Part shown: positions 1 to 64,000 of the stretch, piece after piece
Numbering within the stretch: the stretch's first letter is position 1
Layout: every line of letters begins with the position of its first letter
Source of the DNA: Nocardioides sp. CER19
GTDB taxonomy: Bacteria > Actinomycetota > Actinomycetes > Propionibacteriales > Nocardioidaceae
Length of the DNA stretch: 64,000 nt
NCBI RefSeq assembly: GCF_029846275.1
Contig: NZ_JARVWS010000002.1
Coordinates: forward strand, 248,001 to 312,000
Direction: 5' to 3'
The notes under the pieces: generated by a model
Databases searched by the model: none
Told to the model about the DNA's origin: nothing
Seen by the model: the letters and a program-made list of their open reading frames with translations, nothing else
Program-made: the position numbers and the translations under genes

Positions 1-284
1 ACGCTCGGCGGGTGCTGCTCGTGGAGCACGGTGCCTTCGTCGTGCCGCTCGTGCTGGCGGGCGCGTCCGTCGGGCTGGCGGCGGCCGTCCTGCTGGGCCC
101 CCACCTGGTCCGCTCCGAGGTCGGGGCGGCGCCGGTTCCGCCCGCGGTCGCCACTGTGCCCTGGGCAGCGGAAGGCGTGCTCTTCGGCGGCCTGCTGGCC
201 GCCTCGCTGGTCCTGACGGCGGTCCTCACGTTCCTCCAGGTCCGCCGTTCGAGCCCGGCCGACCTGCGCGCGGGTGACCTCTGA
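1..284 (+). CDS. ABC transporter permease, 3' end (FtsX-like), partial
   Basis: This is the C-terminal part of a membrane protein whose start lies outside the window. About 93 residues are visible. They form two hydrophobic helices separated by a short proline- and valine-rich loop, and end in a basic tail with the pattern VRRSSPADLRAGDL. That is the usual ending of FtsX/MacB-type permease subunits, where the last helix is followed by a short R..PA..LR motif. The stop codon overlaps the next gene's ATG by one base (TGATG), so the two permeases are translationally coupled and probably form one exporter complex. The ATPase gene is presumably upstream of the window. The family call rests on the tail and the neighbour, and the substrate is unknown. 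Confidence 0.7.
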   Translation, partial: ARRVLLVEHGAFVVPLVLAGASVGLAAAVLLGPHLVRSEVGAAPVPPAVATVPWAAEGVLFGGLLAASLVLTAVLTFLQVRRSSPADLRAGDL

Positions 285-2956
285 TGCCGAGGTCACGGCT
301 GCACCCGGCAACCATCCGAGGACGCCTCCGCAGCGACCGGGGGCTCCTCGTCCTCGTGGCACTCGTGGTGGCGGTCACGACCGCGCTGACCGCTGCCGTG
401 CGGCCCCTGGGCGAGCGCACGGCCGACCGCGCCATCGCCGCCACGGTGCGCGACGCCGGATCGCGCGGCGACGTCGTGGCCACGGCGCCGCAGGGCTACG
501 ACGACCCGACCGGCACCAAGCGTGAACCGCTCTCCGACGTGCAGCTGCGCAACGATGCCGAGTACGCGCACTACGTGCTGCCACCTCGATTGAAGGCCGT
601 GCTGCGGCCCGGGATCGCGACCCTGACCACGCCGCCGCTCCACCTCCTCGACGACGGCCCGGGGCGATACCTGAGGTTGGTCTACGTCGACACCCCCGCC
701 GGTCCACCGGCGGTGACCTACACGGCGGGAGGTCCGCCGCGGGGCAGCGTCGGGCCGCAGCGAGCCGGTCTGACGGTGCGACCCGGCCCCGAGCCGTGGC
801 CCGTGCAGGTCGGGCTGGCCGAGGACGCGGCGGCAGCGCTCGGCCTCGGTCCGGGCGACCGCGTGCCGGCCGAGGACGAGCAGCACCGGCGGTTCACGAT
901 CGTGGTCAGCGGGGTCTACGCCGCGACGGACCCGGCCGCGGATGCGTGGCACGCGTCGACGCAGCTGCTGCATCCGACGGTGGCGGTCGCGGACGGCGTC
1001 CCGAGCGCCTCGGCAGCCGCCCTGGTCACGGCTGCGTCGCTGCCGGACCTGCGGGTCGGCGTACCCGCCGACGACCTGACCTACCAGGTCGCGTTCACCC
1101 CGCAGCCCTCGCTCATCCGCTGGCACGAGTCGGCCGCGGTGGAGCGAGCGATCGTGGCGTTGCAGGCCTCCGGCCGCTCCTCCCGCGGTGACATCACCTG
1201 GGACAGCCTGCTGGTCGGGGTGCTGGACGCCGGACGCGCGAACGTCGCCTCCGCCCGCGGTCAGGCCGAGGTGCTGCTCCTCGGGCTGCTCGCCTGTGCG
1301 CTGCTGGTGCTCGTCCTTGCCGCCCACCTCCTCGTACGCCGCCGCCGGGGATCCGTGGTCCTGGCCCGGGAGCGTGGCGCGGGATTGCCCGGGATCGGGC
1401 TGGAGCTCCTGATCGAGGCCGTGGTCGCCGCGGGAAGCGGCGCCCTGGTCGGCCTGGCGGTCACCTGGCTCCTGGTCGGGGACGTCGGCTGGGCCTGGTC
1501 GGTGCCGGTGGTCGTCGCGGCCGCGTCGGCGACGCCGATCCTGGGCGTGCTCGCCGCTGCCCACGCCACGAGCGCGCCGCGGATCCGAGCGAACCGCTCG
1601 GCGCGGCGCGCGGCGCTTCGCGCTCGGCGACTGCAGCGCGCCGCGCTCGAGGTCGCGGTCATCGGGGTGGCGGTGCTGTCGTTCGTCGCTCTGCGTCAAC
1701 GCGGCCTGGGCGACCTGACGGCCGCCAGCGCGGTCGTGTGGTGGGCGGTGGCGGGCACTGTCGTGGTGATTCGGCTGGTCCCGCACGCGGTCCGCCTCCT
1801 GCTGCGGAGTGCCCGCCGCTCGACCGGGGAGGTTCGCTTCCTCGTGGCGGCCCGGCTGGCCGAAGCCGGTGCCAGAGCACTGCCGCTGCTGGTCGTGGCG
1901 GTCGCCGTCGCCCAGCTCGCGCTCGGCGTCGTCCTCGCGGCTACCGAGCGGGAGGGCCAGTCGGCCGGGGCGCTGGAGGCCGTCGGCGGCGACGCCCGGC
2001 TCACCGCCCCTCCCGACCCAGCGGTGGCTGAACTCGCGACGTCGGTCGCGAAGGCGCCTGGCGTCCGCGCCGCTGTGGCCGCGCGCGTCGCCGACGACGT
2101 GGAGGCGTCCTCGCGACGCGGCGCCGAGACGGTGCGGCTGGTCGTCGTGGACCCGGCGGACTACGAACGCCTCCTCGCCGCGAGCTCGCTGCCCGGCCGC
2201 ACCGAGCTCGCGCGGCTGCGCTCTGCGGTGGCGGAAGGCGGTCGCGTGCCGGCGCTGCTGGTCGGCGACGCCGACCTGCGCGACGGCCTCGTGCTGCAGT
2301 GGGAGCGGACCAGCGTCGCTGTCGACGTGGTCGGCGAGGCTCCTCGCGTGGACGCGTCGGTTGGTCCGGTCGTGGTCGTGGCCGCGGCCGCCTTCGCTGA
2401 CGCGGGCGCCGTGGCGGAGCCCGACACGGTCTGGGCCCTGGGTCCGGGGGCGGCCGCCGCGGTGAGGGCCAGCGCGGGCCGGTTCGGCTCCGTCGTCACC
2501 TACGCCGACGTCCTCCACGAGCGGCGCCACGCGCCGCTGGCCTCGGGTCTCGTCGTGTTCGCCGCGGCCTCGGCCGGGCTGCTGCTGATCTTCGCAGTCC
2601 TCGGCGTGGCGCTCGCCGCCGCGATCGAGGCACCTGCCCGCAGCGAGTCGTTGGGACGGCTCCGCTCGCTCGGGCTCCCCGACCAGGGTCTTCGTCAGGT
2701 CCTGGTCGGCGAGCTCCTGGCCCCTGCTCTCGTCGCCGTGCTCGCCGGGCTCGCGCTCGGGATCGGGGGCGCGTACGCGACGTTCGGCCGGCTGTCGCTC
2801 GAGCAGATCACCGGGGCGGCCGACTCGACCGAACCCACCGTTCCCTGGTGGCTGCTCCTGAGCGGCGCGGTCGTCCTGGCGGCGGTGTTCCTGATCGCCC
2901 TCACCGAGTGGCGGCGCGTGCGCCGGCAGCCACTCGCCCAGCTGTTGCGCAGCTGA
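284..2956 (+). CDS. FtsX-like ABC transporter permease
   Basis: The product is an 890-residue inner-membrane permease. It has one helix near residues 17-40, a large extracytoplasmic domain to about residue 325, and several helices from about 330 to 540. A second soluble region follows, then a last group of three helices from about residue 750. Two helix blocks, each followed by a basic loop (LVRRRRGS; RSESLGRLRSLGL), fit the duplicated FtsX/MacB-PCD plan. Such proteins usually form lipoprotein- or peptide-exporting ABC complexes, or mechanotransmission complexes that do not transport. The ATG overlaps the upstream permease stop, so the two are co-translated. The substrate cannot be read from the sequence. 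Confidence 0.85.
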   Translation: MPRSRLHPATIRGRLRSDRGLLVLVALVVAVTTALTAAVRPLGERTADRAIAATVRDAGSRGDVVATAPQGYDDPTGTKREPLSDVQLRNDAEYAHYVLPPRLKAVLRPGIATLTTPPLHLLDDGPGRYLRLVYVDTPAGPPAVTYTAGGPPRGSVGPQRAGLTVRPGPEPWPVQVGLAEDAAAALGLGPGDRVPAEDEQHRRFTIVVSGVYAATDPAADAWHASTQLLHPTVAVADGVPSASAAALVTAASLPDLRVGVPADDLTYQVAFTPQPSLIRWHESAAVERAIVALQASGRSSRGDITWDSLLVGVLDAGRANVASARGQAEVLLLGLLACALLVLVLAAHLLVRRRRGSVVLARERGAGLPGIGLELLIEAVVAAGSGALVGLAVTWLLVGDVGWAWSVPVVVAAASATPILGVLAAAHATSAPRIRANRSARRAALRARRLQRAALEVAVIGVAVLSFVALRQRGLGDLTAASAVVWWAVAGTVVVIRLVPHAVRLLLRSARRSTGEVRFLVAARLAEAGARALPLLVVAVAVAQLALGVVLAATEREGQSAGALEAVGGDARLTAPPDPAVAELATSVAKAPGVRAAVAARVADDVEASSRRGAETVRLVVVDPADYERLLAASSLPGRTELARLRSAVAEGGRVPALLVGDADLRDGLVLQWERTSVAVDVVGEAPRVDASVGPVVVVAAAAFADAGAVAEPDTVWALGPGAAAAVRASAGRFGSVVTYADVLHERRHAPLASGLVVFAAASAGLLLIFAVLGVALAAAIEAPARSESLGRLRSLGLPDQGLRQVLVGELLAPALVAVLAGLALGIGGAYATFGRLSLEQITGAADSTEPTVPWWLLLSGAVVLAAVFLIALTEWRRVRRQPLAQLLRS

Positions 2957-2990
2957 GGATCAGTGGGCGCGCCACCGACCGCTGCCGGCG

Positions 2991-5900
2991 TCAGGCCCCC
3001 AGCGAGGCCGGAGCCTCGACGCCCAGCTCGCGCAGCGCGGCGACGTACCGCTCGACGTTGCCGAGCTTGACCGACTCGTAGCCCCGCACCAGGTCGGGGA
3101 GCTCGGCGAGCTGCACGGCCCGGTCGTAGGACGCCTGGCCGAGGCCGGCGGCGAGGTCGGCGACCATCGCGCGATAGTGGTCGCGCAGCACGCGCTCGAC
3201 CTTGCGGACGTGGGCGTACCCGAAGAGGTCGGCGCGGGTGCCGCGGAGGAACTTCATCCGGGCCAACAGGCGCAGCGATCCGTGGGAGCGAGGCCCGAAC
3301 GACATCTTCTTGGTGCGCCCCATCGCGCGCAGCATCGGCGGGTGGAGCTTGAAGGAGACCGTGCCGCCCGGGAAGGAGTCGCCGGTCGCGGCAAGGAACT
3401 CCTCGTCGGTGAGGAGCCGGGCGACCTCGTACTCGTCCTTGTAGGCCGTCAGCTTGAACAGGTTGCGGGCGACGGCCTCGCTGAGTCGGGTCTCGGTGGT
3501 GACGGCGCGCTCGGCGGCGGCGACCTGCGCGACCAGGTCGACGTAGGCGTCGGCCAGCTTCTCGTCCTGGTAGCCGACGAGGTCGGTGGCGCGCTGGGTG
3601 ACCAGTCGCAGCACCTCACCGTCGAGGCCCGAGCTGGACACCGAGGCCGGTACGGGCAGCTCGCGCGCCGGGGTCGGAGCAGCGACGGCCGCTCCGGCGG
3701 CGCGGAAGGCGGCCGGGTCGGCCACGGCCACGCGGCCCCAGCGGAAGGCGGCGATGTTGGCGGCGACGGCGGTGCCGTTGATCTCGATGGCCTCCTCGAT
3801 GGCCGCCGCCGGCAGCCGGAGCGCACCGGTCTGGTGGGCGGCGCCGACGAGCAGGAAGTTCGCGGCGACGGTGTTGCCGAAGATCCGGTCGGCCGCCTCG
3901 AGGGCGTCGAAGTCGAACAGGTCGGCGCTCGCCGTACGGACCCGCTCCAGCAGGTCGGCCTCCTCGGGGTGCTGGACCGTCGGGTCGTAGACCATCGCAC
4001 CGGTGGGGGTGCGGCTGGTCGACACCACGGTCCGGGTCGAGGTCGCGCTCCCGAAGGCGAGGTTGCGCTCCTCGGCCAGGGTCAGCAGGTCGAACCCGAG
4101 GAAGCAGTCCGCCGAGCCGGGCGTGAGCCGGTTCGCGGGCTCGAGGTCGCCGGCGGCGAAGCGGAGGTGGCCGGTGACCGGGCCGGCCTTCTGGCTCAGG
4201 CCCGTCTGGTCGAGCGACTCGGTGGCGTACCCGGCGCGGAGCGCCGCGGTCGCGAGCACCTGGTTGACGGTCACGATCCCGGTGCCGCCGATGCCGACCA
4301 TGAAGACGTTCTGGGTCCCGGTCAGCGGCTCCTGGGCCGGGCCGGCAACGACGGCAGGCGGGGTCGGGAACCCTCGACGCTCGCCCTGCTTGCGCGCCCG
4401 GCGCGCCTTGCCCGACGTTCGGCGGCGCCGCGGCTCGGTCTCGACGGTCACGAACGACGGGCAGTCGCCGTCGAGGCAGCTGTAGTCGGTGTTGCAGGAG
4501 GTCTGCTCGATGCGGGTCTTGCGGCCGTACTCCGTCTCGACCGGCTGGACCGAGAGGCAGTTGCTCTTGGCGCCGCAGTCGCCGCAGCCCTCGCACACGG
4601 CCTCGTTGATCAGGACGCGCTGGGTGCGGGCCGGGAGAGCGCCCCGCTTGCGCTGGCGGCGGGCGTCGGCGGCGCAGTGCTGGTCATAGATCAGGACGGT
4701 CACGCCGGGGACGTCGCGCAGCATCCGCTGGGCCTCGTCGAGGCGGTCGCGACTCCACAGCAGCGTGCCGGGCGCGAGGTCGCGGCGACGGTGCCGGCTC
4801 GGGTCCTCGGCGCAGACGATGATCTTCTTCACGCCCTCGGTGGCCAGCTTGTGGGTCAGCTGCGGCACGGTGAGGGCGCCCTCGGCGTCCTGGGCGCCGG
4901 TCATGGCGACGACCTCGTTGTAGAGCAGCTTGTAGGTGATGTTCACGCCCGCCGCGATGCACGCCTGGACCGCCAGCTGCCCGGAGTGGAAGAACGTGCC
5001 GTCGCCGACGTTCTGGAAGATGTGCCCGGCGTCGGTGAACCACGCCTGGCCGATCCACTGCGCGCCCTCGCCGCCCATCTGGGTGACGCCGGTGACGGCG
5101 CTGTCCTCGCGGTCGGAGATGGTGACCATGACGTGGCAGCCGATGCCGCCGCCGCCCATGGACCCCTCCGGGATCGACGTCGAGCGGTTGTGCGGGCAAC
5201 CGCTGCAGAAGTACGCCGACCGGCTGGTCGACAGCAGCGGGAGCGGCGTGCGCTTGGGCGCGGGCGGCGTGATGGCCACGACGTCCTGGAGCAGGTGCCG
5301 CATCGGCGCCAGCAGGCGTCCGGCGGTGAGCTCGCCGTTGGCGGGGACGAGGGTGCGGCCGTCGGCGTCGCGCTTGCCGAGGATCTGCGGAGCGTTCGAG
5401 GTGCCGTAGAGGATCTCCCGGATCTGGGTCTCCACGAACGAGGTCTTGTCCTCGATCACCACGACCCGGTCCAGCCCGTCAGCGAACGCGCGGATCGTGT
5501 CGGGCGCGACCGGGCTCATCATGCCGAGCCGCAGGACGCGGATGCCGGCGTCCTCCAGGGCCTCGTCGGTGACGCCCAGGTCGGTCATCGCCTGACGCAT
5601 CGAGTCGAAGCAGCTGCCGGACGCGACGAAGCCGACGGTCGCGTGGGGCGGGTCGACCTCGAGGACGTCGAGCGTGTTCGCCACGGCGTACGCATGCACG
5701 AGCGCGGTCCGGGGGCCGACGAGGTCGGCCTCGGCGCTGACGATGGCGTCGGGCCGGACGACCATCGGGCGCTGCTGGTAGGCGTAGGGCGCGCCCTCCC
5801 ACTCGACGGTGGGAACGACCGGCGCCACGTCGCCGACCGAGGGGTCGACCACCCAGGCGCCGTCGGCCACGTCGGCCACGATCTTGAGCGCCACCACGCA

Positions 5901-6521
5901 GCCCGAGGTCCGCGACAGCTCGATGGCGTGCAGCCCGAGCGTCACGATCTCGGCGGCGTTGCGGGGGAAGAGGACGGGGATGCCGAGGGCGGCCAGCGAC
6001 CGCTCGCTGACCGCGGGCACCGTCGAGGACTTCGACGCCGGGTCGTCGCCGACCAGGAGCACGGCGCCACCGCGCGCGTTGACGCCATACATGTTGGCGT
6101 GCCGCAGGGCGTCGGTCGCCCGGTCCACGCCCGGACCCTTGCCGTACCAGAAGCCGGTCACGCCGTCGTGGGTGCTCGTGCCCAGTGGCAGCTCGATCTG
6201 GCTGCCCCACACGGAGGTGGCGGCGAGCTCCTCGTTGAGGCCCGGGACGAAGCGGACGTCGTTGGCGTCGAGGACGTCCTTCATGCCGCCGAGCAGCTTG
6301 TCGAGGCCGCCGAGCGGGCTGCCCTGGTAGCCGGAGACGAAGGACGCGGTCCGCAGGCCGCGGCGCCGGTCGAGAGCGCGGTGCTCCACGAGCAGGCGGG
6401 CGATCGCCTGGACCCCGGTCAGCAGCACCGGCGGCGCAGCGTGGCGGAACCGGTCGTCGAGGTCGTACGTCGTCCGCGGCTCGGGCGTGAGGTCGGCGGG
6501 CCGGTCGGCGGTGACGGTCAT
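2991..6521 (-). CDS. Indolepyruvate:ferredoxin oxidoreductase, fused one-chain type
   Basis: This is a 1176-residue thiamine-diphosphate, iron-sulfur enzyme. It oxidatively decarboxylates aryl-pyruvates or branched 2-oxo acids from transaminated amino acids to acyl-CoA, reducing ferredoxin. The N-terminal two thirds are IorA-like, with CSGCPHNRST before a TPP-binding region (GIGCHVM, MGGEGAQW). A cysteine cluster follows (VCEGCGDCGAKSNCLSV, then CNTDYSCLDGDCPSF). The C-terminal third is the IorB/gamma domain (GIGGTGIVTVNQ, DQTGLSQKAGPV). The length and domain order match the fused aerobic proteobacterial/actinobacterial form. It is divergent from an Lrp-type regulator 158 bp away, which probably controls it. 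Confidence 0.93.
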   Translation of the reverse strand: MTVTADRPADLTPEPRTTYDLDDRFRHAAPPVLLTGVQAIARLLVEHRALDRRRGLRTASFVSGYQGSPLGGLDKLLGGMKDVLDANDVRFVPGLNEELAATSVWGSQIELPLGTSTHDGVTGFWYGKGPGVDRATDALRHANMYGVNARGGAVLLVGDDPASKSSTVPAVSERSLAALGIPVLFPRNAAEIVTLGLHAIELSRTSGCVVALKIVADVADGAWVVDPSVGDVAPVVPTVEWEGAPYAYQQRPMVVRPDAIVSAEADLVGPRTALVHAYAVANTLDVLEVDPPHATVGFVASGSCFDSMRQAMTDLGVTDEALEDAGIRVLRLGMMSPVAPDTIRAFADGLDRVVVIEDKTSFVETQIREILYGTSNAPQILGKRDADGRTLVPANGELTAGRLLAPMRHLLQDVVAITPPAPKRTPLPLLSTSRSAYFCSGCPHNRSTSIPEGSMGGGGIGCHVMVTISDREDSAVTGVTQMGGEGAQWIGQAWFTDAGHIFQNVGDGTFFHSGQLAVQACIAAGVNITYKLLYNEVVAMTGAQDAEGALTVPQLTHKLATEGVKKIIVCAEDPSRHRRRDLAPGTLLWSRDRLDEAQRMLRDVPGVTVLIYDQHCAADARRQRKRGALPARTQRVLINEAVCEGCGDCGAKSNCLSVQPVETEYGRKTRIEQTSCNTDYSCLDGDCPSFVTVETEPRRRRTSGKARRARKQGERRGFPTPPAVVAGPAQEPLTGTQNVFMVGIGGTGIVTVNQVLATAALRAGYATESLDQTGLSQKAGPVTGHLRFAAGDLEPANRLTPGSADCFLGFDLLTLAEERNLAFGSATSTRTVVSTSRTPTGAMVYDPTVQHPEEADLLERVRTASADLFDFDALEAADRIFGNTVAANFLLVGAAHQTGALRLPAAAIEEAIEINGTAVAANIAAFRWGRVAVADPAAFRAAGAAVAAPTPARELPVPASVSSSGLDGEVLRLVTQRATDLVGYQDEKLADAYVDLVAQVAAAERAVTTETRLSEAVARNLFKLTAYKDEYEVARLLTDEEFLAATGDSFPGGTVSFKLHPPMLRAMGRTKKMSFGPRSHGSLRLLARMKFLRGTRADLFGYAHVRKVERVLRDHYRAMVADLAAGLGQASYDRAVQLAELPDLVRGYESVKLGNVERYVAALRELGVEAPASLGA

Positions 6522-6643
6522 CGGCTCTCCTGGTGCAGGGGGTCGGCGCCCCCGAGCATGCCGTCGACGTGGGCCCGGTCACAACTCTTGTCGTCGTCTG
6601 TGGCGACGATCCGCAATCTCCATCGTGATCGACGGCTGTGCCG

Positions 6644-6680
6644 CGCAACGAACGTGGTGTCGCGGTTAGAGTTCGTTGCG
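6644..6680. promoter_or_regulatory. Inverted-repeat operator over the Lrp gene start
   Basis: CGCAACGAAC (6644-6653) and GTTCGTTGCG (6671-6680) form a perfect 10-bp inverted repeat with a 17-bp spacer. The right arm overlaps a -10-like TAGAGT (6667-6672) and reaches the first base of the proposed GTG start. That position is expected for an autorepressor site, and it may also act on the divergent oxidoreductase gene. Confidence 0.65.
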
Positions 6681-7129
6681 TGACCGAGTTGGCGTCCATC
6701 GACCAGACCGACCGCGCGATCCTCGACCTCCTGCGCGAGAACGCCCGGCGTCCGCTGCGCGAGATCGCGGCGGCGGTCGGACTGACCGTCGCCCCGGTCC
6801 AGCGCCGGATCGCGCGACTCGAGGCGCTCGGCGTGATCGAGCGCTACACCGTCCAGGTCAACCACGGCCGGATCGCGACCGGCATCGAGGCGATGACCGA
6901 GCTCCAGTTCGCCGACGACCTCGATCTGGCGCAGATCATGGAGTTCGTCGCGCAGATCCCCGAGGTCGAGGAGGTCCTCACCCTCGCCGGCGATCCCGAC
7001 GCACTCGTGCGGATCCGCGTCGAGGGCGTCGAGGACCTGCGCCGGGTCGTCAGCTCGCTGCGCTCGGGCGGGGCCATCGCCAGCACGAAGACGCTCGTCG
7101 TCCTCGAGCAGTGGACCCGCAACGCCTGA
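6680..7129 (+). CDS. Lrp/AsnC family transcriptional regulator
   Basis: This 149-residue feast/famine regulator has an N-terminal winged helix (IDQTDRAILDLLREN, LREIAAAVGLTVAPVQRRI) followed by a RAM effector domain (about residues 70-145). I chose the GTG at 6680. It gives the standard family N-terminus and sits 7 bp after TAGAGT, which suggests a leaderless message. An upstream GTG at 6638 in the same frame would add 14 residues with no family match and would run through the operator. The gene is divergent from the indolepyruvate oxidoreductase, so amino-acid-responsive control of that enzyme is likely (inference). The effector is unknown. Confidence 0.9.
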   Translation: MTELASIDQTDRAILDLLRENARRPLREIAAAVGLTVAPVQRRIARLEALGVIERYTVQVNHGRIATGIEAMTELQFADDLDLAQIMEFVAQIPEVEEVLTLAGDPDALVRIRVEGVEDLRRVVSSLRSGGAIASTKTLVVLEQWTRNA

Positions 7130-7139
7130 CGGGGGCGAC

Positions 7140-7161
7140 CCGACGTCGAGTGCGACGTCGG
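7140..7161. terminator. Perfect 9-bp hairpin between the Lrp gene and gdh
   Basis: CCGACGTCG and CGACGTCGG are a perfect inverted repeat with a 4-base loop. It begins 11 bp after the Lrp stop and ends 37 bp before gdh. It may be a terminator without a T tract or, given the GACGTC core, an operator for gdh. Confidence 0.4.
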
Positions 7162-7198
7162 CCAGCGCGGCGCGTGCCGGACGGCTAGTGTCAGAAGG

Positions 7199-10100
7199 GT
7201 GTCAACGACGACGCGGCAGACATCAGAGCAGGCCAAGGAAGAACTGATCGACGAGGCCATCGAGCTGGCCCGATCAGGGAGGGGGACCGGCGGGCCACCG
7301 CACGACCAGATCGCTGATCTGCTGCGCGCCTACTACCGCCACGTGGCGCCGGAGGACCTCCTCGACCGTACCGACGTCGATGTCTACGGCGCGTTCGCCG
7401 CGCACTACAAGCTCGGCCTCGAGCGTCCCCAGGGCACCGCGCAGGTCCGGGTCAGCACGCCGACCCTCGCCGAGACCGGCTGGTCGGCCGGCGGGCACAG
7501 CGTGGTCGAGGTCGTCGTCGACGACATGCCGTTCCTCGTCGACTCGCTGACGATGGAGCTGTCGCGCCAGCTGCGCGACGTACACGTCGTGATCCACCCG
7601 GGCTTCGACGTCGTCCGCGACATCACCGGTGCGCTGCAGTCGATGGCCGTGGTGGCCGACGGCGCGCTGGAGCCGGAGGGCGAGGCGGTCCGCGAGTCGT
7701 GGATGCACGTCGAGATCGATCGGCTGCCTGCCGGTGACGACCCTGACGCGATCATCGAGGACATCCAGCGGGTGCTCCGCGACGTGCGCGAGGCCAACGA
7801 GGACTGGCGCAAGATGCACGCCCAGATGGAGGCCATCGCCACCCAGCTACGCACCGACCCGCCGCCGCTCGACGGCGACGAGGTGCGCCACGCCGCTGAG
7901 TTCCTGGAGTGGCTCGGCGACGAGCACTTCACGCTGCTGGGCTACAAGGAGTACAAGCTCGAGCGCCGCGGCGACGACGACTACCTGCGCGCGATCCCCG
8001 GCACCGGCCTCGGCATCCTGCGCGCCGACCAGGAGATGTCGGACTCCTCGGGCCGGCTGCCCGAGGCGGTCAAGGCCAAGGCCCGCGAGAAGACGCTGCT
8101 CGTGCTGGCCAAGGCCAACTCCCGGGCGACCGTGCACCGCCCGGCGTACCTCGACTACGTCGGCGTCAAGACCTTCGACGCCAACGGCGAGGTCGACGGA
8201 GAGCGTCGCTTCCTCGGCCTGCTCACCAGCGCGGCGTACACCGAGTCACTGATGCGGATCCCGCTCATCCGCGAGAAGGCCAAGGCGGTCCTCAAGGACA
8301 GCGGCTTCGACCCGCGCAGCCACGCCGGCCAGGCCCTGATGGACACCCTGGAGACCTACCCGCGCGACGAGCTGCTGCACACGCCCGTCGACGAGCTGGC
8401 GCCGATGGCCGAGGCGGCCATGAGCGCCCGCGAGCGCCGCGCGGTGAAGATGTTCATCCGGCGCGACACCTACGGCCGCTACGTCTCCGTCCTGGTCTAC
8501 CTGCCCCGCGACCGCTACAACACCGCGGTCCGCGAACGGTTCTCCCGCATCCTCCAGGAGCGCCTGCACGGCGAGTCGATCGAGTTCACCGTCCGCATCA
8601 ACGAGTCGACGACCGCCCGCGTCTACTTCGTCGTCCATCTCCCCACGGGCGACCACGTCCCCGACATCGACACCGTCGACCTCGAGCACCGCCTCGTCGA
8701 GGCCTCGCGCTCGTGGCGCGACGACTTCGCCCAGGCTGTGATCGCCGAGTACGGCGAGGAGCGCGGCACCAAGCTGGGCCGCCGCTACGCCCTCTCCTTC
8801 CCGGAGGGCTACAAGGAGGACTACTCCGCGCGCACCGCGGCGGCCGACCTCGGCCGGCTCGAGGCGATCCGCACCGACGGCCCCGACGACAGCGGCCTCG
8901 ACCTCTCGCTCTACGAGCAGCTCGACGCGAGCCCCGGCGAGATCAGGCTCAAGGTCTACCGGGTCGGCGACCCGCTCTCCCTCTCCCAGGTGCTGCCGAT
9001 GCTCGCCTCCATGGGCGTCGAGGTCGTCGACGAGCGACCCCACGAGCTCGAGGGACTGGAGCGGCGGTCGATCATCTACGACTTCGGCCTGCGGTACGGC
9101 GAGAACCTGCCCAGCGGCTCGCACGAGCTGTTCCAGGACGCGCTGCGCGCGGTGTGGGACGGGTTCAACGAGACCGACGGCTTCAACGGGCTCGTCCTCG
9201 CCGCCGGACTGACCTGGCGCCAGGCCACGGTGCTGCGCGCGTACGCGAAGTACATGCGCCAGTGCAACAGCCCGTTCGCCCAGGACTACATCGAGGGCGC
9301 CCTGCGCGGGAACGCCCACATCACCCGACTGCTCGTGTCGCTCTTCGAGGCGCGGTTCGACCCGGTCAGCGGGTCCCCGGACGAGGAGGAGCGCCTCCAG
9401 CGGCGGATCCTCGACGCGCTCGACGACGTGGCGAGCCTCGACCACGACCGGATCCTGCGCTCCTACCTCACCCACATCAAGGCGACGCTGCGCACCAACT
9501 ACTTCCAGAAGGACGCGGCGACCGGCGGACCGCACCCGTACCTGTCGCTCAAGCTCGAGCCCTCGGGCATCCCGGACCTGCCCCAGCCGCGACCGAAGTT
9601 CGAGATCTTCGTCTACTCACCTCGCGTCGAGGGCGTGCACCTGCGCTTCGGCCCGGTCGCCCGCGGCGGGTTGCGCTGGTCGGACCGGCGCGACGACTTC
9701 CGCACCGAGGTGCTCGGCCTGGTCAAGGCACAGATGGTGAAGAACACGGTCATCGTGCCGGTCGGCGCCAAGGGCGGGTTCTTCTGCAAGCAGCTCCCCG
9801 ATGCCTCGGACCGCGACGCGTGGCTGGCCGAGGGCGTGGCCTGCTACAAGACCTTCATCTCGGGGCTGCTCGACATCACCGACAACCTGGTCGACGGCAA
9901 GACCCTCCCGGCGCGCGACGTCGTGCGTCACGACGGCGACGACTCCTATCTCGTCGTCGCCGCCGACAAGGGCACCGCGACGTTCTCCGACATCGCCAAC
10001 GGCGTGGCCCACGACTACGGCTTCTGGCTCGGCGACGCGTTCGCCAGCGGCGGCTCGGTCGGCTACGACCACAAGGCGATGGGCATCACCGCCCGCGGCG

Positions 10101-12094
10101 CGTGGGTGTCCGTGCAGCGACACTTCCGCGAGCGCGGCATCGACTGCCAGGCCGAGGACTTCACCGCCGTCGGCATCGGCGACATGAGCGGCGACGTGTT
10201 CGGCAACGGGATGCTCTGCTCCGAGCACACCCGGCTGGTCGCCGCGTTCGACCACCGCGACATCTTCCTCGACCCCGATCCGGAACCGAAGACGTCGTAC
10301 GCCGAGCGGCGCCGGCTGTTCGAGCTGCCGCGGTCGAGCTGGCAGGACTACGACAAGAGCCTTCTCTCCGAGGGCGGCGGCATCTACCCCCGCTCGCTGA
10401 AGTCCATCCCGCTCAACAACGCCGTCCGGTCCGCTCTCGGCATCGACGCCGGCGTGGAGAAGATGACGCCGGCCGAGCTGATGAAGGCGATCCTGCAGGC
10501 GCCCGTCGACCTGCTCTGGAACGGCGGCATCGGCACCTACGTCAAGGGCGAGAGCGAGTCGCACGGCGACGTGGGTGACAAGGCCAACGACGCGATCCGG
10601 GTCAACGGCTCGCAGCTGCGCGCGCGGTGCGTGGGGGAGGGCGGCAACCTCGGCCTCACCCAGGCCGGCCGGATCGAGTACGTCCTGCGCGGCGGAGACA
10701 CCGACGGTCCCAGCGAGGAAGGGGGGCGGATCAACACCGACTTCATCGACAACTCCGCCGGCGTCGACACCTCCGACCACGAGGTCAACATCAAGATCCT
10801 CCTCGACCGCGTGGTCAAGGACGGCGACCTCACCAGCAAGCAGCGCAACGGCCTCCTCGCCGAGATGACGGACGAGGTCGCGACGCTGGTGCTGCGCGAC
10901 AACTACGAGCAGAACCTCGCCATCGCCAACGCCGTCGCCCACGCGCCGTCACTGCTGCACGTGCACGAGGACTTCATGCGCCGGCTCGAGAAGGCCGGGA
11001 CGCTCGACCGCGAGATCGAGGGGCTGCCCTCACGCGCCGAGGTACGCCGCCGGCTCGAACGCGGCGTCGGGCTCACCCCGCCCGAGCTGTCCGTGCTGAT
11101 GGCGTGGACCAAGATCGTGCTCGCCCACGAGCTGCTGGGCGGCGAGCTCCCGGACGACCCGTACCTCGACGTCGATCTCAAGGCCTACTTCCCGACGCCG
11201 ATGCGCGAGCGGTTCGAGAGCCAGATCGAGGCGCACCCGCTGCGCCGGGAGATCATCGTGACGCAGGTCGTCAACGACCTGGTCAACGGTGCCGGCATGA
11301 CCTACTGGCCACGACTGGCCGACGAGACCGGAGCGAGCGTCGCCGACCTGACCCGGGCGAACTTCGTGGCGCGTGAGATCTTCGGGTCGCTGCCGCTACG
11401 GCAGGAGCTCCGGTCGTGGGACAACAAGATCGACGCCTCCGTCCAGACCCGGATGCGGATCGAGATGCGGACCCTGGTCGAGCGAGCCTCCCGCTGGCTG
11501 GTCACCAACCGTCGCCCACCGCTGGACAGCGTCGCCACCGTCGACCAGTTCGCGGGCCCGGTGCAGGAGACCATGGCGCAGCTGCCGGACCTGATGACCG
11601 GCCTCGAGCTCGAGGGGTTCCAGGAGCGGCAGGCCCGCTTCGAAGGGCGTGGTGTGCCGGAGGAGCTGGCCCGCCGGGTCGCAGTGCTCCAGCCGGCGTA
11701 TGTGCTGCTCGGCATCGTCGAGACCGCGCAGCGTGACGGCGTGCCGCCCCAGGAGGTCGCCCGCCTGCACTTCGCCCTCGGCGAGCGGCTCGGGCTGCCG
11801 ATCCTGCTCCAGAAGATCGTGGCCCTCCCGCGCCACGACAAGTGGCAGACCATGGCCCGCGCTGCCCTGCGCGACGACCTGCACGCCGTGCACACCCAGC
11901 TCACGGCTCAGATCCTGCGAGGCACGCCGGCCGAGAACACCACTCTCGCGCGGATCGCCGAGTGGGAGGAGGGCGAGGCCGACCTGGTCAGCCGCGCCGC
12001 GGCGACGCTCCAGCAGATCTGCGGCGACGACGAGGCGGACCTGGCCCGGCTCTCTGTCGGGCTGCGGGTGGTGCGGGGGTTGCTGTCGGGCTGA
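7199..12094 (+). CDS. gdh: NAD-specific glutamate dehydrogenase, large (GDH-180 class)
   Basis: This 1631-residue enzyme deaminates L-glutamate to 2-oxoglutarate and ammonia with NAD+, and in bacteria it acts mainly in catabolism. The family plan is visible. A long N-terminal regulatory region with ACT-like segments comes first. The catalytic core follows from about residue 800, with the glycine-rich substrate and lysine motifs RFGPVARGGLRWSDRRDDF and VPVGAKGGFF. Next come the NAD-binding part (AVGIGDMSGDVFGNGM) and a long C-terminal helical region. The GTG start lies 7 bp after a -10-like TAGTGT (7186-7191) with no clear Shine-Dalgarno, which suggests leaderless translation. The position after an Lrp regulator and the indolepyruvate enzyme fits amino-acid use. 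Confidence 0.95.
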   Translation: MSTTTRQTSEQAKEELIDEAIELARSGRGTGGPPHDQIADLLRAYYRHVAPEDLLDRTDVDVYGAFAAHYKLGLERPQGTAQVRVSTPTLAETGWSAGGHSVVEVVVDDMPFLVDSLTMELSRQLRDVHVVIHPGFDVVRDITGALQSMAVVADGALEPEGEAVRESWMHVEIDRLPAGDDPDAIIEDIQRVLRDVREANEDWRKMHAQMEAIATQLRTDPPPLDGDEVRHAAEFLEWLGDEHFTLLGYKEYKLERRGDDDYLRAIPGTGLGILRADQEMSDSSGRLPEAVKAKAREKTLLVLAKANSRATVHRPAYLDYVGVKTFDANGEVDGERRFLGLLTSAAYTESLMRIPLIREKAKAVLKDSGFDPRSHAGQALMDTLETYPRDELLHTPVDELAPMAEAAMSARERRAVKMFIRRDTYGRYVSVLVYLPRDRYNTAVRERFSRILQERLHGESIEFTVRINESTTARVYFVVHLPTGDHVPDIDTVDLEHRLVEASRSWRDDFAQAVIAEYGEERGTKLGRRYALSFPEGYKEDYSARTAAADLGRLEAIRTDGPDDSGLDLSLYEQLDASPGEIRLKVYRVGDPLSLSQVLPMLASMGVEVVDERPHELEGLERRSIIYDFGLRYGENLPSGSHELFQDALRAVWDGFNETDGFNGLVLAAGLTWRQATVLRAYAKYMRQCNSPFAQDYIEGALRGNAHITRLLVSLFEARFDPVSGSPDEEERLQRRILDALDDVASLDHDRILRSYLTHIKATLRTNYFQKDAATGGPHPYLSLKLEPSGIPDLPQPRPKFEIFVYSPRVEGVHLRFGPVARGGLRWSDRRDDFRTEVLGLVKAQMVKNTVIVPVGAKGGFFCKQLPDASDRDAWLAEGVACYKTFISGLLDITDNLVDGKTLPARDVVRHDGDDSYLVVAADKGTATFSDIANGVAHDYGFWLGDAFASGGSVGYDHKAMGITARGAWVSVQRHFRERGIDCQAEDFTAVGIGDMSGDVFGNGMLCSEHTRLVAAFDHRDIFLDPDPEPKTSYAERRRLFELPRSSWQDYDKSLLSEGGGIYPRSLKSIPLNNAVRSALGIDAGVEKMTPAELMKAILQAPVDLLWNGGIGTYVKGESESHGDVGDKANDAIRVNGSQLRARCVGEGGNLGLTQAGRIEYVLRGGDTDGPSEEGGRINTDFIDNSAGVDTSDHEVNIKILLDRVVKDGDLTSKQRNGLLAEMTDEVATLVLRDNYEQNLAIANAVAHAPSLLHVHEDFMRRLEKAGTLDREIEGLPSRAEVRRRLERGVGLTPPELSVLMAWTKIVLAHELLGGELPDDPYLDVDLKAYFPTPMRERFESQIEAHPLRREIIVTQVVNDLVNGAGMTYWPRLADETGASVADLTRANFVAREIFGSLPLRQELRSWDNKIDASVQTRMRIEMRTLVERASRWLVTNRRPPLDSVATVDQFAGPVQETMAQLPDLMTGLELEGFQERQARFEGRGVPEELARRVAVLQPAYVLLGIVETAQRDGVPPQEVARLHFALGERLGLPILLQKIVALPRHDKWQTMARAALRDDLHAVHTQLTAQILRGTPAENTTLARIAEWEEGEADLVSRAAATLQQICGDDEADLARLSVGLRVVRGLLSG

Positions 12095-12280
12095 CGTTCC
12101 GACGACGGTCACGAACTGCTGTTCCCGCACCGGGCGCCTGCAGGACGTCAAGCCCTTGGAAGTGCGTCTCGCCGGTGCTTCGGCCACGAAAGGAATCGGC
12201 CGCCGTGGGGCCTACTCGTCGCGCCGGCGGCAGGGCACACCTGCTGGGGACGGCTTGATCGGGATCGCGGGCGTGAGACG

Positions 12281-12457
12281 TCAGATCTCCCCGGGTGTGA
12301 GCGTGTGAACGTCGCCGGCGGGCTCGTCGCCGGCCGTCGATCGCGTGACCGGCAGCAGCCGCGGCTCGAGCGGTGAGGGGATGCGGCCGGTCGCGATAGC
12401 AGCCCGGAGCCGGCGGCGGCGTACCTCCCGGCGGGCTGTGCGGGCTGAGGCAGTCAT
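12281..12457 (-). CDS. Small basic protein, 58 aa, coupled to the cytochrome b operon
   Basis: A 58-codon ORF begins with an ATG that overlaps the stop of the preceding 23-codon ORF (ATGA). The N-terminus is strongly basic (EVRRRRLRAAIATGR) and the C-terminus is acidic and polar (GDEPAGDVHTLTPGEI). It has no membrane segment. Its place as the last member of a chain of overlapping start/stop junctions after cytochrome b supports its being translated. I do not recognise a family. An accessory or assembly role for the cytochrome would be speculation. Confidence 0.55.
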   Translation of the reverse strand: MTASARTARREVRRRRLRAAIATGRIPSPLEPRLLPVTRSTAGDEPAGDVHTLTPGEI

Positions 12458-12525
12458 CGCGAACGCTCCTCAGCAGGCGAGGGGTACGAGGTGGGTGCCG
12501 GCGTGCTGGCCAGGTCGAGGGTCAT
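12454..12525 (-). CDS. Very small ORF, 23 aa, overlapping the cytochrome b stop
   Basis: The ATG overlaps the cytochrome b stop codon (ATGA). The ORF encodes 23 residues rich in proline, serine and threonine (MTLDLASTPAPTSYPSPAEE), then overlaps the start of the next small ORF in the same way. Its sequence suggests no function. It may simply keep ribosomes moving from cytochrome b into the 58-residue ORF. Conservation of both ATGA junctions in relatives would settle whether it is real. Confidence 0.4.
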   Translation of the reverse strand: MTLDLASTPAPTSYPSPAEERSR

Positions 12526-13979
12526 GGCGTCAGCTCCTGCTGGTGCGCGGCGGTGATCCTGGCGCGCGCCTCGGCAGGCAGAGGGCTGTGCGGCTCCCAG
12601 TACCGGCCATCGGGGGCGCGCATCATGCGACCGGTCTCCACGCCGTGCTGGACCGCGTCACGGTCGCGGGCCTGCAGGGCCCGGCAGAGGGCGACGGTGA
12701 CGAGGTAGCCGAGCCCAGGGGCCGCGATCGCGACCACCCGCAGGACATCGACCTGCGTCTCGAAGCCGACGTGGAACAGCGTGCTCACGATGTCGGTGCT
12801 GCCGGAGAGCCAGAGCACCCCGAAGAACGTGAACCCGGCGACGCCGAGCCCGGTGCGATGCGGCCGGTCCCTCGGCCGGTCGAGCAGGTGGTGCTCGCCG
12901 CGGTCGCGCGTCACCCACTGCTCGAGCAGCGGGTACAGCGCGACGGCCCCCAGCAGGGCCGCCGCCACCAGCTGCGGCACGAGCACGGCCAGCGGCAGCG
13001 TGCCTCCGAACCAGGTGACGTCCCAGCCGGACGGAGCCAGCCGCAGCGCGCCGTCGAGCCAGGAGGTGTACCAGTCGGGCTGGCTGCCGGCCGAGGCCGC
13101 CTCGGGCGTCGACGGTCCGTAGAGCCAGATCGGAGCGACGGTGAGCGTGGCGCCCATGACGAGCAGGATCCCGCTCGTGATCAGGAACATCCCCGCGCTC
13201 CGCACCGCCGCGGCCGGCCAGGGCAGGCCCACGACGTTCGACTCGGTGTGTCCGGCGCCCGACGGCTGCGCGGGCCGCTGGCGGCGACCGACGACGTAGC
13301 GAGCCACCAGCACGACGGCCAGGACCGCCGGGATGACCGCGACGTGGAGCCAGTAGAGCCGCGGCACGATGTCGCCGGGGAACTCGCCACCGAAGACCAA
13401 CCCCGTGAGCCAGCCGCCCACGAAGGGCGTCCCGACCAGGATGCCCTGGAAGATCCGGAGCCCGGTGCCGGACAGCATGTCGTCAGGGAGGGCGTAACCG
13501 CTCCAGCCAGCGGCCAGCGCCAGCACGAACGTCGCCGACAGCAGCACCCAGGCGAGCCGGTACGGCTTGCGGAACGCGCCGGTGAAGAACCGCGTCGCCA
13601 GCTGCAGCATGAGTGAGGCCGGCAGCACCAGGGCGGCCCAATGATGCGTCTGGCGGATCAGCATCCCGCCCCGGACCTCGAGCGAGAGGTGCACCGTGGA
13701 GGCGTAGGCCGCGCTGACCGGCACGCCGCGCAGCAGCGGGTAGCTGCCGGAGTAGGTGACGGTGTCGGCGGACGGCTCGTAGTGCAGGAGCAGGAGGACA
13801 CCGGTCACGACCAGGACGGCCAGGCACGCTGCGGACAACGCACCGAGCAGGCGGCTCCAGTGGTTCGGCTCGGCGCGGCGGCCGAGGCGGCCGTAGGTGG
13901 CGATCGACCGCAGGCTCTTGGGGCGGGCGCCTGCCACTCGCGGCTGGTCGCCGCGCACCCGCATGGTCGTCGAGGTCAT
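12522..13979 (-). CDS. Cytochrome b (QcrB-like) paralogue lacking bH haem ligands
   Basis: This 485-residue membrane protein resembles the cytochrome b subunit of the actinobacterial bc1 complex. Matching family segments are RQTHHWAALVLPASLMLQ, FFTGAFRKP, SGYALPDDMLSGTG, the Qo-site-like PDWY and about eight helices. In helix B, His112 is kept, but the position 14 residues later, which carries a bH ligand in the family, is Gln126. In helix D, His212 is kept, but the partner position is Arg227. So the bL ligand pair is present and both bH ligands are missing. No Rieske or cytochrome c gene is nearby. It is the fourth gene of a minus-strand operon with three hydrolases. I did not use a qcrB symbol because the haem content seems altered. 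Confidence 0.85.
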   Translation of the reverse strand: MTSTTMRVRGDQPRVAGARPKSLRSIATYGRLGRRAEPNHWSRLLGALSAACLAVLVVTGVLLLLHYEPSADTVTYSGSYPLLRGVPVSAAYASTVHLSLEVRGGMLIRQTHHWAALVLPASLMLQLATRFFTGAFRKPYRLAWVLLSATFVLALAAGWSGYALPDDMLSGTGLRIFQGILVGTPFVGGWLTGLVFGGEFPGDIVPRLYWLHVAVIPAVLAVVLVARYVVGRRQRPAQPSGAGHTESNVVGLPWPAAAVRSAGMFLITSGILLVMGATLTVAPIWLYGPSTPEAASAGSQPDWYTSWLDGALRLAPSGWDVTWFGGTLPLAVLVPQLVAAALLGAVALYPLLEQWVTRDRGEHHLLDRPRDRPHRTGLGVAGFTFFGVLWLSGSTDIVSTLFHVGFETQVDVLRVVAIAAPGLGYLVTVALCRALQARDRDAVQHGVETGRMMRAPDGRYWEPHSPLPAEARARITAAHQQELTP

Positions 13980-14003
13980 GACCGGTTCCTCTCGGGCTGG
14001 CGG

Positions 14004-14735
14004 CTAGGCCGCGCGGAGCGTCTCGCTGAAGCGGAAGGCGTCCTGGATGGCGGCCGCGACCTCATCGGGCCGGGAGACCGAGATGGCGTGCGAGGCGCCC
14101 ACGAGGGCCTGGACCGAACGGGCACCGGCCCGCTCGGCCTCGAAGGCCAACGCCGCCGCCGGGATGTTGCGGTCCTGCTCGCCGTACACGAACCACGACG
14201 GGATCCGCCGCCACGCCGGCGTGCCCGGCAGGCCGTCCGCGAGCGCCTGCTCGGTGACCGGCCGCTGGGTCGCGGCCATCAGCGCCGCCTCCGAGGCCGG
14301 TACGTCGGCCGCGAACTGCTGGTGGAACGCGTCGGCGCGGATGGCCAGCTCGTTGCCGCCGGAGCTGACCGGGTAGGCGATCAGCGCCTCACCCAGCGTG
14401 CTGCCGGGGAAGCTGGCGGAGAGCGTGAGGGCGCTCTCGCCGGTGTCCGGCGCGAAGCCGGCGACGTAGACGAGGGCGCGGACGGCGTCGTTGTCCGAGG
14501 CGGCGGCCGAGATGACGAGGCCGCCGTAGGAGTGGCCGACGAGGACGACGGGCCGGCCGAGACCGGCGATGACGTCGCGCACGTACTGCGCGTCTCCGGC
14601 CAGGCTGCGCAGCGGGTTCGCGACGGCGATCGCGTCGATGCCGTTGCCGTGCAGGCGGGCGAGCACGCCGTTCCAGCTCGCGGACTCGGCGAAGGCGCCG
14701 TGGACGAGGACGACGATGGGGCGTTCGGTGGACAT
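14004..14735 (-). CDS. Alpha/beta hydrolase, cytoplasmic
   Basis: This 243-residue alpha/beta-hydrolase has the oxyanion-region motif LVHGAF and the nucleophile elbow GHSYGG (Ser69). The likely acid lies in the YGEQD segment and the catalytic His in GASHAIS near the C-terminus. It has no signal peptide. It is clearly a paralogue of the exported hydrolase two genes upstream: both share VHGA..., ANPLRSL.GDA.Y and PVVLVGHSYG. It sits between the HSL-type esterase (37 bp upstream) and cytochrome b (24 bp downstream) in one operon. The ester or amide substrate is unknown. Confidence 0.88.
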   Translation of the reverse strand: MSTERPIVVLVHGAFAESASWNGVLARLHGNGIDAIAVANPLRSLAGDAQYVRDVIAGLGRPVVLVGHSYGGLVISAAASDNDAVRALVYVAGFAPDTGESALTLSASFPGSTLGEALIAYPVSSGGNELAIRADAFHQQFAADVPASEAALMAATQRPVTEQALADGLPGTPAWRRIPSWFVYGEQDRNIPAAALAFEAERAGARSVQALVGASHAISVSRPDEVAAAIQDAFRFSETLRAA

Positions 14736-14772
14736 GGGTGTTCCTTCCGGAGGGTGGGGTGGGAGGTGACGG

Positions 14773-15726
14773 TCAGGCGGTGTGGAACGCCTTGCGCAGG
14801 ACGTGGATCGCCTGCTCGATGGCGGCGGTGGGGGCCGGGTCCTCCCGCAGCGGGTTGAGCATCATGAAGTCGTGGAGCGTGCCGTTGTAGCGGACGCACG
14901 TGGTGCGCACGCCGGCCGCGCTGAGCTTGCGTGCGTAGGCCTCGCCCTCGTCGCGGAGCACGTCGCACTCGTCGACGAGCAGGAACGCCTCGGGCAGGCC
15001 GGCGAGCTCCTCGAGCGTCGCCCGCAGCGGGGAGGCGGTGATCTCGCTGCGCCGCTCGACGTCGGGCAGGTAGGCGTCCCAGAACCAGGCCATCGACTTG
15101 GCGGGCAGGTACGGCCCGTCCGCGAACTCGACGTAGCTGTCGGTGTCCTGAGCGGCATCCGTGACCGGGTAGTACATCGACTGGTGGCAGAACTCCACGT
15201 CGCCGCGCTGCTTGGCCATCAGCGCGACGGCGGCGGTCATGTTGCCGCCGACCGAGTCGCCGGCCACCGCGAGGCGGTTGATGTCGAAGCCCTCGTCCTC
15301 GGCGCGGGCGGTGATCCACCGGGCGGTGGCGTAGGCCTGCTCGATCGCCACCGGGTACTGCGCCTCGGGGGAGCGGTCGTACTCGACGAAGACCACGGCG
15401 GCACCGGCGCCGACGGCGAGCTCGCGGACGAGCCGGTCGTGGGTCTGGGCGTTGCCGATGACCCAGCCGCCGCCGTGGATGTAGAGCACGGTGGGCAGCG
15501 GGCCGGGGGCGGTGGTCGGCCTCACCACGCGCACCCGGACGTCACCGACCTCGGCGGGGACGGTGACCCATCGCTCGTGGACGTCGGGGCGCGGGGACGG
15601 GTGGGCGATCTGCAGGTCGTCGAGGACCTTGCGGGCGCCGTACGCGTCGAGCTCGTAGATGAAGGGCGGCTTCGCGGTGGCGTCGGCGATCGCCTGGGCG
15701 GCCGGCTCGAGGTGGTGCTGGTTCAT
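14773..15726 (-). CDS. Alpha/beta hydrolase, HSL-type esterase
   Basis: This 317-residue esterase belongs to the hormone-sensitive-lipase family. It has the HGGG oxyanion motif (His84-Gly87), the nucleophile elbow GDSVGG (Ser158), an acidic residue in LLVDECDVLRDEG and a C-terminal His in GTLHDF. These enzymes hydrolyse short-chain esters in the cytoplasm. The gene is the second of the minus-strand operon, 31 bp after the exported hydrolase and 37 bp before the next hydrolase. The natural substrate is unknown. Confidence 0.92.
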   Translation of the reverse strand: MNQHHLEPAAQAIADATAKPPFIYELDAYGARKVLDDLQIAHPSPRPDVHERWVTVPAEVGDVRVRVVRPTTAPGPLPTVLYIHGGGWVIGNAQTHDRLVRELAVGAGAAVVFVEYDRSPEAQYPVAIEQAYATARWITARAEDEGFDINRLAVAGDSVGGNMTAAVALMAKQRGDVEFCHQSMYYPVTDAAQDTDSYVEFADGPYLPAKSMAWFWDAYLPDVERRSEITASPLRATLEELAGLPEAFLLVDECDVLRDEGEAYARKLSAAGVRTTCVRYNGTLHDFMMLNPLREDPAPTAAIEQAIHVLRKAFHTA

Positions 15727-15757
15727 CGGATCTTCCTCTCGGGGTGGTGTCGGTGTC

Positions 15758-16603
15758 TCAGTGGGTGGTGCTGCGCACGGCGCGCTCGATGACGCGGACC
15801 ACGGCGTGCGGGTCGGTGACGAGGCCGAGGTGGCCGGCTGCGAACGTGCTGACGGTGGAGCCGGCGCGCTGAGCCATCCGGGTCTGCGCGCTGGCCGGGA
15901 TGACGCGGTCCTGGGTGCCGATCAGGTACCAGGACCGGATGGAGTGCCAGGCCGGCGACGCGGCGGGCTCGTTGAGCGCGCCGAGGGTGATCGGGCGCTG
16001 CAGGGCCGCCGACGCCTCGGCTTCGGCGGGCGACAGGCCGGTGGCGAACGAGGTCAGGAACGTGGACCGCTTGAGGTAGACGTCGGCGTCCGGTCCGGGC
16101 GGCAGCGTGCCGGGGACGAAGTCGAAGATCGTGGTCGGGTCCGGCACCGACAGGGCGGAGTCCGGACCTGCCTGCGCCGCGACCGTCTCGCCCCGGTCCG
16201 GCAGCGAGCCGTTGACGAAGACGAGCCCCCGAACCTCGGCGTTGCCGGTGGCGGCGTCGCTGATGACGGCCGCGCCGTAGGAGTGGCCGACGAGGACGAC
16301 GGGCCCGGGCACGGTGGCCAGGTATTGCCTCAGGTACGCGGCGTCGCCGGACAGCGAGCGGAGCGGGTTTGCGAAGGCGACCGTCCGGTAGCCGTCGTGC
16401 TGCAGGCCGCGGACGACACCGCTCCAGCTCGACCCGTCGGCCCAAGCGCCGTGCACCAGCACGATCGTGGGCCTGTCGGTCGGCTCGACGGGTCGACCGG
16501 CGGAGGCGTCCGGGCTCGGTACGACGAGCAGGCCGGTGAGAAGGACGGCGGCGGCGAGCAGCAGCCCGCGGGTCCGGCGTGGCCGGGTGTGGCCTCGGTT
16601 CAT
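15758..16603 (-). CDS. Exported alpha/beta hydrolase
   Basis: The ATG at 16603, preceded by GGGAG, gives a 281-residue protein with a standard signal peptide: basic n-region RPRRTRG, hydrophobic core LLLAAAVLLTGLLVV and a likely cleavage at ASA around residue 35. A longer reading frame exists upstream but would hide the signal peptide and cross the promoter. The hydrolase core has VLVHGAW and GHSYGA (Ser108), with a C-terminal His in AGHLGLV. It is a secreted counterpart of the hydrolase at 14004-14735. It is the first gene of the operon and has a GTCACA-type promoter about 53 bp upstream. Confidence 0.88.
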   Translation of the reverse strand: MNRGHTRPRRTRGLLLAAAVLLTGLLVVPSPDASAGRPVEPTDRPTIVLVHGAWADGSSWSGVVRGLQHDGYRTVAFANPLRSLSGDAAYLRQYLATVPGPVVLVGHSYGAAVISDAATGNAEVRGLVFVNGSLPDRGETVAAQAGPDSALSVPDPTTIFDFVPGTLPPGPDADVYLKRSTFLTSFATGLSPAEAEASAALQRPITLGALNEPAASPAWHSIRSWYLIGTQDRVIPASAQTRMAQRAGSTVSTFAAGHLGLVTDPHAVVRVIERAVRSTTH

Positions 16604-16656
16604 GTCGGGCTCCCTGGTGATCGGGGTGGGCGGCGAAGCGCCTCGGTCGGCAGGGA

Positions 16657-16683
16657 TGACCACCGAGGGGCGGCGCGTGTGAC
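16657..16683 (-). promoter_or_regulatory. GTCAC/GGTC promoter element P1 (hydrolase/cyt b operon)
   Basis: On the minus strand this reads GTCACA, 15 bp, TGGTCA. The -10-like half ends 53 bp before the first gene of the hydrolase-cytochrome b operon. It is back to back with element P2, with 8 bp between the two -35-like halves. Confidence 0.65.
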
Positions 16684-16691
16684 GGACTGTT

Positions 16692-16718
16692 GTCACGGCG
16701 AGCAGCCGGCCCTGGTCG
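16692..16718 (+). promoter_or_regulatory. GTCAC/GGTC promoter element P2 (XRE regulator)
   Basis: GTCACG, 15 bp, TGGTCG, ending 36 bp before the GTG of the XRE-family regulator. It is divergent from P1. Confidence 0.6.
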
Positions 16719-16754
16719 GAAGGTCGAGGACGATCAGGCAGGAGGAGAGGGGTC

Positions 16755-17600
16755 GTGGACCGAGGCCAGATGGCGGAGTTCCTCCGCACACGACGGGCGG
16801 CGCTGCAGCCCGAGGACGTCGGGATGCCGCGCGGTCGCGGCCGGCGTACGCCGGGGCTGCGGCGGGACGAGGTCGCTGCCCTCAGCGGCGTCTCGACCGA
16901 CTACTACACGCGCTTGGAGCAGCCGCATGGCCCGACGCCGTCGCCGCAGGTCCTCGCCGCGCTCTCGCGGGCGCTGCGGCTCACCGAGGACGAGCAGGCG
17001 CACCTGTTCCGGCTCGCCGGACAGGCCCTGACCCCGCGCGGGCGCCACGACACCGAGCCGGTCAGTCACGGCATGCTCCGCACCTTCGACCGGCTGGGGG
17101 ACACCCCGGCCATGATCACCGACGAGCTGGGCCGGACCCTGGCACAGACCCCGCTGGCCCGCGCGCTGTTCGGCGACGAGCGGCGCTTCACGGGGCCGGC
17201 CCGGAGCCGCGTCTACCGCTGGTTCACCGACCCGTCCGCCCGGGCGACCTCGCCGGTCGCCGACCACGAGCACCACGGCCGCGTCCTCGTGGGCCGGCTC
17301 GCCGCCACCGCCTCGGCGCAGGGCCCTCGGTCCGAAGCGGCCGCGCTCGCCGCCGACCTCCGGCGGCGGAGCGAGGAGTTCGCGGCCCTGTGGGCCGCGC
17401 ACCCCGTGGACGGCCCGTACTGCGAGCCGGTCCGCGTCGTGCACCCGCGACTCGGCGTGCTCGAGCTGCACGGTGACAGTCTCGTCGACCCCGGCCGTGA
17501 GCACGCCCTGACGGTGTTCACCGCCGAACCGGGCACTGACAGCGAGGCCGCGCTGGCCCGGCTGCGCGCCGAGAGCCTTGCCCTCTCCGACCATGGTTGA
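16755..17600 (+). CDS. XRE-family regulator with MmyB-like ligand-binding domain
   Basis: This 281-residue regulator has an N-terminal helix-turn-helix (RRTPGLRRDEVAALSGVSTDYYTRLEQ, residues about 25-60). A C-terminal MmyB-like domain follows from about residue 100 (LDRLGDTPAMI-type region, ending LTVFTAEPGT). The family is common in actinomycetes and often sits beside oxidoreductase or hydrolase genes that it controls. The GTG start follows a strong GGAGGAG Shine-Dalgarno. It is divergent from the hydrolase/cytochrome b operon and is its likely regulator (inference). The ligand is unknown; MmyB domains have been proposed to bind fatty-acid-like molecules. Confidence 0.9.
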   Translation: MDRGQMAEFLRTRRAALQPEDVGMPRGRGRRTPGLRRDEVAALSGVSTDYYTRLEQPHGPTPSPQVLAALSRALRLTEDEQAHLFRLAGQALTPRGRHDTEPVSHGMLRTFDRLGDTPAMITDELGRTLAQTPLARALFGDERRFTGPARSRVYRWFTDPSARATSPVADHEHHGRVLVGRLAATASAQGPRSEAAALAADLRRRSEEFAALWAAHPVDGPYCEPVRVVHPRLGVLELHGDSLVDPGREHALTVFTAEPGTDSEAALARLRAESLALSDHG

Positions 17601-17628
17601 GCCGCTCCGCCGCTTGCACGGTGGAGGC

Positions 17629-19059
17629 ATGACACTCGAACAACACGTCCGCGACATCCCCGGCCACTGGATCGGGGGAACCACGAGCACCGAGACCGCC
17701 CCACGCCTGGACATCGTCAGCCCGCTGGACGGCGCTGTCGTCGCCACCGCGCCCCTGGGCACCGCCGCTGACGTCGACCGCGCCGTCCGGGCGGCCCGCG
17801 CCGCCCTGCCCGGGTGGTCGGCGACCGCCCCGGCCGAGCGCGCCCGCATCCTCGAGCGCCTCGCCGACGAGCTCCAGGCGCGGCAGGAGGACATCGCGCA
17901 GGCCGTGACCTCCGAGATCGGAGCGCCGATCAGTCTCGCGCGAGCTGCACACGCCGGGTTCCCCGTCCTGGTCACCCGCGCCATCGCGAGCCTCGCTGAC
18001 GAGGTCGGTTGGCGCGAGGAGGTCGGCAACTCGGTGATCGTCCGTGAGCCGGTCGGCGTCGTCGGCGCCCTCACGCCGTGGAACTTCCCGCTGCAGCAGG
18101 TCGTCACCAAGGTGGTGCCGGCGATCCTCGCGGGCAACACCGTCGTGCTCAAGCCCGCCGAGTCAGCGCCGCTGACCGCTCCCATCCTCGCCGAGGCGGC
18201 CCAGGCCGCCGGGCTGCCCGACGGCGTCCTCAACATCGTCTACGGCCTCGGAGGGGTGGTCGGCGAGGCGATCTCCCGGCACCCCGACATCGACATGGTG
18301 TCCTTCACCGGCTCGACGGCGGTCGGCCGCCAGGTGATGATCGCGGCGTCCGACTCCCTCAAGCGCGTCGCCCTCGAGCTCGGCGGCAAGGCGGCCAACA
18401 TCGTCCTCCCCGACGCCGACCTCGACCACGCGCTGAGCGAGACCCTCGCCTACGGCTGGACGAACAGCGGACAGGCCTGCGGAGCGTGGACCAGGCTGCT
18501 GGTGCCGGCCGATCGCCACGACGAGGCCGTGACGAGACTGGTCGAGCTGGCGGCGGACTACACGGTGGGCGACCCCTGGGACGAGACGACCCGGATCGGG
18601 CCGCTCGCGTCCGAGGCGCACTGGGAGCGGGTCAACCGCTACCTCGAGCAGGGCGTCGACGACGGGCTCGACCTCGTGTACGGCGGCCCGGGCCGGGTTC
18701 CCGGGCTCGAAGCCGGTGCGTTCATCCGACCGACCATCTTCGCCGGGGTCGACCCCGCGTCCCGGCTCGCTCAGGAGGAGATCTTCGGGCCCGTCCTCGT
18801 CGTGATCCCCTACGGCACCGAGGACGAGGCGGTCGAGATCGCCAACGGCACCGTCTACGGGCTGACCGCCGCGGTGTTCGGCGAGCCCGAGCACGCACTC
18901 GCCGTGGCCGGCCGGCTGGAGGTCGGGCAGGTCTACGTCAACGGCGCCACGTTCAACCCGCTGGCGCCGTTCGGCGGCCGCAAGCAGTCCGGCGGCGGCC
19001 GGGAGATGGGCCGCGCCGGCGTGGAGGAGTTCACCGAGCTGAAGGCCGTTCAGCGTTGA
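17629..19059 (+). CDS. Aldehyde dehydrogenase family protein
   Basis: This 476-residue NAD(P)-dependent aldehyde dehydrogenase has the Rossmann-region motif GFTGSTAVGR-like (SFTGSTAVG), catalytic Glu250 in LELGGK and catalytic Cys284 in SGQACGAW. It also has the conserved EIFGPVL and the C-terminal PFGGRKQSG. The ATG at 17629 has GGAGG directly upstream; an in-frame ATG at 17578 lies inside the XRE gene and has weaker support. It starts 28 bp after the XRE regulator on the same strand, so the two may be co-transcribed. Substrate preference cannot be told from the sequence. Confidence 0.94.
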   Translation: MTLEQHVRDIPGHWIGGTTSTETAPRLDIVSPLDGAVVATAPLGTAADVDRAVRAARAALPGWSATAPAERARILERLADELQARQEDIAQAVTSEIGAPISLARAAHAGFPVLVTRAIASLADEVGWREEVGNSVIVREPVGVVGALTPWNFPLQQVVTKVVPAILAGNTVVLKPAESAPLTAPILAEAAQAAGLPDGVLNIVYGLGGVVGEAISRHPDIDMVSFTGSTAVGRQVMIAASDSLKRVALELGGKAANIVLPDADLDHALSETLAYGWTNSGQACGAWTRLLVPADRHDEAVTRLVELAADYTVGDPWDETTRIGPLASEAHWERVNRYLEQGVDDGLDLVYGGPGRVPGLEAGAFIRPTIFAGVDPASRLAQEEIFGPVLVVIPYGTEDEAVEIANGTVYGLTAAVFGEPEHALAVAGRLEVGQVYVNGATFNPLAPFGGRKQSGGGREMGRAGVEEFTELKAVQR

Positions 19060-19060
19060 T

Positions 19061-19104
19061 CGAGCGACCCGGCGACCGCCCCGAGGTGGTCGCCGGGTCG
19101 CTCG
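19061..19104. terminator. Perfect 17-bp bidirectional hairpin
   Basis: Bases 19061-19077 and 19088-19104 are exact reverse complements with a 10-base loop. The hairpin lies between two convergent stops (19059 and 19110), so it should act on both strands. It has no T tract, as is common in GC-rich actinomycetes. Confidence 0.8.
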
Positions 19105-19109
19105 GCCGT

Positions 19110-19691
19110 TCAGCCCGCGTGGGGCGGCGGCGTCTGACCGTAGAAGAGCGCGCGGTCGCCGCCATCCCAACGCTCGCGCAGGCCCGGTGCGGTCAGGTCC
19201 CAGTCGGGCCGGATCTTGCGGGTCACGGCCCGCAGGTCCTGCCACAGCTCGGTCGTCGTGGGCCGGCCCCAGAACCAGTAGCCGTTGTAGACGGAGTGGA
19301 CGACCAGTCCCGGCTCGAGCACCAGCGTGTGCGGGATCATCGGGTCGTCGCCGGGGTCGGTGTACTCCTGGATGCCCAGGTCGCGCTGGACCGTCCGCTC
19401 CGGGTCGGACAAGAACGGCCACTGCGCGCCCACCGCGTCGTGGAACTCCTGGGCACCGCGCGGGCGGTCGGGCGTGATCGTGGCGACCTTGGTGTAGGCC
19501 ACCGCGATCTTGGGGTAGAACGCGGCGAGCTCGAGGTGCTGCTGGTGCTCCTTGGGGCAGTACGCCCCGCGGGCCAGGGTGAGCACCATCGGATCGTTGC
19601 CCTGGATGTCGGAGAGCCGGCGCCTCGTGCGGGTGTGGTCGAGCAGCTCGTAGTCGGGGAAGGTGCCCCCGGAGGTCAGGGCAGGGTGCAT
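19110..19691 (-). CDS. Redoxin-domain (AhpC/TSA-like) protein
   Basis: This 193-residue thioredoxin-fold protein has a single cysteine in GAYCPKEHQQ, at the position of the peroxidatic cysteine of peroxiredoxins. It also has FLSDPERTVQRDLGI and HTLVLEPGLVVHSVYNGYWFWGR. It resembles the redoxin/AhpC-TSA proteins that accompany hydrolases and SDRs in actinomycetes. No resolving cysteine is visible, so a 1-Cys mechanism is possible. It follows the alpha/beta hydrolase by 11 bp in one operon driven by promoter P3. Peroxide or quinone detoxification is inferred. Confidence 0.82.
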   Translation of the reverse strand: MHPALTSGGTFPDYELLDHTRTRRRLSDIQGNDPMVLTLARGAYCPKEHQQHLELAAFYPKIAVAYTKVATITPDRPRGAQEFHDAVGAQWPFLSDPERTVQRDLGIQEYTDPGDDPMIPHTLVLEPGLVVHSVYNGYWFWGRPTTTELWQDLRAVTRKIRPDWDLTAPGLRERWDGGDRALFYGQTPPPHAG

Positions 19692-19702
19692 GGTGCGACT
19701 CC

Positions 19703-20626
19703 TCAGCGGGCGTTGGTCGGGTCGGTCTGCGGGTTCAGCTCGATGACGTCGGTGACCGCCCGGACGAACGCCTCGGGGGCCTCCTGCGGCAGGTTGTGCC
19801 CGGCTCGCGGCACGCGGCGGTGCAGCCGCGGACCGGTGAACCGGTCCGCGTCGGGCAGTCCCTCGGTGACGGGGAAGTTGCCGTCGGCCTCGCCCTCGAG
19901 GGTGACGGTCGGGACGCTGATCACCGGACGCTCTGCCAGGGCGCGCTCGAGGTCGTCGTACGCCGGGTCGCCCGGTGCCTGGCCGAGCCGGTGCCGGTAG
20001 GAGTGCAGCACCACGTCGACGTAGTCGGGGTTGGCGAACGCGGCCGCGGTCCGGTCGAGCGTCGCGGCGTCGAAGTGCCAGGCGGGGGAGTTGCGCCGCC
20101 AGATCACCTCGGCGACCCCGCGCGGGTCGGCGGCCAGGCCGGCGCGTCCGCGCTCGGTGAGGAAGTAGAAGAAGTACCAGAACCCGGCCTCGAGCTGGGG
20201 TGGGAGCGGCCGTGCCGCGGCGGCGACGTCCTGGATCAGGTAGCCGTTGACGGTGACCAGCCCGGAGACCCGGTCGGGGTGGAGGGCGGCGGCCACGCAG
20301 GCGGCCCGGCCGCCCCAGTCGTAGCCGGCGAGGACGGCCTCCGGCAGGTCGAGGGCGTCGAGGAGCTCGAGCACGTCGGCGCCGAGCGCCGCCTGCTGTC
20401 CCGAGCGGACCGTCGCATCGCTGAGGAACCGGGTCGGGCCGTGGCCGCGCAGGTAGGGGACCACCACCCGGTGACCGCGTGCCGCCAGCAGGGGCGTGAC
20501 CGCCTCGTAGCTGTGCACGTCGTAGGGAAAGCCGTGCAGCAGCAGCACGGCGGGGCCGTCGGACGGTCCCTGCTCGAGGTAGCCGACCTCCAGGGTGCGG
20601 GTGGTGACCCCCTTGAGCTGTCCCAT
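19703..20626 (-). CDS. Alpha/beta hydrolase, epoxide hydrolase/dehalogenase-like
   Basis: This 307-residue hydrolase has LLHGFP at the oxyanion region and GYDWGG at the nucleophile elbow. The nucleophile is therefore Asp103 rather than Ser, as in epoxide hydrolases and haloalkane dehalogenases. The C-terminal His is in RAGHNLPQE. A cap region rich in aromatic residues (EAGFWYFFYFLTERGR) lies between. It is the first gene of an operon with the redoxin protein, with promoter P3 40 bp upstream. An epoxide or halogenated substrate is likely, and its identity is unknown. Confidence 0.9.
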   Translation of the reverse strand: MGQLKGVTTRTLEVGYLEQGPSDGPAVLLLHGFPYDVHSYEAVTPLLAARGHRVVVPYLRGHGPTRFLSDATVRSGQQAALGADVLELLDALDLPEAVLAGYDWGGRAACVAAALHPDRVSGLVTVNGYLIQDVAAAARPLPPQLEAGFWYFFYFLTERGRAGLAADPRGVAEVIWRRNSPAWHFDAATLDRTAAAFANPDYVDVVLHSYRHRLGQAPGDPAYDDLERALAERPVISVPTVTLEGEADGNFPVTEGLPDADRFTGPRLHRRVPRAGHNLPQEAPEAFVRAVTDVIELNPQTDPTNAR

Positions 20627-20666
20627 GGTCTCGCCCTCTCGCGCCGGACGGTCCGGCTCACCACTA

Positions 20667-20693
20667 CGACCACGCGGAGGAGGATTCGGTGAC
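20667..20693 (-). promoter_or_regulatory. GTCAC/GGTC promoter element P3 (hydrolase/redoxin)
   Basis: On the minus strand: GTCACC, 15 bp, TGGTCG, ending 40 bp before the hydrolase ATG at 20626. It lies just past the terminator hairpin of the upstream SDR gene. Confidence 0.6.
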
Positions 20694-20707
20694 AGCCAGG
20701 TGCCGGG

Positions 20708-20736
20708 CCGCGCGGACGCGAGACGCGTCCGCGCGG
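20708..20736 (-). terminator. Perfect 13-bp hairpin after the SDR gene
   Basis: CCGCGCGGACGCG, loop AGA, then its exact reverse complement. It begins 7 bp after the stop of the minus-strand SDR gene (20744). Confidence 0.75.
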
Positions 20737-20743
20737 CGGGGCG

Positions 20744-21478
20744 TCAGGACTGCTGGGCGGCGACCCACTCGTCCCAGCGCGGCCCACGGATCACCGCATC
20801 CGGCCCCGGCAGCATCGAGCCGCCGGCCATGCTGGCCGGCGCCGCGACCGCCTCGACCCGCAGGTCGTCTCCGCGGAGCTCCACGAGCCGGCGGACCTGG
20901 TCGACCAGCCCCTCCTGCTGCGGGCCGGCCAGGTCCGTGTCGACGGCGGTCTCCGCGGTGGCCAGGTCGACCAGGAGCCGGGCGATCTCTGCGCTGGCCA
21001 CCGGCTGGGTGGGAACGTCGATGATCCGGGTCACCGCGCCGTCCCGGTTCCACTCGAGCATCTGGCCGGCGAACTCGTGGAACTGGGTGGCGCGCAGCAC
21101 CACCGGGCCGGGCGCGGACCGGCGGACGGCTTCCTCCTGGGCGACCTTCGCGACGTAGTAACCGTAGTCGGGGCTCTTGTCGGCTCCCACGATCGACAGC
21201 ACGACGGTCCGGCGTACGCCGGCCTTGGTGGCGGCCGTGCCCAGGTTGGCGGCGACGGTCTCGAAGAACTCGGTCGCCTCGGCCTCGTCGAGGGAGGGGC
21301 TCTGGGTGACGTCGATGAGGGCCTCGACACCGACGAGGGCGTCGGTGAGGCCGACGGGCGCGAGCAGGTCGAAGCCGGTCTGCCGGGCGATCCCGACGAC
21401 CTCGTGCCCGGCCTCGCGGGCGAGGGCGGTGACCTGGCTGCCGATGAGTCCGGTCGATCCGGCGACGGCGATCTTCAT
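20744..21478 (-). CDS. NmrA-like SDR / NAD(P)-binding protein
   Basis: This 244-residue atypical short-chain dehydrogenase has the N-terminal dinucleotide motif GSTGLIGSQV and the NmrA-like central motif LSIVGADKSPDYGYYVAKVAQEE. Members of the group often act as NADPH sensors or small quinone-type reductases. It is a paralogue of the SDR at 33032-33784. It is divergent from the Rrf2 regulator, with nested operator repeats between the genes, and it lacks the GTCAC-type promoter seen before its paralogue. The exact reaction is unknown. Confidence 0.9.
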   Translation of the reverse strand: MKIAVAGSTGLIGSQVTALAREAGHEVVGIARQTGFDLLAPVGLTDALVGVEALIDVTQSPSLDEAEATEFFETVAANLGTAATKAGVRRTVVLSIVGADKSPDYGYYVAKVAQEEAVRRSAPGPVVLRATQFHEFAGQMLEWNRDGAVTRIIDVPTQPVASAEIARLLVDLATAETAVDTDLAGPQQEGLVDQVRRLVELRGDDLRVEAVAAPASMAGGSMLPGPDAVIRGPRWDEWVAAQQS

Positions 21479-21491
21479 GATGTGCTCCTAA

Positions 21492-21533
21492 CACGGATAG
21501 TTGACATCCGTGATTGAATCACGAAACACGGAT
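21492..21533. promoter_or_regulatory. Nested operator for the Rrf2 regulator and SDR gene
   Basis: Three copies of one 7-mer occur: CACGGAT (21492-21498), ATCCGTG (21506-21512, inverted) and CACGGAT (21527-21533). A 15-bp perfect palindrome, CGTGATTGAATCACG (21509-21523), is nested among them. The cluster fills the space between divergent SDR and Rrf2 genes, so Rrf2 control of both is likely. Confidence 0.7.
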
Positions 21534-21560
21534 TCCCCCTATCCGGGTTATGCTGAGGTC

Positions 21561-22034
21561 GTGAAGATGAGCGCTGGGGTCGAGTGGGCGATCCACTGCT
21601 GCGTCGTCCTGAGCCAGGCCGACGGGCCGGTCTCTGCCCAGCGGCTCGCTGAGTTCCACGGCGTGTCCCGCACCTACCTGGCCAAGAGCCTGCAGTCGCT
21701 CTCGCGGGCCGGGATCGTCGAGACGACCGAGGGGCGGGTCGGCGGCTACGTGCTCGCACGGCCGGCCACGGACGTGACGGTGCTGTCAGTGGTCGAGGCG
21801 ATCGAGGGGCGCGAGCGGGCGTTCAGGTGCACCGAGATCCGGCAGAACGGTCCGTTCGGGATGCCGCCGGAGGAGTGCCTGCGACCGTGCGGCGTGGCCA
21901 AGGTGATGGCGAACGCCGAGCGTGCGTGGCGCGCCTCGCTGAGGGAGGTCACCATCGCCGACCTGGGCGGCCAGCTCGCGGACCTCATGGACGAGCCCAC
22001 CCAGGTCGCCGTCGGGAAGTGGCTGCGGCCGTGA
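21561..22034 (+). CDS. Rrf2 family transcriptional regulator
   Basis: This 157-residue winged-helix regulator starts at GTG 21561 (VKMSAGVEWAIHCC), 6 bp after a -10-like TATGCT, so it is probably leaderless. The DNA-binding part includes QRLAEFHGVSRTYLAKSLQ. Three cysteines are spread over the C-terminal half (FRCTEIR, EECLRPCG). Rrf2 proteins of the NsrR/IscR type bind Fe-S clusters through three cysteines, but the spacing here looks closer to the YwnA-like group. It is divergent from the NmrA-like SDR, its likely target. Redox or electrophile sensing is inferred. Confidence 0.9.
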   Translation: MKMSAGVEWAIHCCVVLSQADGPVSAQRLAEFHGVSRTYLAKSLQSLSRAGIVETTEGRVGGYVLARPATDVTVLSVVEAIEGRERAFRCTEIRQNGPFGMPPEECLRPCGVAKVMANAERAWRASLREVTIADLGGQLADLMDEPTQVAVGKWLRP

Positions 22035-22059
22035 CGCAGGCAGCGGAGAGGGGCGAGTC

Positions 22060-24939
22060 ATGACCGTCTGGGACGACGTGGTTCGGGAACCGGGCACCGC
22101 GGCCGAGCCGCTGGCGTCGTCCTCGCACCCCCGCACCGTCGAGATCGGCCGGAGTCGTTCGAGGAGTCCGATGAGCGCCACCTCGCCCCGCCTGGTCGGT
22201 CGCCGCGACGAGCGCGGGACGCTCGACGACCTGCTCGTCGACCTGCATGCCGGCCGCTCTGCGACCTGCGTGGTGCGGGGCGAGGCGGGTATCGGCAAGT
22301 CGGTCCTGTTGGAGTACGTCGTCTCGCGCGGCGGGAAGCTCACCCTCAGCCGGGCCCAGGGCATCGAGGCCGACATGGAGCTGGCCTACGCGAGCCTGCA
22401 TCAGATCTGCGCTCCCTTCATGTCGGGCATCTACGACCTTCCGGACCCGCAGCGGGACGCCCTGCAGGTCGCCTTCGGGATGGCGGCAGGGGACCCGCCC
22501 GACCGCTTCCTGGTCGGCTTGGCGGTCCTCACGCTGCTGACCCGGGCCTCCGAGAACCGGCCTGTGCTGCTGGTCGTCGACGACGCCCAGTGGCTCGACC
22601 GGATCTCCCTGCTGACCTTGGAGTTCGTCGCCCGCCGGCTGCTGGCCGAGGCGGTGGCGATGGTGTTCGCGGTGCGGGAGCCGGAGGGCAGCGCCGTCCT
22701 CGTCGGCCTCCCTGAGCTCCGCGTGGCAGGCCTCGACCCGGCCGCCGCCGGTGAGCTGCTCGAGTCGTCCGTGGAGGGGGCGCTGGAGGACCGGGTCCGT
22801 GACCGGCTGGTCGCCGAGACCCAGGGCAACCCGCTCGCCCTCCTCGAGCTCTCTCGTGGCCGGAGCGCCGCAGAGCTCGCCTACGGACTGGACGCAGCCG
22901 AGACCGCCACGCTGTCGAGTCGCATCGAGCAAGACTTCGCGCGCCGGCTCACCTCGCTGCCCGAGGACACCCGCACGCTGCTCCTCATCGCCGCCGCCGA
23001 GCCCGTGGGTGACCCACGACTGCTGCTGCAGGCCGCCGACCTGCTCAGGATCACTCCGGACGCGACTCCGGCGAAGGCAGCCGGTCTCATCGAGCTCGGC
23101 GAGAGCCTTCGCTTCCGGCACCCGCTGGCGCGCTCTGCCGTCTACCGGCAGGCCGCACCCGAGGACCGCCGCGCGGTGCACCGCAGCCTCGCGACCGCCA
23201 CCGACCCGGTCACGGACCCTGACCGACGTGCCTGGCACGCCGCCCAGGCGTCCGACGGACCCGACGAAGAGGTCGCCGCCGGCCTCGAGCGAGCCGCCGA
23301 CCGCGCTCGGCAACGCGGTGGGATGTCCGCGGAGGCGGTGCTCCTCGAGCGGGCCGCCGAGCTCACCCCCGACCCGTGGACGCGCGGTCGGCGAGCCCTC
23401 GCCGCCGCCGGCGCGTACTTCTCCGCTGCCTCCCCTGACCGGGCCACCGAGCTGGCCTCGCTCGCCGAGCTGTGCCCCCTCACCGCGCTCGACCGGGCTC
23501 GACTCTCGCGCCTGCGCGCCCGCATCCTCTTCGCCCGTAGCAGGAGCGACGAGGCGGCTCCGCTCCTCCTCGACGCGGCCGGCGCGTTCGCCGCCGAGGG
23601 GTCGCCGCTGGCCCGGGAGACCTACCTCGAGGCCATCAGCGCCACGGTCTTCGCCGGACGCGTTCACGGCCCGGCCGGGGCCCGGGCCGCCGCCGTCGCC
23701 TCTCGACGGGCGGGCGCCAAGCCATCGAGCTCGCCGGCCTCCGACCAGCTGCTCGACGGGGTGGCGACGCTCCTCGCCGACGGCCACCAGGCGGGAGCGC
23801 CGGCGCTGCGCCGCGCCCTCGACCCGTTCCTCACCGAACAGCTCGCCAGCCGGGAGGAGACGATGCGGTGGCTGCTGCACGTGCCGGTGGCGATCGAGTC
23901 GTTCATCCACCATGCGTGGGACCTGCCCGCCTGGGACGCCCTGTCGGCCCGCGCCGTCCGGCTCGCCCGCGACATCGGCGCGCTCAGCGTCCTGCCTCCC
24001 GCGCTCATCTACGCCGGCGGCGTCCAGATCCACCACGGCGACTTCGCGGCCGCGGCCCGGATGATCGGCGAGGCCGACGCCATCGCCGCGGCGACCGGCA
24101 ACGCGCCGCACGCCTACGCCGCGCTCGTGCTGGCCGGCTGGCGTGGCGACGAGCAGGCCGCGATGGACCTCATCCGGCCGGCGCTGGCCAACGCCACCGA
24201 GCGCGGCGAGGTCTCGCTCCTCGGCGTCACCGGCTACATCCGCGCGGTCCTCTACAACGGGCTGGCGCAGTACGACCGCGCCCTGGAGGCGGCCCGCGCC
24301 GGCATCGAGCACGACGGCTACAACTTCACCGGCCTGCCCCTCGTGGAGCACGTCGAGGCCGCCGTACGGTGCGGCCAGCGCGAGCAGGCTCAGGAGTCGC
24401 TGGAGCGGCTCCTCGACCTCACGAGCGCCGTCAGCAGCGGCTGGGCCGGTGGCGCGAGTGCCCGCAGCCGTGCACTGCTCGCTGCGGACGAGGACGCCGA
24501 GGCTCTGTATCGCACCGCCTTGGCTGAGTTCGACCGCGACCGGGTCGTCGTCGAGGTCGCCCGCACCCATCTCCTCTACGGCGAGTGGCTGCGCCGGTCG
24601 CGACGTCGCGCCGACGCTCGCGACCAGCTCCGCACCGGACATGACATGTTCGAGGCCATGGGCGCCCGCGGCTTCGCCGAGCGCGCCCGGCGTGAGCTGA
24701 ACGCGACCGGTGAGCACGTCCGGGCGCGCACCGTCGAGGTGGTCACCGAGCTGACCTCCCAGGAGGCGCAGATCGCCGCCCTGGCCGCGGACGGCATGAC
24801 GAACCCGAAGATCGGCGCCGAGCTGTTCCTCAGTCCGCACACCGTCGAGTGGCACCTGAGGAAGGTCTACGGCAAGCTCGGGATCAGCTCGCGGCGTCAG
24901 CTGCCCACCGCCCTCCGAGCGCTCGCCGGTGAGGGCTGA
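22060..24939 (+). CDS. LAL-type LuxR regulator with AAA ATPase (copy 1)
   Basis: This 959-residue regulator has Walker A GEAGIGKS (residues 74-81), Walker B LLVVDDAQWLD, a long TPR-like helical middle part and a C-terminal LuxR helix-turn-helix (LTSQEAQIAALAADGMTNPKI... HTVEWHLRKVYGKLGI). It follows Rrf2 by 25 bp. The ATG at 22060 has GAGAGGGG upstream. An in-frame ATG at 22171, after GAGGAG, would start right at the usual family beginning (SPRLVGRRDE) and is a fair alternative. It is a paralogue of the protein at 26049-28799. Ligand and targets are unknown. Confidence 0.9.
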   Translation: MTVWDDVVREPGTAAEPLASSSHPRTVEIGRSRSRSPMSATSPRLVGRRDERGTLDDLLVDLHAGRSATCVVRGEAGIGKSVLLEYVVSRGGKLTLSRAQGIEADMELAYASLHQICAPFMSGIYDLPDPQRDALQVAFGMAAGDPPDRFLVGLAVLTLLTRASENRPVLLVVDDAQWLDRISLLTLEFVARRLLAEAVAMVFAVREPEGSAVLVGLPELRVAGLDPAAAGELLESSVEGALEDRVRDRLVAETQGNPLALLELSRGRSAAELAYGLDAAETATLSSRIEQDFARRLTSLPEDTRTLLLIAAAEPVGDPRLLLQAADLLRITPDATPAKAAGLIELGESLRFRHPLARSAVYRQAAPEDRRAVHRSLATATDPVTDPDRRAWHAAQASDGPDEEVAAGLERAADRARQRGGMSAEAVLLERAAELTPDPWTRGRRALAAAGAYFSAASPDRATELASLAELCPLTALDRARLSRLRARILFARSRSDEAAPLLLDAAGAFAAEGSPLARETYLEAISATVFAGRVHGPAGARAAAVASRRAGAKPSSSPASDQLLDGVATLLADGHQAGAPALRRALDPFLTEQLASREETMRWLLHVPVAIESFIHHAWDLPAWDALSARAVRLARDIGALSVLPPALIYAGGVQIHHGDFAAAARMIGEADAIAAATGNAPHAYAALVLAGWRGDEQAAMDLIRPALANATERGEVSLLGVTGYIRAVLYNGLAQYDRALEAARAGIEHDGYNFTGLPLVEHVEAAVRCGQREQAQESLERLLDLTSAVSSGWAGGASARSRALLAADEDAEALYRTALAEFDRDRVVVEVARTHLLYGEWLRRSRRRADARDQLRTGHDMFEAMGARGFAERARRELNATGEHVRARTVEVVTELTSQEAQIAALAADGMTNPKIGAELFLSPHTVEWHLRKVYGKLGISSRRQLPTALRALAGEG

Positions 24940-24969
24940 AGCGGAGGCCACCGCCCCTCGGGCCGCGAC

Positions 24970-25035
24970 GCGTCGACCATGCGGCGACCACGCGTCGACC
25001 ATGCGTCGACCATGCGTCGACCACGCGTCTCCCAC
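24970..25035. repeat. Six in-phase 11-bp tandem repeats
   Basis: The unit GCGTCGACCAT is repeated six times without gaps: exact at 24970, 24992 and 25003; one change at 25014 (ending CAC); two changes at 24981 and three at 25025. An 11-bp period is about one helical turn, so every copy faces the same side of the DNA. The array lies between LAL copy 1 and the ECF sigma gene. A further inverted repeat, ACCACGC-GCT-GCGTGGT, lies at 25071-25087. Confidence 0.85.
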
Positions 25036-25208
25036 GTGATCGCGACACGTCGCCACGCGGTCAGCGGACCACCACGCGCTGCGTGGTCGTGGCCCGTGGC
25101 CCGCCGCCACGCGGCCCACCACGCAGGTCCGTGGCGCGGCGTACCCGCCTCGGCGGCGAGCGTAGAGGCAGTGCCATTCCCGGCACGTCGCCACGAGGAG
25201 GAACCGCC

Positions 25209-25949
25209 ATGTCACCGCTCGCCCTGGACACCGTCCCCGTCGAGACGCCACCGGCTGCAGGCGGTGCAGTCGAGGGCGTGGACGACGTGGATCGTGCGCT
25301 GCACGTCTTCCTCGCCCACCGCACCCGGCTGTTCCGCATCGCCCACCGGGTCACCGGCGACGTCGCCAGCGCCGAGGACGTCGTGCAGGAGGCGTGGGTG
25401 CGCTGGCAGCGCGTCGACCGTGCCGTCATCAAGAACCCCGCCGCGTTCCTGACCACCGCGACCACGCACCTGGCGATCAACCTGATCCAGACCGCCCGGC
25501 ACCGCCACGAGACTCCCGCCGAGCCGCCCCTGATCGACCTCGTGGACACCGCGCAGGACCCGGCGGCCCGGGCGGAGGAGGCCGCGGCGGTGGAGGAGAG
25601 CATGCGGTTGATGCTCGCCCGGCTGACCCGCCCCGAGCTGACCGCCTACCTGCTGCGCAAGGGCTTCGACTACGCGTACGCCGACCTGGCGCGCCTGCTG
25701 CGGACCACCGTCCCGAACACCCGCCAGCTCGTCCGGCGCGCTCAGCTGCGTCTGGACGGCGGACCCGACCGCCCGGTCGAGCAGGCCGAGCTGCGACTCT
25801 TGACCGCCGTCTTCCTGCATGCCGCCCGCACGGGCCACGTGGAGGCGCTCGAGCGGCTCCTGGCCGCCGACGCGTCGGCCCCCGGATGCGGCGGAGTGCG
25901 CCGGCCGAGGGTCCGATACGGGCACCGGCCGACGCCCCGGATCGCCTGA
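25209..25949 (+). CDS. ECF41/SigJ-like sigma factor with shortened C-terminus
   Basis: This 246-residue sigma-70 family protein has region 2 (LFRIAHRVTGDVASAEDVVQEAWVRW) and region 4 (YLLRKGFDYAYADLARLL... TRQLVRRAQLRL), with the spacing of the SigJ/ECF41 group. That group normally carries a C-terminal SnoaL-like domain of about 100 residues. Here only its first helix (ARTGHVEALERLLAAD) remains, followed by about 25 arginine- and proline-rich residues that do not fit the domain. The ATG at 25209 has AGGAGG upstream. Helical tandem repeats lie in the upstream DNA. It is the best local candidate for recognising the GTCAC/GGTC elements. Confidence 0.85.
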   Translation: MSPLALDTVPVETPPAAGGAVEGVDDVDRALHVFLAHRTRLFRIAHRVTGDVASAEDVVQEAWVRWQRVDRAVIKNPAAFLTTATTHLAINLIQTARHRHETPAEPPLIDLVDTAQDPAARAEEAAAVEESMRLMLARLTRPELTAYLLRKGFDYAYADLARLLRTTVPNTRQLVRRAQLRLDGGPDRPVEQAELRLLTAVFLHAARTGHVEALERLLAADASAPGCGGVRRPRVRYGHRPTPRIA

Positions 25950-26048
25950 TCTCGCTCTCGCCTGGGCCTGCCCGTCCCCTCAGCATGGTCGCACCGCGGA
26001 CACCGTGATGACTCGATCGAGAGTCACTCACTATGCTCGCGCCGAGCC

Positions 26049-28799
26049 ATGGAACGAAGTCCGAGACCGTCGGCGGCCCTGCTCGGACGACGGCGTGAGT
26101 GTGCAGCACTCGACGAGCTGATCACGTCCGTCGAAGGCGGCCTCAGCGCGTCGCTCCTCATCCACGGTGAGGCCGGCATCGGCAAGACCGCCCTGCTCCA
26201 TTACGTCCGTCAGAAGGCCGAGACCTTCCGCGTCGCGCGCCTGGCGGGGATCGAGGCCGAGGCGGAGCTCGCCTTCGGGGGCCTGCACCAGCTCTGCCGA
26301 CCGTTCCTCGCGCACCTGCCTGGACTGCCCCCGCCTCAGCGCGAGGCACTCGAGACGGCCTTCGGCCTGCGGACCGGAACCCCTCCCGACCGCTTCCTGG
26401 TCGGCTTGGCCACCCTCGGCCTCCTCGCCGATGTCGCCGCCGAGCGGCCGCTGCTCTGCCAGGTCGACGACGCACAGTGGCTGGACCAGGTCTCGGCCCA
26501 GACCCTCGCCTTCGTCGGTCGCCGCCTCTCCGCAGAGCGCGTGCTCCTCCTCGCCGCCATGCGCGACCCGGTTGCCGGACACCCGTTCCAGGTCCTTCCG
26601 CAAGAGCAGCTGACCGGCCTCGACGACCACGACGCTCGAACGCTGCTGGCCAGGAGCGCTCCGGGCCGCGTCGACGAACGGGTCCGGGAGCGGGTGCTCG
26701 CCGAGGCGCGCGGCAACCCGCTGGCCCTCCTCGAGCTGCCCCGGACTGCAACGACCTTCACGGTAGGGGCCGGCGACGGCGATCGATCGGTCACCGGCAA
26801 CCACGTCGAGAGGGCATTCCGTCGACGACTCCAGGCGCTGTCGCCCGACGCCCAGCGGTTCCTGCTCCTCGCCGCCGCGGACCCGGCCGGGGACGTCTCA
26901 CAGCTGCGTCTGGCCGCCGAGGCGCTGCACCTCCACGTCGAGGTCGCGGCCGCCGAGGCGGAAGCGGCGGACCTGCTCACGGTGCGGAGCATGGTGCGAT
27001 TCCGACACCCGCTGGTCCGTTCGGCGGCCTACCACTCGGCCTCCGCAGCGGAGCGCCGCCAGGTGCACGCCGCTCTCGCCGCGGCCACCGATCCCCTGAC
27101 CGACCCCGATCGCAGGGCGTGGCACCTGGCCAACGCCACCGCGGCCGCGGACGAGCGGGTCGCCGCCGGGCTCGAGGCGGCCTCCGGGCGCGCCCGCGCG
27201 CGCGGCGGTGTCGCCGCCGCTGCCGCGTTCCTCGGCCGGGCCGCCGAGCTCACGGCCGATCCCGAGCGCCGTGGCCGGCGAACGCTCGAGGCGGCGACCC
27301 TGATGTCCCAGGCGGGGGAGTTCGGCCCCGCCCTCGAGCTCCTCGACGCCGCGCGGCTGCATCCTCTCGGTGAGCGCGACGAAGCTCGAGCCGAACTCGT
27401 CCGGGGACAGGTACTGGCCGCATCGCGCAGCGCGAGCGCCGGGCTGCCGCTGCTGCTCTCCGCGGCATGGCGGCTGGAGACGCTCGACCCGGCGCTGGCG
27501 ACACTCACCTACCGCGACGCGCTCTACGCGGCCCTGACCGCCGGCAGCGTCCCCCGGGAGCCAGGCGCGGCCGAGCACGTCGCTGCGGCCATCCTGATGA
27601 GGCGACAGGCCGTCGATCGGTCCCGCGCCGACCTCCTCCTCGAAGGCGCAGCACGCCTGGTGACCGGCGACCCCGCCGGACTACCCCAGTTACAGGAGGC
27701 GCTCACGGCGTACGAGTCCGCTGACCTCGAGCCGGAGGAGGCACTCGGGTGGCTCCCCCTCGCCTGCCGGATGGCGCACGACGCGTGGGAGTTCGGCACC
27801 TGGTCGTTCCTCTCCGGCCGCCTCGTCGACCTCGCCCGGGCCGCGGGCGCCCTCGCCGTGCTGCCCTCGGCGTTCCTGCTGCGGCTCTCCAACCGGGTCT
27901 TCGCCGGTGAGCTCGCCGCCGGGGAGGCGCTCCTGGCACAGGCCACTTCCCTGGCCGAGGTCGCCGGCAGCGGATTCGCAGCCAACTACGGCGCTCTGGT
28001 GCTCGCGCCGTGGCAAGGGGAGGAGGAGTGGACGGCGGACCTCATCGGGCGCATCAACGCGGACAGCTCGATCCAGGGCGAGGGCAAGGTGATCACGGCG
28101 ACCCGATGGGCGGCTGCCGTGCTCGCCAACGCCACCGGACACCACGAGGAGGCGCTTGTCGCGGGGCGGGGTGGCGCGGCGCACCCCGCGGAGATGGGCC
28201 TCTCCACCTGGTCGATGGTGGAGGTCGTCGAGGCGGCCTCCCGGGTCGGCCGTCCGCAGGAGGCGGAGGACGCCGTACGCCGGCTGCGCGCGAGTGCGCT
28301 GGCCAGCGGCAGCGACTGGGCCCTGGGCACGGCGGCCTACGTCTCCGCCCTGGTCGCGCGCGACGAGGACGCTGAAGAGCTCTACCAGGAGGCGGTCGAC
28401 CGCCTCGAGCGCGCCGACGTCCACGCCCTCGCGGCACGGGCCCACCTGGTCTACGGCGAGTGGCTGCTCGGACAGGGACGCATCGACGAGGGGCGCGACC
28501 GGCTCGCGCACGCCCACGACCTGTTCGAACGGATGGGCGCGGCCGCCTTCGCCCGACGTGCCCTCGCCGCGCTCGGCACCAGCCGCTCCGCGGTCAACAG
28601 CCAGGCACGGACGGCGCCATCACCGCTCACCCCGCAGGAAGCGCAGATCGCGGCGCTCGCTGCCACCGGCATGACCAATCCGGAGATCGGGGCGGAGCTC
28701 TTCCTCAGCGCCCACACTGTCGAGTGGCACCTGCGCAAGGTCTTCGCCAAGCTCGGCATCCGGTCGCGGCGGGAGATCGCCTCGCGACTCGCTCGGTGA
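26049..28799 (+). CDS. LAL-type LuxR regulator with AAA ATPase (copy 2)
   Basis: This 916-residue protein has the same plan as the one at 22060-24939: Walker A GEAGIGKT (residues 40-47), Walker B LLCQVDDAQWLD, a helical repeat region and a C-terminal LuxR helix-turn-helix (LTPQEAQIAALAATGMTNPEI... KVFAKLGI). The HTHs of the two copies are nearly identical, so they may bind similar DNA. It is on the same strand as the ECF sigma gene, 99 bp after it. ATG 26049 gives the normal family start. The inducer is unknown. Confidence 0.9.
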   Translation: MERSPRPSAALLGRRRECAALDELITSVEGGLSASLLIHGEAGIGKTALLHYVRQKAETFRVARLAGIEAEAELAFGGLHQLCRPFLAHLPGLPPPQREALETAFGLRTGTPPDRFLVGLATLGLLADVAAERPLLCQVDDAQWLDQVSAQTLAFVGRRLSAERVLLLAAMRDPVAGHPFQVLPQEQLTGLDDHDARTLLARSAPGRVDERVRERVLAEARGNPLALLELPRTATTFTVGAGDGDRSVTGNHVERAFRRRLQALSPDAQRFLLLAAADPAGDVSQLRLAAEALHLHVEVAAAEAEAADLLTVRSMVRFRHPLVRSAAYHSASAAERRQVHAALAAATDPLTDPDRRAWHLANATAAADERVAAGLEAASGRARARGGVAAAAAFLGRAAELTADPERRGRRTLEAATLMSQAGEFGPALELLDAARLHPLGERDEARAELVRGQVLAASRSASAGLPLLLSAAWRLETLDPALATLTYRDALYAALTAGSVPREPGAAEHVAAAILMRRQAVDRSRADLLLEGAARLVTGDPAGLPQLQEALTAYESADLEPEEALGWLPLACRMAHDAWEFGTWSFLSGRLVDLARAAGALAVLPSAFLLRLSNRVFAGELAAGEALLAQATSLAEVAGSGFAANYGALVLAPWQGEEEWTADLIGRINADSSIQGEGKVITATRWAAAVLANATGHHEEALVAGRGGAAHPAEMGLSTWSMVEVVEAASRVGRPQEAEDAVRRLRASALASGSDWALGTAAYVSALVARDEDAEELYQEAVDRLERADVHALAARAHLVYGEWLLGQGRIDEGRDRLAHAHDLFERMGAAAFARRALAALGTSRSAVNSQARTAPSPLTPQEAQIAALAATGMTNPEIGAELFLSAHTVEWHLRKVFAKLGIRSRREIASRLAR

Positions 28800-28804
28800 G
28801 GCCT

Positions 28805-28831
28805 GTCACGAACACGTGAGGAGTCCGGTCG
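28805..28831 (+). promoter_or_regulatory. GTCAC/GGTC promoter element P4 (small acidic protein)
   Basis: GTCACG, 15 bp, CGGTCG. It begins 5 bp after the LAL copy 2 stop and ends 48 bp before the small gene at 28880. Confidence 0.6.
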
Positions 28832-28879
28832 TCCCAGTGACCGGGCACCGGTCCGGCACGAGACCTCCAGGAGCCACCC

Positions 28880-29056
28880 ATGCCCGAGCAGCCTCACCGC
28901 ACCGATCGCCTCCGCGACGACATCGACCTCGAGATCGCTCTCGCCCGGGCCGGCGCGGACCCCGCCGGCGACGACGAACCGGAGGCCGAGCCTTACCTGA
29001 CCAGGCTGCTCAGCCTCCGGGATGCCGTCGCGGCCGGGGACACGGAGGAGGGCTGA
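28880..29056 (+). CDS. Small acidic hypothetical protein, 58 aa
   Basis: This is a 58-residue ORF with ATG at 28880 and AGGAG 7 bp upstream. It is acidic and helical-looking (RLRDDIDLEIALARAG, then EPEAEPYLTRLLSLRDAV). It has no cysteine, membrane segment or recognisable family. Three signs support it as a real gene: its own promoter element P4, a good Shine-Dalgarno, and a tight fit between LAL copy 2 and the convergent ferritin-like gene (14 bp between stops). The function is unknown. Confidence 0.65.
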   Translation: MPEQPHRTDRLRDDIDLEIALARAGADPAGDDEPEAEPYLTRLLSLRDAVAAGDTEEG

Positions 29057-29070
29057 GAACGGGGAGACCG

Positions 29071-30135
29071 TCAGCCGCGGTCCGCCGGCGCGACGTACTC
29101 GAAGGTCGGTCCGGCGGTGGACTCCTCGTCCTCGTTGGGCAGCTGCATGAGCGCCTGGGCCTGCGCCTTCAGCCCGTACATCTCCCCGACCGCCGCGCCC
29201 AGCAGTCCCGGGTTGCCGTTGAAGGCCTGCTCGAGGTGGTTCAGCAGCGTGCAGTACGAGACGTTGAAGCGCTCCTGCGCGACCCGGATCTCGCTGCCCG
29301 GCTCGTGGTCGGCGATCCGCGGGTTCGGCCGCATCGGCCACACGCCGTCCCAGTCCACGGTCACCGGCTCACCGCTCGGACCCGAGACCGGGGTGTCACC
29401 GCGCTGGAAGCGCCGGCCCAGCTTCAGCTCGAGGACCCGGAAGTAGTGCCCGACCTCGTCCCGGTCGGGGTGGAACATGTCGTGGTCGCCGTCCCAGACG
29501 TCGCGGTGGGCGGCGCCCTCGCCCTGCTCCACGATCTCGTCGAGCGCCTGCAGTGCCGAGTCCAGCCCGTCGACCGCGATGATGCGGCCCGAGCCGCCGT
29601 AGGGCACCGTCGGGGTGGCCTGCCGCGCACGGTCGCCGCTGAACACGGCGTCCTCGCCGAGCTCCGCGCACAGGTCGACCAGGCCTGCCCGGATCGCGGC
29701 GTAGAACTGGCCGATCGTCTCGTAGCCCTCGCTCTCGGGCGCCGCCTCGCGGACCGAGGGCCGCTCGATCCGGAGCAGCAGCTCGATCGCCTGCGGGCCG
29801 AACGGGAGGAGCTCGACGTCGAAGGACCGGTCGGCGTGCGGCAGCGTCGTCGGGTAGGCGGGCAGGAGCCGGGGCGAGTCGAGGATCGGGCTGCCACCGA
29901 CCGCGTTGAGCAGGTTGGCCGCGAGCGTCAGGTGCAGCATCTCCTCGATGAAGATGCTCTCGACGACCTCGGCGGCCGCCCGGTTCCGCTGCGGATCCAG
30001 CGAGTAGAGGGCGCACAGGTACGGCGGCAGCGTCGCGTGCTCGAGCTCGATGGCCCACTGCAGGTGCTCACGCAGGCTCTCCATGCTGTCGATCCGGGCG
30101 GGCGACAGGGGGACGGGGGATGTCATCTGGTTCAT
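29071..30135 (-). CDS. Ferritin-like protein (VioB/iminophenyl-pyruvate dimer synthase-like)
   Basis: This 354-residue protein has a ferritin-like four-helix domain at its N-terminus, with metal-ligand-type motifs ELEHATLPPYLCALY and SIFIEEMLHLTLAANLLNAVGG. These are typical of the VioB/RebD-type iminophenyl-pyruvate dimer synthase domain. In most genomes such proteins are stand-alone ferritin-like proteins, and no violacein or rebeccamycin genes are seen here. I chose ATG 30135; GTG 30189 would run through promoter P5. The -10-like half of P5 ends 7 bp before this ATG, so the mRNA is probably leaderless. ATG 30126 is a close alternative. A redox or metal role is inferred. Confidence 0.85.
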   Translation of the reverse strand: MNQMTSPVPLSPARIDSMESLREHLQWAIELEHATLPPYLCALYSLDPQRNRAAAEVVESIFIEEMLHLTLAANLLNAVGGSPILDSPRLLPAYPTTLPHADRSFDVELLPFGPQAIELLLRIERPSVREAAPESEGYETIGQFYAAIRAGLVDLCAELGEDAVFSGDRARQATPTVPYGGSGRIIAVDGLDSALQALDEIVEQGEGAAHRDVWDGDHDMFHPDRDEVGHYFRVLELKLGRRFQRGDTPVSGPSGEPVTVDWDGVWPMRPNPRIADHEPGSEIRVAQERFNVSYCTLLNHLEQAFNGNPGLLGAAVGEMYGLKAQAQALMQLPNEDEESTAGPTFEYVAPADRG

Positions 30136-30142
30136 GCCCCTC

Positions 30143-30169
30143 CGACCGGACGGAAGCCGCCGACGTGAC
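30143..30169 (-). promoter_or_regulatory. GTCAC/GGTC promoter element P5 (ferritin-like)
   Basis: On the minus strand: GTCACG, 15 bp, CGGTCG. Only 7 bp separate the -10-like half from the ferritin-like ATG, pointing to a leaderless transcript. Its -35-like half is 2 bp from that of P6, forming GTGAC-GA-GTCAC. Confidence 0.7.
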
Positions 30170-30171
30170 GA

Positions 30172-30198
30172 GTCACAAGCCGTCCCCACCCCCGGTCA
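30172..30198 (+). promoter_or_regulatory. GTCAC/GGTC promoter element P6 (SigF-like sigma gene)
   Basis: GTCACA, 15 bp, CGGTCA, ending 33 bp before the SigF-like gene. It is divergent from P5. It would place one sigma factor under another. Confidence 0.65.
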
Positions 30199-30231
30199 TT
30201 CCTGCCGACGAAGCACGACGCAGGAGGAACC

Positions 30232-30912
30232 ATGAACGACGTCCAACGACGCATGCGCACCGACGAGCTGGTGGACCGGCTCAGGACGGCCACCGACGAA
30301 GAACGCGCGGAGCTGGTCGACGACCTCGCTGTGACCAACATGGTGCTGGCCCGGCGCATCGCGCACCGCCTCGGACGCCACTCCCAGCACGTTCTGGATC
30401 TGGAGCAGGTGGCCTATCTCGCCCTGGTGCGGGCCGCGCGGGACTTCGACCCGACGCTCGGGCACGACTTTCTCTCGTACGCCGTCCCGTGCATCAGGGG
30501 CGCGGTCAAGCGCTACTTCCGCGACTCGGCCTGGCTCGTGCGACCGCCGCGGACCGCACAGGCGCAGTACCTGCGGTCCGACCACGGCGACGACGTGGTG
30601 GACGGCGTCCCCCTCCGGTCCTGCCTGAGGCCCTACAGCCTGGACGCTCCCGATGACACCGCCGCACCGCTGAGAGAGACGCTGGTCGACCTCGACGACC
30701 GGACCTGGGAGCAGACCGAGGCACGACTCATGCTCGCGCCGCACCTGAAAGCTCTCCCCGTCCAAGCGCGGCGGGTGCTGCACCGGCGGTTCGTCGAGGA
30801 CCGCACGCAGCAGCAGATCGCGGACGAGCTCGGCGTGTCGCAATATCACGTCTCCCGACTGCTCGACCGCTACCTGCGCCAGCTGCGTGAGCGGATGACC
30901 GAGCCCGCCTGA
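30232..30912 (+). CDS. SigF/SigB-type RNA polymerase sigma factor
   Basis: This 226-residue sigma-70 group 3 factor of the general-stress SigF/SigB type has region 2 with DLEQVAYLALVRAARDFDP and FLSYAVPCIRGAVKRYFRD, the group hallmark WLVRPPR, and region 4 (LGVSQYHVSRLLDRYLRQLRERM). The start has AGGAGGAACC upstream. Such factors are usually held by an RsbW-type anti-sigma factor. None is next to it; only a remnant of an RsbW-like gene is seen at about 49.7 kb. It is divergent from the ferritin-like gene, with promoters P5 and P6 between them. Confidence 0.9.
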   Translation: MNDVQRRMRTDELVDRLRTATDEERAELVDDLAVTNMVLARRIAHRLGRHSQHVLDLEQVAYLALVRAARDFDPTLGHDFLSYAVPCIRGAVKRYFRDSAWLVRPPRTAQAQYLRSDHGDDVVDGVPLRSCLRPYSLDAPDDTAAPLRETLVDLDDRTWEQTEARLMLAPHLKALPVQARRVLHRRFVEDRTQQQIADELGVSQYHVSRLLDRYLRQLRERMTEPA

Positions 30913-30937
30913 GCCGGCCCGGCCACCGCCCGCGCGC

Positions 30938-32671
30938 TCACTCGACCAGCTTGCCGTCGATCGGGACGTCCTCGCGCACGAGCCGAGTCAGCTCGGCCGG
31001 GACCGGCGGGACCCCCTCCCGCACCACCCCGGTCGTCGGCGACCAGACGAGGTTCACCTGGAGCGCGGGGTCGAGCTCGGGGTGGTCGCTCCGGTTGTGG
31101 CACCCGCGGGTCTCGCGCCGCTCGAGGGCGCTCTCCAGCGTCGCTCGCGCCGCGAGCAGCGAGGCCTTGAGGTCGAAGGCGTGGGCCAGGTCCTGGAAGC
31201 CGGCGATGTCGGGGTGGATGCCGACGGACTCAGCGCGGCCCTCGATCTCCTCGAGGTCGAGCAGGCCAGCCCGCAGCCCCTCCCCGTCACGGAGGACGCC
31301 CGCATGCTCGGTCATCGTGTCGCGGACCGCGCGCTGCAGCGCGCGGACGTTCTCCCGACCGTCGGCCGCGAGGAGCGCCCGCACCTCCTCGCGCGCCTCC
31401 TCCTCGGCCTCCCGCGACCTGCGATGGACCTCCAGCCCCGCCGAGTGCTCCGCGGCGGCGCGGCCGGTGATCCGGCCGTAGACGAGCAGCTCGATCAGGG
31501 AGTTGCCGCCCAGGCGGTTCGCGCCGTGCAGCCCACTGGCGGCCTCGCCGATCGCATACAGGCCCTCGACGTCGGTGCCGTGGTCGTCCGGTCGCACCCA
31601 CACGCCGCCCATCGAGTAGTGCGCCGTCGGGGCGACCTCGATCGGGTCGGTCGTGATGTCGAGCATCTGCAGGTCCATCAGCGTCTGGTAGACGCGGGGC
31701 AACCTGGTCACGATCGTCTCGCGGGGTAGGTGCGAGACGTCGAGCCAGACCCCGCCGTGCGGGGTTCCCCGGCCCGCCTTGATCTCGGAGTAGGACGCGA
31801 GGGCGACCCGGTCACGCGTCGAGAGCTCCATCCGCGCCGGGTCGTAGCGCTCCATGAAGCGCTCGCCGAGCGCGTTGCGCAGCACCCCGCCCTCGCCGCG
31901 GGCGGCCTCCGACACGAGGGTGCCGGCCGCGTTCTCCGGCGCCAGCAGGCCCGAGGGGTGGAACTGCACGAGTTCGGCGTCCCGCAGCCGGGCGCCGGCA
32001 TCGACCGCGAGGCGGAAGGAGTCGCCGTTGTTCTCGTCGCGCCGGGACGACGTACGCCGCCAGATGCGCGTGTGGCCGCCGGCGGCCAGGATCACCGCGT
32101 CCGCGTGCAGCACATATCGGGTGCCCTCGGTCAGGTCGAAGGCGTAGGCGCCGAACACGACACCGTCCGCCGTCAGGATCCGCGTCACGTAGAGGCTGTC
32201 GAGGATCGGCACGCGCAGCTGCTCGGCGCGGTCGACGAGCGCCCGCTGGATCGCGAGGCCGGTGTAGTCGCCGGCGAAGGCGGTGCGGCGGTAGGTGTGC
32301 GCACCGAAGAAGCGCTGCGAGATCCGGCCGTCGTCCTCGCGCGCGAAGTCCATCCCGAACCGGACCAGGTCGGCGATCCCGCGCTCGGCGCCCTTCGCCA
32401 CGACCTCGACGGTGCGGGGGTCGGCCAGGAAGTAGCTCTCCTTGATGGTGTCGGCCGCGTGCTGCTGCCAGCTGTCGGCGGGGTCCATCGTGCCCAGTGC
32501 GGCGTTGATGCCGCCTGCCGCCAGGGAGGTGTGGGCGTCCAGCCGGGGCCGTTTCCCGATCACGAGGACGTCGGTACCGACCTCCGCGAGCTCGATGGCC
32601 GCCCGCAGGCCGGCCCCGCCCGTGCCGATGACGAGCACGCTCGTCGTGATCCGCCGCTCGTTCGCGCGCAT
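30938..32671 (-). CDS. FAD-dependent flavoprotein, L-aspartate oxidase/fumarate reductase-like
   Basis: This 577-residue flavoprotein belongs to the SdhA/FrdA/NadB family. It has the N-terminal FAD motif VIGTGGAGLRAAIE, then TSLAAGGINAALG, HPSG, PTAHYSMGGVWV and GLHGANRLGGNSLIELLVYGRI. The C-terminal helical domain ends with TTGVVREGV. No iron-sulfur or membrane-anchor subunit and no nadA/nadC are nearby, so it is either an orphan L-aspartate oxidase-like enzyme or a soluble fumarate reductase/dicarboxylate oxidase. A covalent FAD histidine in the SdhA manner cannot be confirmed by eye. Promoter P7 lies 42 bp upstream. Confidence 0.85.
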   Translation of the reverse strand: MRANERRITTSVLVIGTGGAGLRAAIELAEVGTDVLVIGKRPRLDAHTSLAAGGINAALGTMDPADSWQQHAADTIKESYFLADPRTVEVVAKGAERGIADLVRFGMDFAREDDGRISQRFFGAHTYRRTAFAGDYTGLAIQRALVDRAEQLRVPILDSLYVTRILTADGVVFGAYAFDLTEGTRYVLHADAVILAAGGHTRIWRRTSSRRDENNGDSFRLAVDAGARLRDAELVQFHPSGLLAPENAAGTLVSEAARGEGGVLRNALGERFMERYDPARMELSTRDRVALASYSEIKAGRGTPHGGVWLDVSHLPRETIVTRLPRVYQTLMDLQMLDITTDPIEVAPTAHYSMGGVWVRPDDHGTDVEGLYAIGEAASGLHGANRLGGNSLIELLVYGRITGRAAAEHSAGLEVHRRSREAEEEAREEVRALLAADGRENVRALQRAVRDTMTEHAGVLRDGEGLRAGLLDLEEIEGRAESVGIHPDIAGFQDLAHAFDLKASLLAARATLESALERRETRGCHNRSDHPELDPALQVNLVWSPTTGVVREGVPPVPAELTRLVREDVPIDGKLVE

Positions 32672-32713
32672 GCATCAACCTCTCCGGGCCACCCGGTGTG
32701 GCGCCTACCTGCA

Positions 32714-32740
32714 CGACCGGACAGCGCGCCGCGCTGTGAC
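32714..32740 (-). promoter_or_regulatory. GTCAC/GGTC promoter element P7 (flavoprotein)
   Basis: On the minus strand: GTCACA, 15 bp, CGGTCG, ending 42 bp before the flavoprotein ATG. With P8 it forms the inverted repeat CTGTGAC-N15-GTCACAG. Confidence 0.7.
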
Positions 32741-32755
32741 AACGCGTAGCGGGCC

Positions 32756-32782
32756 GTCACAGGGCGCGCCTCCTCCCGGTCG
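32756..32782 (+). promoter_or_regulatory. GTCAC/GGTC promoter element P8 (distal, toward SDR)
   Basis: GTCACA, 15 bp, CGGTCG. It is divergent from P7 and far (about 250 bp) from the SDR start, upstream of P9. Confidence 0.6.
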
Positions 32783-32912
32783 GTCCGGCGCACCGGTCGG
32801 GGTCGAGTCGCGGAGAAGGGCGGGACAGACCGGGTTTCACCGGGGCGGCCCACGCCGCCATGCCGGAAGCAGAGAGCGACTGGTCCCACTCGCCACCCCG
32901 GCCGGGTCAGCT

Positions 32913-32939
32913 GTCACACGCGACCGTGGCGTCCGGTCG
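32913..32939 (+). promoter_or_regulatory. GTCAC/GGTC promoter element P9 (proximal, SDR)
   Basis: GTCACA, 15 bp, CGGTCG, preceded by CT to give the full CTGTCACA of the strongest copies. It ends 92 bp before the SDR ATG at 33032. Confidence 0.7.
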
Positions 32940-33031
32940 TCCGTGGTGCACACCCACCCCCTGCTCGTCCCGGCGATCCCGGCCGGGCAGAGGACCCACA
33001 CGCCTGTCAACGAAGAGGAAAGAGGTGTCTG

Positions 33032-33784
33032 ATGAAGGTCGTCGTCATCGGAGGAAGCGGTCTGGTCGGCTCGAAGGTGGTCAAGCTGCTGGGCGAGCAC
33101 GGCCACGAGGCCGTGCCGGCGTCGCCGCAGACCGGGTGCAACACCGTCACTGGTGAAGGCCTCGACGAAGCCGTGGCCGGCGCCGACGTCGTCGTGGACG
33201 TGTCGAACTCACCGTCGTTCGCCGACGACGACGTCCTGCACTTCTTCACCGCGTCGACCACGAACATCCTGGAGGCGGAGAAGAAGGCCGGCGTCGACCA
33301 CCACGTCGCCCTCTCGATCGTGGGTTGCGACCGGGCGCCCGACAGCGGCTACCTCCGCGCCAAGGTCGCCCAGGAGCGGCTCATCCAGGAGTCCGGACAG
33401 CCGTACTGCATCGTCCGCGCGACGCAGTTCTTCGAGTTCGGCAAGACGATCGCCGACTCGGCCACCGTCGACGGTGAGGTGCACCTGCCGCCGGTCGGGT
33501 TCCAGCCCATCGCGTCCGACGACGTCGCGCGCGCCGTCGGTCGGATGGCCGCCGGCAAGCCGATCAACGGGCATCTCGAGGTCGCCGGCCCGACCCGCTA
33601 CCGGTTCGACGAGTTCATCGCCGGTGTTCTCGAGCGCCTCGGCGACCCGCGCCGCGTCGTCGCCGATCCGCAGGCGCCGTACTTCGGCCAGGTGCTGGCC
33701 GAGGACACCATCGTCCCGGGCGAGGGTGCTGAGCTGGCCGCGACCACCTACGAGGAGTGGGTGAAGCTCTCCGAGCAGCGCTGA
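33032..33784 (+). CDS. NmrA-like SDR / NAD(P)-binding protein (paralogue)
   Basis: This 250-residue atypical SDR has the N-terminal motif GGSGLVGSKVVKLLGEHGHE and the NmrA-like motif LSIVGCDRAPDSGYLRAKVAQE. It is a close relative of the protein at 20744-21478 (shared VDVSNSPS/VTQSPS region, ALSIVG, AKVAQE, RATQFFEF/RATQFHEF). The ATG follows GAAAGAGG. Promoters P8 and P9 lie upstream, and a strong terminator follows at 33805. ECF41 sigma factors are known to control oxidoreductase, epimerase and carboxymuconolactone decarboxylase genes, so an SDR under this promoter fits. The exact reaction is unknown. Confidence 0.9.
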   Translation: MKVVVIGGSGLVGSKVVKLLGEHGHEAVPASPQTGCNTVTGEGLDEAVAGADVVVDVSNSPSFADDDVLHFFTASTTNILEAEKKAGVDHHVALSIVGCDRAPDSGYLRAKVAQERLIQESGQPYCIVRATQFFEFGKTIADSATVDGEVHLPPVGFQPIASDDVARAVGRMAAGKPINGHLEVAGPTRYRFDEFIAGVLERLGDPRRVVADPQAPYFGQVLAEDTIVPGEGAELAATTYEEWVKLSEQR

Positions 33785-33804
33785 CCGCTCCGCGGGGCGT
33801 ACGT

Positions 33805-33840
33805 CGCGCCGGTCGCCGGATCTGTCCGGCGGCCGGCGCG
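33805..33840 (+). terminator. 16-bp hairpin after the SDR gene
   Basis: Arms 33805-33820 and 33825-33840 pair over 16 bp with one G-U wobble and the loop TCTG. It separates the SDR from promoter P10. Confidence 0.75.
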
Positions 33841-33855
33841 CTGCTGCCCCCGGCT

Positions 33856-33882
33856 GTCACACCGTGGCGGGGTGTGCGGTCT
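33856..33882 (+). promoter_or_regulatory. GTCAC/GGTC promoter element P10 (NDH-2), leaderless geometry
   Basis: GTCACA, 15 bp, CGGTCT, then 8 bp to the GTG start at 33891. Transcription would begin at or next to the start codon. Confidence 0.7.
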
Positions 33883-33890
33883 AAGAGTTC

Positions 33891-35288
33891 GTGAAGACCC
33901 TCACCCGTGCACACCGAGGCTCCGCGCCCCGACGGATCGTCATCGTCGGAGGCGGGTACGCCGGCTTCTACACCGCGTGGCAGCTCGAGAAGCGCCTGCG
34001 CCCCGGCGAGGCGACGGTCACCGTCGTCGACCCGCTGCCCTACATGACCTACCAACCGTTCCTGCCCGAGGTGCTGGCCGGTTCCATCGAGGCTCGGCAC
34101 GCCGTCATCTCCCTGCGACGCCACCTGCGCCGCACGCGGGTCGTCAACGGTGCGGTCACCTCGATCGACCACGACCGGCGGACGGCGTACGTGCACCTGA
34201 CCGGGGGTGGTGAGGTCCCGCTCGAGTACGACGAGGTCGTCGTCACGGCGGGCTCGATCACCCGCACCTTCCCGGTGCCGGGCATCCCCGACGAGGCGAT
34301 CGGGCTCAAGCGGATCGAGGAGGCGGTCGCCATCCGCGACACCCTGCTCAGCTCGCTCGACATCGCCGCCGACCTGCCGCCCGGCCCAGATCGCGACCGG
34401 CTGCTGACCGTCACGTTCGTGGGCGGCGGCTTCGCCGGCGTCGAGGGCTTCGCCGAGCTGCTCAGCCTGGCTCGGGCGGTCGCAAGGAAGCGTTATCGGA
34501 TCGACCCGGCCGAGCTGCGCTTCCACCTGGTCGAGGCCGCCGGCCGCATCCTGCCCGAGGTGAGCCCGTCGGTCAGCGTGTGGGTCGCGAAGCGGCTGAC
34601 CCACAAGGGCGCCGCCGTGCACCTCGGCACCACCGTGACGTCGGTGTGCGACGGCGTCGTCGACCTCTCGTCCGGCGAGAGGTTCGAGTCCGGGCTCATC
34701 GTGTGGACCGCCGGCATCGCCGCGAACCCGGTGATCGCCAAGCGGACCGATCTCCCCACGAACGCACGCGGCCTGATCGTCGTACGGCCCGACCTGCAGG
34801 TCGGCACGGACGAGGCGCCCGTGCCGGGAGCCTGGGCCGCCGGCGACGCCGCGGCCGTCCCCGACCTCGCGGTCGGCGGATCGGCCGTCACCGTGCCCAA
34901 CGCCCAGCACGCCGTGCGCCAGGGCAAGCGGCTGGCGAAGAACCTTGCCGCCGTGACTCGCGGCCGACGTACTCGCCCCTATCGACACGGCAGCCTCGGC
35001 GTCATCGCCACCCTCGGACTGGGCGACGGCGTCTTCGAGAGCGGCCCGGTCGTGCTCAAGGGATTCCTCGCGTGGGTCGTCCACCGGGGCTACCACGTGC
35101 TCGCGATCCCGACCTGGGAGCGCAAGCTGCGGGTGCTGGCGGTCTGGGGGCTGGGCGCGTTCCTCGGACGGGACATCGTGTCGCTGCGCTCGGTGCAGCA
35201 GCCGGGCTACGGGTTCCGGCACGAGGGGCAGGTCTGGTACCCCGACACGCGTCGCCGTGAGTCAGAGGAGCTCCGGGCGGCGAAGTGA
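33891..35288 (+). CDS. Type II NADH dehydrogenase-like FAD oxidoreductase
   Basis: This 465-residue flavoprotein of the NDH-2 family passes electrons from NADH to the quinone pool without pumping protons. It has an FAD-binding motif near the N-terminus (VIVGGGYAGFYTAWQLE), the NADH-binding motif FVGGGFAGVEGFAEL, VWTAGIAANP, and AAGDAAAVPDLAVGG before a membrane-associated C-terminal part. The GTG at 33891 has no Shine-Dalgarno, and promoter P10 ends 8 bp before it, so the mRNA is probably leaderless. A hairpin at 35303 follows the gene. Membership in the GTCAC/GGTC set suggests induction under redox stress. Confidence 0.92.
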   Translation: MKTLTRAHRGSAPRRIVIVGGGYAGFYTAWQLEKRLRPGEATVTVVDPLPYMTYQPFLPEVLAGSIEARHAVISLRRHLRRTRVVNGAVTSIDHDRRTAYVHLTGGGEVPLEYDEVVVTAGSITRTFPVPGIPDEAIGLKRIEEAVAIRDTLLSSLDIAADLPPGPDRDRLLTVTFVGGGFAGVEGFAELLSLARAVARKRYRIDPAELRFHLVEAAGRILPEVSPSVSVWVAKRLTHKGAAVHLGTTVTSVCDGVVDLSSGERFESGLIVWTAGIAANPVIAKRTDLPTNARGLIVVRPDLQVGTDEAPVPGAWAAGDAAAVPDLAVGGSAVTVPNAQHAVRQGKRLAKNLAAVTRGRRTRPYRHGSLGVIATLGLGDGVFESGPVVLKGFLAWVVHRGYHVLAIPTWERKLRVLAVWGLGAFLGRDIVSLRSVQQPGYGFRHEGQVWYPDTRRRESEELRAAK

Positions 35289-35302
35289 GCGAATGCGGTC
35301 GG

Positions 35303-35329
35303 CACGGTCACTCCCAGGGAGTGACCGTG
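35303..35329. terminator. Convergent hairpin after NDH-2 and the zinc-ribbon gene
   Basis: CACGGTCACTCCC, one base, then the exact reverse complement. It follows the NDH-2 stop by 14 bp and overlaps the last codons of the convergent 108-aa gene, so it can serve both strands. Confidence 0.65.
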
Positions 35330-35634
35330 TCGACCCCGTCGAGCTGCTCGTGCCAGCTCAGCATGTCCTCGCGGGTGAACGGCGAACCCGCCGGTGGGAG
35401 GTCGGCCTTGTCCAGGCGCGGCTCGGCGAGCGCGACCGGCCGGACACCCACGAGCAGCAGCTGGGCGAGCAGGTCGCTGCGGACGGTGCTGACGCTCGGC
35501 CGTCCGCAGGCAGGGCAGCAGTAGAGCAGCTCGGCCGCAGGGCGAGGCTCGACGTCGACGCGGAGCACGGCGCGATCCATGTAGACAGTGACCTCGTCGT
35601 CACAGCGCGGGCAGATCAGCAAGATGTCCACCAC
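35308..35634 (-). CDS. Small zinc-ribbon hypothetical protein, 108 aa
   Basis: The GTG at 35634, 6 bp after AAGGAG, starts a 108-residue protein. A much longer reading frame continues upstream through the FUSC region but is only a shadow. CPRC near residue 10 and CCPACG near residue 41 form a four-cysteine zinc-ribbon. The rest is helical and acidic (DKADLPPAGSPFTREDMLSWHEQLDG). I do not recognise the family. Promoter P11 lies 33 bp upstream. Its membership in the shared promoter set suggests a redox- or metal-linked role. Confidence 0.7.
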   Translation of the reverse strand: MVDILLICPRCDDEVTVYMDRAVLRVDVEPRPAAELLYCCPACGRPSVSTVRSDLLAQLLLVGVRPVALAEPRLDKADLPPAGSPFTREDMLSWHEQLDGVDTVTPWE

Positions 35635-35667
35635 GACCGGCTCCTTCCATGCGTTGTCACGAAGGTC

Positions 35668-35694
35668 CGACCGGACGCCGATCGAAGCCGTGAC
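35668..35694 (-). promoter_or_regulatory. GTCAC/GGTC promoter element P11 (zinc-ribbon gene)
   Basis: On the minus strand: GTCACG, 15 bp, CGGTCG, ending 33 bp before the GTG at 35634. Confidence 0.7.
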
Positions 35695-35711
35695 GATCAC
35701 GCCCCGTGATC
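35695..35711. promoter_or_regulatory. Palindrome next to P11
   Basis: GATCACG-CCC-CGTGATC is a perfect 7-bp inverted repeat directly upstream of the -35-like half of P11. An extra regulator site is possible. Confidence 0.4.
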
Positions 35712-35798
35712 TGCGTCGAGTCCCGCAGGCGGGCTCCAACCGAAACGATCGTGCGACGCGGCGAGCTGACGCAGGCTGGAGGTGCTGGACGCCCGGCT

Positions 35799-37091
35799 TC
35801 AGCGCTCGTCGGTCCCGCGGATCCGCGGCAGCTGCTGCGTGACGTCGTCCGGGCTGATGTCGCGGTCGGTCGGCGGCCGGGGTTGAGCCGACGAGCGCAG
35901 CGGTGGCCGCGCGCGGCGCGGGCGCCGCAGCTGGAGCTGACGCCGTACGCGCTGCTCCAGGTCCAGCTCGCGCTGCACGCGCAGCACGGTCGACAGGACC
36001 GCCGCATTCAGCTCGGCCAGCTGGGGATCGCCACCGAACGTCGCGAAGTCCTCGAGCCGATCCCGAGCCTCGGGCAGCGATGAAATCGAGCGGTGGAGCG
36101 CTCGGAAGTCGACCGCTCCCACCTGTCGGGCGGGCGCGGCCTCCAGCCGGACCAGCTCGCCGAAGGTGTCGATCGCGTCGGCCAGCTCGCGGAACACCTG
36201 GGCCAGCCCACGCAGTACGTCGTCGGCGCCGTCCTGGCGGAGCCAGTCGGCGCGGGACGTGGCGTCGGTGAGGGCCCGGAACATCGACCGCACCGCGAGC
36301 GCGGTGTGCTCGAGTGCCTCCAGCCCGTGCCGAAGCCCCGGACCCACGTCGGAGGTAGCCACCGCCCGGACGTTGAGGCGCCGCCCCTGCTCCGCCCGCT
36401 CCAGGCTCGCCCCGACCCGGGGGACGTCGTGGTGGGTGATGCTGCGCGCCTCCCCGAGCCACGCGGGCGCGGCTGCCGACACCGACGGCGGGTCGTGGGC
36501 GAGCTGCTCGAGGGCCTGCGCCGACCGACGGAGCAGGTCGCTCACTGCGTCCGCGAGCCCCTCGATCGCGCGGCCCGCGTCCGCCGTCGGGATGCGCGGC
36601 GGGAAGAGCAGGTTCGCCACGATGCCGACCCCCGCACCGACCAGGGTCTCCGCGATCCGCTGGCCGGCGGCCGCCGTCGCCCCGAGGGCTCCGACGCCGA
36701 GCACGAGCATGCCGCTGATCGCGACCTCCATCAGGTTGGCCCTCAGCCGGAGCACCTGACCGATGATCACCGACACGAAGATCAGCAGGCCCAGGCTCCA
36801 CCACTCCAGCGGGACCACGGCCGCGAAGGCGACCGCCACCGACACTCCGATCACCACCGACACGACCCGGTCGAGGCCGCTGGCCAGCAGCGACACCGGC
36901 GTCACCTGCACCACCAGCATCGCGGTGAGCGGTGCGAGCAGCGGCAGCGTGCCCGGGAAGATCAGCAGGCCGACGACGTAGCTGGCGGTCGCCGCGATCG
37001 TGATGCGCAGCGCCCACAGCAGCGCCCCGCGCCACTCGCTCTGCAGACGCCTCAACTCTCGGTCGAAGCGGACCCGCCATCGATCGGACAC
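35799..37091 (-). CDS. FUSC-family membrane protein (aromatic acid exporter-like)
   Basis: This protein of about 430 residues has an N-terminal block of about six helices (IAATASYVVGLLIFPGTLPLLAPLTAMLV through GVGIVANLLFPPRIP, residues about 25-160). A long cytoplasmic helical domain and an arginine- and proline-rich tail follow. The arrangement matches the FUSC/DUF939-type exporters related to p-hydroxybenzoate efflux. I used GTG 37091 (VSDRWRVRFDREL); GTG 37175 would add 28 polar residues with no hydrophobic segment. It has no obvious operon partner. The substrate is unknown. Confidence 0.8.
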   Translation of the reverse strand: MSDRWRVRFDRELRRLQSEWRGALLWALRITIAATASYVVGLLIFPGTLPLLAPLTAMLVVQVTPVSLLASGLDRVVSVVIGVSVAVAFAAVVPLEWWSLGLLIFVSVIIGQVLRLRANLMEVAISGMLVLGVGALGATAAAGQRIAETLVGAGVGIVANLLFPPRIPTADAGRAIEGLADAVSDLLRRSAQALEQLAHDPPSVSAAAPAWLGEARSITHHDVPRVGASLERAEQGRRLNVRAVATSDVGPGLRHGLEALEHTALAVRSMFRALTDATSRADWLRQDGADDVLRGLAQVFRELADAIDTFGELVRLEAAPARQVGAVDFRALHRSISSLPEARDRLEDFATFGGDPQLAELNAAVLSTVLRVQRELDLEQRVRRQLQLRRPRRARPPLRSSAQPRPPTDRDISPDDVTQQLPRIRGTDER

Positions 37092-37264
37092 ACGACCATC
37101 ATTGCCCTCAGAGCACGGCGAGCGGGTCCTCGGCACCCTCTGCGTTCGCGCATGCCCGTCCGAACGGCCCGGCATCCGGGCTGGTAGGGGTGGACAGGGC
37201 CGGATCTAGCACTTGTCCCGACGGCATGCCTGGACGCACGATGCTGACGTCGGAGGGAGATCCC

Positions 37265-38134
37265 ATGACCGGGAACACCACGCCGCAGACCGCACCGCCG
37301 TCCACGCTCGACGATGATGTGCCGCGGCCCGAGCGCGCCGATAGCCGCTACAGCAGCAAGGGACTGCTGAAGCGCGCGCCGTATGAGGAGGAGTTGGCCC
37401 GCCTGCAGGAGCAGCTGGTGCTGTTGCAGTACTGGATCCAGTCCCAGGGCCTGAAGGTGCTGGTCATCTTCGAGGGCCGCGGCTCGGCCGGCAAAGGAGG
37501 GGTCATCCAGGCCATCACCGCGCGCACCAGTCCACGGACCGTCCGCGTCGTCGCGCTGCCGAAGCCGAGCGAGCGCGAGCGTACGCAGTGGTACTTCCAG
37601 CGGTACGTGCAACACCTGCCAGCCGCGGGGGAGATGGTGCTCTTTGACCGCAGCTGGTACAACCGCTCGAACGTCGAGTGGGTGATGGGCTTCTGCACGG
37701 AGGCTGAGCACCAGGAGTTCCTGCGCACGTGCCCGGAATTCGAGCGGATGTTGGTGCGCTCCGGGATCGTGCTGCTGAAGTACTGGTTCTCGGTCAGCTT
37801 CGCGGAGCAGCGTCGGCGATTCGAGGCGCGCAATGCCGAGCCGCTGAAGCGGTGGAAGCTCTCGGACATGGACCTGGCCGAGCACGAGCTCTACGTGAAG
37901 TACTCGATGGCGAAGGACACGACGTTCGAGTACACCGACATCAAGCAGGCCCCCTGGTACGTCGTTCCCTCCGACGACAAACGCGCCGCCCGGCTCAACT
38001 GCATCGGGCACCTGCTCTCGCAGTTCGACTACGTCGACGTCGCACCGGATGTGGTCGAGCTGCCCCAGATGCAGGACATCCCCTATGTTCGGCCTCCGAA
38101 GCACGAGCAGACCTTCGTCCCGCAGAAGTGGTGA
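37265..38134 (+). CDS. ppk2: Polyphosphate kinase 2 family protein with altered Walker A
   Basis: This 289-residue one-domain PPK2 transfers phosphate between polyphosphate and nucleoside di- or triphosphates. It has a Walker A region EGRGSAGKGG (around residue 73), the lid region KPSERERTQWYFQRY and Walker B VLFDRSWYNR. The ATG at 37265 follows GGAGGGAG. In PPK2 proteins the Walker A normally reads GRDAAGKGG, and the Asp helps bind Mg; here that Asp is Gly. So activity or metal use may differ. No ppk1 or ppx lies nearby. Confidence 0.9.
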   Translation: MTGNTTPQTAPPSTLDDDVPRPERADSRYSSKGLLKRAPYEEELARLQEQLVLLQYWIQSQGLKVLVIFEGRGSAGKGGVIQAITARTSPRTVRVVALPKPSERERTQWYFQRYVQHLPAAGEMVLFDRSWYNRSNVEWVMGFCTEAEHQEFLRTCPEFERMLVRSGIVLLKYWFSVSFAEQRRRFEARNAEPLKRWKLSDMDLAEHELYVKYSMAKDTTFEYTDIKQAPWYVVPSDDKRAARLNCIGHLLSQFDYVDVAPDVVELPQMQDIPYVRPPKHEQTFVPQKW

Positions 38135-38384
38135 GCGCGAAGTGCTCCTGCGCTCAACGGCCTTCGAGCCGGCCGGCCCACTCGCCGTCGCTTCCGGTCC
38201 GGCTGGGTGATCGCGCGCACCAGGCCGACGACACCGAGCGCCACGAGCGTCATCGACGAGCAGGCGATCTGTTGAACGTTCGGCGACACACCGGCTCGGT
38301 CATCGGCGGATCCGGTTGCTCGTCGGGGGACAGGGGCGGATCGCCGCAGGGCACGACCAAGCCCCTCCCCGCGAAGCGGCGAGG

Positions 38385-38780
38385 TCAGGTGGTTGTCCCC
38401 TTCAGCCGTCGCCACCCACCGGCGCGATTGTTTGCCACGATGCTGCGGAGAACCGCGACAAGCGCACGTCGGTTGATCGCGTCGCCTTGGTAGAACTGGA
38501 TCGCGCGGGCCGTTGCGTTGCCTTCGCCCTGATTGATGATGCCGTCAGGGTCCGGGACGGTCGGGTCGTACAAGAACAAGTTGACGTGGTCCTTGGTCGC
38601 CAACAGCGCGCAGACGTTGCCGTGGCACACGAAGTATGGCCGGACCGATCGCTTGATCGTTTCTTCGATCCCGGGGTCGGCCTCCCAGATGACGGCTCGA
38701 AGGTCGGCGCATAGTTCGCGCTGCCAAGGAGGCAGGGCAGTGAGGTAGGCGTCGACGCCGGGGTGTGCGCGATCCGTCAC
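38385..38780 (-). CDS. DUF1801-like protein (YdhG fold)
   Basis: This 131-residue protein starts at GTG 38780 (VTDRAHPGVDAYLTALPPWQRELCADLR). It has the DUF1801 pattern: IWEADPGIEETIKRSVRPYF, then a beta-rich part with ATKDHVNLFLYD and a C-terminal helix. The family is small and cytoplasmic, related to the YdhG/YdeI group. Its biochemical role is not established. The isolated setting gives no functional clue. Confidence 0.8.
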   Translation of the reverse strand: MTDRAHPGVDAYLTALPPWQRELCADLRAVIWEADPGIEETIKRSVRPYFVCHGNVCALLATKDHVNLFLYDPTVPDPDGIINQGEGNATARAIQFYQGDAINRRALVAVLRSIVANNRAGGWRRLKGTTT

Positions 38781-38976
38781 GCATAGCAACGTACGCCCCG
38801 TTCGAGGATGACCACTTCCGCGCACGGTCGCCGCGCTGACGACCGTCGGCGCGTCCCTCCAGAGCCGCAGCTGACCCGGGCAGCCGATAAATCAGATCGG
38901 CTTCGTGGCCCGTCGGCGTGATTCGCCCGATCTGCGTTCGTGATCGTCACGGCGCCGGTCGACCACACCCGCTCAA

Positions 38977-39546
38977 CTACCGCAGCGTGCCGCCGAACCA
39001 GCTGCTCGTCCAGATCCGGTCGACCTGGACGACCTTGCCGGGGTACGGCGCGTGGAGCAGGTAGTAGCCAGGGCGCCGATGGCCGGCGAAGAGGCCGACG
39101 TGGTAGACGTGCCCACCGCTGGTGAAGAACACGAGGTCGCCCAGACGAAGTCGGGAGCGTTGGATGTGCCTCACGGCGCCGGCCTGTGCCGAGGACGTGC
39201 GCGGCAGTCGGAAGCCGGCATGGTGGTAGGCGTACGACGTCAGTCCGGAGCAGTCGAACGAGCTGGGGCCCTCGGCGCCGTAACGGTAGGGGTCACCCCG
39301 TTGGCGCAGAGCGATCCGGTACGCCCGTCGGACCTTCTCCAGACGGACCGCCCTGCCGGGAGCCACGCGTTCAGGGAGGCGGGCGGTCGTCCCGCGCATG
39401 AGCGAGGTGCTGGTCGTGGCGGTGGACGGCACGGTCGCCGCACGGGCCTGGGGGTGCCCGTTGGGGAGGAGGACGGCTCCTACGGCGAGGGCTGCGACGG
39501 CGAGCTCGGCCCGGCGGACCGTGCTCGACACTGTGGAGTTGAGCAT
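38977..39546 (-). CDS. Secreted NlpC/P60 cell-wall endopeptidase
   Basis: This 189-residue exported protein has a signal peptide at its N-terminus (ELAVAALAVGAVLLPNG). Its C40 peptidase domain contains catalytic Cys99 (SSFDCSGL), His149 (GGHVYHVGLF) and a third polar residue, probably His in LLHAPYPG. Such enzymes cut the gamma-D-Glu-diamino acid bond in peptidoglycan stem peptides. ATG 39546 has AGAAGGAA 7 bp upstream; the in-frame GTG at 39564 is inside the riboswitch. A c-di-AMP riboswitch precedes the gene, tying the enzyme to osmotic and cell-wall signalling. Confidence 0.92.
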   Translation of the reverse strand: MLNSTVSSTVRRAELAVAALAVGAVLLPNGHPQARAATVPSTATTSTSLMRGTTARLPERVAPGRAVRLEKVRRAYRIALRQRGDPYRYGAEGPSSFDCSGLTSYAYHHAGFRLPRTSSAQAGAVRHIQRSRLRLGDLVFFTSGGHVYHVGLFAGHRRPGYYLLHAPYPGKVVQVDRIWTSSWFGGTLR

Positions 39547-39560
39547 GCGTGGATTCCTTC

Positions 39561-39712
39561 TCACGCCTGCGAGGTGAGCTGTCGGGTTCGGGCGAGAAGG
39601 TGCCCGGCCAAGGGCTGGGTCAGCAGCCTGGTTGGCTTCACCCCAAGTGCCGTCCGAGGGCGGCGCGCGGTGGGTCCCCCGCTCCTGCCCCGCGGTGCGT
39701 CGTCACTCTGCT
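39561..39712 (-). ncRNA. c-di-AMP riboswitch (ydaO/yuaA type)
   Basis: On the minus strand the leader has the conserved ydaO/yuaA blocks in order: GCGGGGGACCCA, then CTTGGGGTGAAGC, then CCCTTGGCCGGGCACCTT, then CCCGAACCCGACAGCTCACC and TCGCAGGCG. The last block ends about 15 bp before the NlpC/P60 start. In actinomycetes this class commonly controls cell-wall hydrolases, usually switching expression off when c-di-AMP is bound. The exact ends are approximate. Confidence 0.9.
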
Positions 39713-39973
39713 CGGGATGAACCGGCGCTCGACAGGGGCAGGACTCGACGTGCGTCGATGCCGGCTTTTGCGGATGCAATCCGTCGAGGCTAAGCATCCG
39801 GAGCACGCCATGGAAGCCCCGTGGACAGGTCTTTGCCGTCGGCGAGGAGTTTCGGAAGGCCCTCCCGGCGCGATCAGCGGCCGGCTCGGGATGTACGCGG
39901 ATCCGGCCCGCACTGCTGCTCCCAGCCGGGCCGCGGCAGAGTCGGATGTTCTCGGCGCGCGACTCCCGACCGG
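39713..39973. other. Intergenic stretch upstream of the riboswitch
   Basis: About 260 bp between the riboswitch and the 3' end of the next minus-strand gene. It should hold the promoter of the riboswitch-NlpC unit. I see no convincing gene and could not place the -35/-10 pair with confidence. Confidence 0.4.
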
Positions 39974-40303
39974 TCAGGTCTGTTGGGGTGCCCGGCCGGT
40001 GCGGAACATGCTCCAGAGCGCGGTCGGGGTGTGGCGCCAGCCGAGGCTGCGGGCGAGGTGGAAGGTTTCGGCGCCGGCGAGGGCGATGCCGATGAGGCCC
40101 ATCAAGAATTGGATGGTCCAGACGGTGATGCGGATCCGGCCCGCATCGGGTTCGGTCACGTCGCTCACCCAGATGATGAGTTGGGCGAAGGGAAACCAGG
40201 ACAGGACGAAGAGGCTGATGCCTGCACGTAGCCGGAGTGCTCGGCGCCTCATGCTGGCCTCCCGCGGGTCGGAGTGCCGCGTCGTGCGTGGTGCGGTGCT
40301 CAC
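39974..40303 (-). CDS. Small membrane protein with two helices, 109 aa
   Basis: The GTG at 40303 follows GGGAGGA at a good distance and starts a 109-residue protein. It has a polar, basic N-terminus (RRRALRLRAG), then two hydrophobic segments (ISLFVLSWFPFAQLIIWV, about 30-47; VWTIQFLMGLIGIALAG, about 61-77) and a basic, polar tail. It looks like a real small membrane protein. I do not recognise the family, and nothing in its context suggests a role. Confidence 0.7.
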   Translation of the reverse strand: MSTAPRTTRHSDPREASMRRRALRLRAGISLFVLSWFPFAQLIIWVSDVTEPDAGRIRITVWTIQFLMGLIGIALAGAETFHLARSLGWRHTPTALWSMFRTGRAPQQT

Positions 40304-40504
40304 TGAAATCCTCCCACGCCCCGCGGTGTGATCGATCCAGCAGGTCGTCTTTTGCGGATCCCCGCCCGCTCACCTGGAACGCTCGACCCCACGGGCCTCT
40401 CACAGCGTGACCCGTCAGTGAATCGATGGAGCGACAGCAGTGGCGGCGCAGCGATCGGCGTGCTGGCGTAGCGCCTGAACGCGTGCTGTCGCTAGCGTGC
40501 GTTC

Positions 40505-40729
40505 ATGGCAGACGTCGTGCTTCGGGTCCGGTTCACCAGCGGTGACCATACCGACGTCCGGTACGAAGACCGCGATGCCGCCGACGAAGAAGATGTTGTC
40601 GATCGCGTGGTCGCAACGCTCGCATCCGACCCCGGTGTCCTTCGCTGCCAGCACGGGGATCGACTGCTCGTTCTGTTCGCGCGTGGCGTTGCCTCCATCG
40701 AACTGGCGCCGCGGGGCGCCATCTTGTGA
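40505..40729 (+). CDS. Small hypothetical protein, 74 aa
   Basis: This 74-residue ORF starts at ATG 40505, with no Shine-Dalgarno but a -10-like TAGCGT ending 6 bp before it, as in a leaderless mRNA. The predicted product alternates beta-like stretches (VVLRVRFTSGD, DRLLVLFARG) with acidic patches (YEDRDAADEEDVVDRV), suggesting a small folded cytoplasmic protein. It has no known family. It precedes the desaturase gene by 84 bp on the same strand. Confidence 0.55.
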   Translation: MADVVLRVRFTSGDHTDVRYEDRDAADEEDVVDRVVATLASDPGVLRCQHGDRLLVLFARGVASIELAPRGAIL

Positions 40730-40813
40730 CCCTCGTGCTGGCATCGCCCCTCGCACCCCGAGCGGTAGGCGTGCCGTAGCCTCGTGAGGGCCGGTGCGAT
40801 CGAGGGAGCTGCT

Positions 40814-41770
40814 GTGTCTACAACGCCGACCAACCTGCTGGAGGATCTCGAGCCCGTCGTCGCCGACAACCTCGACCGCCACCTGTCGATGGCTCAGGAG
40901 TGGCACCCCCACGACTATGTCCCCTGGAGCCAGGGCCGCGACTTCGCGTTCCTCGGCGGCGAGGACTGGCGTCCCGAGCAGTCGCAGCTCTCCGAGACAG
41001 CCAAGGCCGCGATGTTCACCAACCTGCTCACCGAGGACAACCTGCCGTCATACCACCGCGAGATCGCGACTCGCTTCGGCCGCGACGGTGCCTGGGGCAC
41101 CTGGGTGGGCCGCTGGACGGCGGAGGAGAACCGGCACGGCATCGCGATGCGCGACTATCTCGTCGTGACCCGCGGCGTGGACCCGGTCGAGCTCGAGCGG
41201 GCCCGGATGGACTACATGAGCTCCGGCTACGAGTCGGGCGACAAGACCGCCCTCGAGGCCGTGGCGTACGTGTCGTTCCAAGAGCTGGCGACCCGGGTCT
41301 CGCACCGCAACACCGGCAAGGTCACCGGCGACCCGATCGCCGACCGGCTGCTCGCCCGAATCTCCAAGGACGAGAACCTCCACATGATCTTCTACCGCAA
41401 CATCGTCTCGGCGGCGTTGGAGATCGCGCCGGACGCCACCATGCGGGCGATCGCCGACGAGGTGATCGGCTTCGAGATGCCGGGTGCGACGATGGCAGGC
41501 TTCCGCCGCAACTCGATGATCATCGCGAAGGCCGGCATCTACGACCTCCGGCTGCACCACGACGAGGTGATCATGCCGGTGCTGCGGCACTGGGACGTCT
41601 TCGACCGCAGCGACCTCGGACCCGATGGCGAACGGGCCCGCGAGGACCTCTGCACGTTCCTCGAAGCACTCGACACGCAGGCGACCAGGTTCGTCGACCG
41701 GCGTGAGGAGAGCCGCGCCCGGGCCGCCGCGCGCGACGACGGGACACGCCCTGACATCGTCGCCTCCTGA
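40814..41770 (+). CDS. Acyl-ACP desaturase
   Basis: This 318-residue di-iron enzyme introduces a double bond into acyl-ACP, as in the DesA1/DesA2 group of actinomycetes. It has the two iron-binding motifs EENRHG and DENLHM, plus the early glutamate in the EDNLPSYHREI helix. The GTG at 40814 follows GGGAG and gives the usual N-terminus (LLEDLEPVVADNLDRHL); an in-frame start at 40784 is less likely. It works in the cytoplasm and needs ferredoxin or a similar electron donor. Its neighbours give no operon context. Confidence 0.93.
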   Translation: MSTTPTNLLEDLEPVVADNLDRHLSMAQEWHPHDYVPWSQGRDFAFLGGEDWRPEQSQLSETAKAAMFTNLLTEDNLPSYHREIATRFGRDGAWGTWVGRWTAEENRHGIAMRDYLVVTRGVDPVELERARMDYMSSGYESGDKTALEAVAYVSFQELATRVSHRNTGKVTGDPIADRLLARISKDENLHMIFYRNIVSAALEIAPDATMRAIADEVIGFEMPGATMAGFRRNSMIIAKAGIYDLRLHHDEVIMPVLRHWDVFDRSDLGPDGERAREDLCTFLEALDTQATRFVDRREESRARAAARDDGTRPDIVAS

Positions 41771-41937
41771 ACAGGTCGTGCCGAAGGCCTAGAACCGGCC
41801 GAACCACGACTGGGCCGACAAGAGCGCACGCGCGGGCAGCGCCGACAGGGCGGCGGAGTGACGCAGGTGCGGAGGAAGCGATCACCGATCCACAGCGCGG
41901 CTGCGGTCCTCGCCAATCCGGCCTGATCCTGGTGGAG

Positions 41938-42294
41938 CTATTGGCCGTAGGAGTACCGGAGGTCAGCGAACAAGAGCACGTTCATCCGGTACCGGAGGTG
42001 ACCGGCGATCTTTTCGTCGGGCGGATTGTCGGGAGTTAGCAAGCCGAACTTCAGGAGCGTCTCGTCGCGAGCGGCCGCCAGGTCGAAACGCACCTCGTCG
42101 TCGGGCCTACTCGGCCACAGCGAGGACCAGACGACGCGGTTCGGTCGCTCGGACTCCAGAACGTGAGGCTCGACCTCGTCGCGGTGGAGGTTGAGCCAGG
42201 GGCGCGTCCCTGGTTTGTGTGGGTCGACGAGGGAGTCGAAGACCACCCACGGCGGCGCTGGCAGCCTCTTGGCGCGTGATCCGATCTCAATCAC
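41938..42294 (-). CDS. SRPBCC-like hypothetical protein, 118 aa
   Basis: This 118-residue protein begins with a START/SRPBCC-like pattern (IEIGSRAKRLPAPPWVVFDSLVDP). It continues with strands typical of that fold (VVWSSLWPSRPDDEVRFDL, TLLKFGLLTPD) and a C-terminal helix (RYRMNVLLFADLRYSYGQ). It is shorter than usual for the fold (140-150 residues). The call is by pattern only. Function and partner are unknown. Confidence 0.6.
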   Translation of the reverse strand: MIEIGSRAKRLPAPPWVVFDSLVDPHKPGTRPWLNLHRDEVEPHVLESERPNRVVWSSLWPSRPDDEVRFDLAAARDETLLKFGLLTPDNPPDEKIAGHLRYRMNVLLFADLRYSYGQ

Positions 42295-42527
42295 CGCCGC
42301 AGCGTAAGGGATGTCCAGGCGACAGATCCTGCGGTTAAGGGCGAGGAGCGTGGCCGCCTGCTGGCGGCGGAGTGACGCAGGCAGATCTGCGGCGATCGCC
42401 GCAGACGTTTGCGTGTCAGCGGGTGGACCGTTGCACCCTCTGGGTATGGCACAGGAGACAGGCCCATCGTTACTGTGTCAGCACTCGGGGCCTCGGGGTG
42501 TGGCTCCTTTAGCTCGGGAGCACCTGC

Positions 42528-43145
42528 ATGAACCCACGCCGCATCCTTGTCGGTCTGGTCCTCATCGTTGCGCTGGGTGTAAGCCCCGCAGCGCCCGCCC
42601 TTGCAGCCAAGCCGCTGCCGGTGCCGCTGACGATCACCTCAGCGGTCGTTGTCGACACTCGCACGGTGGAGTTGACGTGGACCCCGACGAAGGGTGCCGA
42701 CCATTACGTTGTCACCGGGTCGGGCGGGTCGCCGATCTACACGACCGCGACAACGACTCGGGTGACCGATCTCTACCCAGGCGACGTTCACGAATTCGTC
42801 GTCACCGCAGAGACGCGCAAGAACCAGGAGCTCGGGACCAGTGACACGGTCTACGTGGCTACGCCGCCCGAGGGACCGACCGGTCAGCTCGGCTGGGCGG
42901 CCGCGTTGGATGGTGACGTACGGATCTGGAGCGGGTCGGGGATCGGCTGTGTGACGTTCGACCTCGGCATCTTGGCGGCCGACGGGACCTACTCGTCGCT
43001 GGGGGATGGGGTGGACCAGGGTGGCCCGCGCACCTGGACGATCTTCCAAGGTTCGGGGACGACGGAGACGTACGCCGTGAGGTGTCAGGGCAGCGGGAGC
43101 CTGTGGTCGCCCTGGTCCGAGGCGACCTCGGTCACTCTTCCGTAG
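42528..43145 (+). CDS. Secreted fibronectin type III-like protein
   Basis: This 205-residue protein has a clear signal peptide (ILVGLVLIVALGVSPAAPALA, cleavage near residue 27). One fibronectin type III-like domain follows (ITSAVVVDTRTVELTWTPT... YVVTGSGGSP... TRVTDLYPGDVHEFVVTAET). A second beta-rich region with two cysteines (GCVTFDLG, YAVRCQG) may form a disulfide. It is probably an extracellular binding protein. A GGGTAT at 42442 resembles a SigF-type -10, but I could not find a good -35. A hairpin terminator follows. Confidence 0.8.
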   Translation: MNPRRILVGLVLIVALGVSPAAPALAAKPLPVPLTITSAVVVDTRTVELTWTPTKGADHYVVTGSGGSPIYTTATTTRVTDLYPGDVHEFVVTAETRKNQELGTSDTVYVATPPEGPTGQLGWAAALDGDVRIWSGSGIGCVTFDLGILAADGTYSSLGDGVDQGGPRTWTIFQGSGTTETYAVRCQGSGSLWSPWSEATSVTLP

Positions 43146-43178
43146 CACCGCACGGCCGCCAAGCTTGCCTGGACGGAT

Positions 43179-43216
43179 CCGTGCGTCCCGCTTGCGGAGG
43201 GGTGACGCACGGTTCT
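43179..43216 (+). terminator. Hairpin after the FN3 protein gene
   Basis: CCGTGCGTC (43179-43187) and GACGCACGG (43204-43212) pair over 9 bp with a 16-base loop and are followed by TTCTT. It lies 33 bp after the FN3 gene stop. Confidence 0.5.
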
Positions 43217-43401
43217 TGCGGGCCCCGTGAGCGGGTACGGAACCGCTGGTCGCGCCGTACTGCGGCCCAACGTGTCCGAACGTGGGTGGGCACGCGCGAC
43301 TGCCGAGATCGGTACCTACGCCGCGCCGGTCTGCAAGCCCGCCGCGCATGACCGCCCGCACGCCGGGTCGTGGACCGGTCGAGGACGTCAAACGGTCGCG
43401 C

Positions 43402-44469
43402 TCAGGTGACCGTGGCGCGCAGCTCGTCCTGCGCCGCGCTCAGCAGGGCCGTGGCGCGCGGGAAGTCCTTGAGCTCGCCGGCCAGTAGGTCGAGCGCCGG
43501 GAGGAGCGAGACGGCCGGCACGCCGCGGGCCGACAGGATGCCGGCGGTCCAGGTGAGGAACCCGGTGAACAGCTCCGCCTCCCCGACGTACAGGGCGGTG
43601 GCGAGGAAGTCCACGATGTGTGCGAGATCCTCAGCGGTGTGCTGGCGTTGCAGGTCGGTGTAGTCACGCATGGCCGGGACGCGTTCCTCGAGGCCGGCGA
43701 GCACGGCCCTGACGAGCGCCGCCGAGCTGCGGCTGACCATGGTGTATTCCTGGTCGGCCAGGTGTGGCAGGTCGTCGATCGGCTGGTGCGCCGCCTGCGG
43801 CCTCGGCAGCGGTCCGGCCGCGAGTCGGTCGGCAGCAGCGCGTGCGTCAGGCGCCCACGCCTGCGCCCCGAGGAGCCGGGCGTAACGCCCCTCCGGCCCG
43901 AACGCGGCCCCGCCGACCATGACCGGGATGCCGGCGCTCTGGCAGGCGGTGATGGTCGCGTGCGCGACCGGCAGCCGGGTCGGGATCGAGCCGGAGAGCG
44001 CGACGACGTCAGGACTCGTGCGGTGCAGGTGGGTGATCAGGTGTGGGGTCGGGACCTGGGCGCCGAGGTAGTCGACACGGAAGCCGCGCAGCGTGAGCAC
44101 CTCGGTCAGCAGGCGCGCCGGGAGCGCGTGCCACTCGCCGTCCACGCAGGCGACCGTCACGCGACCCCGGTCCAGCTGGGGGCGGGGGAGCCGCCCGGCG
44201 AGGCTCGCCACGACCCGTTCGTTGATGGCGGTCGCAGCGTGCTCCTGAGCGACGCTGATGGTGTTGTCGGCCCACGCCAGACCGATGCGCTGCTGGACGG
44301 CGCCGATGACGTCCAGCAGGAGCTCTTCCGGGTCCGCACCGTCGTCCAGTGCCGCGACGACGGTGTCGACCGCCGCCCGCTCGTCTCCGGCGATCACCGC
44401 GTCCCAGAGCCGCTCCGCGGTGGGCGGAGCGGGGCGCGAGTGATCGTCTCGGGTGACCGGGTGCGACAT
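43402..44469 (-). CDS. CarH-like B12-binding photosensory protein without HTH
   Basis: This 355-residue protein has a helical cap (residues about 18-95) with the Trp-x9-Glu-His pattern: Trp66, Glu76, His77 (AWADNTISVAQEH). That pattern marks the CarH/LitR light sensors. A B12-binding Rossmann domain follows with Glu112-x-His114, the likely lower axial ligand; the next conserved Gly is Pro117. It has no N-terminal MerR DNA-binding domain. The last ~110 residues are a helical domain (YTDLQRQHTAEDLAHIVDFL...) of unknown type. It lies 9 bp after the SpoIIE phosphatase stop, in the same operon. Light-dependent control of the phosphatase pathway is inferred. Confidence 0.85.
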   Translation of the reverse strand: MSHPVTRDDHSRPAPPTAERLWDAVIAGDERAAVDTVVAALDDGADPEELLLDVIGAVQQRIGLAWADNTISVAQEHAATAINERVVASLAGRLPRPQLDRGRVTVACVDGEWHALPARLLTEVLTLRGFRVDYLGAQVPTPHLITHLHRTSPDVVALSGSIPTRLPVAHATITACQSAGIPVMVGGAAFGPEGRYARLLGAQAWAPDARAAADRLAAGPLPRPQAAHQPIDDLPHLADQEYTMVSRSSAALVRAVLAGLEERVPAMRDYTDLQRQHTAEDLAHIVDFLATALYVGEAELFTGFLTWTAGILSARGVPAVSLLPALDLLAGELKDFPRATALLSAAQDELRATVT

Positions 44470-44478
44470 GGAGCGGTC

Positions 44479-46092
44479 CTACCTGTCGCCATCCGGAGCA
44501 CGCCTGTCCGAACCCACGGGAGCCGCGATGGCGAGCACGGCCATGTCGTCGTGGGACGCGCCCCCCAGCCACTCGGTCGCCAGCATGAGGACGTGCGCAA
44601 CCATCGCCTCCGCCGGCATACCGGCGCACCCGGCCAGTGCCCGCCGCAGCCGCGCCTCGCCGAACATCTCGTCGCCCAGCGGGCCACCGCGCGCCTCGAT
44701 GATGCCGTCGGTGTAGAGCAGGCAGGTCTCACCGGGGTCGAGCAGGATCTGCTCCGTCGAGCCGTCGATGACCGGGAGTACGCCGACCAGCGAGCCCCGG
44801 CCGAACACCTCCTCGACCCGGCCGTCGGCACGGATGATCAGCGGCGGTAGGTGCCCGGCCCTGGTGAGGCTCAAGCGCACCTGCTCGCCGACTCGGACGG
44901 CCGAGGCGAGGACCATCGTTGCGAACCGGGGGTCCTGCGTGCTGAGCAGCGCCGCGTTGAGCAGGTCGAGCATCCGGAGGTGGTCGCCCGCCATCGGCAG
45001 CAGGGCCTGCATCGTGTTGCGGATCTTGCCGGTGAGCACGGCCGCCTCGAGGCCCTTGCCGCACACGTCGCCGAGGAGGGCCAGCGACCCGCCGCCCTCG
45101 AGCGGGTGGACGTCGTAGAAGTCGCCACCCAGACGCGAGGTGTCCTGGGCGGGCCGGTAGATGCCGGCGAAGTCGACGCCGTCGACCCGCTGCAGCGCTG
45201 GCGGCAGGAGCCCGGCGGTCAGCACCTCGGTGATCGCACTCTGCTCCTCGAAGAGTCGGGCCGCGGAGAGCGCCGCCCCGACTCGGGCGGCGAACAGCCG
45301 GGCGACCGCCTCCTCGCTCTCGGAGAACGGCTGCGCCTCGGTGCTGCGGAGGAGGATCAGCGCGCCGGCCGGCACCCCGTGCCCGGGCAGCGCTGTCACG
45401 ACCATCGACCCGGTCGCCCGGATGCTGTCCGGCAGGACCCACTCCGGCGCCAGCGCCGGGTCGATCCAGCGCGACGGCACGGGCGGAAAGCCCTGCAGTG
45501 CCTCAGCGAGACCGGGCAGGTCGTGCGGATGGATGTCGAGCGTCACGGCTCGCGCGCGCTGACCGCGTACGCACACCGCGGTGGCGTGTCGACCGCGGAC
45601 CTCTGGCTCGATGACCCACGCGACGTCCGCGAGCCGAGCAGCGGCGAGCTCGGCGGCGACCTCCATCGTGCGTACGACGTTGAGGGAGCTGAGCAGGTCG
45701 TCGGACGCGGTCCGCAGGAACGTCGTGCGCTCGCGCTCCGTGCGCAGCTCATCCTGCAGCCGGGTCACGTCGGTGGTCTCCGTCAGCCACCACATCGACG
45801 ACCCGTCGGGGACCCGGACCGAGGTTGCTGTGAAGGTCCGCTCACCCACAGACCCGGCGACCGCGTCGCGACCAAGGTCGATCGATGTCGAGCGGTGGGC
45901 CTCAGCCAGCCAGCCGGGCACGCAGTCGGCCAGCTCCCGACCCGGCCCGGAGTGGGGCAGGACCAGCAGGGCCGCATCGTTCGCGGCCAGGACGACACCG
46001 TCCACGTCGACCAGGAGCGCCGGGCTCGGCGCGCTCGCCCAACCGGGGTGCACAGCCGTCGGGACGGCTGAACGGTCGGCTTCCAAGGACAT
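44479..46092 (-). CDS. PAS-GAF-SpoIIE (PP2C) serine phosphatase
   Basis: This 537-residue signalling protein has an N-terminal PAS-like domain (residues about 20-120), a GAF-like domain (about 130-300) and a C-terminal SpoIIE-type PP2C phosphatase. The phosphatase has its metal-binding motifs LGGDFYDV, GDVCGKG and CLLYTDGIIEARGG. Enzymes of this type dephosphorylate anti-anti-sigma factors in partner-switching pathways that free SigF/SigB-type sigma factors. The next gene in the operon encodes a B12 photosensor-like protein. The sigma factor at 30232 is of the right class, but a link is only inferred. Confidence 0.93.
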   Translation of the reverse strand: MSLEADRSAVPTAVHPGWASAPSPALLVDVDGVVLAANDAALLVLPHSGPGRELADCVPGWLAEAHRSTSIDLGRDAVAGSVGERTFTATSVRVPDGSSMWWLTETTDVTRLQDELRTERERTTFLRTASDDLLSSLNVVRTMEVAAELAAARLADVAWVIEPEVRGRHATAVCVRGQRARAVTLDIHPHDLPGLAEALQGFPPVPSRWIDPALAPEWVLPDSIRATGSMVVTALPGHGVPAGALILLRSTEAQPFSESEEAVARLFAARVGAALSAARLFEEQSAITEVLTAGLLPPALQRVDGVDFAGIYRPAQDTSRLGGDFYDVHPLEGGGSLALLGDVCGKGLEAAVLTGKIRNTMQALLPMAGDHLRMLDLLNAALLSTQDPRFATMVLASAVRVGEQVRLSLTRAGHLPPLIIRADGRVEEVFGRGSLVGVLPVIDGSTEQILLDPGETCLLYTDGIIEARGGPLGDEMFGEARLRRALAGCAGMPAEAMVAHVLMLATEWLGGASHDDMAVLAIAAPVGSDRRAPDGDR

Positions 46093-46357
46093 GCGGCACC
46101 ACGAGGCTCTCTCCCTCGCGACCGGTACCGCGAGACGTCATGACGAAGTGTTACTTGCCGGTCACGCTAGTGCACACCCGGCGCCACGTCGCGCCGGAGG
46201 GCATCGCCAGCCGGACGAGCGCCGCTGACGTGCGCCGCCGAGGCGCCGGCTCGGGCAAGGCGCTCGCGGGACTGCGTCGTCCGCAAACGAGGACCGCGCA
46301 CCCGCCGGTCTTGACACAGAAGGGGCCGGTGAGTCCGAATCGCGGCATGAGGTGGGG

Positions 46358-47062
46358 ATGAACGCCGACGCCACTCGCCGGCCGGGTCGCTCGCGGCGCC
46401 GAGTGTCGCTGAGAACCACCGCAGGGATGATCCTGGTGTGCGCGGGTCTCGCGGTGTCGGCATGGCTCGGCTGGGAGTACTGGGGCACCACCTGGGTCGC
46501 CCACCGGACACAAGCGACGGTGATGTCGTCGATCGAAGACAGCTGGAGGCGCGGCAAGGACTCAGCCGTGGTCTCCCAGGGTCCGGGCGGCCGACCGGTC
46601 GCGGCGGGGGCGATCGTCCGCATCCCGCGGTTCGGGCCGGACTTCGCCGTACCGGTCCTGGAGGGCACGTCGGACGGCGTGCTGGCCGCGGGGCTCGGGC
46701 ACTACGCCGGCAGTGCTCCACCGGGCGGCCCGGGAAACTACGCGCTGGCCGGCCACCGGGTCACCCACGGCCAACCGCTCCGCGACATGCCCGAGCTCCG
46801 GCCAGGGGACCGCGTCGTCGTGGAGACCCGACAGAGCGTGTTCACCTACGTCCTCGACACCGGCGGGGACGCGCTCGTGGTGCCGTTTACCGCCGGCTGG
46901 GTGCTCGATCCGGCCCCGAGCAACCCCGACGGTGGGATCGAGCCGCCAAGCGGCCCCGTCGGCCGGCGGCTGATCACGCTCACCACGTGCTCCGAGCTCT
47001 TCCACACCGACAACCGGTACGTCGCCTTCGGGCACCTCGAGTCGACCCGACGCCGGCCGTGA
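46358..47062 (+). CDS. Class E-like sortase
   Basis: This 234-residue membrane-anchored transpeptidase has an N-terminal hydrophobic anchor (TAGMILVCAGLAVSAWLGWEYWG, residues 21-43) and the sortase triad His133 (YALAGHRVTHG), Cys211 (LITLTTCSEL) and Arg220 (TDNRYVAFG). The TLTTC and NRYVAFG patterns match sortases of high-GC Gram-positives. ATG 46358 has GAGG upstream; a GTG 6 bp earlier is possible. It converges with a gene whose product ends in a sorting-signal-like tail, a likely substrate. Confidence 0.9.
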   Translation: MNADATRRPGRSRRRVSLRTTAGMILVCAGLAVSAWLGWEYWGTTWVAHRTQATVMSSIEDSWRRGKDSAVVSQGPGGRPVAAGAIVRIPRFGPDFAVPVLEGTSDGVLAAGLGHYAGSAPPGGPGNYALAGHRVTHGQPLRDMPELRPGDRVVVETRQSVFTYVLDTGGDALVVPFTAGWVLDPAPSNPDGGIEPPSGPVGRRLITLTTCSELFHTDNRYVAFGHLESTRRRP

Positions 47063-47082
47063 CGGACCCGTCGAAGCGGTTC

Positions 47083-47979
47083 CTATCCCGCCGGAGTCTC
47101 GAGGGCGGCGTCGCGACGCCGGCGAGCCACCAGCACCAGGCCGGTGCCGACCATCGCCAAGCTCAGCGGCATCCAGACCGAAGCAGGCCCGCCGAGCTGG
47201 GGGATCAGCATGCTGGCGTGGGCACAGCGGCGAAGGTCCGCGATCGCGAGACTCGCCGAGAGGCACGACTCGTCGTTGGAGCTCGCCGGCATGACCTCCG
47301 CGCTCTCCGCTGATCCGGCCATCGCAGACCGGTGCAGCAAGTCGGAACGCATGTACGCCAGGATGAGTGCGTGGGCCGCGGCGGCCGCCGCTGGGGACAC
47401 CCGCACCTGCTTCGCTCGCTCTTCCTTGCGGGCGGGTTTCCGGTTGGCGGTCGCCGGCGCACGATCCTTCACCGGCGTGACGGCGGCCGTCCGGGGCTGA
47501 GGCCCGGTCGCGCTGGGCGAGGTGCCTCCGCTCGTCGTCGGCCCGGAGGTGAGCGGGCTGGAGCTCGGCTGCTGCGGAAGGCGTCGACCGGTCGAGTTGG
47601 CGACGTGGTCCACCGTGCCGTCCACCGTGCCGCCCACCGTGGTCGTGGCTCCGCGGACCGTGCCGCCCACTGCGCGGGTGACTCCACGGACCGTGCCGCC
47701 CACACTGCCACCCGCACTGTGGGCCGCCGGTCCGCCCACCGCGCCACCTACGGCACCACCCGTACCGCCCACGGCACCGCCCACGGCACCGCCCGCGCTG
47801 CGGCCGAGGTTCTCCACCGCGCCACCGAGCGCGCCGCCGGCACTTCCGATGGCACGTCCCGCGGTGGGGGTGGCCCCTCCCGAGCCGTCGTACGCCTGGG
47901 CCGGACCGCCGGCGACCCCGGAGAACGAGACCGCCGCGCACACCACGGCACCGGCGACCACCCTCGATGTTGCAGTCAT
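47083..47979 (-). CDS. Secreted Gly/Ala-repeat surface protein with sorting-like C-terminus
   Basis: This 298-residue protein has a signal peptide (VVAGAVVCAAVSFSGVAGGPAQA), a glycine/alanine/valine-rich repeat region with GGAVGGAVGG and GGTVRG-like units (about residues 40-130), a proline/serine/threonine-rich linker, and a region with two cysteines (ESCLSAS, RRCAHA). The C-terminus has the plan of a sortase signal: IPQLGG (259-264), a hydrophobic helix, then ARRRRD. The usual Thr of LPxTG is Leu, so recognition is uncertain. It converges with the sortase gene (20 bp between stops). Confidence 0.75.
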   Translation of the reverse strand: MTATSRVVAGAVVCAAVSFSGVAGGPAQAYDGSGGATPTAGRAIGSAGGALGGAVENLGRSAGGAVGGAVGGTGGAVGGAVGGPAAHSAGGSVGGTVRGVTRAVGGTVRGATTTVGGTVDGTVDHVANSTGRRLPQQPSSSPLTSGPTTSGGTSPSATGPQPRTAAVTPVKDRAPATANRKPARKEERAKQVRVSPAAAAAAHALILAYMRSDLLHRSAMAGSAESAEVMPASSNDESCLSASLAIADLRRCAHASMLIPQLGGPASVWMPLSLAMVGTGLVLVARRRRDAALETPAG

Positions 47980-48166
47980 GATGGCTCCCCCCGATCACAC
48001 CAACTGCAGATCTGCAGCCACCCCGAGCAACGAGCGAGCACCCCGGCGGTCACGACCCTCACGGCCAGATACCGAACTTGGGGGACGATGGCGGAGCAAG
48101 GTCAGCCGGGCGATGAGTCGCCCGGGCGCGCAGCGACCTGCTCGTCGGTGACGGCGTCCAGGGCAC

Positions 48167-48559
48167 TCACATTCCCATCCGGTAGTGGTCGACGGCGATC
48201 ATGGCGACGACCCGCTCGCGGCTGCGGTCGTAGGGCGCGTGGATGTACTTCTCGGCGATCGCGTCGACGACGGCCCAGCCCTCCTCGCCGGTGAGCCAGG
48301 TGACGACACGGCCGCGCAGGACGACTGGGTAGGACGGGTTGTCGGTCGGCGTCAGCGAGATCGCGACGCGGGGGTCGCGTCGCAGGTTGCGAGCCTTCTG
48401 CGAGCAGGGCCCGGTCATGATCACGACATGACCCTCGTGGGTTCCGGTCCAAACCGGCACGGAGTGCGGTGCGCCGTCGGGCAGGAGAGTCGCCACGTGG
48501 GCGGTGGGCGAACTATCGAGCACGTCGACGAGCTCGGTGTCCAGGGCGCGGGCGGCCAT
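48167..48559 (-). CDS. PPOX-class (pyridoxamine oxidase-fold) flavin/F420 protein
   Basis: This 130-residue split-barrel protein, with ATG 48559 following AAAGGAA, has a pattern typical of the PPOX family: SSPTAHVATLLPDGAPHSVPVW, then KARNLRRDPRVAISLTPTDNP and YPVVLRGRVVTW. Actinobacterial members often use F420H2 or flavin to reduce small molecules. An earlier in-frame ATG (48595) has weaker support. It is divergent from an HxlR regulator with shared repeats between them. The substrate is unknown. Confidence 0.9.
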   Translation of the reverse strand: MAARALDTELVDVLDSSPTAHVATLLPDGAPHSVPVWTGTHEGHVVIMTGPCSQKARNLRRDPRVAISLTPTDNPSYPVVLRGRVVTWLTGEEGWAVVDAIAEKYIHAPYDRSRERVVAMIAVDHYRMGM

Positions 48560-48571
48560 CAGCGTTCCTTT

Positions 48572-48626
48572 CGGAGTTCCGTCAAGAGACGCCATCACCA
48601 TAGCTAGCGGAGTTCCTTGAGGGAAC
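48572..48626. promoter_or_regulatory. Direct and inverted repeats between the PPOX and HxlR genes
   Basis: CGGAGTTCC occurs at 48572-48580 and again at 48608-48616. The second copy is part of an inverted repeat, GTTCC-TTGAG-GGAAC (48612-48626), upstream of a -10-like TAGGTT (48636-48641). It is the likely binding region of the HxlR regulator. Confidence 0.55.
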
Positions 48627-48647
48627 CCCGACTGCTAGGTTGGTTCC

Positions 48648-49100
48648 ATGCAGCGCACGGACTTCGGCGACATGGCGTGCTCGATCGCCCGCACGCTGGA
48701 TGTGATGGGGGAGCCTTGGACGCCCCTGGTGATCCGCGACGTGTTCGTCGGGATGAACCGTTTCGAGCAGATCCAGCAGGATCTCGGGATCTCCCGCAAG
48801 GTCTTGACCGAGCGGCTGAATCACCTCGTCGAGCGCGGGATTCTCGAGCGGCGTCCCTATGACAACAGGCCCAGGTACGAGTACCACCTGACGGACCGGG
48901 GAGCCGAGCTCTTCGACGTGCTCATGGCGATGGTCGGATGGGGTGACAAGTGGCTCGCCGGGAAGGCCGGTCCGCCGGTCCTGTACCGCCACCGGGCGTG
49001 CGGTGAGGTCAGCCACGTCGACCCGCGCTGCAGCCGCTGCGGGGAGCCCATGCACGCCACCGACATCGACGTGATGCCCGGGCCCGGCGCCGCACGCTGA
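48648..49100 (+). CDS. HxlR family transcriptional regulator
   Basis: This 150-residue winged-helix regulator has the HxlR hallmarks: an early cysteine (FGDMACSIARTLDVMGEPWTPLVIRDVF), a recognition helix region (FEQIQQDLGISRKVLTERLNHL) and LEERPY-like wing residues (ILERRPYDNRPRYEY). It also has a C-terminal four-cysteine segment (RACGEV, RCSRCGEP) that may bind zinc. The ATG lies 6 bp after TAGGTT, so the message is probably leaderless. It likely controls the divergent PPOX gene in response to electrophiles or redox change. Confidence 0.92.
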   Translation: MQRTDFGDMACSIARTLDVMGEPWTPLVIRDVFVGMNRFEQIQQDLGISRKVLTERLNHLVERGILERRPYDNRPRYEYHLTDRGAELFDVLMAMVGWGDKWLAGKAGPPVLYRHRACGEVSHVDPRCSRCGEPMHATDIDVMPGPGAAR

Positions 49101-49219
49101 GTGCGGGCCTCGCGCCTGAGAGGGAGGGTGTCGCCTTCGAGGACGACCCGGTCACCGTCGCGTTGGTACGGCGCAGGTTCGCTCAGGCGCGACTCGCGAG
49201 CGGCTTGCGGCTCGGGCGA

Positions 49220-49594
49220 TCAGGACCGCCTCGGACCCGCGTGACCTGCGAGGCACTTCCAGCCTCCCGCCGAGAGGACCCACACCTGGGTCATCGGCAT
49301 GCGAAACGTCTCGACGTCACCCTCGGCGAACGTCACTCGGTCGGTCACCTCGGCTCGAAGTACAGCGGTATTCCCCACAACGACGACCTCCACGTCGGTC
49401 ATCGCCTGAGCATGCCAAACGGTCTGCCCTTCAGTGTTTCGCCGGACGTACTCCGTCCGATCGACGGTCTCGCCGACATGGGTGGTCCACGTGAACTCCT
49501 CATGGAGCAGATCCATCAGTCGCTCGGCATCGCCCGCGACCAGAGCAGTCGCCCGATCCTCGGCTGCCGTGCGGACCTGCTTCGCCGCATCCAT
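49220..49594 (-). CDS. NTF2-like (SnoaL-type) protein
   Basis: This 124-residue protein has the NTF2/SnoaL pattern: helix AAEDRATALVAGDAERLMDLLHEEFTWTTH, then YVRRNTEGQTVWH and strands DVEVVVVGNTAVLRAEVTD, ending MTQVWVLSAGGWKCLAGH. ATG 49594 with AGGA 8 bp upstream is preferred over ATG 49603. Members include small enzymes and binding proteins, so no function can be assigned. The upstream 630 bp contain only a gene remnant. Confidence 0.85.
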   Translation of the reverse strand: MDAAKQVRTAAEDRATALVAGDAERLMDLLHEEFTWTTHVGETVDRTEYVRRNTEGQTVWHAQAMTDVEVVVVGNTAVLRAEVTDRVTFAEGDVETFRMPMTQVWVLSAGGWKCLAGHAGPRRS

Positions 49595-50234
49595 CTGAGT
49601 CATCCTGACACGGCTCTGAGGTGCGTGCGCCGAACGTTCTGCATGCTCGTGGGCCTGGGCGACGACCGAACCGCACTGCCGCGAAAGCTTCTGCGGGACC
49701 GGTCCCCTTGCCCTCGGCTCCCGCACGAACCCCACGGTCGTACCCGCCGCGTCCAGCGCGGATGCCCATCTTGCGGCCAGGGCGTTCACGAGCTCCAGGC
49801 CGCGTCGGCTCGAGGTCTCGGGAACCCCAGGAATCGCACCTATCCGGGTGCTTGAGCAAAGGACCCCATCGTGATCACTCCTACGCTTGGCCACGCCCAA
49901 CTGACGCCCGCGTGGTGGGAATCTCTCTTCTGAGAAACCAAGGTGCTGCATAGTCGGAACGGGCTATTTCCTGGCGGCAGCCGGTGTGTTCTCATCGAAT
50001 TGGTACCAGTGTTTGGATGTGCCGCGACGGCGTCATGGGGCGCCTCCGGTCATCGGATTCGTTCAGGCCCGGTCGACAACGGCCGGGGTTCTCGAGGTTG
50101 AGCGATTCTCTGGGGGTTCGGCCGTGGCGAACTGCGAGCACACTTTCGGGGCCGGGAGGGAAAGCGGCGGCAACCTTCGTCGTCGCGATGTCGAGCGCCG
50201 ACTGTCAGGATGCCGACCTCCCGGCTGATCACCC
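49595..50234. other. 640-bp stretch without an intact gene
   Basis: No convincing intact gene is present. It contains the RsbW-like remnant described separately and, around 49860-50010, a locally less GC-rich stretch. It borders the TIR island and may mark the edge of an insertion. Confidence 0.5.
49712..49816 (-). pseudogene. Remnant of an RsbW-like ATP-binding (anti-sigma) protein
   Basis: In one minus-strand frame the segment RRGLELVNALAARWAS followed by AAGTTVGFV matches the end of actinobacterial histidine-kinase-like ATPase/RsbW proteins, which typically end GRGLxLVxxLAxRWG...GKTVWF. The N-box part and start are missing, so only the last ~30 codons remain. It may be the trace of a lost sigma-factor antagonist. 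Confidence 0.45.
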
Positions 50235-51644
50235 GTGGGTGGCATCTTCATCTCCTACCGTCGCGATCCGTCCGCGGCGTGGGCGGGCCGGATCGCAGAC
50301 CGGCTCCGTGCGCACTTCGGCAGGCGCAAGGTGTTCATCGATGTCGTCGACATCGAGCCGGGGGCGAACTTCCCCGAGAAGCTCGCTGCCACGATCCGAC
50401 ACGCCGAAGCCTTCCTCGTCATCATCGACCACCACTGGGTCGCCGGCGCCGGAGAACGCCCGACGCATCCGATCAGTGCCGACGACTGGGTGACCAGGGA
50501 AGTGAGTCTGGCGCTGAGCGAAGATCGGCTGGCCGTGATCCCCGTGCTGGTCGACGGGGCCGCGATGCCGGCCGCCGATGCGCTTCCGCCGGTCATTCGT
50601 GAGCTGGCGTTCCGGAATGCTGTGGCGCTGTCGCCGACCAGCTTCGAGGCCGATCTCGAGAGACTCGTCCGGGCGCTTTCGGGAGACGGAGCCCGCAAGA
50701 CCGTCCTCAAGCGGGTCGGGCTCGTCCGAGGCCTGCTCATCTTCACGGTGCTCGGTGCGCTCGCCTTGTATCTCGGTGCGCGCGCTGTCGACGCTGCCCA
50801 GCAGAGCCGACTACGAGCCGAGGCGAGAGGCCCCCTGGTCACCTACCAGGGCCTGCGATGGGAGCGCTTCGAGGTGACGAATCGCCGCTACCGGGCGTGC
50901 GTCGATGCCAGGCACTGTGATGTGCCCGGGGCGGCCCGCACCGGCGAGCGGTTCGACACTCCGGATCGTGCCGACCTGCCGGTCGTATCCGTGAGCGCTG
51001 ACCAGGCTCTGGCCTTCTGTGCGTGGATCGGCCGGCGGCTTCCTACCCGCGCGGAGTGGCAGAAGGCGGCGACGCGCGACGGTAGGGCGACATGGCCCTG
51101 GGGGAACGACCCTCCCACCGCGAGCCGCGCGAATGCGATCACCCTCGCGCAAGCGCCTCCCCCGCACCCACCCGGGTCGGTCATCCGCGCTTTCACTCTC
51201 CTGGCCCATCGCGACCGGGTCGCTGCCGGCGAGGTCGCCCGGCTCATCCCCGGAGCGACCGCACGCGCCATCGACGACCTCAAGGAGGACTGGCCGTTCG
51301 CTGCTCGCGGGGAGCGGGTGGAATGGCTTTCGCAGCTCTACTTGGCGACTCGCGATGCGGCGCCCGGACCCGACCCCAGCAACCCCGACGACGTCGTCGT
51401 GGTGACCACGGATCGTGCCGGCGGCACCTCTCTGGTCAACGGCGTCGAGGACCTCGTCGGCAACGCGGCGGAATGGACCAGTACGACGCCCGACGACGAG
51501 GTGTGGCGCGGCGCGGCCGCCACGCCCCTCTATGTCGCTGGGGGGTCGTTCGCGGACCTCGCCGACTCCCTTGAGTCGGATCGCTGGGCGAGCTCGGACG
51601 AGCAGATGGACACGGTTGGTTTCAGATGCGTTGAAAGTGGGTGA
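50235..51644 (+). CDS. Membrane TIR protein with FGE/C-type-lectin-fold domain
   Basis: This 469-residue protein starts at GTG 50235. It has a TIR domain (residues 1-148: GGIFISYRRD, VFIDVVDIEPG) with the likely NADase glutamate Glu89 (DDWVTREVSLAL). A basic stretch and one membrane helix follow (163-181, VGLVRGLLIFTVLGALALYLG). The rest has a formylglycine-generating-enzyme-like fold (WERFEVTNRRYRACV; RLPTRAEWQKAA; WPWGND; DLVGNAAEWTS; VGFRC). The SYCxxYR cysteine pair of true FGE is absent, and about 110 residues are inserted in the middle. Positive residues before the helix suggest the sensor domain is outside. The lipoprotein gene follows 6 bp later. Confidence 0.9.
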   Translation: MGGIFISYRRDPSAAWAGRIADRLRAHFGRRKVFIDVVDIEPGANFPEKLAATIRHAEAFLVIIDHHWVAGAGERPTHPISADDWVTREVSLALSEDRLAVIPVLVDGAAMPAADALPPVIRELAFRNAVALSPTSFEADLERLVRALSGDGARKTVLKRVGLVRGLLIFTVLGALALYLGARAVDAAQQSRLRAEARGPLVTYQGLRWERFEVTNRRYRACVDARHCDVPGAARTGERFDTPDRADLPVVSVSADQALAFCAWIGRRLPTRAEWQKAATRDGRATWPWGNDPPTASRANAITLAQAPPPHPPGSVIRAFTLLAHRDRVAAGEVARLIPGATARAIDDLKEDWPFAARGERVEWLSQLYLATRDAAPGPDPSNPDDVVVVTTDRAGGTSLVNGVEDLVGNAAEWTSTTPDDEVWRGAAATPLYVAGGSFADLADSLESDRWASSDEQMDTVGFRCVESG

Positions 51645-51650
51645 GATCAG

Positions 51651-52751
51651 ATGCCTGCGGAAAGACCATGGAGGAGCGCAATACTTCTTGCCCTCGCACT
51701 CATCGGTACCTCGTGCGGAGGATCCGATCCGTCGTCGAGCTCGAGCGACGGTTCGGTGGAGTCCTTCCACCAAGCGCCGCCGCCGGGACTGTTCCCGCAA
51801 CCTGTGGAGTGCGACCCCAAATCACCGGAGTGGTCCAGGTCGAGCAAGCCCGAGCTGATCAAGAGTGCGCTCGGCGCCGCCGCTCAGGTGACCGCCTCGA
51901 ACGCTGCCGACCAGACGTTCGAGATCACCTACATCAGCTCGAGTATCGAATCCCTGAACGCCTACTTGGCGGCCAACAGCGACGCAAAGACCTGCATCGA
52001 AGCACAGTCATTCGTGCCCGTCTCCGCTGACGATCCGCCGCTGCCGTCGCTGGAGGAAAGCGTCATCGACGCGATAGCGCACGCCTCCCGCAAGTCGCCG
52101 GACGAGCTCGCCGAGTACCGAGACGCGCAGACGACCTCGCCCAACCTCGAGCAGGTGGCCGCGCACTTCGGCGTGAAGAAGAAGACCGTGCTCAGCCAGG
52201 TCGTGGGCGCCGCGCACACGACGTTCTCCGGCGTGGCCGCGTCAACCGCGAAGGCGGCCGCCGAGGAGGTCCTGGCCTGGGATGACTCACCGCCCCTGAT
52301 CGGCAGCTGGGAGCAACCGGTGACCGACGACGAGTTCCGACAGTGGATCGACAAGACCGGCGCGGTCCTCGTGCAGATCCGCGTCGTGGATCCCAACCTC
52401 GACCTTCCGAAGTCAGATACGCCGGACGCTGCTCTGCTCTCGATCTCGGCGATCTTCGACCCGGGCGTCAACGCGGGGAAGCACGTCTACTACGAGGCGA
52501 TCTGCAGTCGCGACGCCTGGGTGCGACTTCACGCCAAGGCGGGGAGAATGTCCGTCTATATGTGGCGTCGAATCCCGTACCTCGACGTCGGTTCTCGCCG
52601 AGCTAGCGCCGCTTCTGACGCCAATCCATCCGGAATTTGGCACCAGTCGGCCGCGCGAAGGACCTACGACGTTCTCGTTCGGGGTTGGCAGGACGGCAGC
52701 AGATACACCCTGGACGGCCAGTGGAACGTGGGCTCGGGAGGTGGCTGCTGA
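51651..52751 (+). CDS. Putative lipoprotein in the TIR island
   Basis: This 366-residue protein has a short signal peptide (SAILLALALIGTSC) ending at Cys22, followed by GGSDPSSSSSDGS, which suggests lipid anchoring; Gly at -3 makes the lipobox imperfect. The mature part is mixed helix/strand with several cysteines (VECDPKS, KTCIEAQ, EAICSRDAW, C-terminal GSGGGC). It has a helical segment with a repressor-like look (NLEQVAAHFGVKKKTVLSQVVG). I do not recognise the family. The 6-bp gap ties it to the TIR-FGE gene, and it may be the partner of that sensor domain. Confidence 0.75.
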   Translation: MPAERPWRSAILLALALIGTSCGGSDPSSSSSDGSVESFHQAPPPGLFPQPVECDPKSPEWSRSSKPELIKSALGAAAQVTASNAADQTFEITYISSSIESLNAYLAANSDAKTCIEAQSFVPVSADDPPLPSLEESVIDAIAHASRKSPDELAEYRDAQTTSPNLEQVAAHFGVKKKTVLSQVVGAAHTTFSGVAASTAKAAAEEVLAWDDSPPLIGSWEQPVTDDEFRQWIDKTGAVLVQIRVVDPNLDLPKSDTPDAALLSISAIFDPGVNAGKHVYYEAICSRDAWVRLHAKAGRMSVYMWRRIPYLDVGSRRASAASDANPSGIWHQSAARRTYDVLVRGWQDGSRYTLDGQWNVGSGGGC

Positions 52752-52913
52752 GCGGAGTGCGGGCCCCGTTCGGAGTGACCATATCCAGCCCTGTCCACGC
52801 CGCCGCCGCCGGCGTATCGTCGATGAGGTCGGCGCTGCCGGACCTTCTCCGGGAGGACCAATGCGCAAGGTCGTCGCATCGCCAGTGGCCGTCACCTTTT
52901 CAGGAGCGGTCCC

Positions 52914-55900
52914 ATGTCACGCATCTTCCTGAGCCACTCGAGCCGGAACTCGGCGGAAGCCATTGCGCTGAAGCGCTGGCTGGTGGAACAGGAGCCGGGA
53001 CTCGCGGACGAGATCTTCCTGGATCTGGATCGCGATGCGGGCATCGCGCCGGGCGAGCGGTGGAAACGGGCGTTGCGGCAGGCCAACGAGCGGTGCGAGG
53101 CCGTGATCTGCCTGCTGTCCGAGGACTGGGAGAGCTCGAGCGAGTGCACGGCCGAGTTCCGCACGGCGGAGACCCTGGGCAAGCTGATCCTCTGCGCCAG
53201 GCTCGAGCCCCTGGACGACAGGGGAATCACGCGGGAGTGGCAGTACTGCGATCTCTTCGTCAACGGCGGCCCCTGCACGGAGATCGCCGTCGACAGCACG
53301 GGACGCTCGGTGCGGTTCCAGACGGACGGCCTCCACCGGCTCCTCCGGGGGATGCGTCAGGCCGGCATCGGAGCCGAACAGTTCGCGTGGCCCCCAGCGG
53401 ATGATCCCGAACGGTCGCCGTACCGGGGGTGGGAACCGCTGGAGGAGAAGGACGCGGCAGTGTTCTACGGCCGGGACGCACAGATCGTCCGCGGGATGGA
53501 TGCCCTCCGGGGCATGCGTGCCTCCGGCGTCGAATCACTCTTCGTGATCCTGGGTCCGTCCGGCGTCGGGAAGTCCTCGTTCCTGCGCGCCGGCCTGCTG
53601 CCGCGGATACGTCGGGACGATCGGCACTTCCTGGTAGCCGGCACCGTGCGACCCGGGCGCGACGTGCTCACGGGGGAACGTGGCCTTGCGCACGCGATCC
53701 ACCGGTTGCGCGTCGACATGGGACTCAGGGCTCCGGCCCTGGCCGACGTCAAGGACGCCTGTTCCCGAGGGGATGCCCTCTTCGTCGCAGATCTCCTCGA
53801 GGAGGCCCGGCAGGAGGCCAGAAGGCGCCTCCTCGGTGAGCCGGATCGGACAACCCTGCCGACGGTGATCCTGCCCGTGGACCAGGCGGAGGAGCTGTTC
53901 AGCGCAGATGCCGGTCCCGAGGCCAAGCGCTTCCTCACCCTGCTCGCCAGTCTGGTGAACCACGGCGACGTGACGTCACGCGGTGTGGTGGTCGCCTGCA
54001 CGATCCGCACCGACTTCTATGGTTCACTGCAGAGCGCCCCCGAGCTGTCGAGGCTGAAGAGCGTCGTGTTCGACGAGCTGCGGCCCATGCCGCCGGCCAA
54101 CTTCAAGGAGGTCATCGTCGGCCCGGCGCAGCGTGCGACCAAGGCTGGGCGCCCCCTGAACGTTCAGACGGATCTGGTGGAGCGCTTGCAGCGTGACAGC
54201 GCGCATGGTGCCGACAGCCTGCCGCTCCTCTCCCTGACGCTCGCCTTGCTGTACGAGGACTACGGCAGTACGGGCGAACTGACGGCGCACGCGTACGAAG
54301 CGATGGGCGGCATGAACCACGTGGTCCAGACGCAGGTCGACTCGGTCCTCGCCCGGGATCCCATGATCAGGGCGTCCCAGCTCGACCGATTGCACCGGGC
54401 CTTCATCCCGTGGCTGGCCACCATCAATCCCGACAATGACCAGCCCATGCGCCGCGTCGCCCGTCGGTCCGACCTTCCGGCCAACGCACGCTCGGAGATC
54501 GACGCACTCGTGTCCAGGCGACTGCTGGTCCAGGGCGAACGCGACGGCGAAGTCTTCGTCGAGGTCGCCCTGGAAAGCCTGCTGCGTCAATGGGCAGACC
54601 TCGTCAGCTGGCTCGCTGCTGAGCGGGACGACCTCAAGGAGGCCGACAACCTCGAACGAGCTGCCGTGGCGTGGGAGCAGAACGACCGCAACGCCGCCTG
54701 GCTGTTGGAGGGCGAACGGCTCAGGAGGTCCGAGTCCGTGGTGTCGAAGCCCGGCTACCAGGATCGACTCGCCCACACGTCGAGCTTCCTCGCTGCCTCC
54801 CGGACGCGGGAGGACAAACGCGTCGCGGACGAGGAAGAGCGCAAGGTCGCGGAGCTCAGGGCGGCGCGCGAGAAGCAACAGCTGGCGGAAGCCCACGCGG
54901 CCGCACTCCGACGGCGAGCGCGGATCCTGAGGGTCGTCCTGGCGGCGACCGTCGTCATCGCTCTCGTCGCCCTCGCCGGATTCGTCCGAGCGTCGAAGGC
55001 ACAGCGCGATGCCGCGGACCGGGCGCGGGAGGCAACGGCGCTGCGGCTGGCGGCCGAAGGCCAAGCGATGCTCGCCGGCGCCCGGCCCGGAGGCGAGCTG
55101 CGCGGGATGCAGGAGATGCTGGCGGCACAGGACCTGAAGCACACCGCCGACGGAAAGCGTGCCATCGACCACTCGGTGGTGGTGCAGCGCGACGTCGACA
55201 AGATCATCGAGGTGGGATCGCCGGTCCGGAGCGTGGCCGTCAATCCGGCGGGAACCCTGGTCGCATCGGGCGAGGAGGATGGCTCCGTCCGACTGTGGGA
55301 CGCGAACACGGGCGAACCGGTGCGGGACCTCTTGGCTCCGAGCGGTGGGGACACGAATGTCGTGAACGCCGTGGCCTTCAGCCGCGACGAGCGCTGGGTC
55401 GCCGCCGCCAGCGGGGACGGCTCAGTCCGGTGGTGGGACGCAACGACCCGCCGGCTGTCCCACAGGGTGTCGAGCCCCAGTGGGGACCCCGTGAACTCGG
55501 TGGCGTTCAGCCCGGACAGCAGTGTGATCGCCACGGGCGGCGACGATCACCTCGTGCGGCTCTGGGACGTTCGCTCGGGTGAGCCGGCGGGTGACCCGTT
55601 GACGGGGAACGGCAAGTCGGTGAACGCGGTGGCGTTCGGCCCCGGTGGCGGGCTGATCGCCTCCGGCGGCGAGGACGGCACGGTGCGGTTGTGGTTCGAC
55701 AGCGACACCGGTTGGCGGGACGAGCCACCGATGACCGAGGACGGATCGCCCGTGAACGCGGTGGCATTCAGCCGGGATGGCCGGCGGCTGGCCTCTGCCG
55801 GCGACGACCGGATCGTGCGCGTGTGGGACCCCGCCCACCGCACGTTGGTGAGCGAGCTGAACGCCCACAAGAACTGGGTCCTCAGCGTGGCCTTCAGCCC

Positions 55901-57116
55901 TGACGGGAAGCGACTGGTCTCCGCCAGCGCTGACTACACACTCCTCCTCTGGGACGTCGAGAAGGGCAAGACGATCGGAGATCCGCTGACCGGGCACGGC
56001 AAGGAGGTCTTCAGCGCGGCGTTCACCCGGGACGGCCGGCGGGTCGTGTCCGGCATGGGCGACGGCACCATCCGGTTCTGGTCAGTGCGGGCCGCCCTGC
56101 CGATCGAGCAGGGGCCCTGGCGCTACAGCATGGCGACCAGCGCCGACGGCCGCCTGATCGCCTCTGGCGGCGACGGCGCGATCCAGCTGTGGAACCCCGT
56201 CACGGGGACCTCGGTGGGCGAGCTGGGGGCGCGACACCAGGGGGACGTGCGCGCCGTGGCGTTCGCCCCGGACGGTGGGCTGCTCGCGTCCGGGGGTGAG
56301 GACGGCACGGTCCAGCTGTGGGACGTCGCGTCACGCACGCCAACCGGTGCGCCGCTGACCACGCATCAGCGTGCGGTTCTTGACGTGGCGTTCTCCCCGG
56401 ACGACGGTCCGGACCCCGGTCTGCTCGCCACCGCCGGCGCCGACGGATCCGTGAGGTTGTGGGACGTGGCATCAGGCATACGGGTGGGTGAGCCGCTGAG
56501 GGGGCACCAGGGCGACGTGAACGCGGTGGCGTTCGACCCGGGCGGCCGGCTGTTGGCGTCCGCGGGCGCGGACGGCTCCGTGCGGTTGTGGGACGTCGCG
56601 TCACGAAGGCCGGTGGGTGAGCCGCTGACCGGGCACAAGGGTCCGATCCTCAACGTGGCGTTCTCCCCGGACGGCGATCGGCTTGTGTCGGCGGGTGCGG
56701 ACAAGACGGTGCGGCTGTGGAACGTCCGCGAGCGCCGACCGGTGGGGGCACCCTGGGACGGACACGAGGCCGCCGTGAACAGTGTCGCCTTCAGTCCGGA
56801 CGGCCGGCGCGTCGTCTCCGGCAGCGCCGACCGGAACGTGCGGGTGTGGGATGCGCGCACCGGGGACGGGATCGGTGACCCGCTCATCGGCCACTGGGAT
56901 CAGGTGGTCGATGCGGTGTTCACTCCGGACGACCTCCGCGTCCTCTCGGGCAGCCAGGACGGCACCATCCGCACCTGGCCCGTACCGCCGGACGGGTACG
57001 GCGCCTTGTGCGCCAAGCTGACGCAGAACCCGAGTCGGGACGAGTGGCGGAAGGAGATGCCGCAGGGCGTCGACTACCACGCCCTCTGTCCGGGCCTGCC
57101 CCGCCGCACCGGGTGA
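52914..57116 (+). CDS. TIR-STAND NTPase with membrane segment and 14 WD40 repeats
   Basis: This 1400-residue protein has a TIR domain (residues 1-130, RIFLSHSS; likely catalytic Glu81 in SECTAEF). An nSTAND1-type NTPase follows, with Walker A GPSGVGKS (214-221) and Walker B ILPVDQAEELF, then a helical region and a coiled coil (ADEEERKVAELRAAREKQQ). A membrane-like helix lies at 674-691 (VVLAATVVIALVALAGFV). Fourteen WD40 repeats follow from about 767 to 1365 (repeated SVAFSPDG...VRLWD units), enough for two seven-bladed propellers. Such proteins bind NTP, assemble on sensing and degrade NAD in phage defence. The gene has AGGAG before ATG. A protease gene converges 12 bp away. Confidence 0.93.
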   Translation: MSRIFLSHSSRNSAEAIALKRWLVEQEPGLADEIFLDLDRDAGIAPGERWKRALRQANERCEAVICLLSEDWESSSECTAEFRTAETLGKLILCARLEPLDDRGITREWQYCDLFVNGGPCTEIAVDSTGRSVRFQTDGLHRLLRGMRQAGIGAEQFAWPPADDPERSPYRGWEPLEEKDAAVFYGRDAQIVRGMDALRGMRASGVESLFVILGPSGVGKSSFLRAGLLPRIRRDDRHFLVAGTVRPGRDVLTGERGLAHAIHRLRVDMGLRAPALADVKDACSRGDALFVADLLEEARQEARRRLLGEPDRTTLPTVILPVDQAEELFSADAGPEAKRFLTLLASLVNHGDVTSRGVVVACTIRTDFYGSLQSAPELSRLKSVVFDELRPMPPANFKEVIVGPAQRATKAGRPLNVQTDLVERLQRDSAHGADSLPLLSLTLALLYEDYGSTGELTAHAYEAMGGMNHVVQTQVDSVLARDPMIRASQLDRLHRAFIPWLATINPDNDQPMRRVARRSDLPANARSEIDALVSRRLLVQGERDGEVFVEVALESLLRQWADLVSWLAAERDDLKEADNLERAAVAWEQNDRNAAWLLEGERLRRSESVVSKPGYQDRLAHTSSFLAASRTREDKRVADEEERKVAELRAAREKQQLAEAHAAALRRRARILRVVLAATVVIALVALAGFVRASKAQRDAADRAREATALRLAAEGQAMLAGARPGGELRGMQEMLAAQDLKHTADGKRAIDHSVVVQRDVDKIIEVGSPVRSVAVNPAGTLVASGEEDGSVRLWDANTGEPVRDLLAPSGGDTNVVNAVAFSRDERWVAAASGDGSVRWWDATTRRLSHRVSSPSGDPVNSVAFSPDSSVIATGGDDHLVRLWDVRSGEPAGDPLTGNGKSVNAVAFGPGGGLIASGGEDGTVRLWFDSDTGWRDEPPMTEDGSPVNAVAFSRDGRRLASAGDDRIVRVWDPAHRTLVSELNAHKNWVLSVAFSPDGKRLVSASADYTLLLWDVEKGKTIGDPLTGHGKEVFSAAFTRDGRRVVSGMGDGTIRFWSVRAALPIEQGPWRYSMATSADGRLIASGGDGAIQLWNPVTGTSVGELGARHQGDVRAVAFAPDGGLLASGGEDGTVQLWDVASRTPTGAPLTTHQRAVLDVAFSPDDGPDPGLLATAGADGSVRLWDVASGIRVGEPLRGHQGDVNAVAFDPGGRLLASAGADGSVRLWDVASRRPVGEPLTGHKGPILNVAFSPDGDRLVSAGADKTVRLWNVRERRPVGAPWDGHEAAVNSVAFSPDGRRVVSGSADRNVRVWDARTGDGIGDPLIGHWDQVVDAVFTPDDLRVLSGSQDGTIRTWPVPPDGYGALCAKLTQNPSRDEWRKEMPQGVDYHALCPGLPRRTG

Positions 57117-57128
57117 GCCGCCGGGTGG

Positions 57129-58310
57129 TCAGCCGAGCCCGTCGATCGGGACGCCGAGGGCGCGAAGCTCGCTGGTGATGGCCGAGACGGCGTGCGCGTA
57201 GTTCGTGTCGATCGACCGGCCGGCGAAGTGCAGACCGAAGGCGCTGTCGCTCCACGCCAGCGCGGGGGAGCCGGAGTTGCCGCCGAGCGTGGTGGCGTCG
57301 TGGCCGAAGACCCACCGCCGCTTGTCGCGGGGGATCGATCCGAGCGGACGGTGGGTCATGCCGGGCGCGAGCCGTTTGACGCCGTACACGTTTCCGAACA
57401 GGGTCCGGGTGACCCAGGTCCAGTCGACACCCTCGACGGTGCCGGACTCGTACAGCGGCTGGGCCGGGTAGCCGACGATGCAGTGGGAGCCGAGGCGGCC
57501 GAGCGGCCCGTCGGGATCGGCGCTGACGGTGAGCGCGTCCGGGACCTCCTGCGGTCCGTCCGGTAGCGGTTCGATGCGCAGCACCGCGGCGTCGAGACGG
57601 GCGAAGATGGTGCCGTCGACCCGGGATGGGGTGGCCTCGACGACCCGGTAGCGGCGCACGTCCGAGCTGCCCGCCTCGGCGGCGAAATCGACGAAGGCGC
57701 CGTCGAGAACCCGGAACCCCTTGCTCCTGCGGGCGCGCGCGTGCGGCGACCGCTCGATCACGGCAGCCAGCACGTGCCTGTTGGTCAGCACGAGTCCGTT
57801 GCGGTCGTCGACGACCCAGCAGGTGCCGAAGAAGTCGCTGCCGCTCGGGTGGGTCGGCTCCACCCGACCGACCGCGGAGATCGCCCTGGTCAACCTGTCG
57901 CCCGCGGAGGCGAGCTGACCGGCCCAGCCCGCCGCCAGAGGCTGGGCCGGGTCCACGACGCCGTTGCGGACCAGCAGGCTCGGCCGGGTGCCGTCGGCGC
58001 GTACCACGGCCTCCAGGGCGTACACCTCGTCGGGCGGCAGCGGAGCGTCGGGGTCGTCGTCGAGACGTCGTGCGGCCCGGTCGGTGGTGCGCAGCCACAG
58101 GTCGAGTGCCCGGCGGAACTCTCGGTCGTCGACGTCCGGTCGGTCCGCCAGGTGTCGCGCGGCCTGCTCGACCCGGCCGGTCACCTCGGCTGCCCCGGGC
58201 GGAGTCACCTCGGCCCGCGGCATCGACTCGAGTGTCACCCCGGTCCCGTCGGCGAGCGAGCGCTCCGCGACGAGGCGCCCCAGCCGCTGGCCGGCCAGCG
58301 CGCCGGTCAC
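57129..58310 (-). CDS. Trypsin-like serine protease with N-terminal adaptor region
   Basis: The GTG at 58310, with AAGGAGG upstream, gives a 393-residue protein. Residues 150-390 are a trypsin-like domain with the triad His179 (LTNRHVLAA), Asp240 (RLDAAVLRI) and Ser346 (LGGNSGSP). It has no signal peptide, so it is cytosolic. The first 150 residues are helical (VEQAARHLADRPDVDDREFRRAL, DEVYALEAVV) and could be an effector-associated adaptor. Trypsin-like proteases with such adaptors occur beside STAND NTPases in bacterial conflict systems. Here the gene converges with the TIR-STAND gene, so a shared role is possible but unproven. Confidence 0.85.
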   Translation of the reverse strand: MTGALAGQRLGRLVAERSLADGTGVTLESMPRAEVTPPGAAEVTGRVEQAARHLADRPDVDDREFRRALDLWLRTTDRAARRLDDDPDAPLPPDEVYALEAVVRADGTRPSLLVRNGVVDPAQPLAAGWAGQLASAGDRLTRAISAVGRVEPTHPSGSDFFGTCWVVDDRNGLVLTNRHVLAAVIERSPHARARRSKGFRVLDGAFVDFAAEAGSSDVRRYRVVEATPSRVDGTIFARLDAAVLRIEPLPDGPQEVPDALTVSADPDGPLGRLGSHCIVGYPAQPLYESGTVEGVDWTWVTRTLFGNVYGVKRLAPGMTHRPLGSIPRDKRRWVFGHDATTLGGNSGSPALAWSDSAFGLHFAGRSIDTNYAHAVSAITSELRALGVPIDGLG

Positions 58311-58494
58311 GGTCCGCCTCCTTCGGTCGAGGCCATCCGCGCCCCCTTGTTCGTCGTCGGACGCCGTCCTCCTACGCGTCGTACCACTCCGCGGGCGTCG
58401 TCGCCAAGCGCCAGGACCAGGAAGGTGGCCAAGTCCGGATTCACGACGCATGATGAGACGGCTGGTCGACTCTGTGCGCGAAGGAGAGTGCGGC

Positions 58495-60480
58495 ATGGCC
58501 AACGAGATTCCCCTGCGTGGAAGCTCGTTCCCGCCGATCGCCGACTATGCGCTGCTGTCGGACTGTGAAGTCTCCGCGCTCGTCGCCCCGAGCGGGAACG
58601 TCGAGTGGCTGGCGCTGCCACAGATGGACGGGCCGGGTGTCTTCTCGGCGATCCTCGACCGGCAGGCGGGGCGGTTTCGCGTCGGCCCGCTGGACCGTAT
58701 GGTCCCTTCCGGCCGCCGCTACCTGCCGGGCACCATGATCCTGGAGACCACCTGGGGTACGCCGACGGGCTGGCTCGAGGTGCGCGACGTGCTCCTGATC
58801 GGCTCGTGGGACGACGACGACGGTTCCCAGCGGTACGTCCGGGCGCCGCGCGACCGTGTCGCCGAGCACGCCCTGTTGCGCACCTTCCGCTGCCTGGACG
58901 GCTTCGTCGATGTCGAGCTCGACTGCCAGCCCGCATTCGACTACGGCCGCAGCTACGGAAGCTGGCGGCACGTCGGCGACGGGTACGGCGACGCCGTCTG
59001 CGAGGCGCCGGGGGTCGAGCCGGCGCTGCGGCTGCGCACCGACGTACGGCTCGGGTTCGAGGGCGCCAGGGCGCGCGCCGAGACCAGTCTGCGCGCCGGC
59101 CAGCAGGCGTTCTGCGCCCTCGGATGGAGCGACCGCGCGCCTCCGGCCACCTATGACGACGCCGAGGCGAGGCTTGCGGAGACGCAGGCCTACTGGCACG
59201 AGTGGATCAACAGGGGCCGCTTCCCCGATCATGCGTGGCAGATCCACCTCCAGCGGTCTGCGCTCACACTCAAGGCCCTGACCTATGCGCCGACCGGAGC
59301 GATGGTCGCTGCGGCGACCACCTCGCTGCCCGAGACGCCCGGCGGCGAGCGGAACTGGGACTACCGCTACAGCTGGCTGCGCGACTCGACGTTCATGCTG
59401 TGGGCCCTCTGCACCCTCGGCTTCAACCGCGAGGCGACCGACTACTTCTACTTCCTCGCCGACCGCGTCGAGGACGGGGACCTGCAGATCATGTACGGGA
59501 TCGACGGGCGCGGCCGGCTGGACGAGATCACGCTCGATCACCTCAGCGGCTACGAAGGCGCTCGTCCGGTGCGGGTGGGCAACGACGCCTGGCACCAGAG
59601 GCAGCACGACGTCTGGGGCGTGCTGCTCGACTCGGTCCGGCTCCACACGCACTCGAGCGATCGGCTCGACGACCGCCTGTGGACGCTGATCACCCGCCAG
59701 GTCGACGCGGCGCTCGAACACTGGCGGGAACCGGACCGCGGCATCTGGGAGGTGCGAGGCGATCCGAAGCACTTCACGTCCTCGAAGCTGTTCTGCTGGG
59801 TCGCCGCCGACCGCGGGGCGCGGCTGGCGCGGCTGCGCGACGACACGGCAGCTGCCGAGCGATGGGAAGCCGCCGCCCAGGAGATGCACGACGACATCTG
59901 CGCGAACGCGACCGACGCCCGTGGCGTCTTCGTGCAGCACTACGAGACGGACGCCCTGGACGCCTCGCTGCTGCTCCTCCCGCTCCTCCGGTTCCTTCCG
60001 CCGACCGACGAACGCGTGCGGGCGACGGTCTTGGCGATCGCCGACGAGCTGACCGTCGACGGCTTGGTGCTGCGCTATCACGTGAAGGAGACCGATGACG
60101 GGTTGACGGGTGAGGAGGGGACGTTCACGATCTGCTCGTTCTGGCTCGTCTCGGCGCTCGCCGAGATTGGTGAGCTGGACCGGGCCCGGACGCTGTGCGA
60201 GAAGCTGCTCTCCTACGCGAGCCCGCTGTTGCTCTACGCCGAGGAGATCGAGCCGCACAGCGGACGCCACCTCGGGAACTTCCCCCAGGCGTTCAGCCAC
60301 CTCGCCCTCATCAACGCCGTGATGCACATCATCAAGGCGGACGAGAGCCTGGCCGCGGGACTGGAGAGCCGTACCGGGGCTCCCGGTCGCATGGCTGTGC
60401 AGCTCGGGCTCGAGCTCGAGCCGCCAGACGCTGCGCCCCAGCCGAACGCGGCCGGCGACGACGCCGGCGCCCCTGCTTGA
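58495..60480 (+). CDS. GH15 family glycoside hydrolase (glucoamylase/trehalase-like)
   Basis: This 661-residue cytoplasmic enzyme starts at ATG 58495 after AAGGAGAG. The N-terminal beta domain begins FPPIADYALLSDCEVSALV. The (alpha/alpha)6 catalytic domain from about residue 250 has the family active-site motif ERNWDYRYSWLRDS and the later EEIEPHSGRHLGNFPQAFSHLALI. GH15 members release glucose from alpha-glucans or split trehalose. Actinobacterial trehalases of this type exist and look like this. No signal peptide is present. The zwf gene nearby fits use of the released glucose. Confidence 0.93.
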   Translation: MANEIPLRGSSFPPIADYALLSDCEVSALVAPSGNVEWLALPQMDGPGVFSAILDRQAGRFRVGPLDRMVPSGRRYLPGTMILETTWGTPTGWLEVRDVLLIGSWDDDDGSQRYVRAPRDRVAEHALLRTFRCLDGFVDVELDCQPAFDYGRSYGSWRHVGDGYGDAVCEAPGVEPALRLRTDVRLGFEGARARAETSLRAGQQAFCALGWSDRAPPATYDDAEARLAETQAYWHEWINRGRFPDHAWQIHLQRSALTLKALTYAPTGAMVAAATTSLPETPGGERNWDYRYSWLRDSTFMLWALCTLGFNREATDYFYFLADRVEDGDLQIMYGIDGRGRLDEITLDHLSGYEGARPVRVGNDAWHQRQHDVWGVLLDSVRLHTHSSDRLDDRLWTLITRQVDAALEHWREPDRGIWEVRGDPKHFTSSKLFCWVAADRGARLARLRDDTAAAERWEAAAQEMHDDICANATDARGVFVQHYETDALDASLLLLPLLRFLPPTDERVRATVLAIADELTVDGLVLRYHVKETDDGLTGEEGTFTICSFWLVSALAEIGELDRARTLCEKLLSYASPLLLYAEEIEPHSGRHLGNFPQAFSHLALINAVMHIIKADESLAAGLESRTGAPGRMAVQLGLELEPPDAAPQPNAAGDDAGAPA

Positions 60481-60639
60481 GCGGGTCGAGCACGGGCTGC
60501 GCAGGTCGGGCATGGCCCGAAAGGGTCATGCCCGCTCTGGACGCCCCGGTCTTAGACTCCGATTGACGGTGGCGTGCTCGCGGACGGCCCCTCGCGAACG
60601 GCTACTCGTAGCAGGTTCGGCCCTGAGGGGAGGACCAAG

Positions 60640-62100
60640 ATGGCAGTTCGCACAACCCAGCAGCAGCGCGATCGTTTCCGCTCCGCCGGGCCGAAGCAGG
60701 AGCTCGAGCCGGTACGCCGCCTGGAGCGCCCGGGCCTCGCGTGCTTCGTGGTCGTCTTCTGCCTGTATGCCTGCCTGGCGTGGCGAGCCTGGGAGCCGGA
60801 AGAAAGCGCCGGCCCGCTCAACTGGTACACGTCGTTCTTCTGGAGCCTCCCCATTCTCTCGTCCTCGCTCGGGCTGGCCGGGGTCGTGGTGCAGCGGCGA
60901 CGTCGCCGTGTCGCTCCCCCTCTCGAGGAAGCGCCGGGACGAGTCGACGACCTGTTGATCGTCGTCGTGCCGACCGTCGCTCGGTTGGACAACGTGGTGG
61001 CCCTGGAGCGCGTCGTCCGGAGCTTCCTCCGCCAGCTTCCTGAGCACTTCTCGCAGGTGCGCGTCGACGTCGTCATCGAGGAGGGCTCCCCGGGGACCGA
61101 CGACGTCGCTCGACTGGCGAGCCATCCCGGGGTTCGCGTCATCACCGTGCCACGCCGCTACAGCACTGAGCGCGGCACCCGATTCAAGGCACGTGCGAAC
61201 CACTACGCCCATGAGCTGAGGGTGAGGGACGGAGAGGCGAAGGACGACGTGTGGGTCCTGCACATGGACGACGACACGGCGGTGGGTCCGGACACGGCCA
61301 CGGCGCTTGCCGGATTCATCAACCGACAGGCCACCGCAGGACCCGACGTCCGTCATCTCGCGCAAGGAGTCCTGGCGTTCCCACGCGAGCTGGCGGCCAG
61401 CAGACTCCTGTGGCTCGCCGACGCTGTGCGCCCCGGATGCGACCTGAGCCTGTTCGCGGCGACAACAGGTCGAGGATCGCCTCGCATCGGTCTCCACGGG
61501 GAGCTGCTGCTCGTCCGGGCGTCGGTCGAGGCCGAGATCGGCTGGGACTTCGGCCCGTGCGCGATCGTGGAGGACGCCCAGTTCGCGCTCGAGTTCTGCG
61601 CACGGTATCCCGCGCGAAGCGAGTGGTTCACGGGTCGCTCCTACGGGGCGGCACCGGCCAACCTGCGGGACTTCCTGCGTCAGCGGGAGCGCTGGTCGTG
61701 GGGCCTGCTCTCCCTCGTCACGGACCGGGCCATCCCCTACCGTCGCCGTGCGCTCCTGTTGACGATGGTCGCCGTGTGGGCTTCCGCGCCACTGCAGCAT
61801 CCGGCGATCCCCCTCGTGCTGGCCGTCGTCCTGGCGGACGCCAGCACCGGACCCGTGTCGCCGCTCATCATCCCGCTCTGGTCTCTCAACATCGCCTTCT
61901 GCGTCTGGCTCTACTGGGAGGGCCTCAAGGTCAACGCCGATGCCTCGGCGCGAGCGCAGCGGGCGTGGTGGGAGCCGGCGGCCCTGGTCGTGCTGCTTCC
62001 ACTCTTCGCCCTCTGGGAAGCGGCCGGCATCGCCCGCGGGCTCACCAAGTTCCTGCGTGGCAGCGACAGGTCGTTCACCGTGATCACCAAGTCGGGCTAG
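60640..62100 (+). CDS. Membrane glycosyltransferase family 2 (Egh-like)
   Basis: The ATG at 60640, after GAGGGGAGG, gives a 486-residue protein. Two N-terminal helices are followed by a GT2 catalytic domain with HMDDDTAVGP (DxD-type metal site), the catalytic FGPCAIVEDAQFA (Glu-Asp) and RQRERWSWG (the Q/RxxRW acceptor motif). C-terminal helices follow. The pattern matches the egghead-like beta-mannosyl/glucosyltransferases more than cellulose synthases. It sits 11 bp before the TIR-PQQ gene on the same strand, so the two are probably co-transcribed. Sugar and acceptor are unknown. Confidence 0.88.
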   Translation: MAVRTTQQQRDRFRSAGPKQELEPVRRLERPGLACFVVVFCLYACLAWRAWEPEESAGPLNWYTSFFWSLPILSSSLGLAGVVVQRRRRRVAPPLEEAPGRVDDLLIVVVPTVARLDNVVALERVVRSFLRQLPEHFSQVRVDVVIEEGSPGTDDVARLASHPGVRVITVPRRYSTERGTRFKARANHYAHELRVRDGEAKDDVWVLHMDDDTAVGPDTATALAGFINRQATAGPDVRHLAQGVLAFPRELAASRLLWLADAVRPGCDLSLFAATTGRGSPRIGLHGELLLVRASVEAEIGWDFGPCAIVEDAQFALEFCARYPARSEWFTGRSYGAAPANLRDFLRQRERWSWGLLSLVTDRAIPYRRRALLLTMVAVWASAPLQHPAIPLVLAVVLADASTGPVSPLIIPLWSLNIAFCVWLYWEGLKVNADASARAQRAWWEPAALVVLLPLFALWEAAGIARGLTKFLRGSDRSFTVITKSG

Positions 62101-62111
62101 CGGGGTCAAGA

Positions 62112-63797
62112 GTGTCCCGGCAGAGCGGCATCTTTCTCAGCTACCGGCGCGAGGAGGCCGGATATGCCGCTGGGCGACTGGCCGATCGGATCGCCACGCG
62201 GTTCGACGACACGCGCGTGTTCATCGACGTCGACTCCGTTCCCGCGGGGGAGGACTTCGTCCGGGCGATCCAGCGAGCCGTCGCCGATTGTGACGTCCTC
62301 CTCGCTGTCATCGGACGGCAGTGGACGACGATGACGGACAGCGAGGGCCGCCGACGCCTCGATGATCCGGAGGACTTCGTCGTGCTCGAGCTGAACGAGG
62401 CGCTGGAGCGCGACATCCACATCGTCCCCGTGCTCCTGGACGGAGCCGCCATGCCACGACCTGACGAGCTGCCGTCGGCGCTCCGCCCACTGTCGCGTCG
62501 CAATGCCGTCCGGGTGGACGCGGAGTCCTTCCGTCGAGACGCGGATGCCCTCCTCGAGCAGCTCACCCCGCTGCTGCCCGGCCGCCTCGAGACGCCGCTG
62601 AAGGCATCGGGCTCCACCGGACAGGAAGCCGCCGCGGCGTCTCGTGAGCAACCAGCGGCTGGTCGACGTACGGCCCCGCGGGTGACCCGGCGATCGCTCG
62701 TGCGGGCCGCGGTCGGGGTGGGTGGGCTCGCCGCCGTCGGAATCGGCGGCAGGGCAGGGTGGGCGCTCCTCGACCGCCCCTCACGCCCGAGGTGGGTCGT
62801 CACCACAGGCGGTGAGGTCTTCTCCAGCCCCACGGTGGTCGACGGGACGGTCTACGTCGGCAGCCGTGACAACCATCTCTACGCGCTGGACGCACGCACG
62901 GGGAACGAGCGGTGGCGGTATCGGACCGGGGGACCCGTGACCTCCTCGCCAGCCGTTGCCGGCGGTCGGGTCTACGTCGGGAGCAACGACACGCGAGTGC
63001 ATGCCGTCGACGCCGACTCCGGCCATGTCAGCTGGACGTTTGCGACCGGCGCCGCGATCCACTCCTCTCCCGCCGTGGCCGACGGGACCGTCTTCATCGG
63101 GAGCCGCGACAACTACGTCTACGCGCTCGACGCCACCAAGGGCGATGTGCGCTGGAAGTTCCCCGGCGGCCGGCAGGAGGGCCCTGTGATCGGGTTCAAC
63201 TCCTCGCCCCTCGTGGTCGACGGCGTCGTCTACGTCGGGTGCCGTGACCACAACGTCTATGCCATCGACGCCGAGGGCGGCTATCAACGGTGGCGGCGGA
63301 CGACCGGGAGCACCGTGGACTCCTCAGGCACCGTCACGTCGGGAGTGCTCCTGATCGGGAGCGACGACCACAGCCTCTGGGCTCTGAGCACGGCCGACGG
63401 CACCGTCATCTGGACCTTCGTGACGCAGGGCGGAGTCGTCTCGACGCCGTGGGTGGAAGGTGACGCGGTGTTCGTCGGGAGCGGCGACCAGAACCTCTAC
63501 TCGCTCGACGCGACGACCGGGCGGATCCGGTGGAAGCTGCGGACGGATGGTGCGATCAGGTCTTCGCCGACCGCGGGTTCGGGCCTGGTCTACGTCGGAA
63601 GTGGGGACTTCTCGCTGTACGCGGTGGACGCGACGACCGGCAGGAAGAGATGGTCCTTCGCGACCTACGGTCCGGTGGACGACTCGTCACCGGTTCTGGC
63701 CGACGACACGGTGTATGTCGGCAGCCTGGATCATCGCATCTATGCACTGGACGCTCGGGACGGCGCAGAGCAGAACCCACCTCTCGGACACGGGTGA
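62112..63797 (+). CDS. Membrane TIR protein with 8-bladed PQQ-type beta-propeller
   Basis: This 561-residue protein starts at GTG 62112. It has an N-terminal TIR domain (GIFLSYRREE, VFIDVDSVPAGEDF; likely catalytic Glu93 in FVVLELNEAL) close in sequence to that of the TIR-FGE protein. A linker follows, then a twin-arginine-like stretch TRRSLVRAAVGVGG and a hydrophobic segment (196-220). Eight PQQ/BamB-type repeats follow (SSPTVVDGTVYVGSRDNHLYALDA-like units, residues about 232-555). The propeller is therefore probably outside the membrane, perhaps moved by Tat. It follows the glycosyltransferase by 11 bp, so it may report on a cell-surface glycan. Confidence 0.92.
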   Translation: MSRQSGIFLSYRREEAGYAAGRLADRIATRFDDTRVFIDVDSVPAGEDFVRAIQRAVADCDVLLAVIGRQWTTMTDSEGRRRLDDPEDFVVLELNEALERDIHIVPVLLDGAAMPRPDELPSALRPLSRRNAVRVDAESFRRDADALLEQLTPLLPGRLETPLKASGSTGQEAAAASREQPAAGRRTAPRVTRRSLVRAAVGVGGLAAVGIGGRAGWALLDRPSRPRWVVTTGGEVFSSPTVVDGTVYVGSRDNHLYALDARTGNERWRYRTGGPVTSSPAVAGGRVYVGSNDTRVHAVDADSGHVSWTFATGAAIHSSPAVADGTVFIGSRDNYVYALDATKGDVRWKFPGGRQEGPVIGFNSSPLVVDGVVYVGCRDHNVYAIDAEGGYQRWRRTTGSTVDSSGTVTSGVLLIGSDDHSLWALSTADGTVIWTFVTQGGVVSTPWVEGDAVFVGSGDQNLYSLDATTGRIRWKLRTDGAIRSSPTAGSGLVYVGSGDFSLYAVDATTGRKRWSFATYGPVDDSSPVLADDTVYVGSLDHRIYALDARDGAEQNPPLGHG

Positions 63798-63811
63798 GCC
63801 GGCGGTGACGA

Positions 63812-64000
63812 TCAGCTCGGATCCTTCTCGCGCCATGTCCGCTCGAACGGCAGCCGCCAGGAGTTCGGGGCGATCAGCTGGTGGATCGCGTTCGGGCCCC
63901 AGCTACCGGGGTCGTACGGCTTGACCTCCGGCGGGGCATCCAGCAGCAGGGCGGATCTCTCCCAGAGGCTCTCGATGCCGTCCGCCGACGTGAACAGCGT
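63812..64000 (-). CDS. zwf: Glucose-6-phosphate dehydrogenase, C-terminal part (partial)
   Basis: The last 62 codons of a minus-strand gene run off the window. They contain YDPGSWGPNAIHQLIAP and SWRLPFERTWRE, which are the typical C-terminus of actinobacterial glucose-6-phosphate dehydrogenase. That enzyme oxidises glucose 6-phosphate to 6-phosphogluconolactone with NADP. The gene converges with TIR-PQQ (14 bp between stops). The full protein lies outside the window. Confidence 0.9.
   Translation of the reverse strand, partial: TLFTSADGIESLWERSALLLDAPPEVKPYDPGSWGPNAIHQLIAPNSWRLPFERTWREKDPS

Follow-up and report, generated by a model that had tools for sequence, protein, structure and literature searches.

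Background

The ECF41 sigma factors, among them SigJ of M. tuberculosis, Ecf41Bli and Ecf41Rsp, were described in their founding study as recognizing the promoter TGTCACA-n16-CGTC and controlling a single enzyme gene, with a fused SnoaL domain that governs the sigma factor (Wecke 2012, PMC3426412). Removal of the whole extension of Ecf41Bli abolished its activity, and a variant that kept 37 extension residues reached about 20-fold the activity of the full-length protein (PMC3426412). A second relevant system is that of AntA (ECF282), a cluster-situated sigma factor that is turned into a ClpXP substrate by its C-terminal Ala-Ala (PMC7142297).

The locus analysed here lies in a stretch of 64,000 nucleotides of Nocardioides sp. 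CER19 (the window), and centres on a sigma factor gene at 25209..25949 (plus strand). It shares with ECF41 the sigma-2/sigma-4 core, the -35 sequence TGTCACA with a spacer of about 16, and an epimerase-type COE gene as conserved target, but it differs in its -10 (CGGTC or CTGTC, not CGTC), in having many promoters instead of one target and, for the branch of the window's sigma factor, in lacking SnoaL_2, the WLPEP linker and the distal PDKL motif. As in the case of AntA, the sigma factor is cluster-situated without an anti-sigma factor, LuxR regulators are probably involved, and the members of its branch mostly carry a C-terminal alanine. Unlike AntA, it belongs to another ECF lineage with another regulon and ends in -RIA instead of -AA, and degradation has been demonstrated for AntA only. 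It also resembles Ecf41Bli-204, in which about 37 residues past sigma-4 are kept and the remaining SnoaL extension is gone; that construct, however, was made in the laboratory and is hyperactive at one promoter, whereas the truncation in the window is natural and common to a whole branch. The comparison is with ECF41 as described in PMC3426412, and this lineage may already carry an ECF subgroup number.

A repeated promoter-like element

The initial annotation had listed eleven copies of an element GTCACV-N15-YGGTC (equivalent to GTCAC-N16-YGGTC), and an exact scan of both strands of the window returned precisely these eleven; the plus-strand starts agreed, while the minus-strand starts proved to be one base higher than listed (16658, 20668, 30144, 32715 and 35669). 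The expectation is 0.84 copies per 64 kb (sd 0.92), with a maximum of 4 in 100 shuffles. All eleven fall within the approximately 19 kb between 16.6 and 35.7 kb, and the rest of the 64-kb window contains none. A scan of spacers from N8 to N27 confirmed the single fixed spacing claimed earlier, as N16 alone is enriched (11 sites, versus 0–3 at any other length). The base preceding GGTC is a C in eight elements and a T in three, and never A or G.

Each of the eleven elements lies outside the gene calls and is oriented toward a start codon. In ten of them the start codon begins 9–94 bases past the final C, and in the eleventh 251 bases past it, in agreement with the initial annotation, in which all pointed at a gene and all but one were close to a start; the gene calls were derived from codon-position G+C and open frames and are approximate, and the starts of 15758-16603, 28880-29056 and 12522-13979 are called one codon late, which alters two of these distances by 3 bases.

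Genes of the cluster

The element GTCACACGCGCCGCCCCTCGGTGGTC (16658..16683, minus strand) precedes three alpha/beta hydrolase genes and a gene for a QcrB-like cytochrome b (12522..16603, minus strand; Pfam and NCBIfam), which, judged from their spacing, probably constitute one operon. Homologues of these genes in other genomes are also preceded by the element (9 of 14 for ab15.8 and 5 of 15 for cytB). The element GTCACGGCGAGCAGCCGGCCCTGGTC (16692..16717, plus strand) lies before the genes for an XRE/MmyB-like regulator and an aldehyde dehydrogenase (16755..19059, plus strand; Pfam), and is weakly conserved, being found at 1 of 11 homologues of the regulator gene (XRE16.8). Two further copies precede an alpha/beta hydrolase gene (element 20668..20693, gene 19703..20626, both minus strand; Pfam), with the element present at 8 of 10 homologues, and a gene for a 58-aa protein with a weak ABATE-like Pfam match (element 28805..28830, plus strand). 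At 30144..30169 (minus strand) the element stands before the gene for a ferritin-like protein (PF12902; 29071..30135, minus strand), as it does at 10 of 15 homologues, and at 30172..30197 (plus strand) before that for a SigB/SigF-like sigma factor of 226 aa (30232..30912, plus strand; Pfam and NCBIfam). The inclusion of this SigF-like factor in the regulon, proposed earlier, is borne out by an element at 5 of 6 of its homologues as well.

The fumarate-reductase-like (SdhA/FrdA-like) flavoprotein gene (30938..32671, minus strand; Pfam and NCBIfam) follows an element at 32715..32740 (minus strand) that is present at 25 of 33 homologues. One gene has two elements, namely that for an NAD(P)-binding NmrA/SDR epimerase, the COE-type partner known from ECF41 (33032..33784, plus strand; Pfam): the distal element, at 251 bases from the start, is located at 32756..32781 (plus strand) and the proximal one at 32913..32938 (plus strand), the latter with counterparts at 46 of 71 homologues. 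The remaining two elements precede the gene for an NDH-2-like pyridine nucleotide-disulphide oxidoreductase (element 33856..33881, gene 33891..35288, both plus strand; Pfam and NCBIfam; 11 of 21 homologues) and that for a small two-CxxC protein, CPRC...CPAC (element 35669..35694, gene 35308..35631, both minus strand; 7 of 7 homologues). As the GTG start of the NDH-2-like gene coincides with the predicted transcription start, and the start codon of the ferritin-like gene lies 9 bases past the final C of its element, both messages are predicted to be leaderless or nearly so.

The sigma factor gene at 25209..25949 encodes 246 aa and is assigned as SigJ/ECF41-derived from family models, a PDB match and a tree. 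It is flanked by genes for giant LuxR/AAA_16 regulators, one upstream (LAL-type; 22060..24939, plus strand) and a second downstream (26049..28799, plus strand; Pfam). No element precedes the sigma factor gene, the Rrf2 gene or the two giant LuxR genes of the cluster. The sigma factor would thus not be self-amplifying, and the flanking LuxR pair probably determines how much of it is made.

A redoxin, included in the regulon by the initial annotation, was not found among the 20 main ORFs of the window scanned against Pfam. The label 'stress or redox' regulon is a guess from gene content, and 'redox and hydrolase cluster' is used here as a description of that content only.

Distribution in the genome

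Placement in the whole genome (4.69 Mb) was assessed from 75 exact matches, 64 of which lie beyond the cluster. Inside called genes we find 55 of these 64, and outside them 9; compared with 11 of 11 outside genes in the cluster, this corresponds to a hypergeometric probability near 3e-8. It had been suggested that matches as common inside genes as upstream of them would speak against promoters, and this distribution is indeed seen for the 64 background matches, but not for the cluster. Two of the nine off-cluster intergenic matches are placed as promoters would be: one precedes a second gene of the small two-CxxC type, and the other a gene for an alpha/beta hydrolase whose sequence includes HGGGW. 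Both genes are from families already present in the cluster, a property on which the search did not depend and which supports the promoter reading.

Co-occurrence with the sigma factor in Nocardioides

Related Nocardioides clusters were found via the flavoprotein gene, and 40-kb stretches around it were compared. In each of four clusters (G126, G164, G209 and G156), several copies of the element precede genes homologous to those of the window, and their spacers differ in sequence. Two others, G181 and G148, contain genes for the flavoprotein and the NDH-2-like enzyme, and both the SigJ-like sigma factor and the element are missing there. G148 has a full-length relative of the sigma factor elsewhere in its genome, yet its flavoprotein locus is without the element. 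A swap to a CGTC promoter in G181 and G148 was considered and rejected, as no CGTC occurs at the element spacing close before the flavoprotein gene. Two Promicromonospora representatives of the branch to which the window's sigma factor belongs (L142 and L145) have no well-placed exact copy before the flavoprotein gene. Like the G148 locus, they speak against the explanation proposed here.

The SigJ-like sigma factor was also searched for in 216 genomes of the genus. Among twelve further loci, with homologues of 43–57% identity, eleven have the element, and the twelfth (L129) has a TGTC form within 1500 bases; eight 20-kb regions surrounding distant ECF41 paralogues served as controls and contain no copy. 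Full-length relatives have the epimerase gene adjacent and the element before it, so that the COE gene is both neighbour and target, as in ECF41. These comparisons favour the sigma factor at 25209-25949, already named by the initial annotation, as the reader, and we consider it very probable that the elements are promoters recognized by this SigJ/ECF41-derived protein.

The predicted promoter code

A scan of named genomes for relatives of the sigma factor yielded 80 loci, nearly all actinobacterial, in which GTCAC-N17-GGTC occurs 215 times, versus 21–60 times at other spacings. The TGTC form is likewise enriched at the same spacing (66, versus 5–41 elsewhere), and the CGTC form, with 44 occurrences at this spacing, shows no peak relative to other spacings. 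At 38 canonical ECF41 loci the corresponding counts at that spacing are 25 CGTC, 19 TGTC and 2 GGTC. In 144 sites upstream of regulon homologues, GTCAC is preceded by T in 72% and followed by A in 75%; these flanks were left unspecified in the search, and the resulting -35 equals the TGTCACA of ECF41. A purine is found exactly ten bases past the final C, the expected transcription start position, in 84% of the 144 sites. No CGTC at the element spacing was found upstream of any regulon homologue.

The proposed kinship with ECF41/SigJ promoters consequently holds for the -35 TGTCACA, together with a spacer within 16 +/- 1 that here has a single length, but not for the known -10 CGTC, which is replaced by CGGTC or CTGTC. 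The restriction to a single target gene or operon is also absent, with 11 sites in the window and about 12 in the full-length Streptomyces flaveolus locus (L175). As full-length members such as the latter have about as many sites, the spread over many promoters did not arise from the truncation.

In the tree, canonical ECF41 (38 rows, 100% SH-aLRT) is separated from a large full-length group with GGTC and from the short branch of the window (22 rows, 98%). The element counts within +/-1500 bases that accompany the tree understate the short branch ('none' in many rows), because its sites lie behind 2.7-kb LuxR genes, and counts over 20 kb are fairer. Among the alignment positions that best tell the two codes apart is residue 94, in region 2.4, where 37 of the 38 canonical proteins have Arg and the GGTC groups mostly have Gln; it is a candidate determinant of the -10 code between groups that also differ elsewhere by descent.

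Alternative explanations

The SigF-like sigma factor at 30232-30912 might itself read the elements and activate its own synthesis, with the ECF-like sigma factor a mere neighbour; its gene is indeed under an element, and group-3 sigma promoters have a similar spacing. Its best matches are in the SigB/SigF family (TIGR02980; 143.6 bits, the cut-off being 234), but only regions 2 and 4 match, and region 3 is shortened, so that the full 2/3/4 set is absent; compared with an ordinary relative (G044), some 25–30 residues are missing between regions 2 and 4. Two genomes (G126 and G169) keep the elements and have no SigF-like orthologue anywhere, only ordinary SigF-type paralogues (E about 1e-26 to 1e-28), and the protein is not listed among the genes of the 80 named loci, which are rich in elements. 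Given its absence from G126 and G169, we take it to be a target and reject it as the reader, a role that we hold to be most improbable. Chance or a compositional artefact is of negligible probability: high G+C content and the approximately 64 background matches in the genome could be cited in its favour, but it is refuted by the shuffles (11 versus 0.84 expected), the single spacing, the related clusters, the comparison of relative with control loci, and the confinement of the window copies to 16.6-35.7 kb.

The elements might instead be operators bound by a transcription factor that the cluster encodes (the LuxR pair, or the Rrf2 or XRE type). This would be compatible with GTC repeats 21–22 bp apart, as expected for a direct-repeat binder, and with the LuxR pairs that flank the sigma factor. 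We nevertheless find minimal loci (G076, G199, G168 and contig 2 of G148) in which nothing is shared but the sigma factor gene and the epimerase gene, with the element between the two. The lack of any such regulator at several loci argues against binding by any transcription factor from the larger cluster, and the -35 and spacer are those of an ECF41 promoter, with a purine at the predicted start. This explanation is disfavoured and very unlikely; the comparison with relatives upholds the earlier view of a sigma promoter over a repressor site. Little weight is also given to the possibility that promoters of the same sigma family are read here mainly by another ECF41 paralogue. Six proteins of this genome match the SigJ family model, the -35 is common to the whole group, and these paralogues could cross-recognize the elements, but canonical loci use CGTC or TGTC and hardly ever GGTC, and the elements cluster around sigma factors of the 25209-25949 type only.

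A naturally truncated sigma factor

The sigma factor at 25209-25949 matches TIGR02957 (E 6.6e-46) and the SigJ model (E 2.2e-40), both below the curated cut-offs. Its sigma-2/sigma-4 regions are related to SigJ and also to SigX4, and among proteins of solved structure its best match is M. tuberculosis SigJ (5xe7, E 2.8e-22). No SnoaL_2 match was obtained for it, L065 or L123 with a threshold as loose as E 0.1; the domain is present in the full-length relatives L126, L131, L132 and L068. The WLPEP linker, found in 38 of 38 canonical ECF41 proteins and in 7 of 18 members from the genus (the full-length ones), is missing, with AEPPLIDLV at that place, and the distal NPDKL-type motif, which reads APDKL or VPDKL in most full-length relatives, has gone with the truncation. 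Homology to full-length relatives ends around residue 218–222, about 40 residues past sigma-4, and in this alignment the natural truncation appears to resemble the active laboratory-truncated ECF41.

Members of the short branch mostly end in alanine (18 of 22, versus 20 of 114 others), often in Ala-Ala (13 of 22, versus 5 of 114); Fisher's test gives p of about 1e-8 for the alanine ending, for sequences that are related and not independent. The tail of the branch is unconserved apart from its end. By analogy with AntA, the alanine tail may be a ClpXP-type degradation tag; for the window's sigma factor, which ends in -PRIA, i.e. -RIA rather than -AA, the resemblance is suggestive.

Proposed mechanism and implications

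We propose that RNA polymerase with the sigma factor at 25209-25949 would read the -35 TGTCACA and the -10 CGGTC across a fixed spacer, and that production of the sigma factor would start about ten transcripts at once. These would encode the hydrolases with cytochrome b, the regulator with aldehyde dehydrogenase, the ferritin-like protein, the flavoprotein, the epimerase, the NDH-2-like enzyme, two small proteins and the SigF-like sigma factor, which may pass the signal on in a cascade. The promoter activity of the elements is deduced here from sequence comparison. The branch has lost its SnoaL control domain and kept the first 40 or so residues past sigma-4, and its alanine-ended tail may make the sigma factor short-lived through ClpXP. 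The complete picture is put forward tentatively, as somewhat less than an even prospect: an ECF41-type branch that naturally lost SnoaL and kept the stretch needed for activity, that has two LuxR regulators and a ClpXP degron instead, that uses a shifted -10, possibly through the change from Arg to Gln at residue 94, and that commands a cluster including a sigma factor with a short region 3.

The locus would represent a widespread actinobacterial lineage with up to about a dozen promoters and a -10 code moved by one base. The matched pair of promoter codes may serve for mapping specificity residues, and the branch without SnoaL would be a natural experiment on what the SnoaL domain does. Finally, the promoter now provides a handle for locating the genes that make up this uncharacterised cluster of redox and hydrolase functions.

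Element copies and a gene remnant outside the cluster

In the genome that holds the cluster, the promoter-like element GTCAC-N16-YGGTC also occurs at 1149097-1149122 of contig 2 (near base 1497 of locus L259), where, far away from the cluster, it lies upstream of another gene for the small CPRC/CPAC protein, the second in this genome. At another site of this contig (600371-600396; near base 1471 of L253), an alpha/beta hydrolase gene, a relative of the families in the cluster, follows 48 bases after the element. A second SigF-like sigma gene is present on contig 1 (about 1399775-1400083; L080, 9775-10083) as a remnant that lacks the middle part, and adjoins hydrolase genes and an XRE gene similar to those of the cluster.

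Genes of the window and sigma factor relatives

The SigB/SigF-like sigma factor encoded at 30232-30912 has a shortened region 3 and homologues in the Nocardioides genomes G156, G209, G164 and G300. This short form is found in five genomes of the genus, and the element lies upstream of five of the six homologues.

The product of the cytochrome b gene at 12522-13979 scores high enough against the model for actinobacterial QcrB to pass its curated cut-off. This gene adjoins hydrolase genes and apparently lacks the usual bc1 partners.

In the SnoaL-less branch (the sigma factor of 25209-25949 and 21 relatives) a C-terminal alanine is conserved in an otherwise unconserved tail and resembles a ClpXP degron. 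Near the flavoprotein gene of the Promicromonospora members of this branch (L142 and L145) no exact element was found, and the promoter code may have drifted further in these loci.
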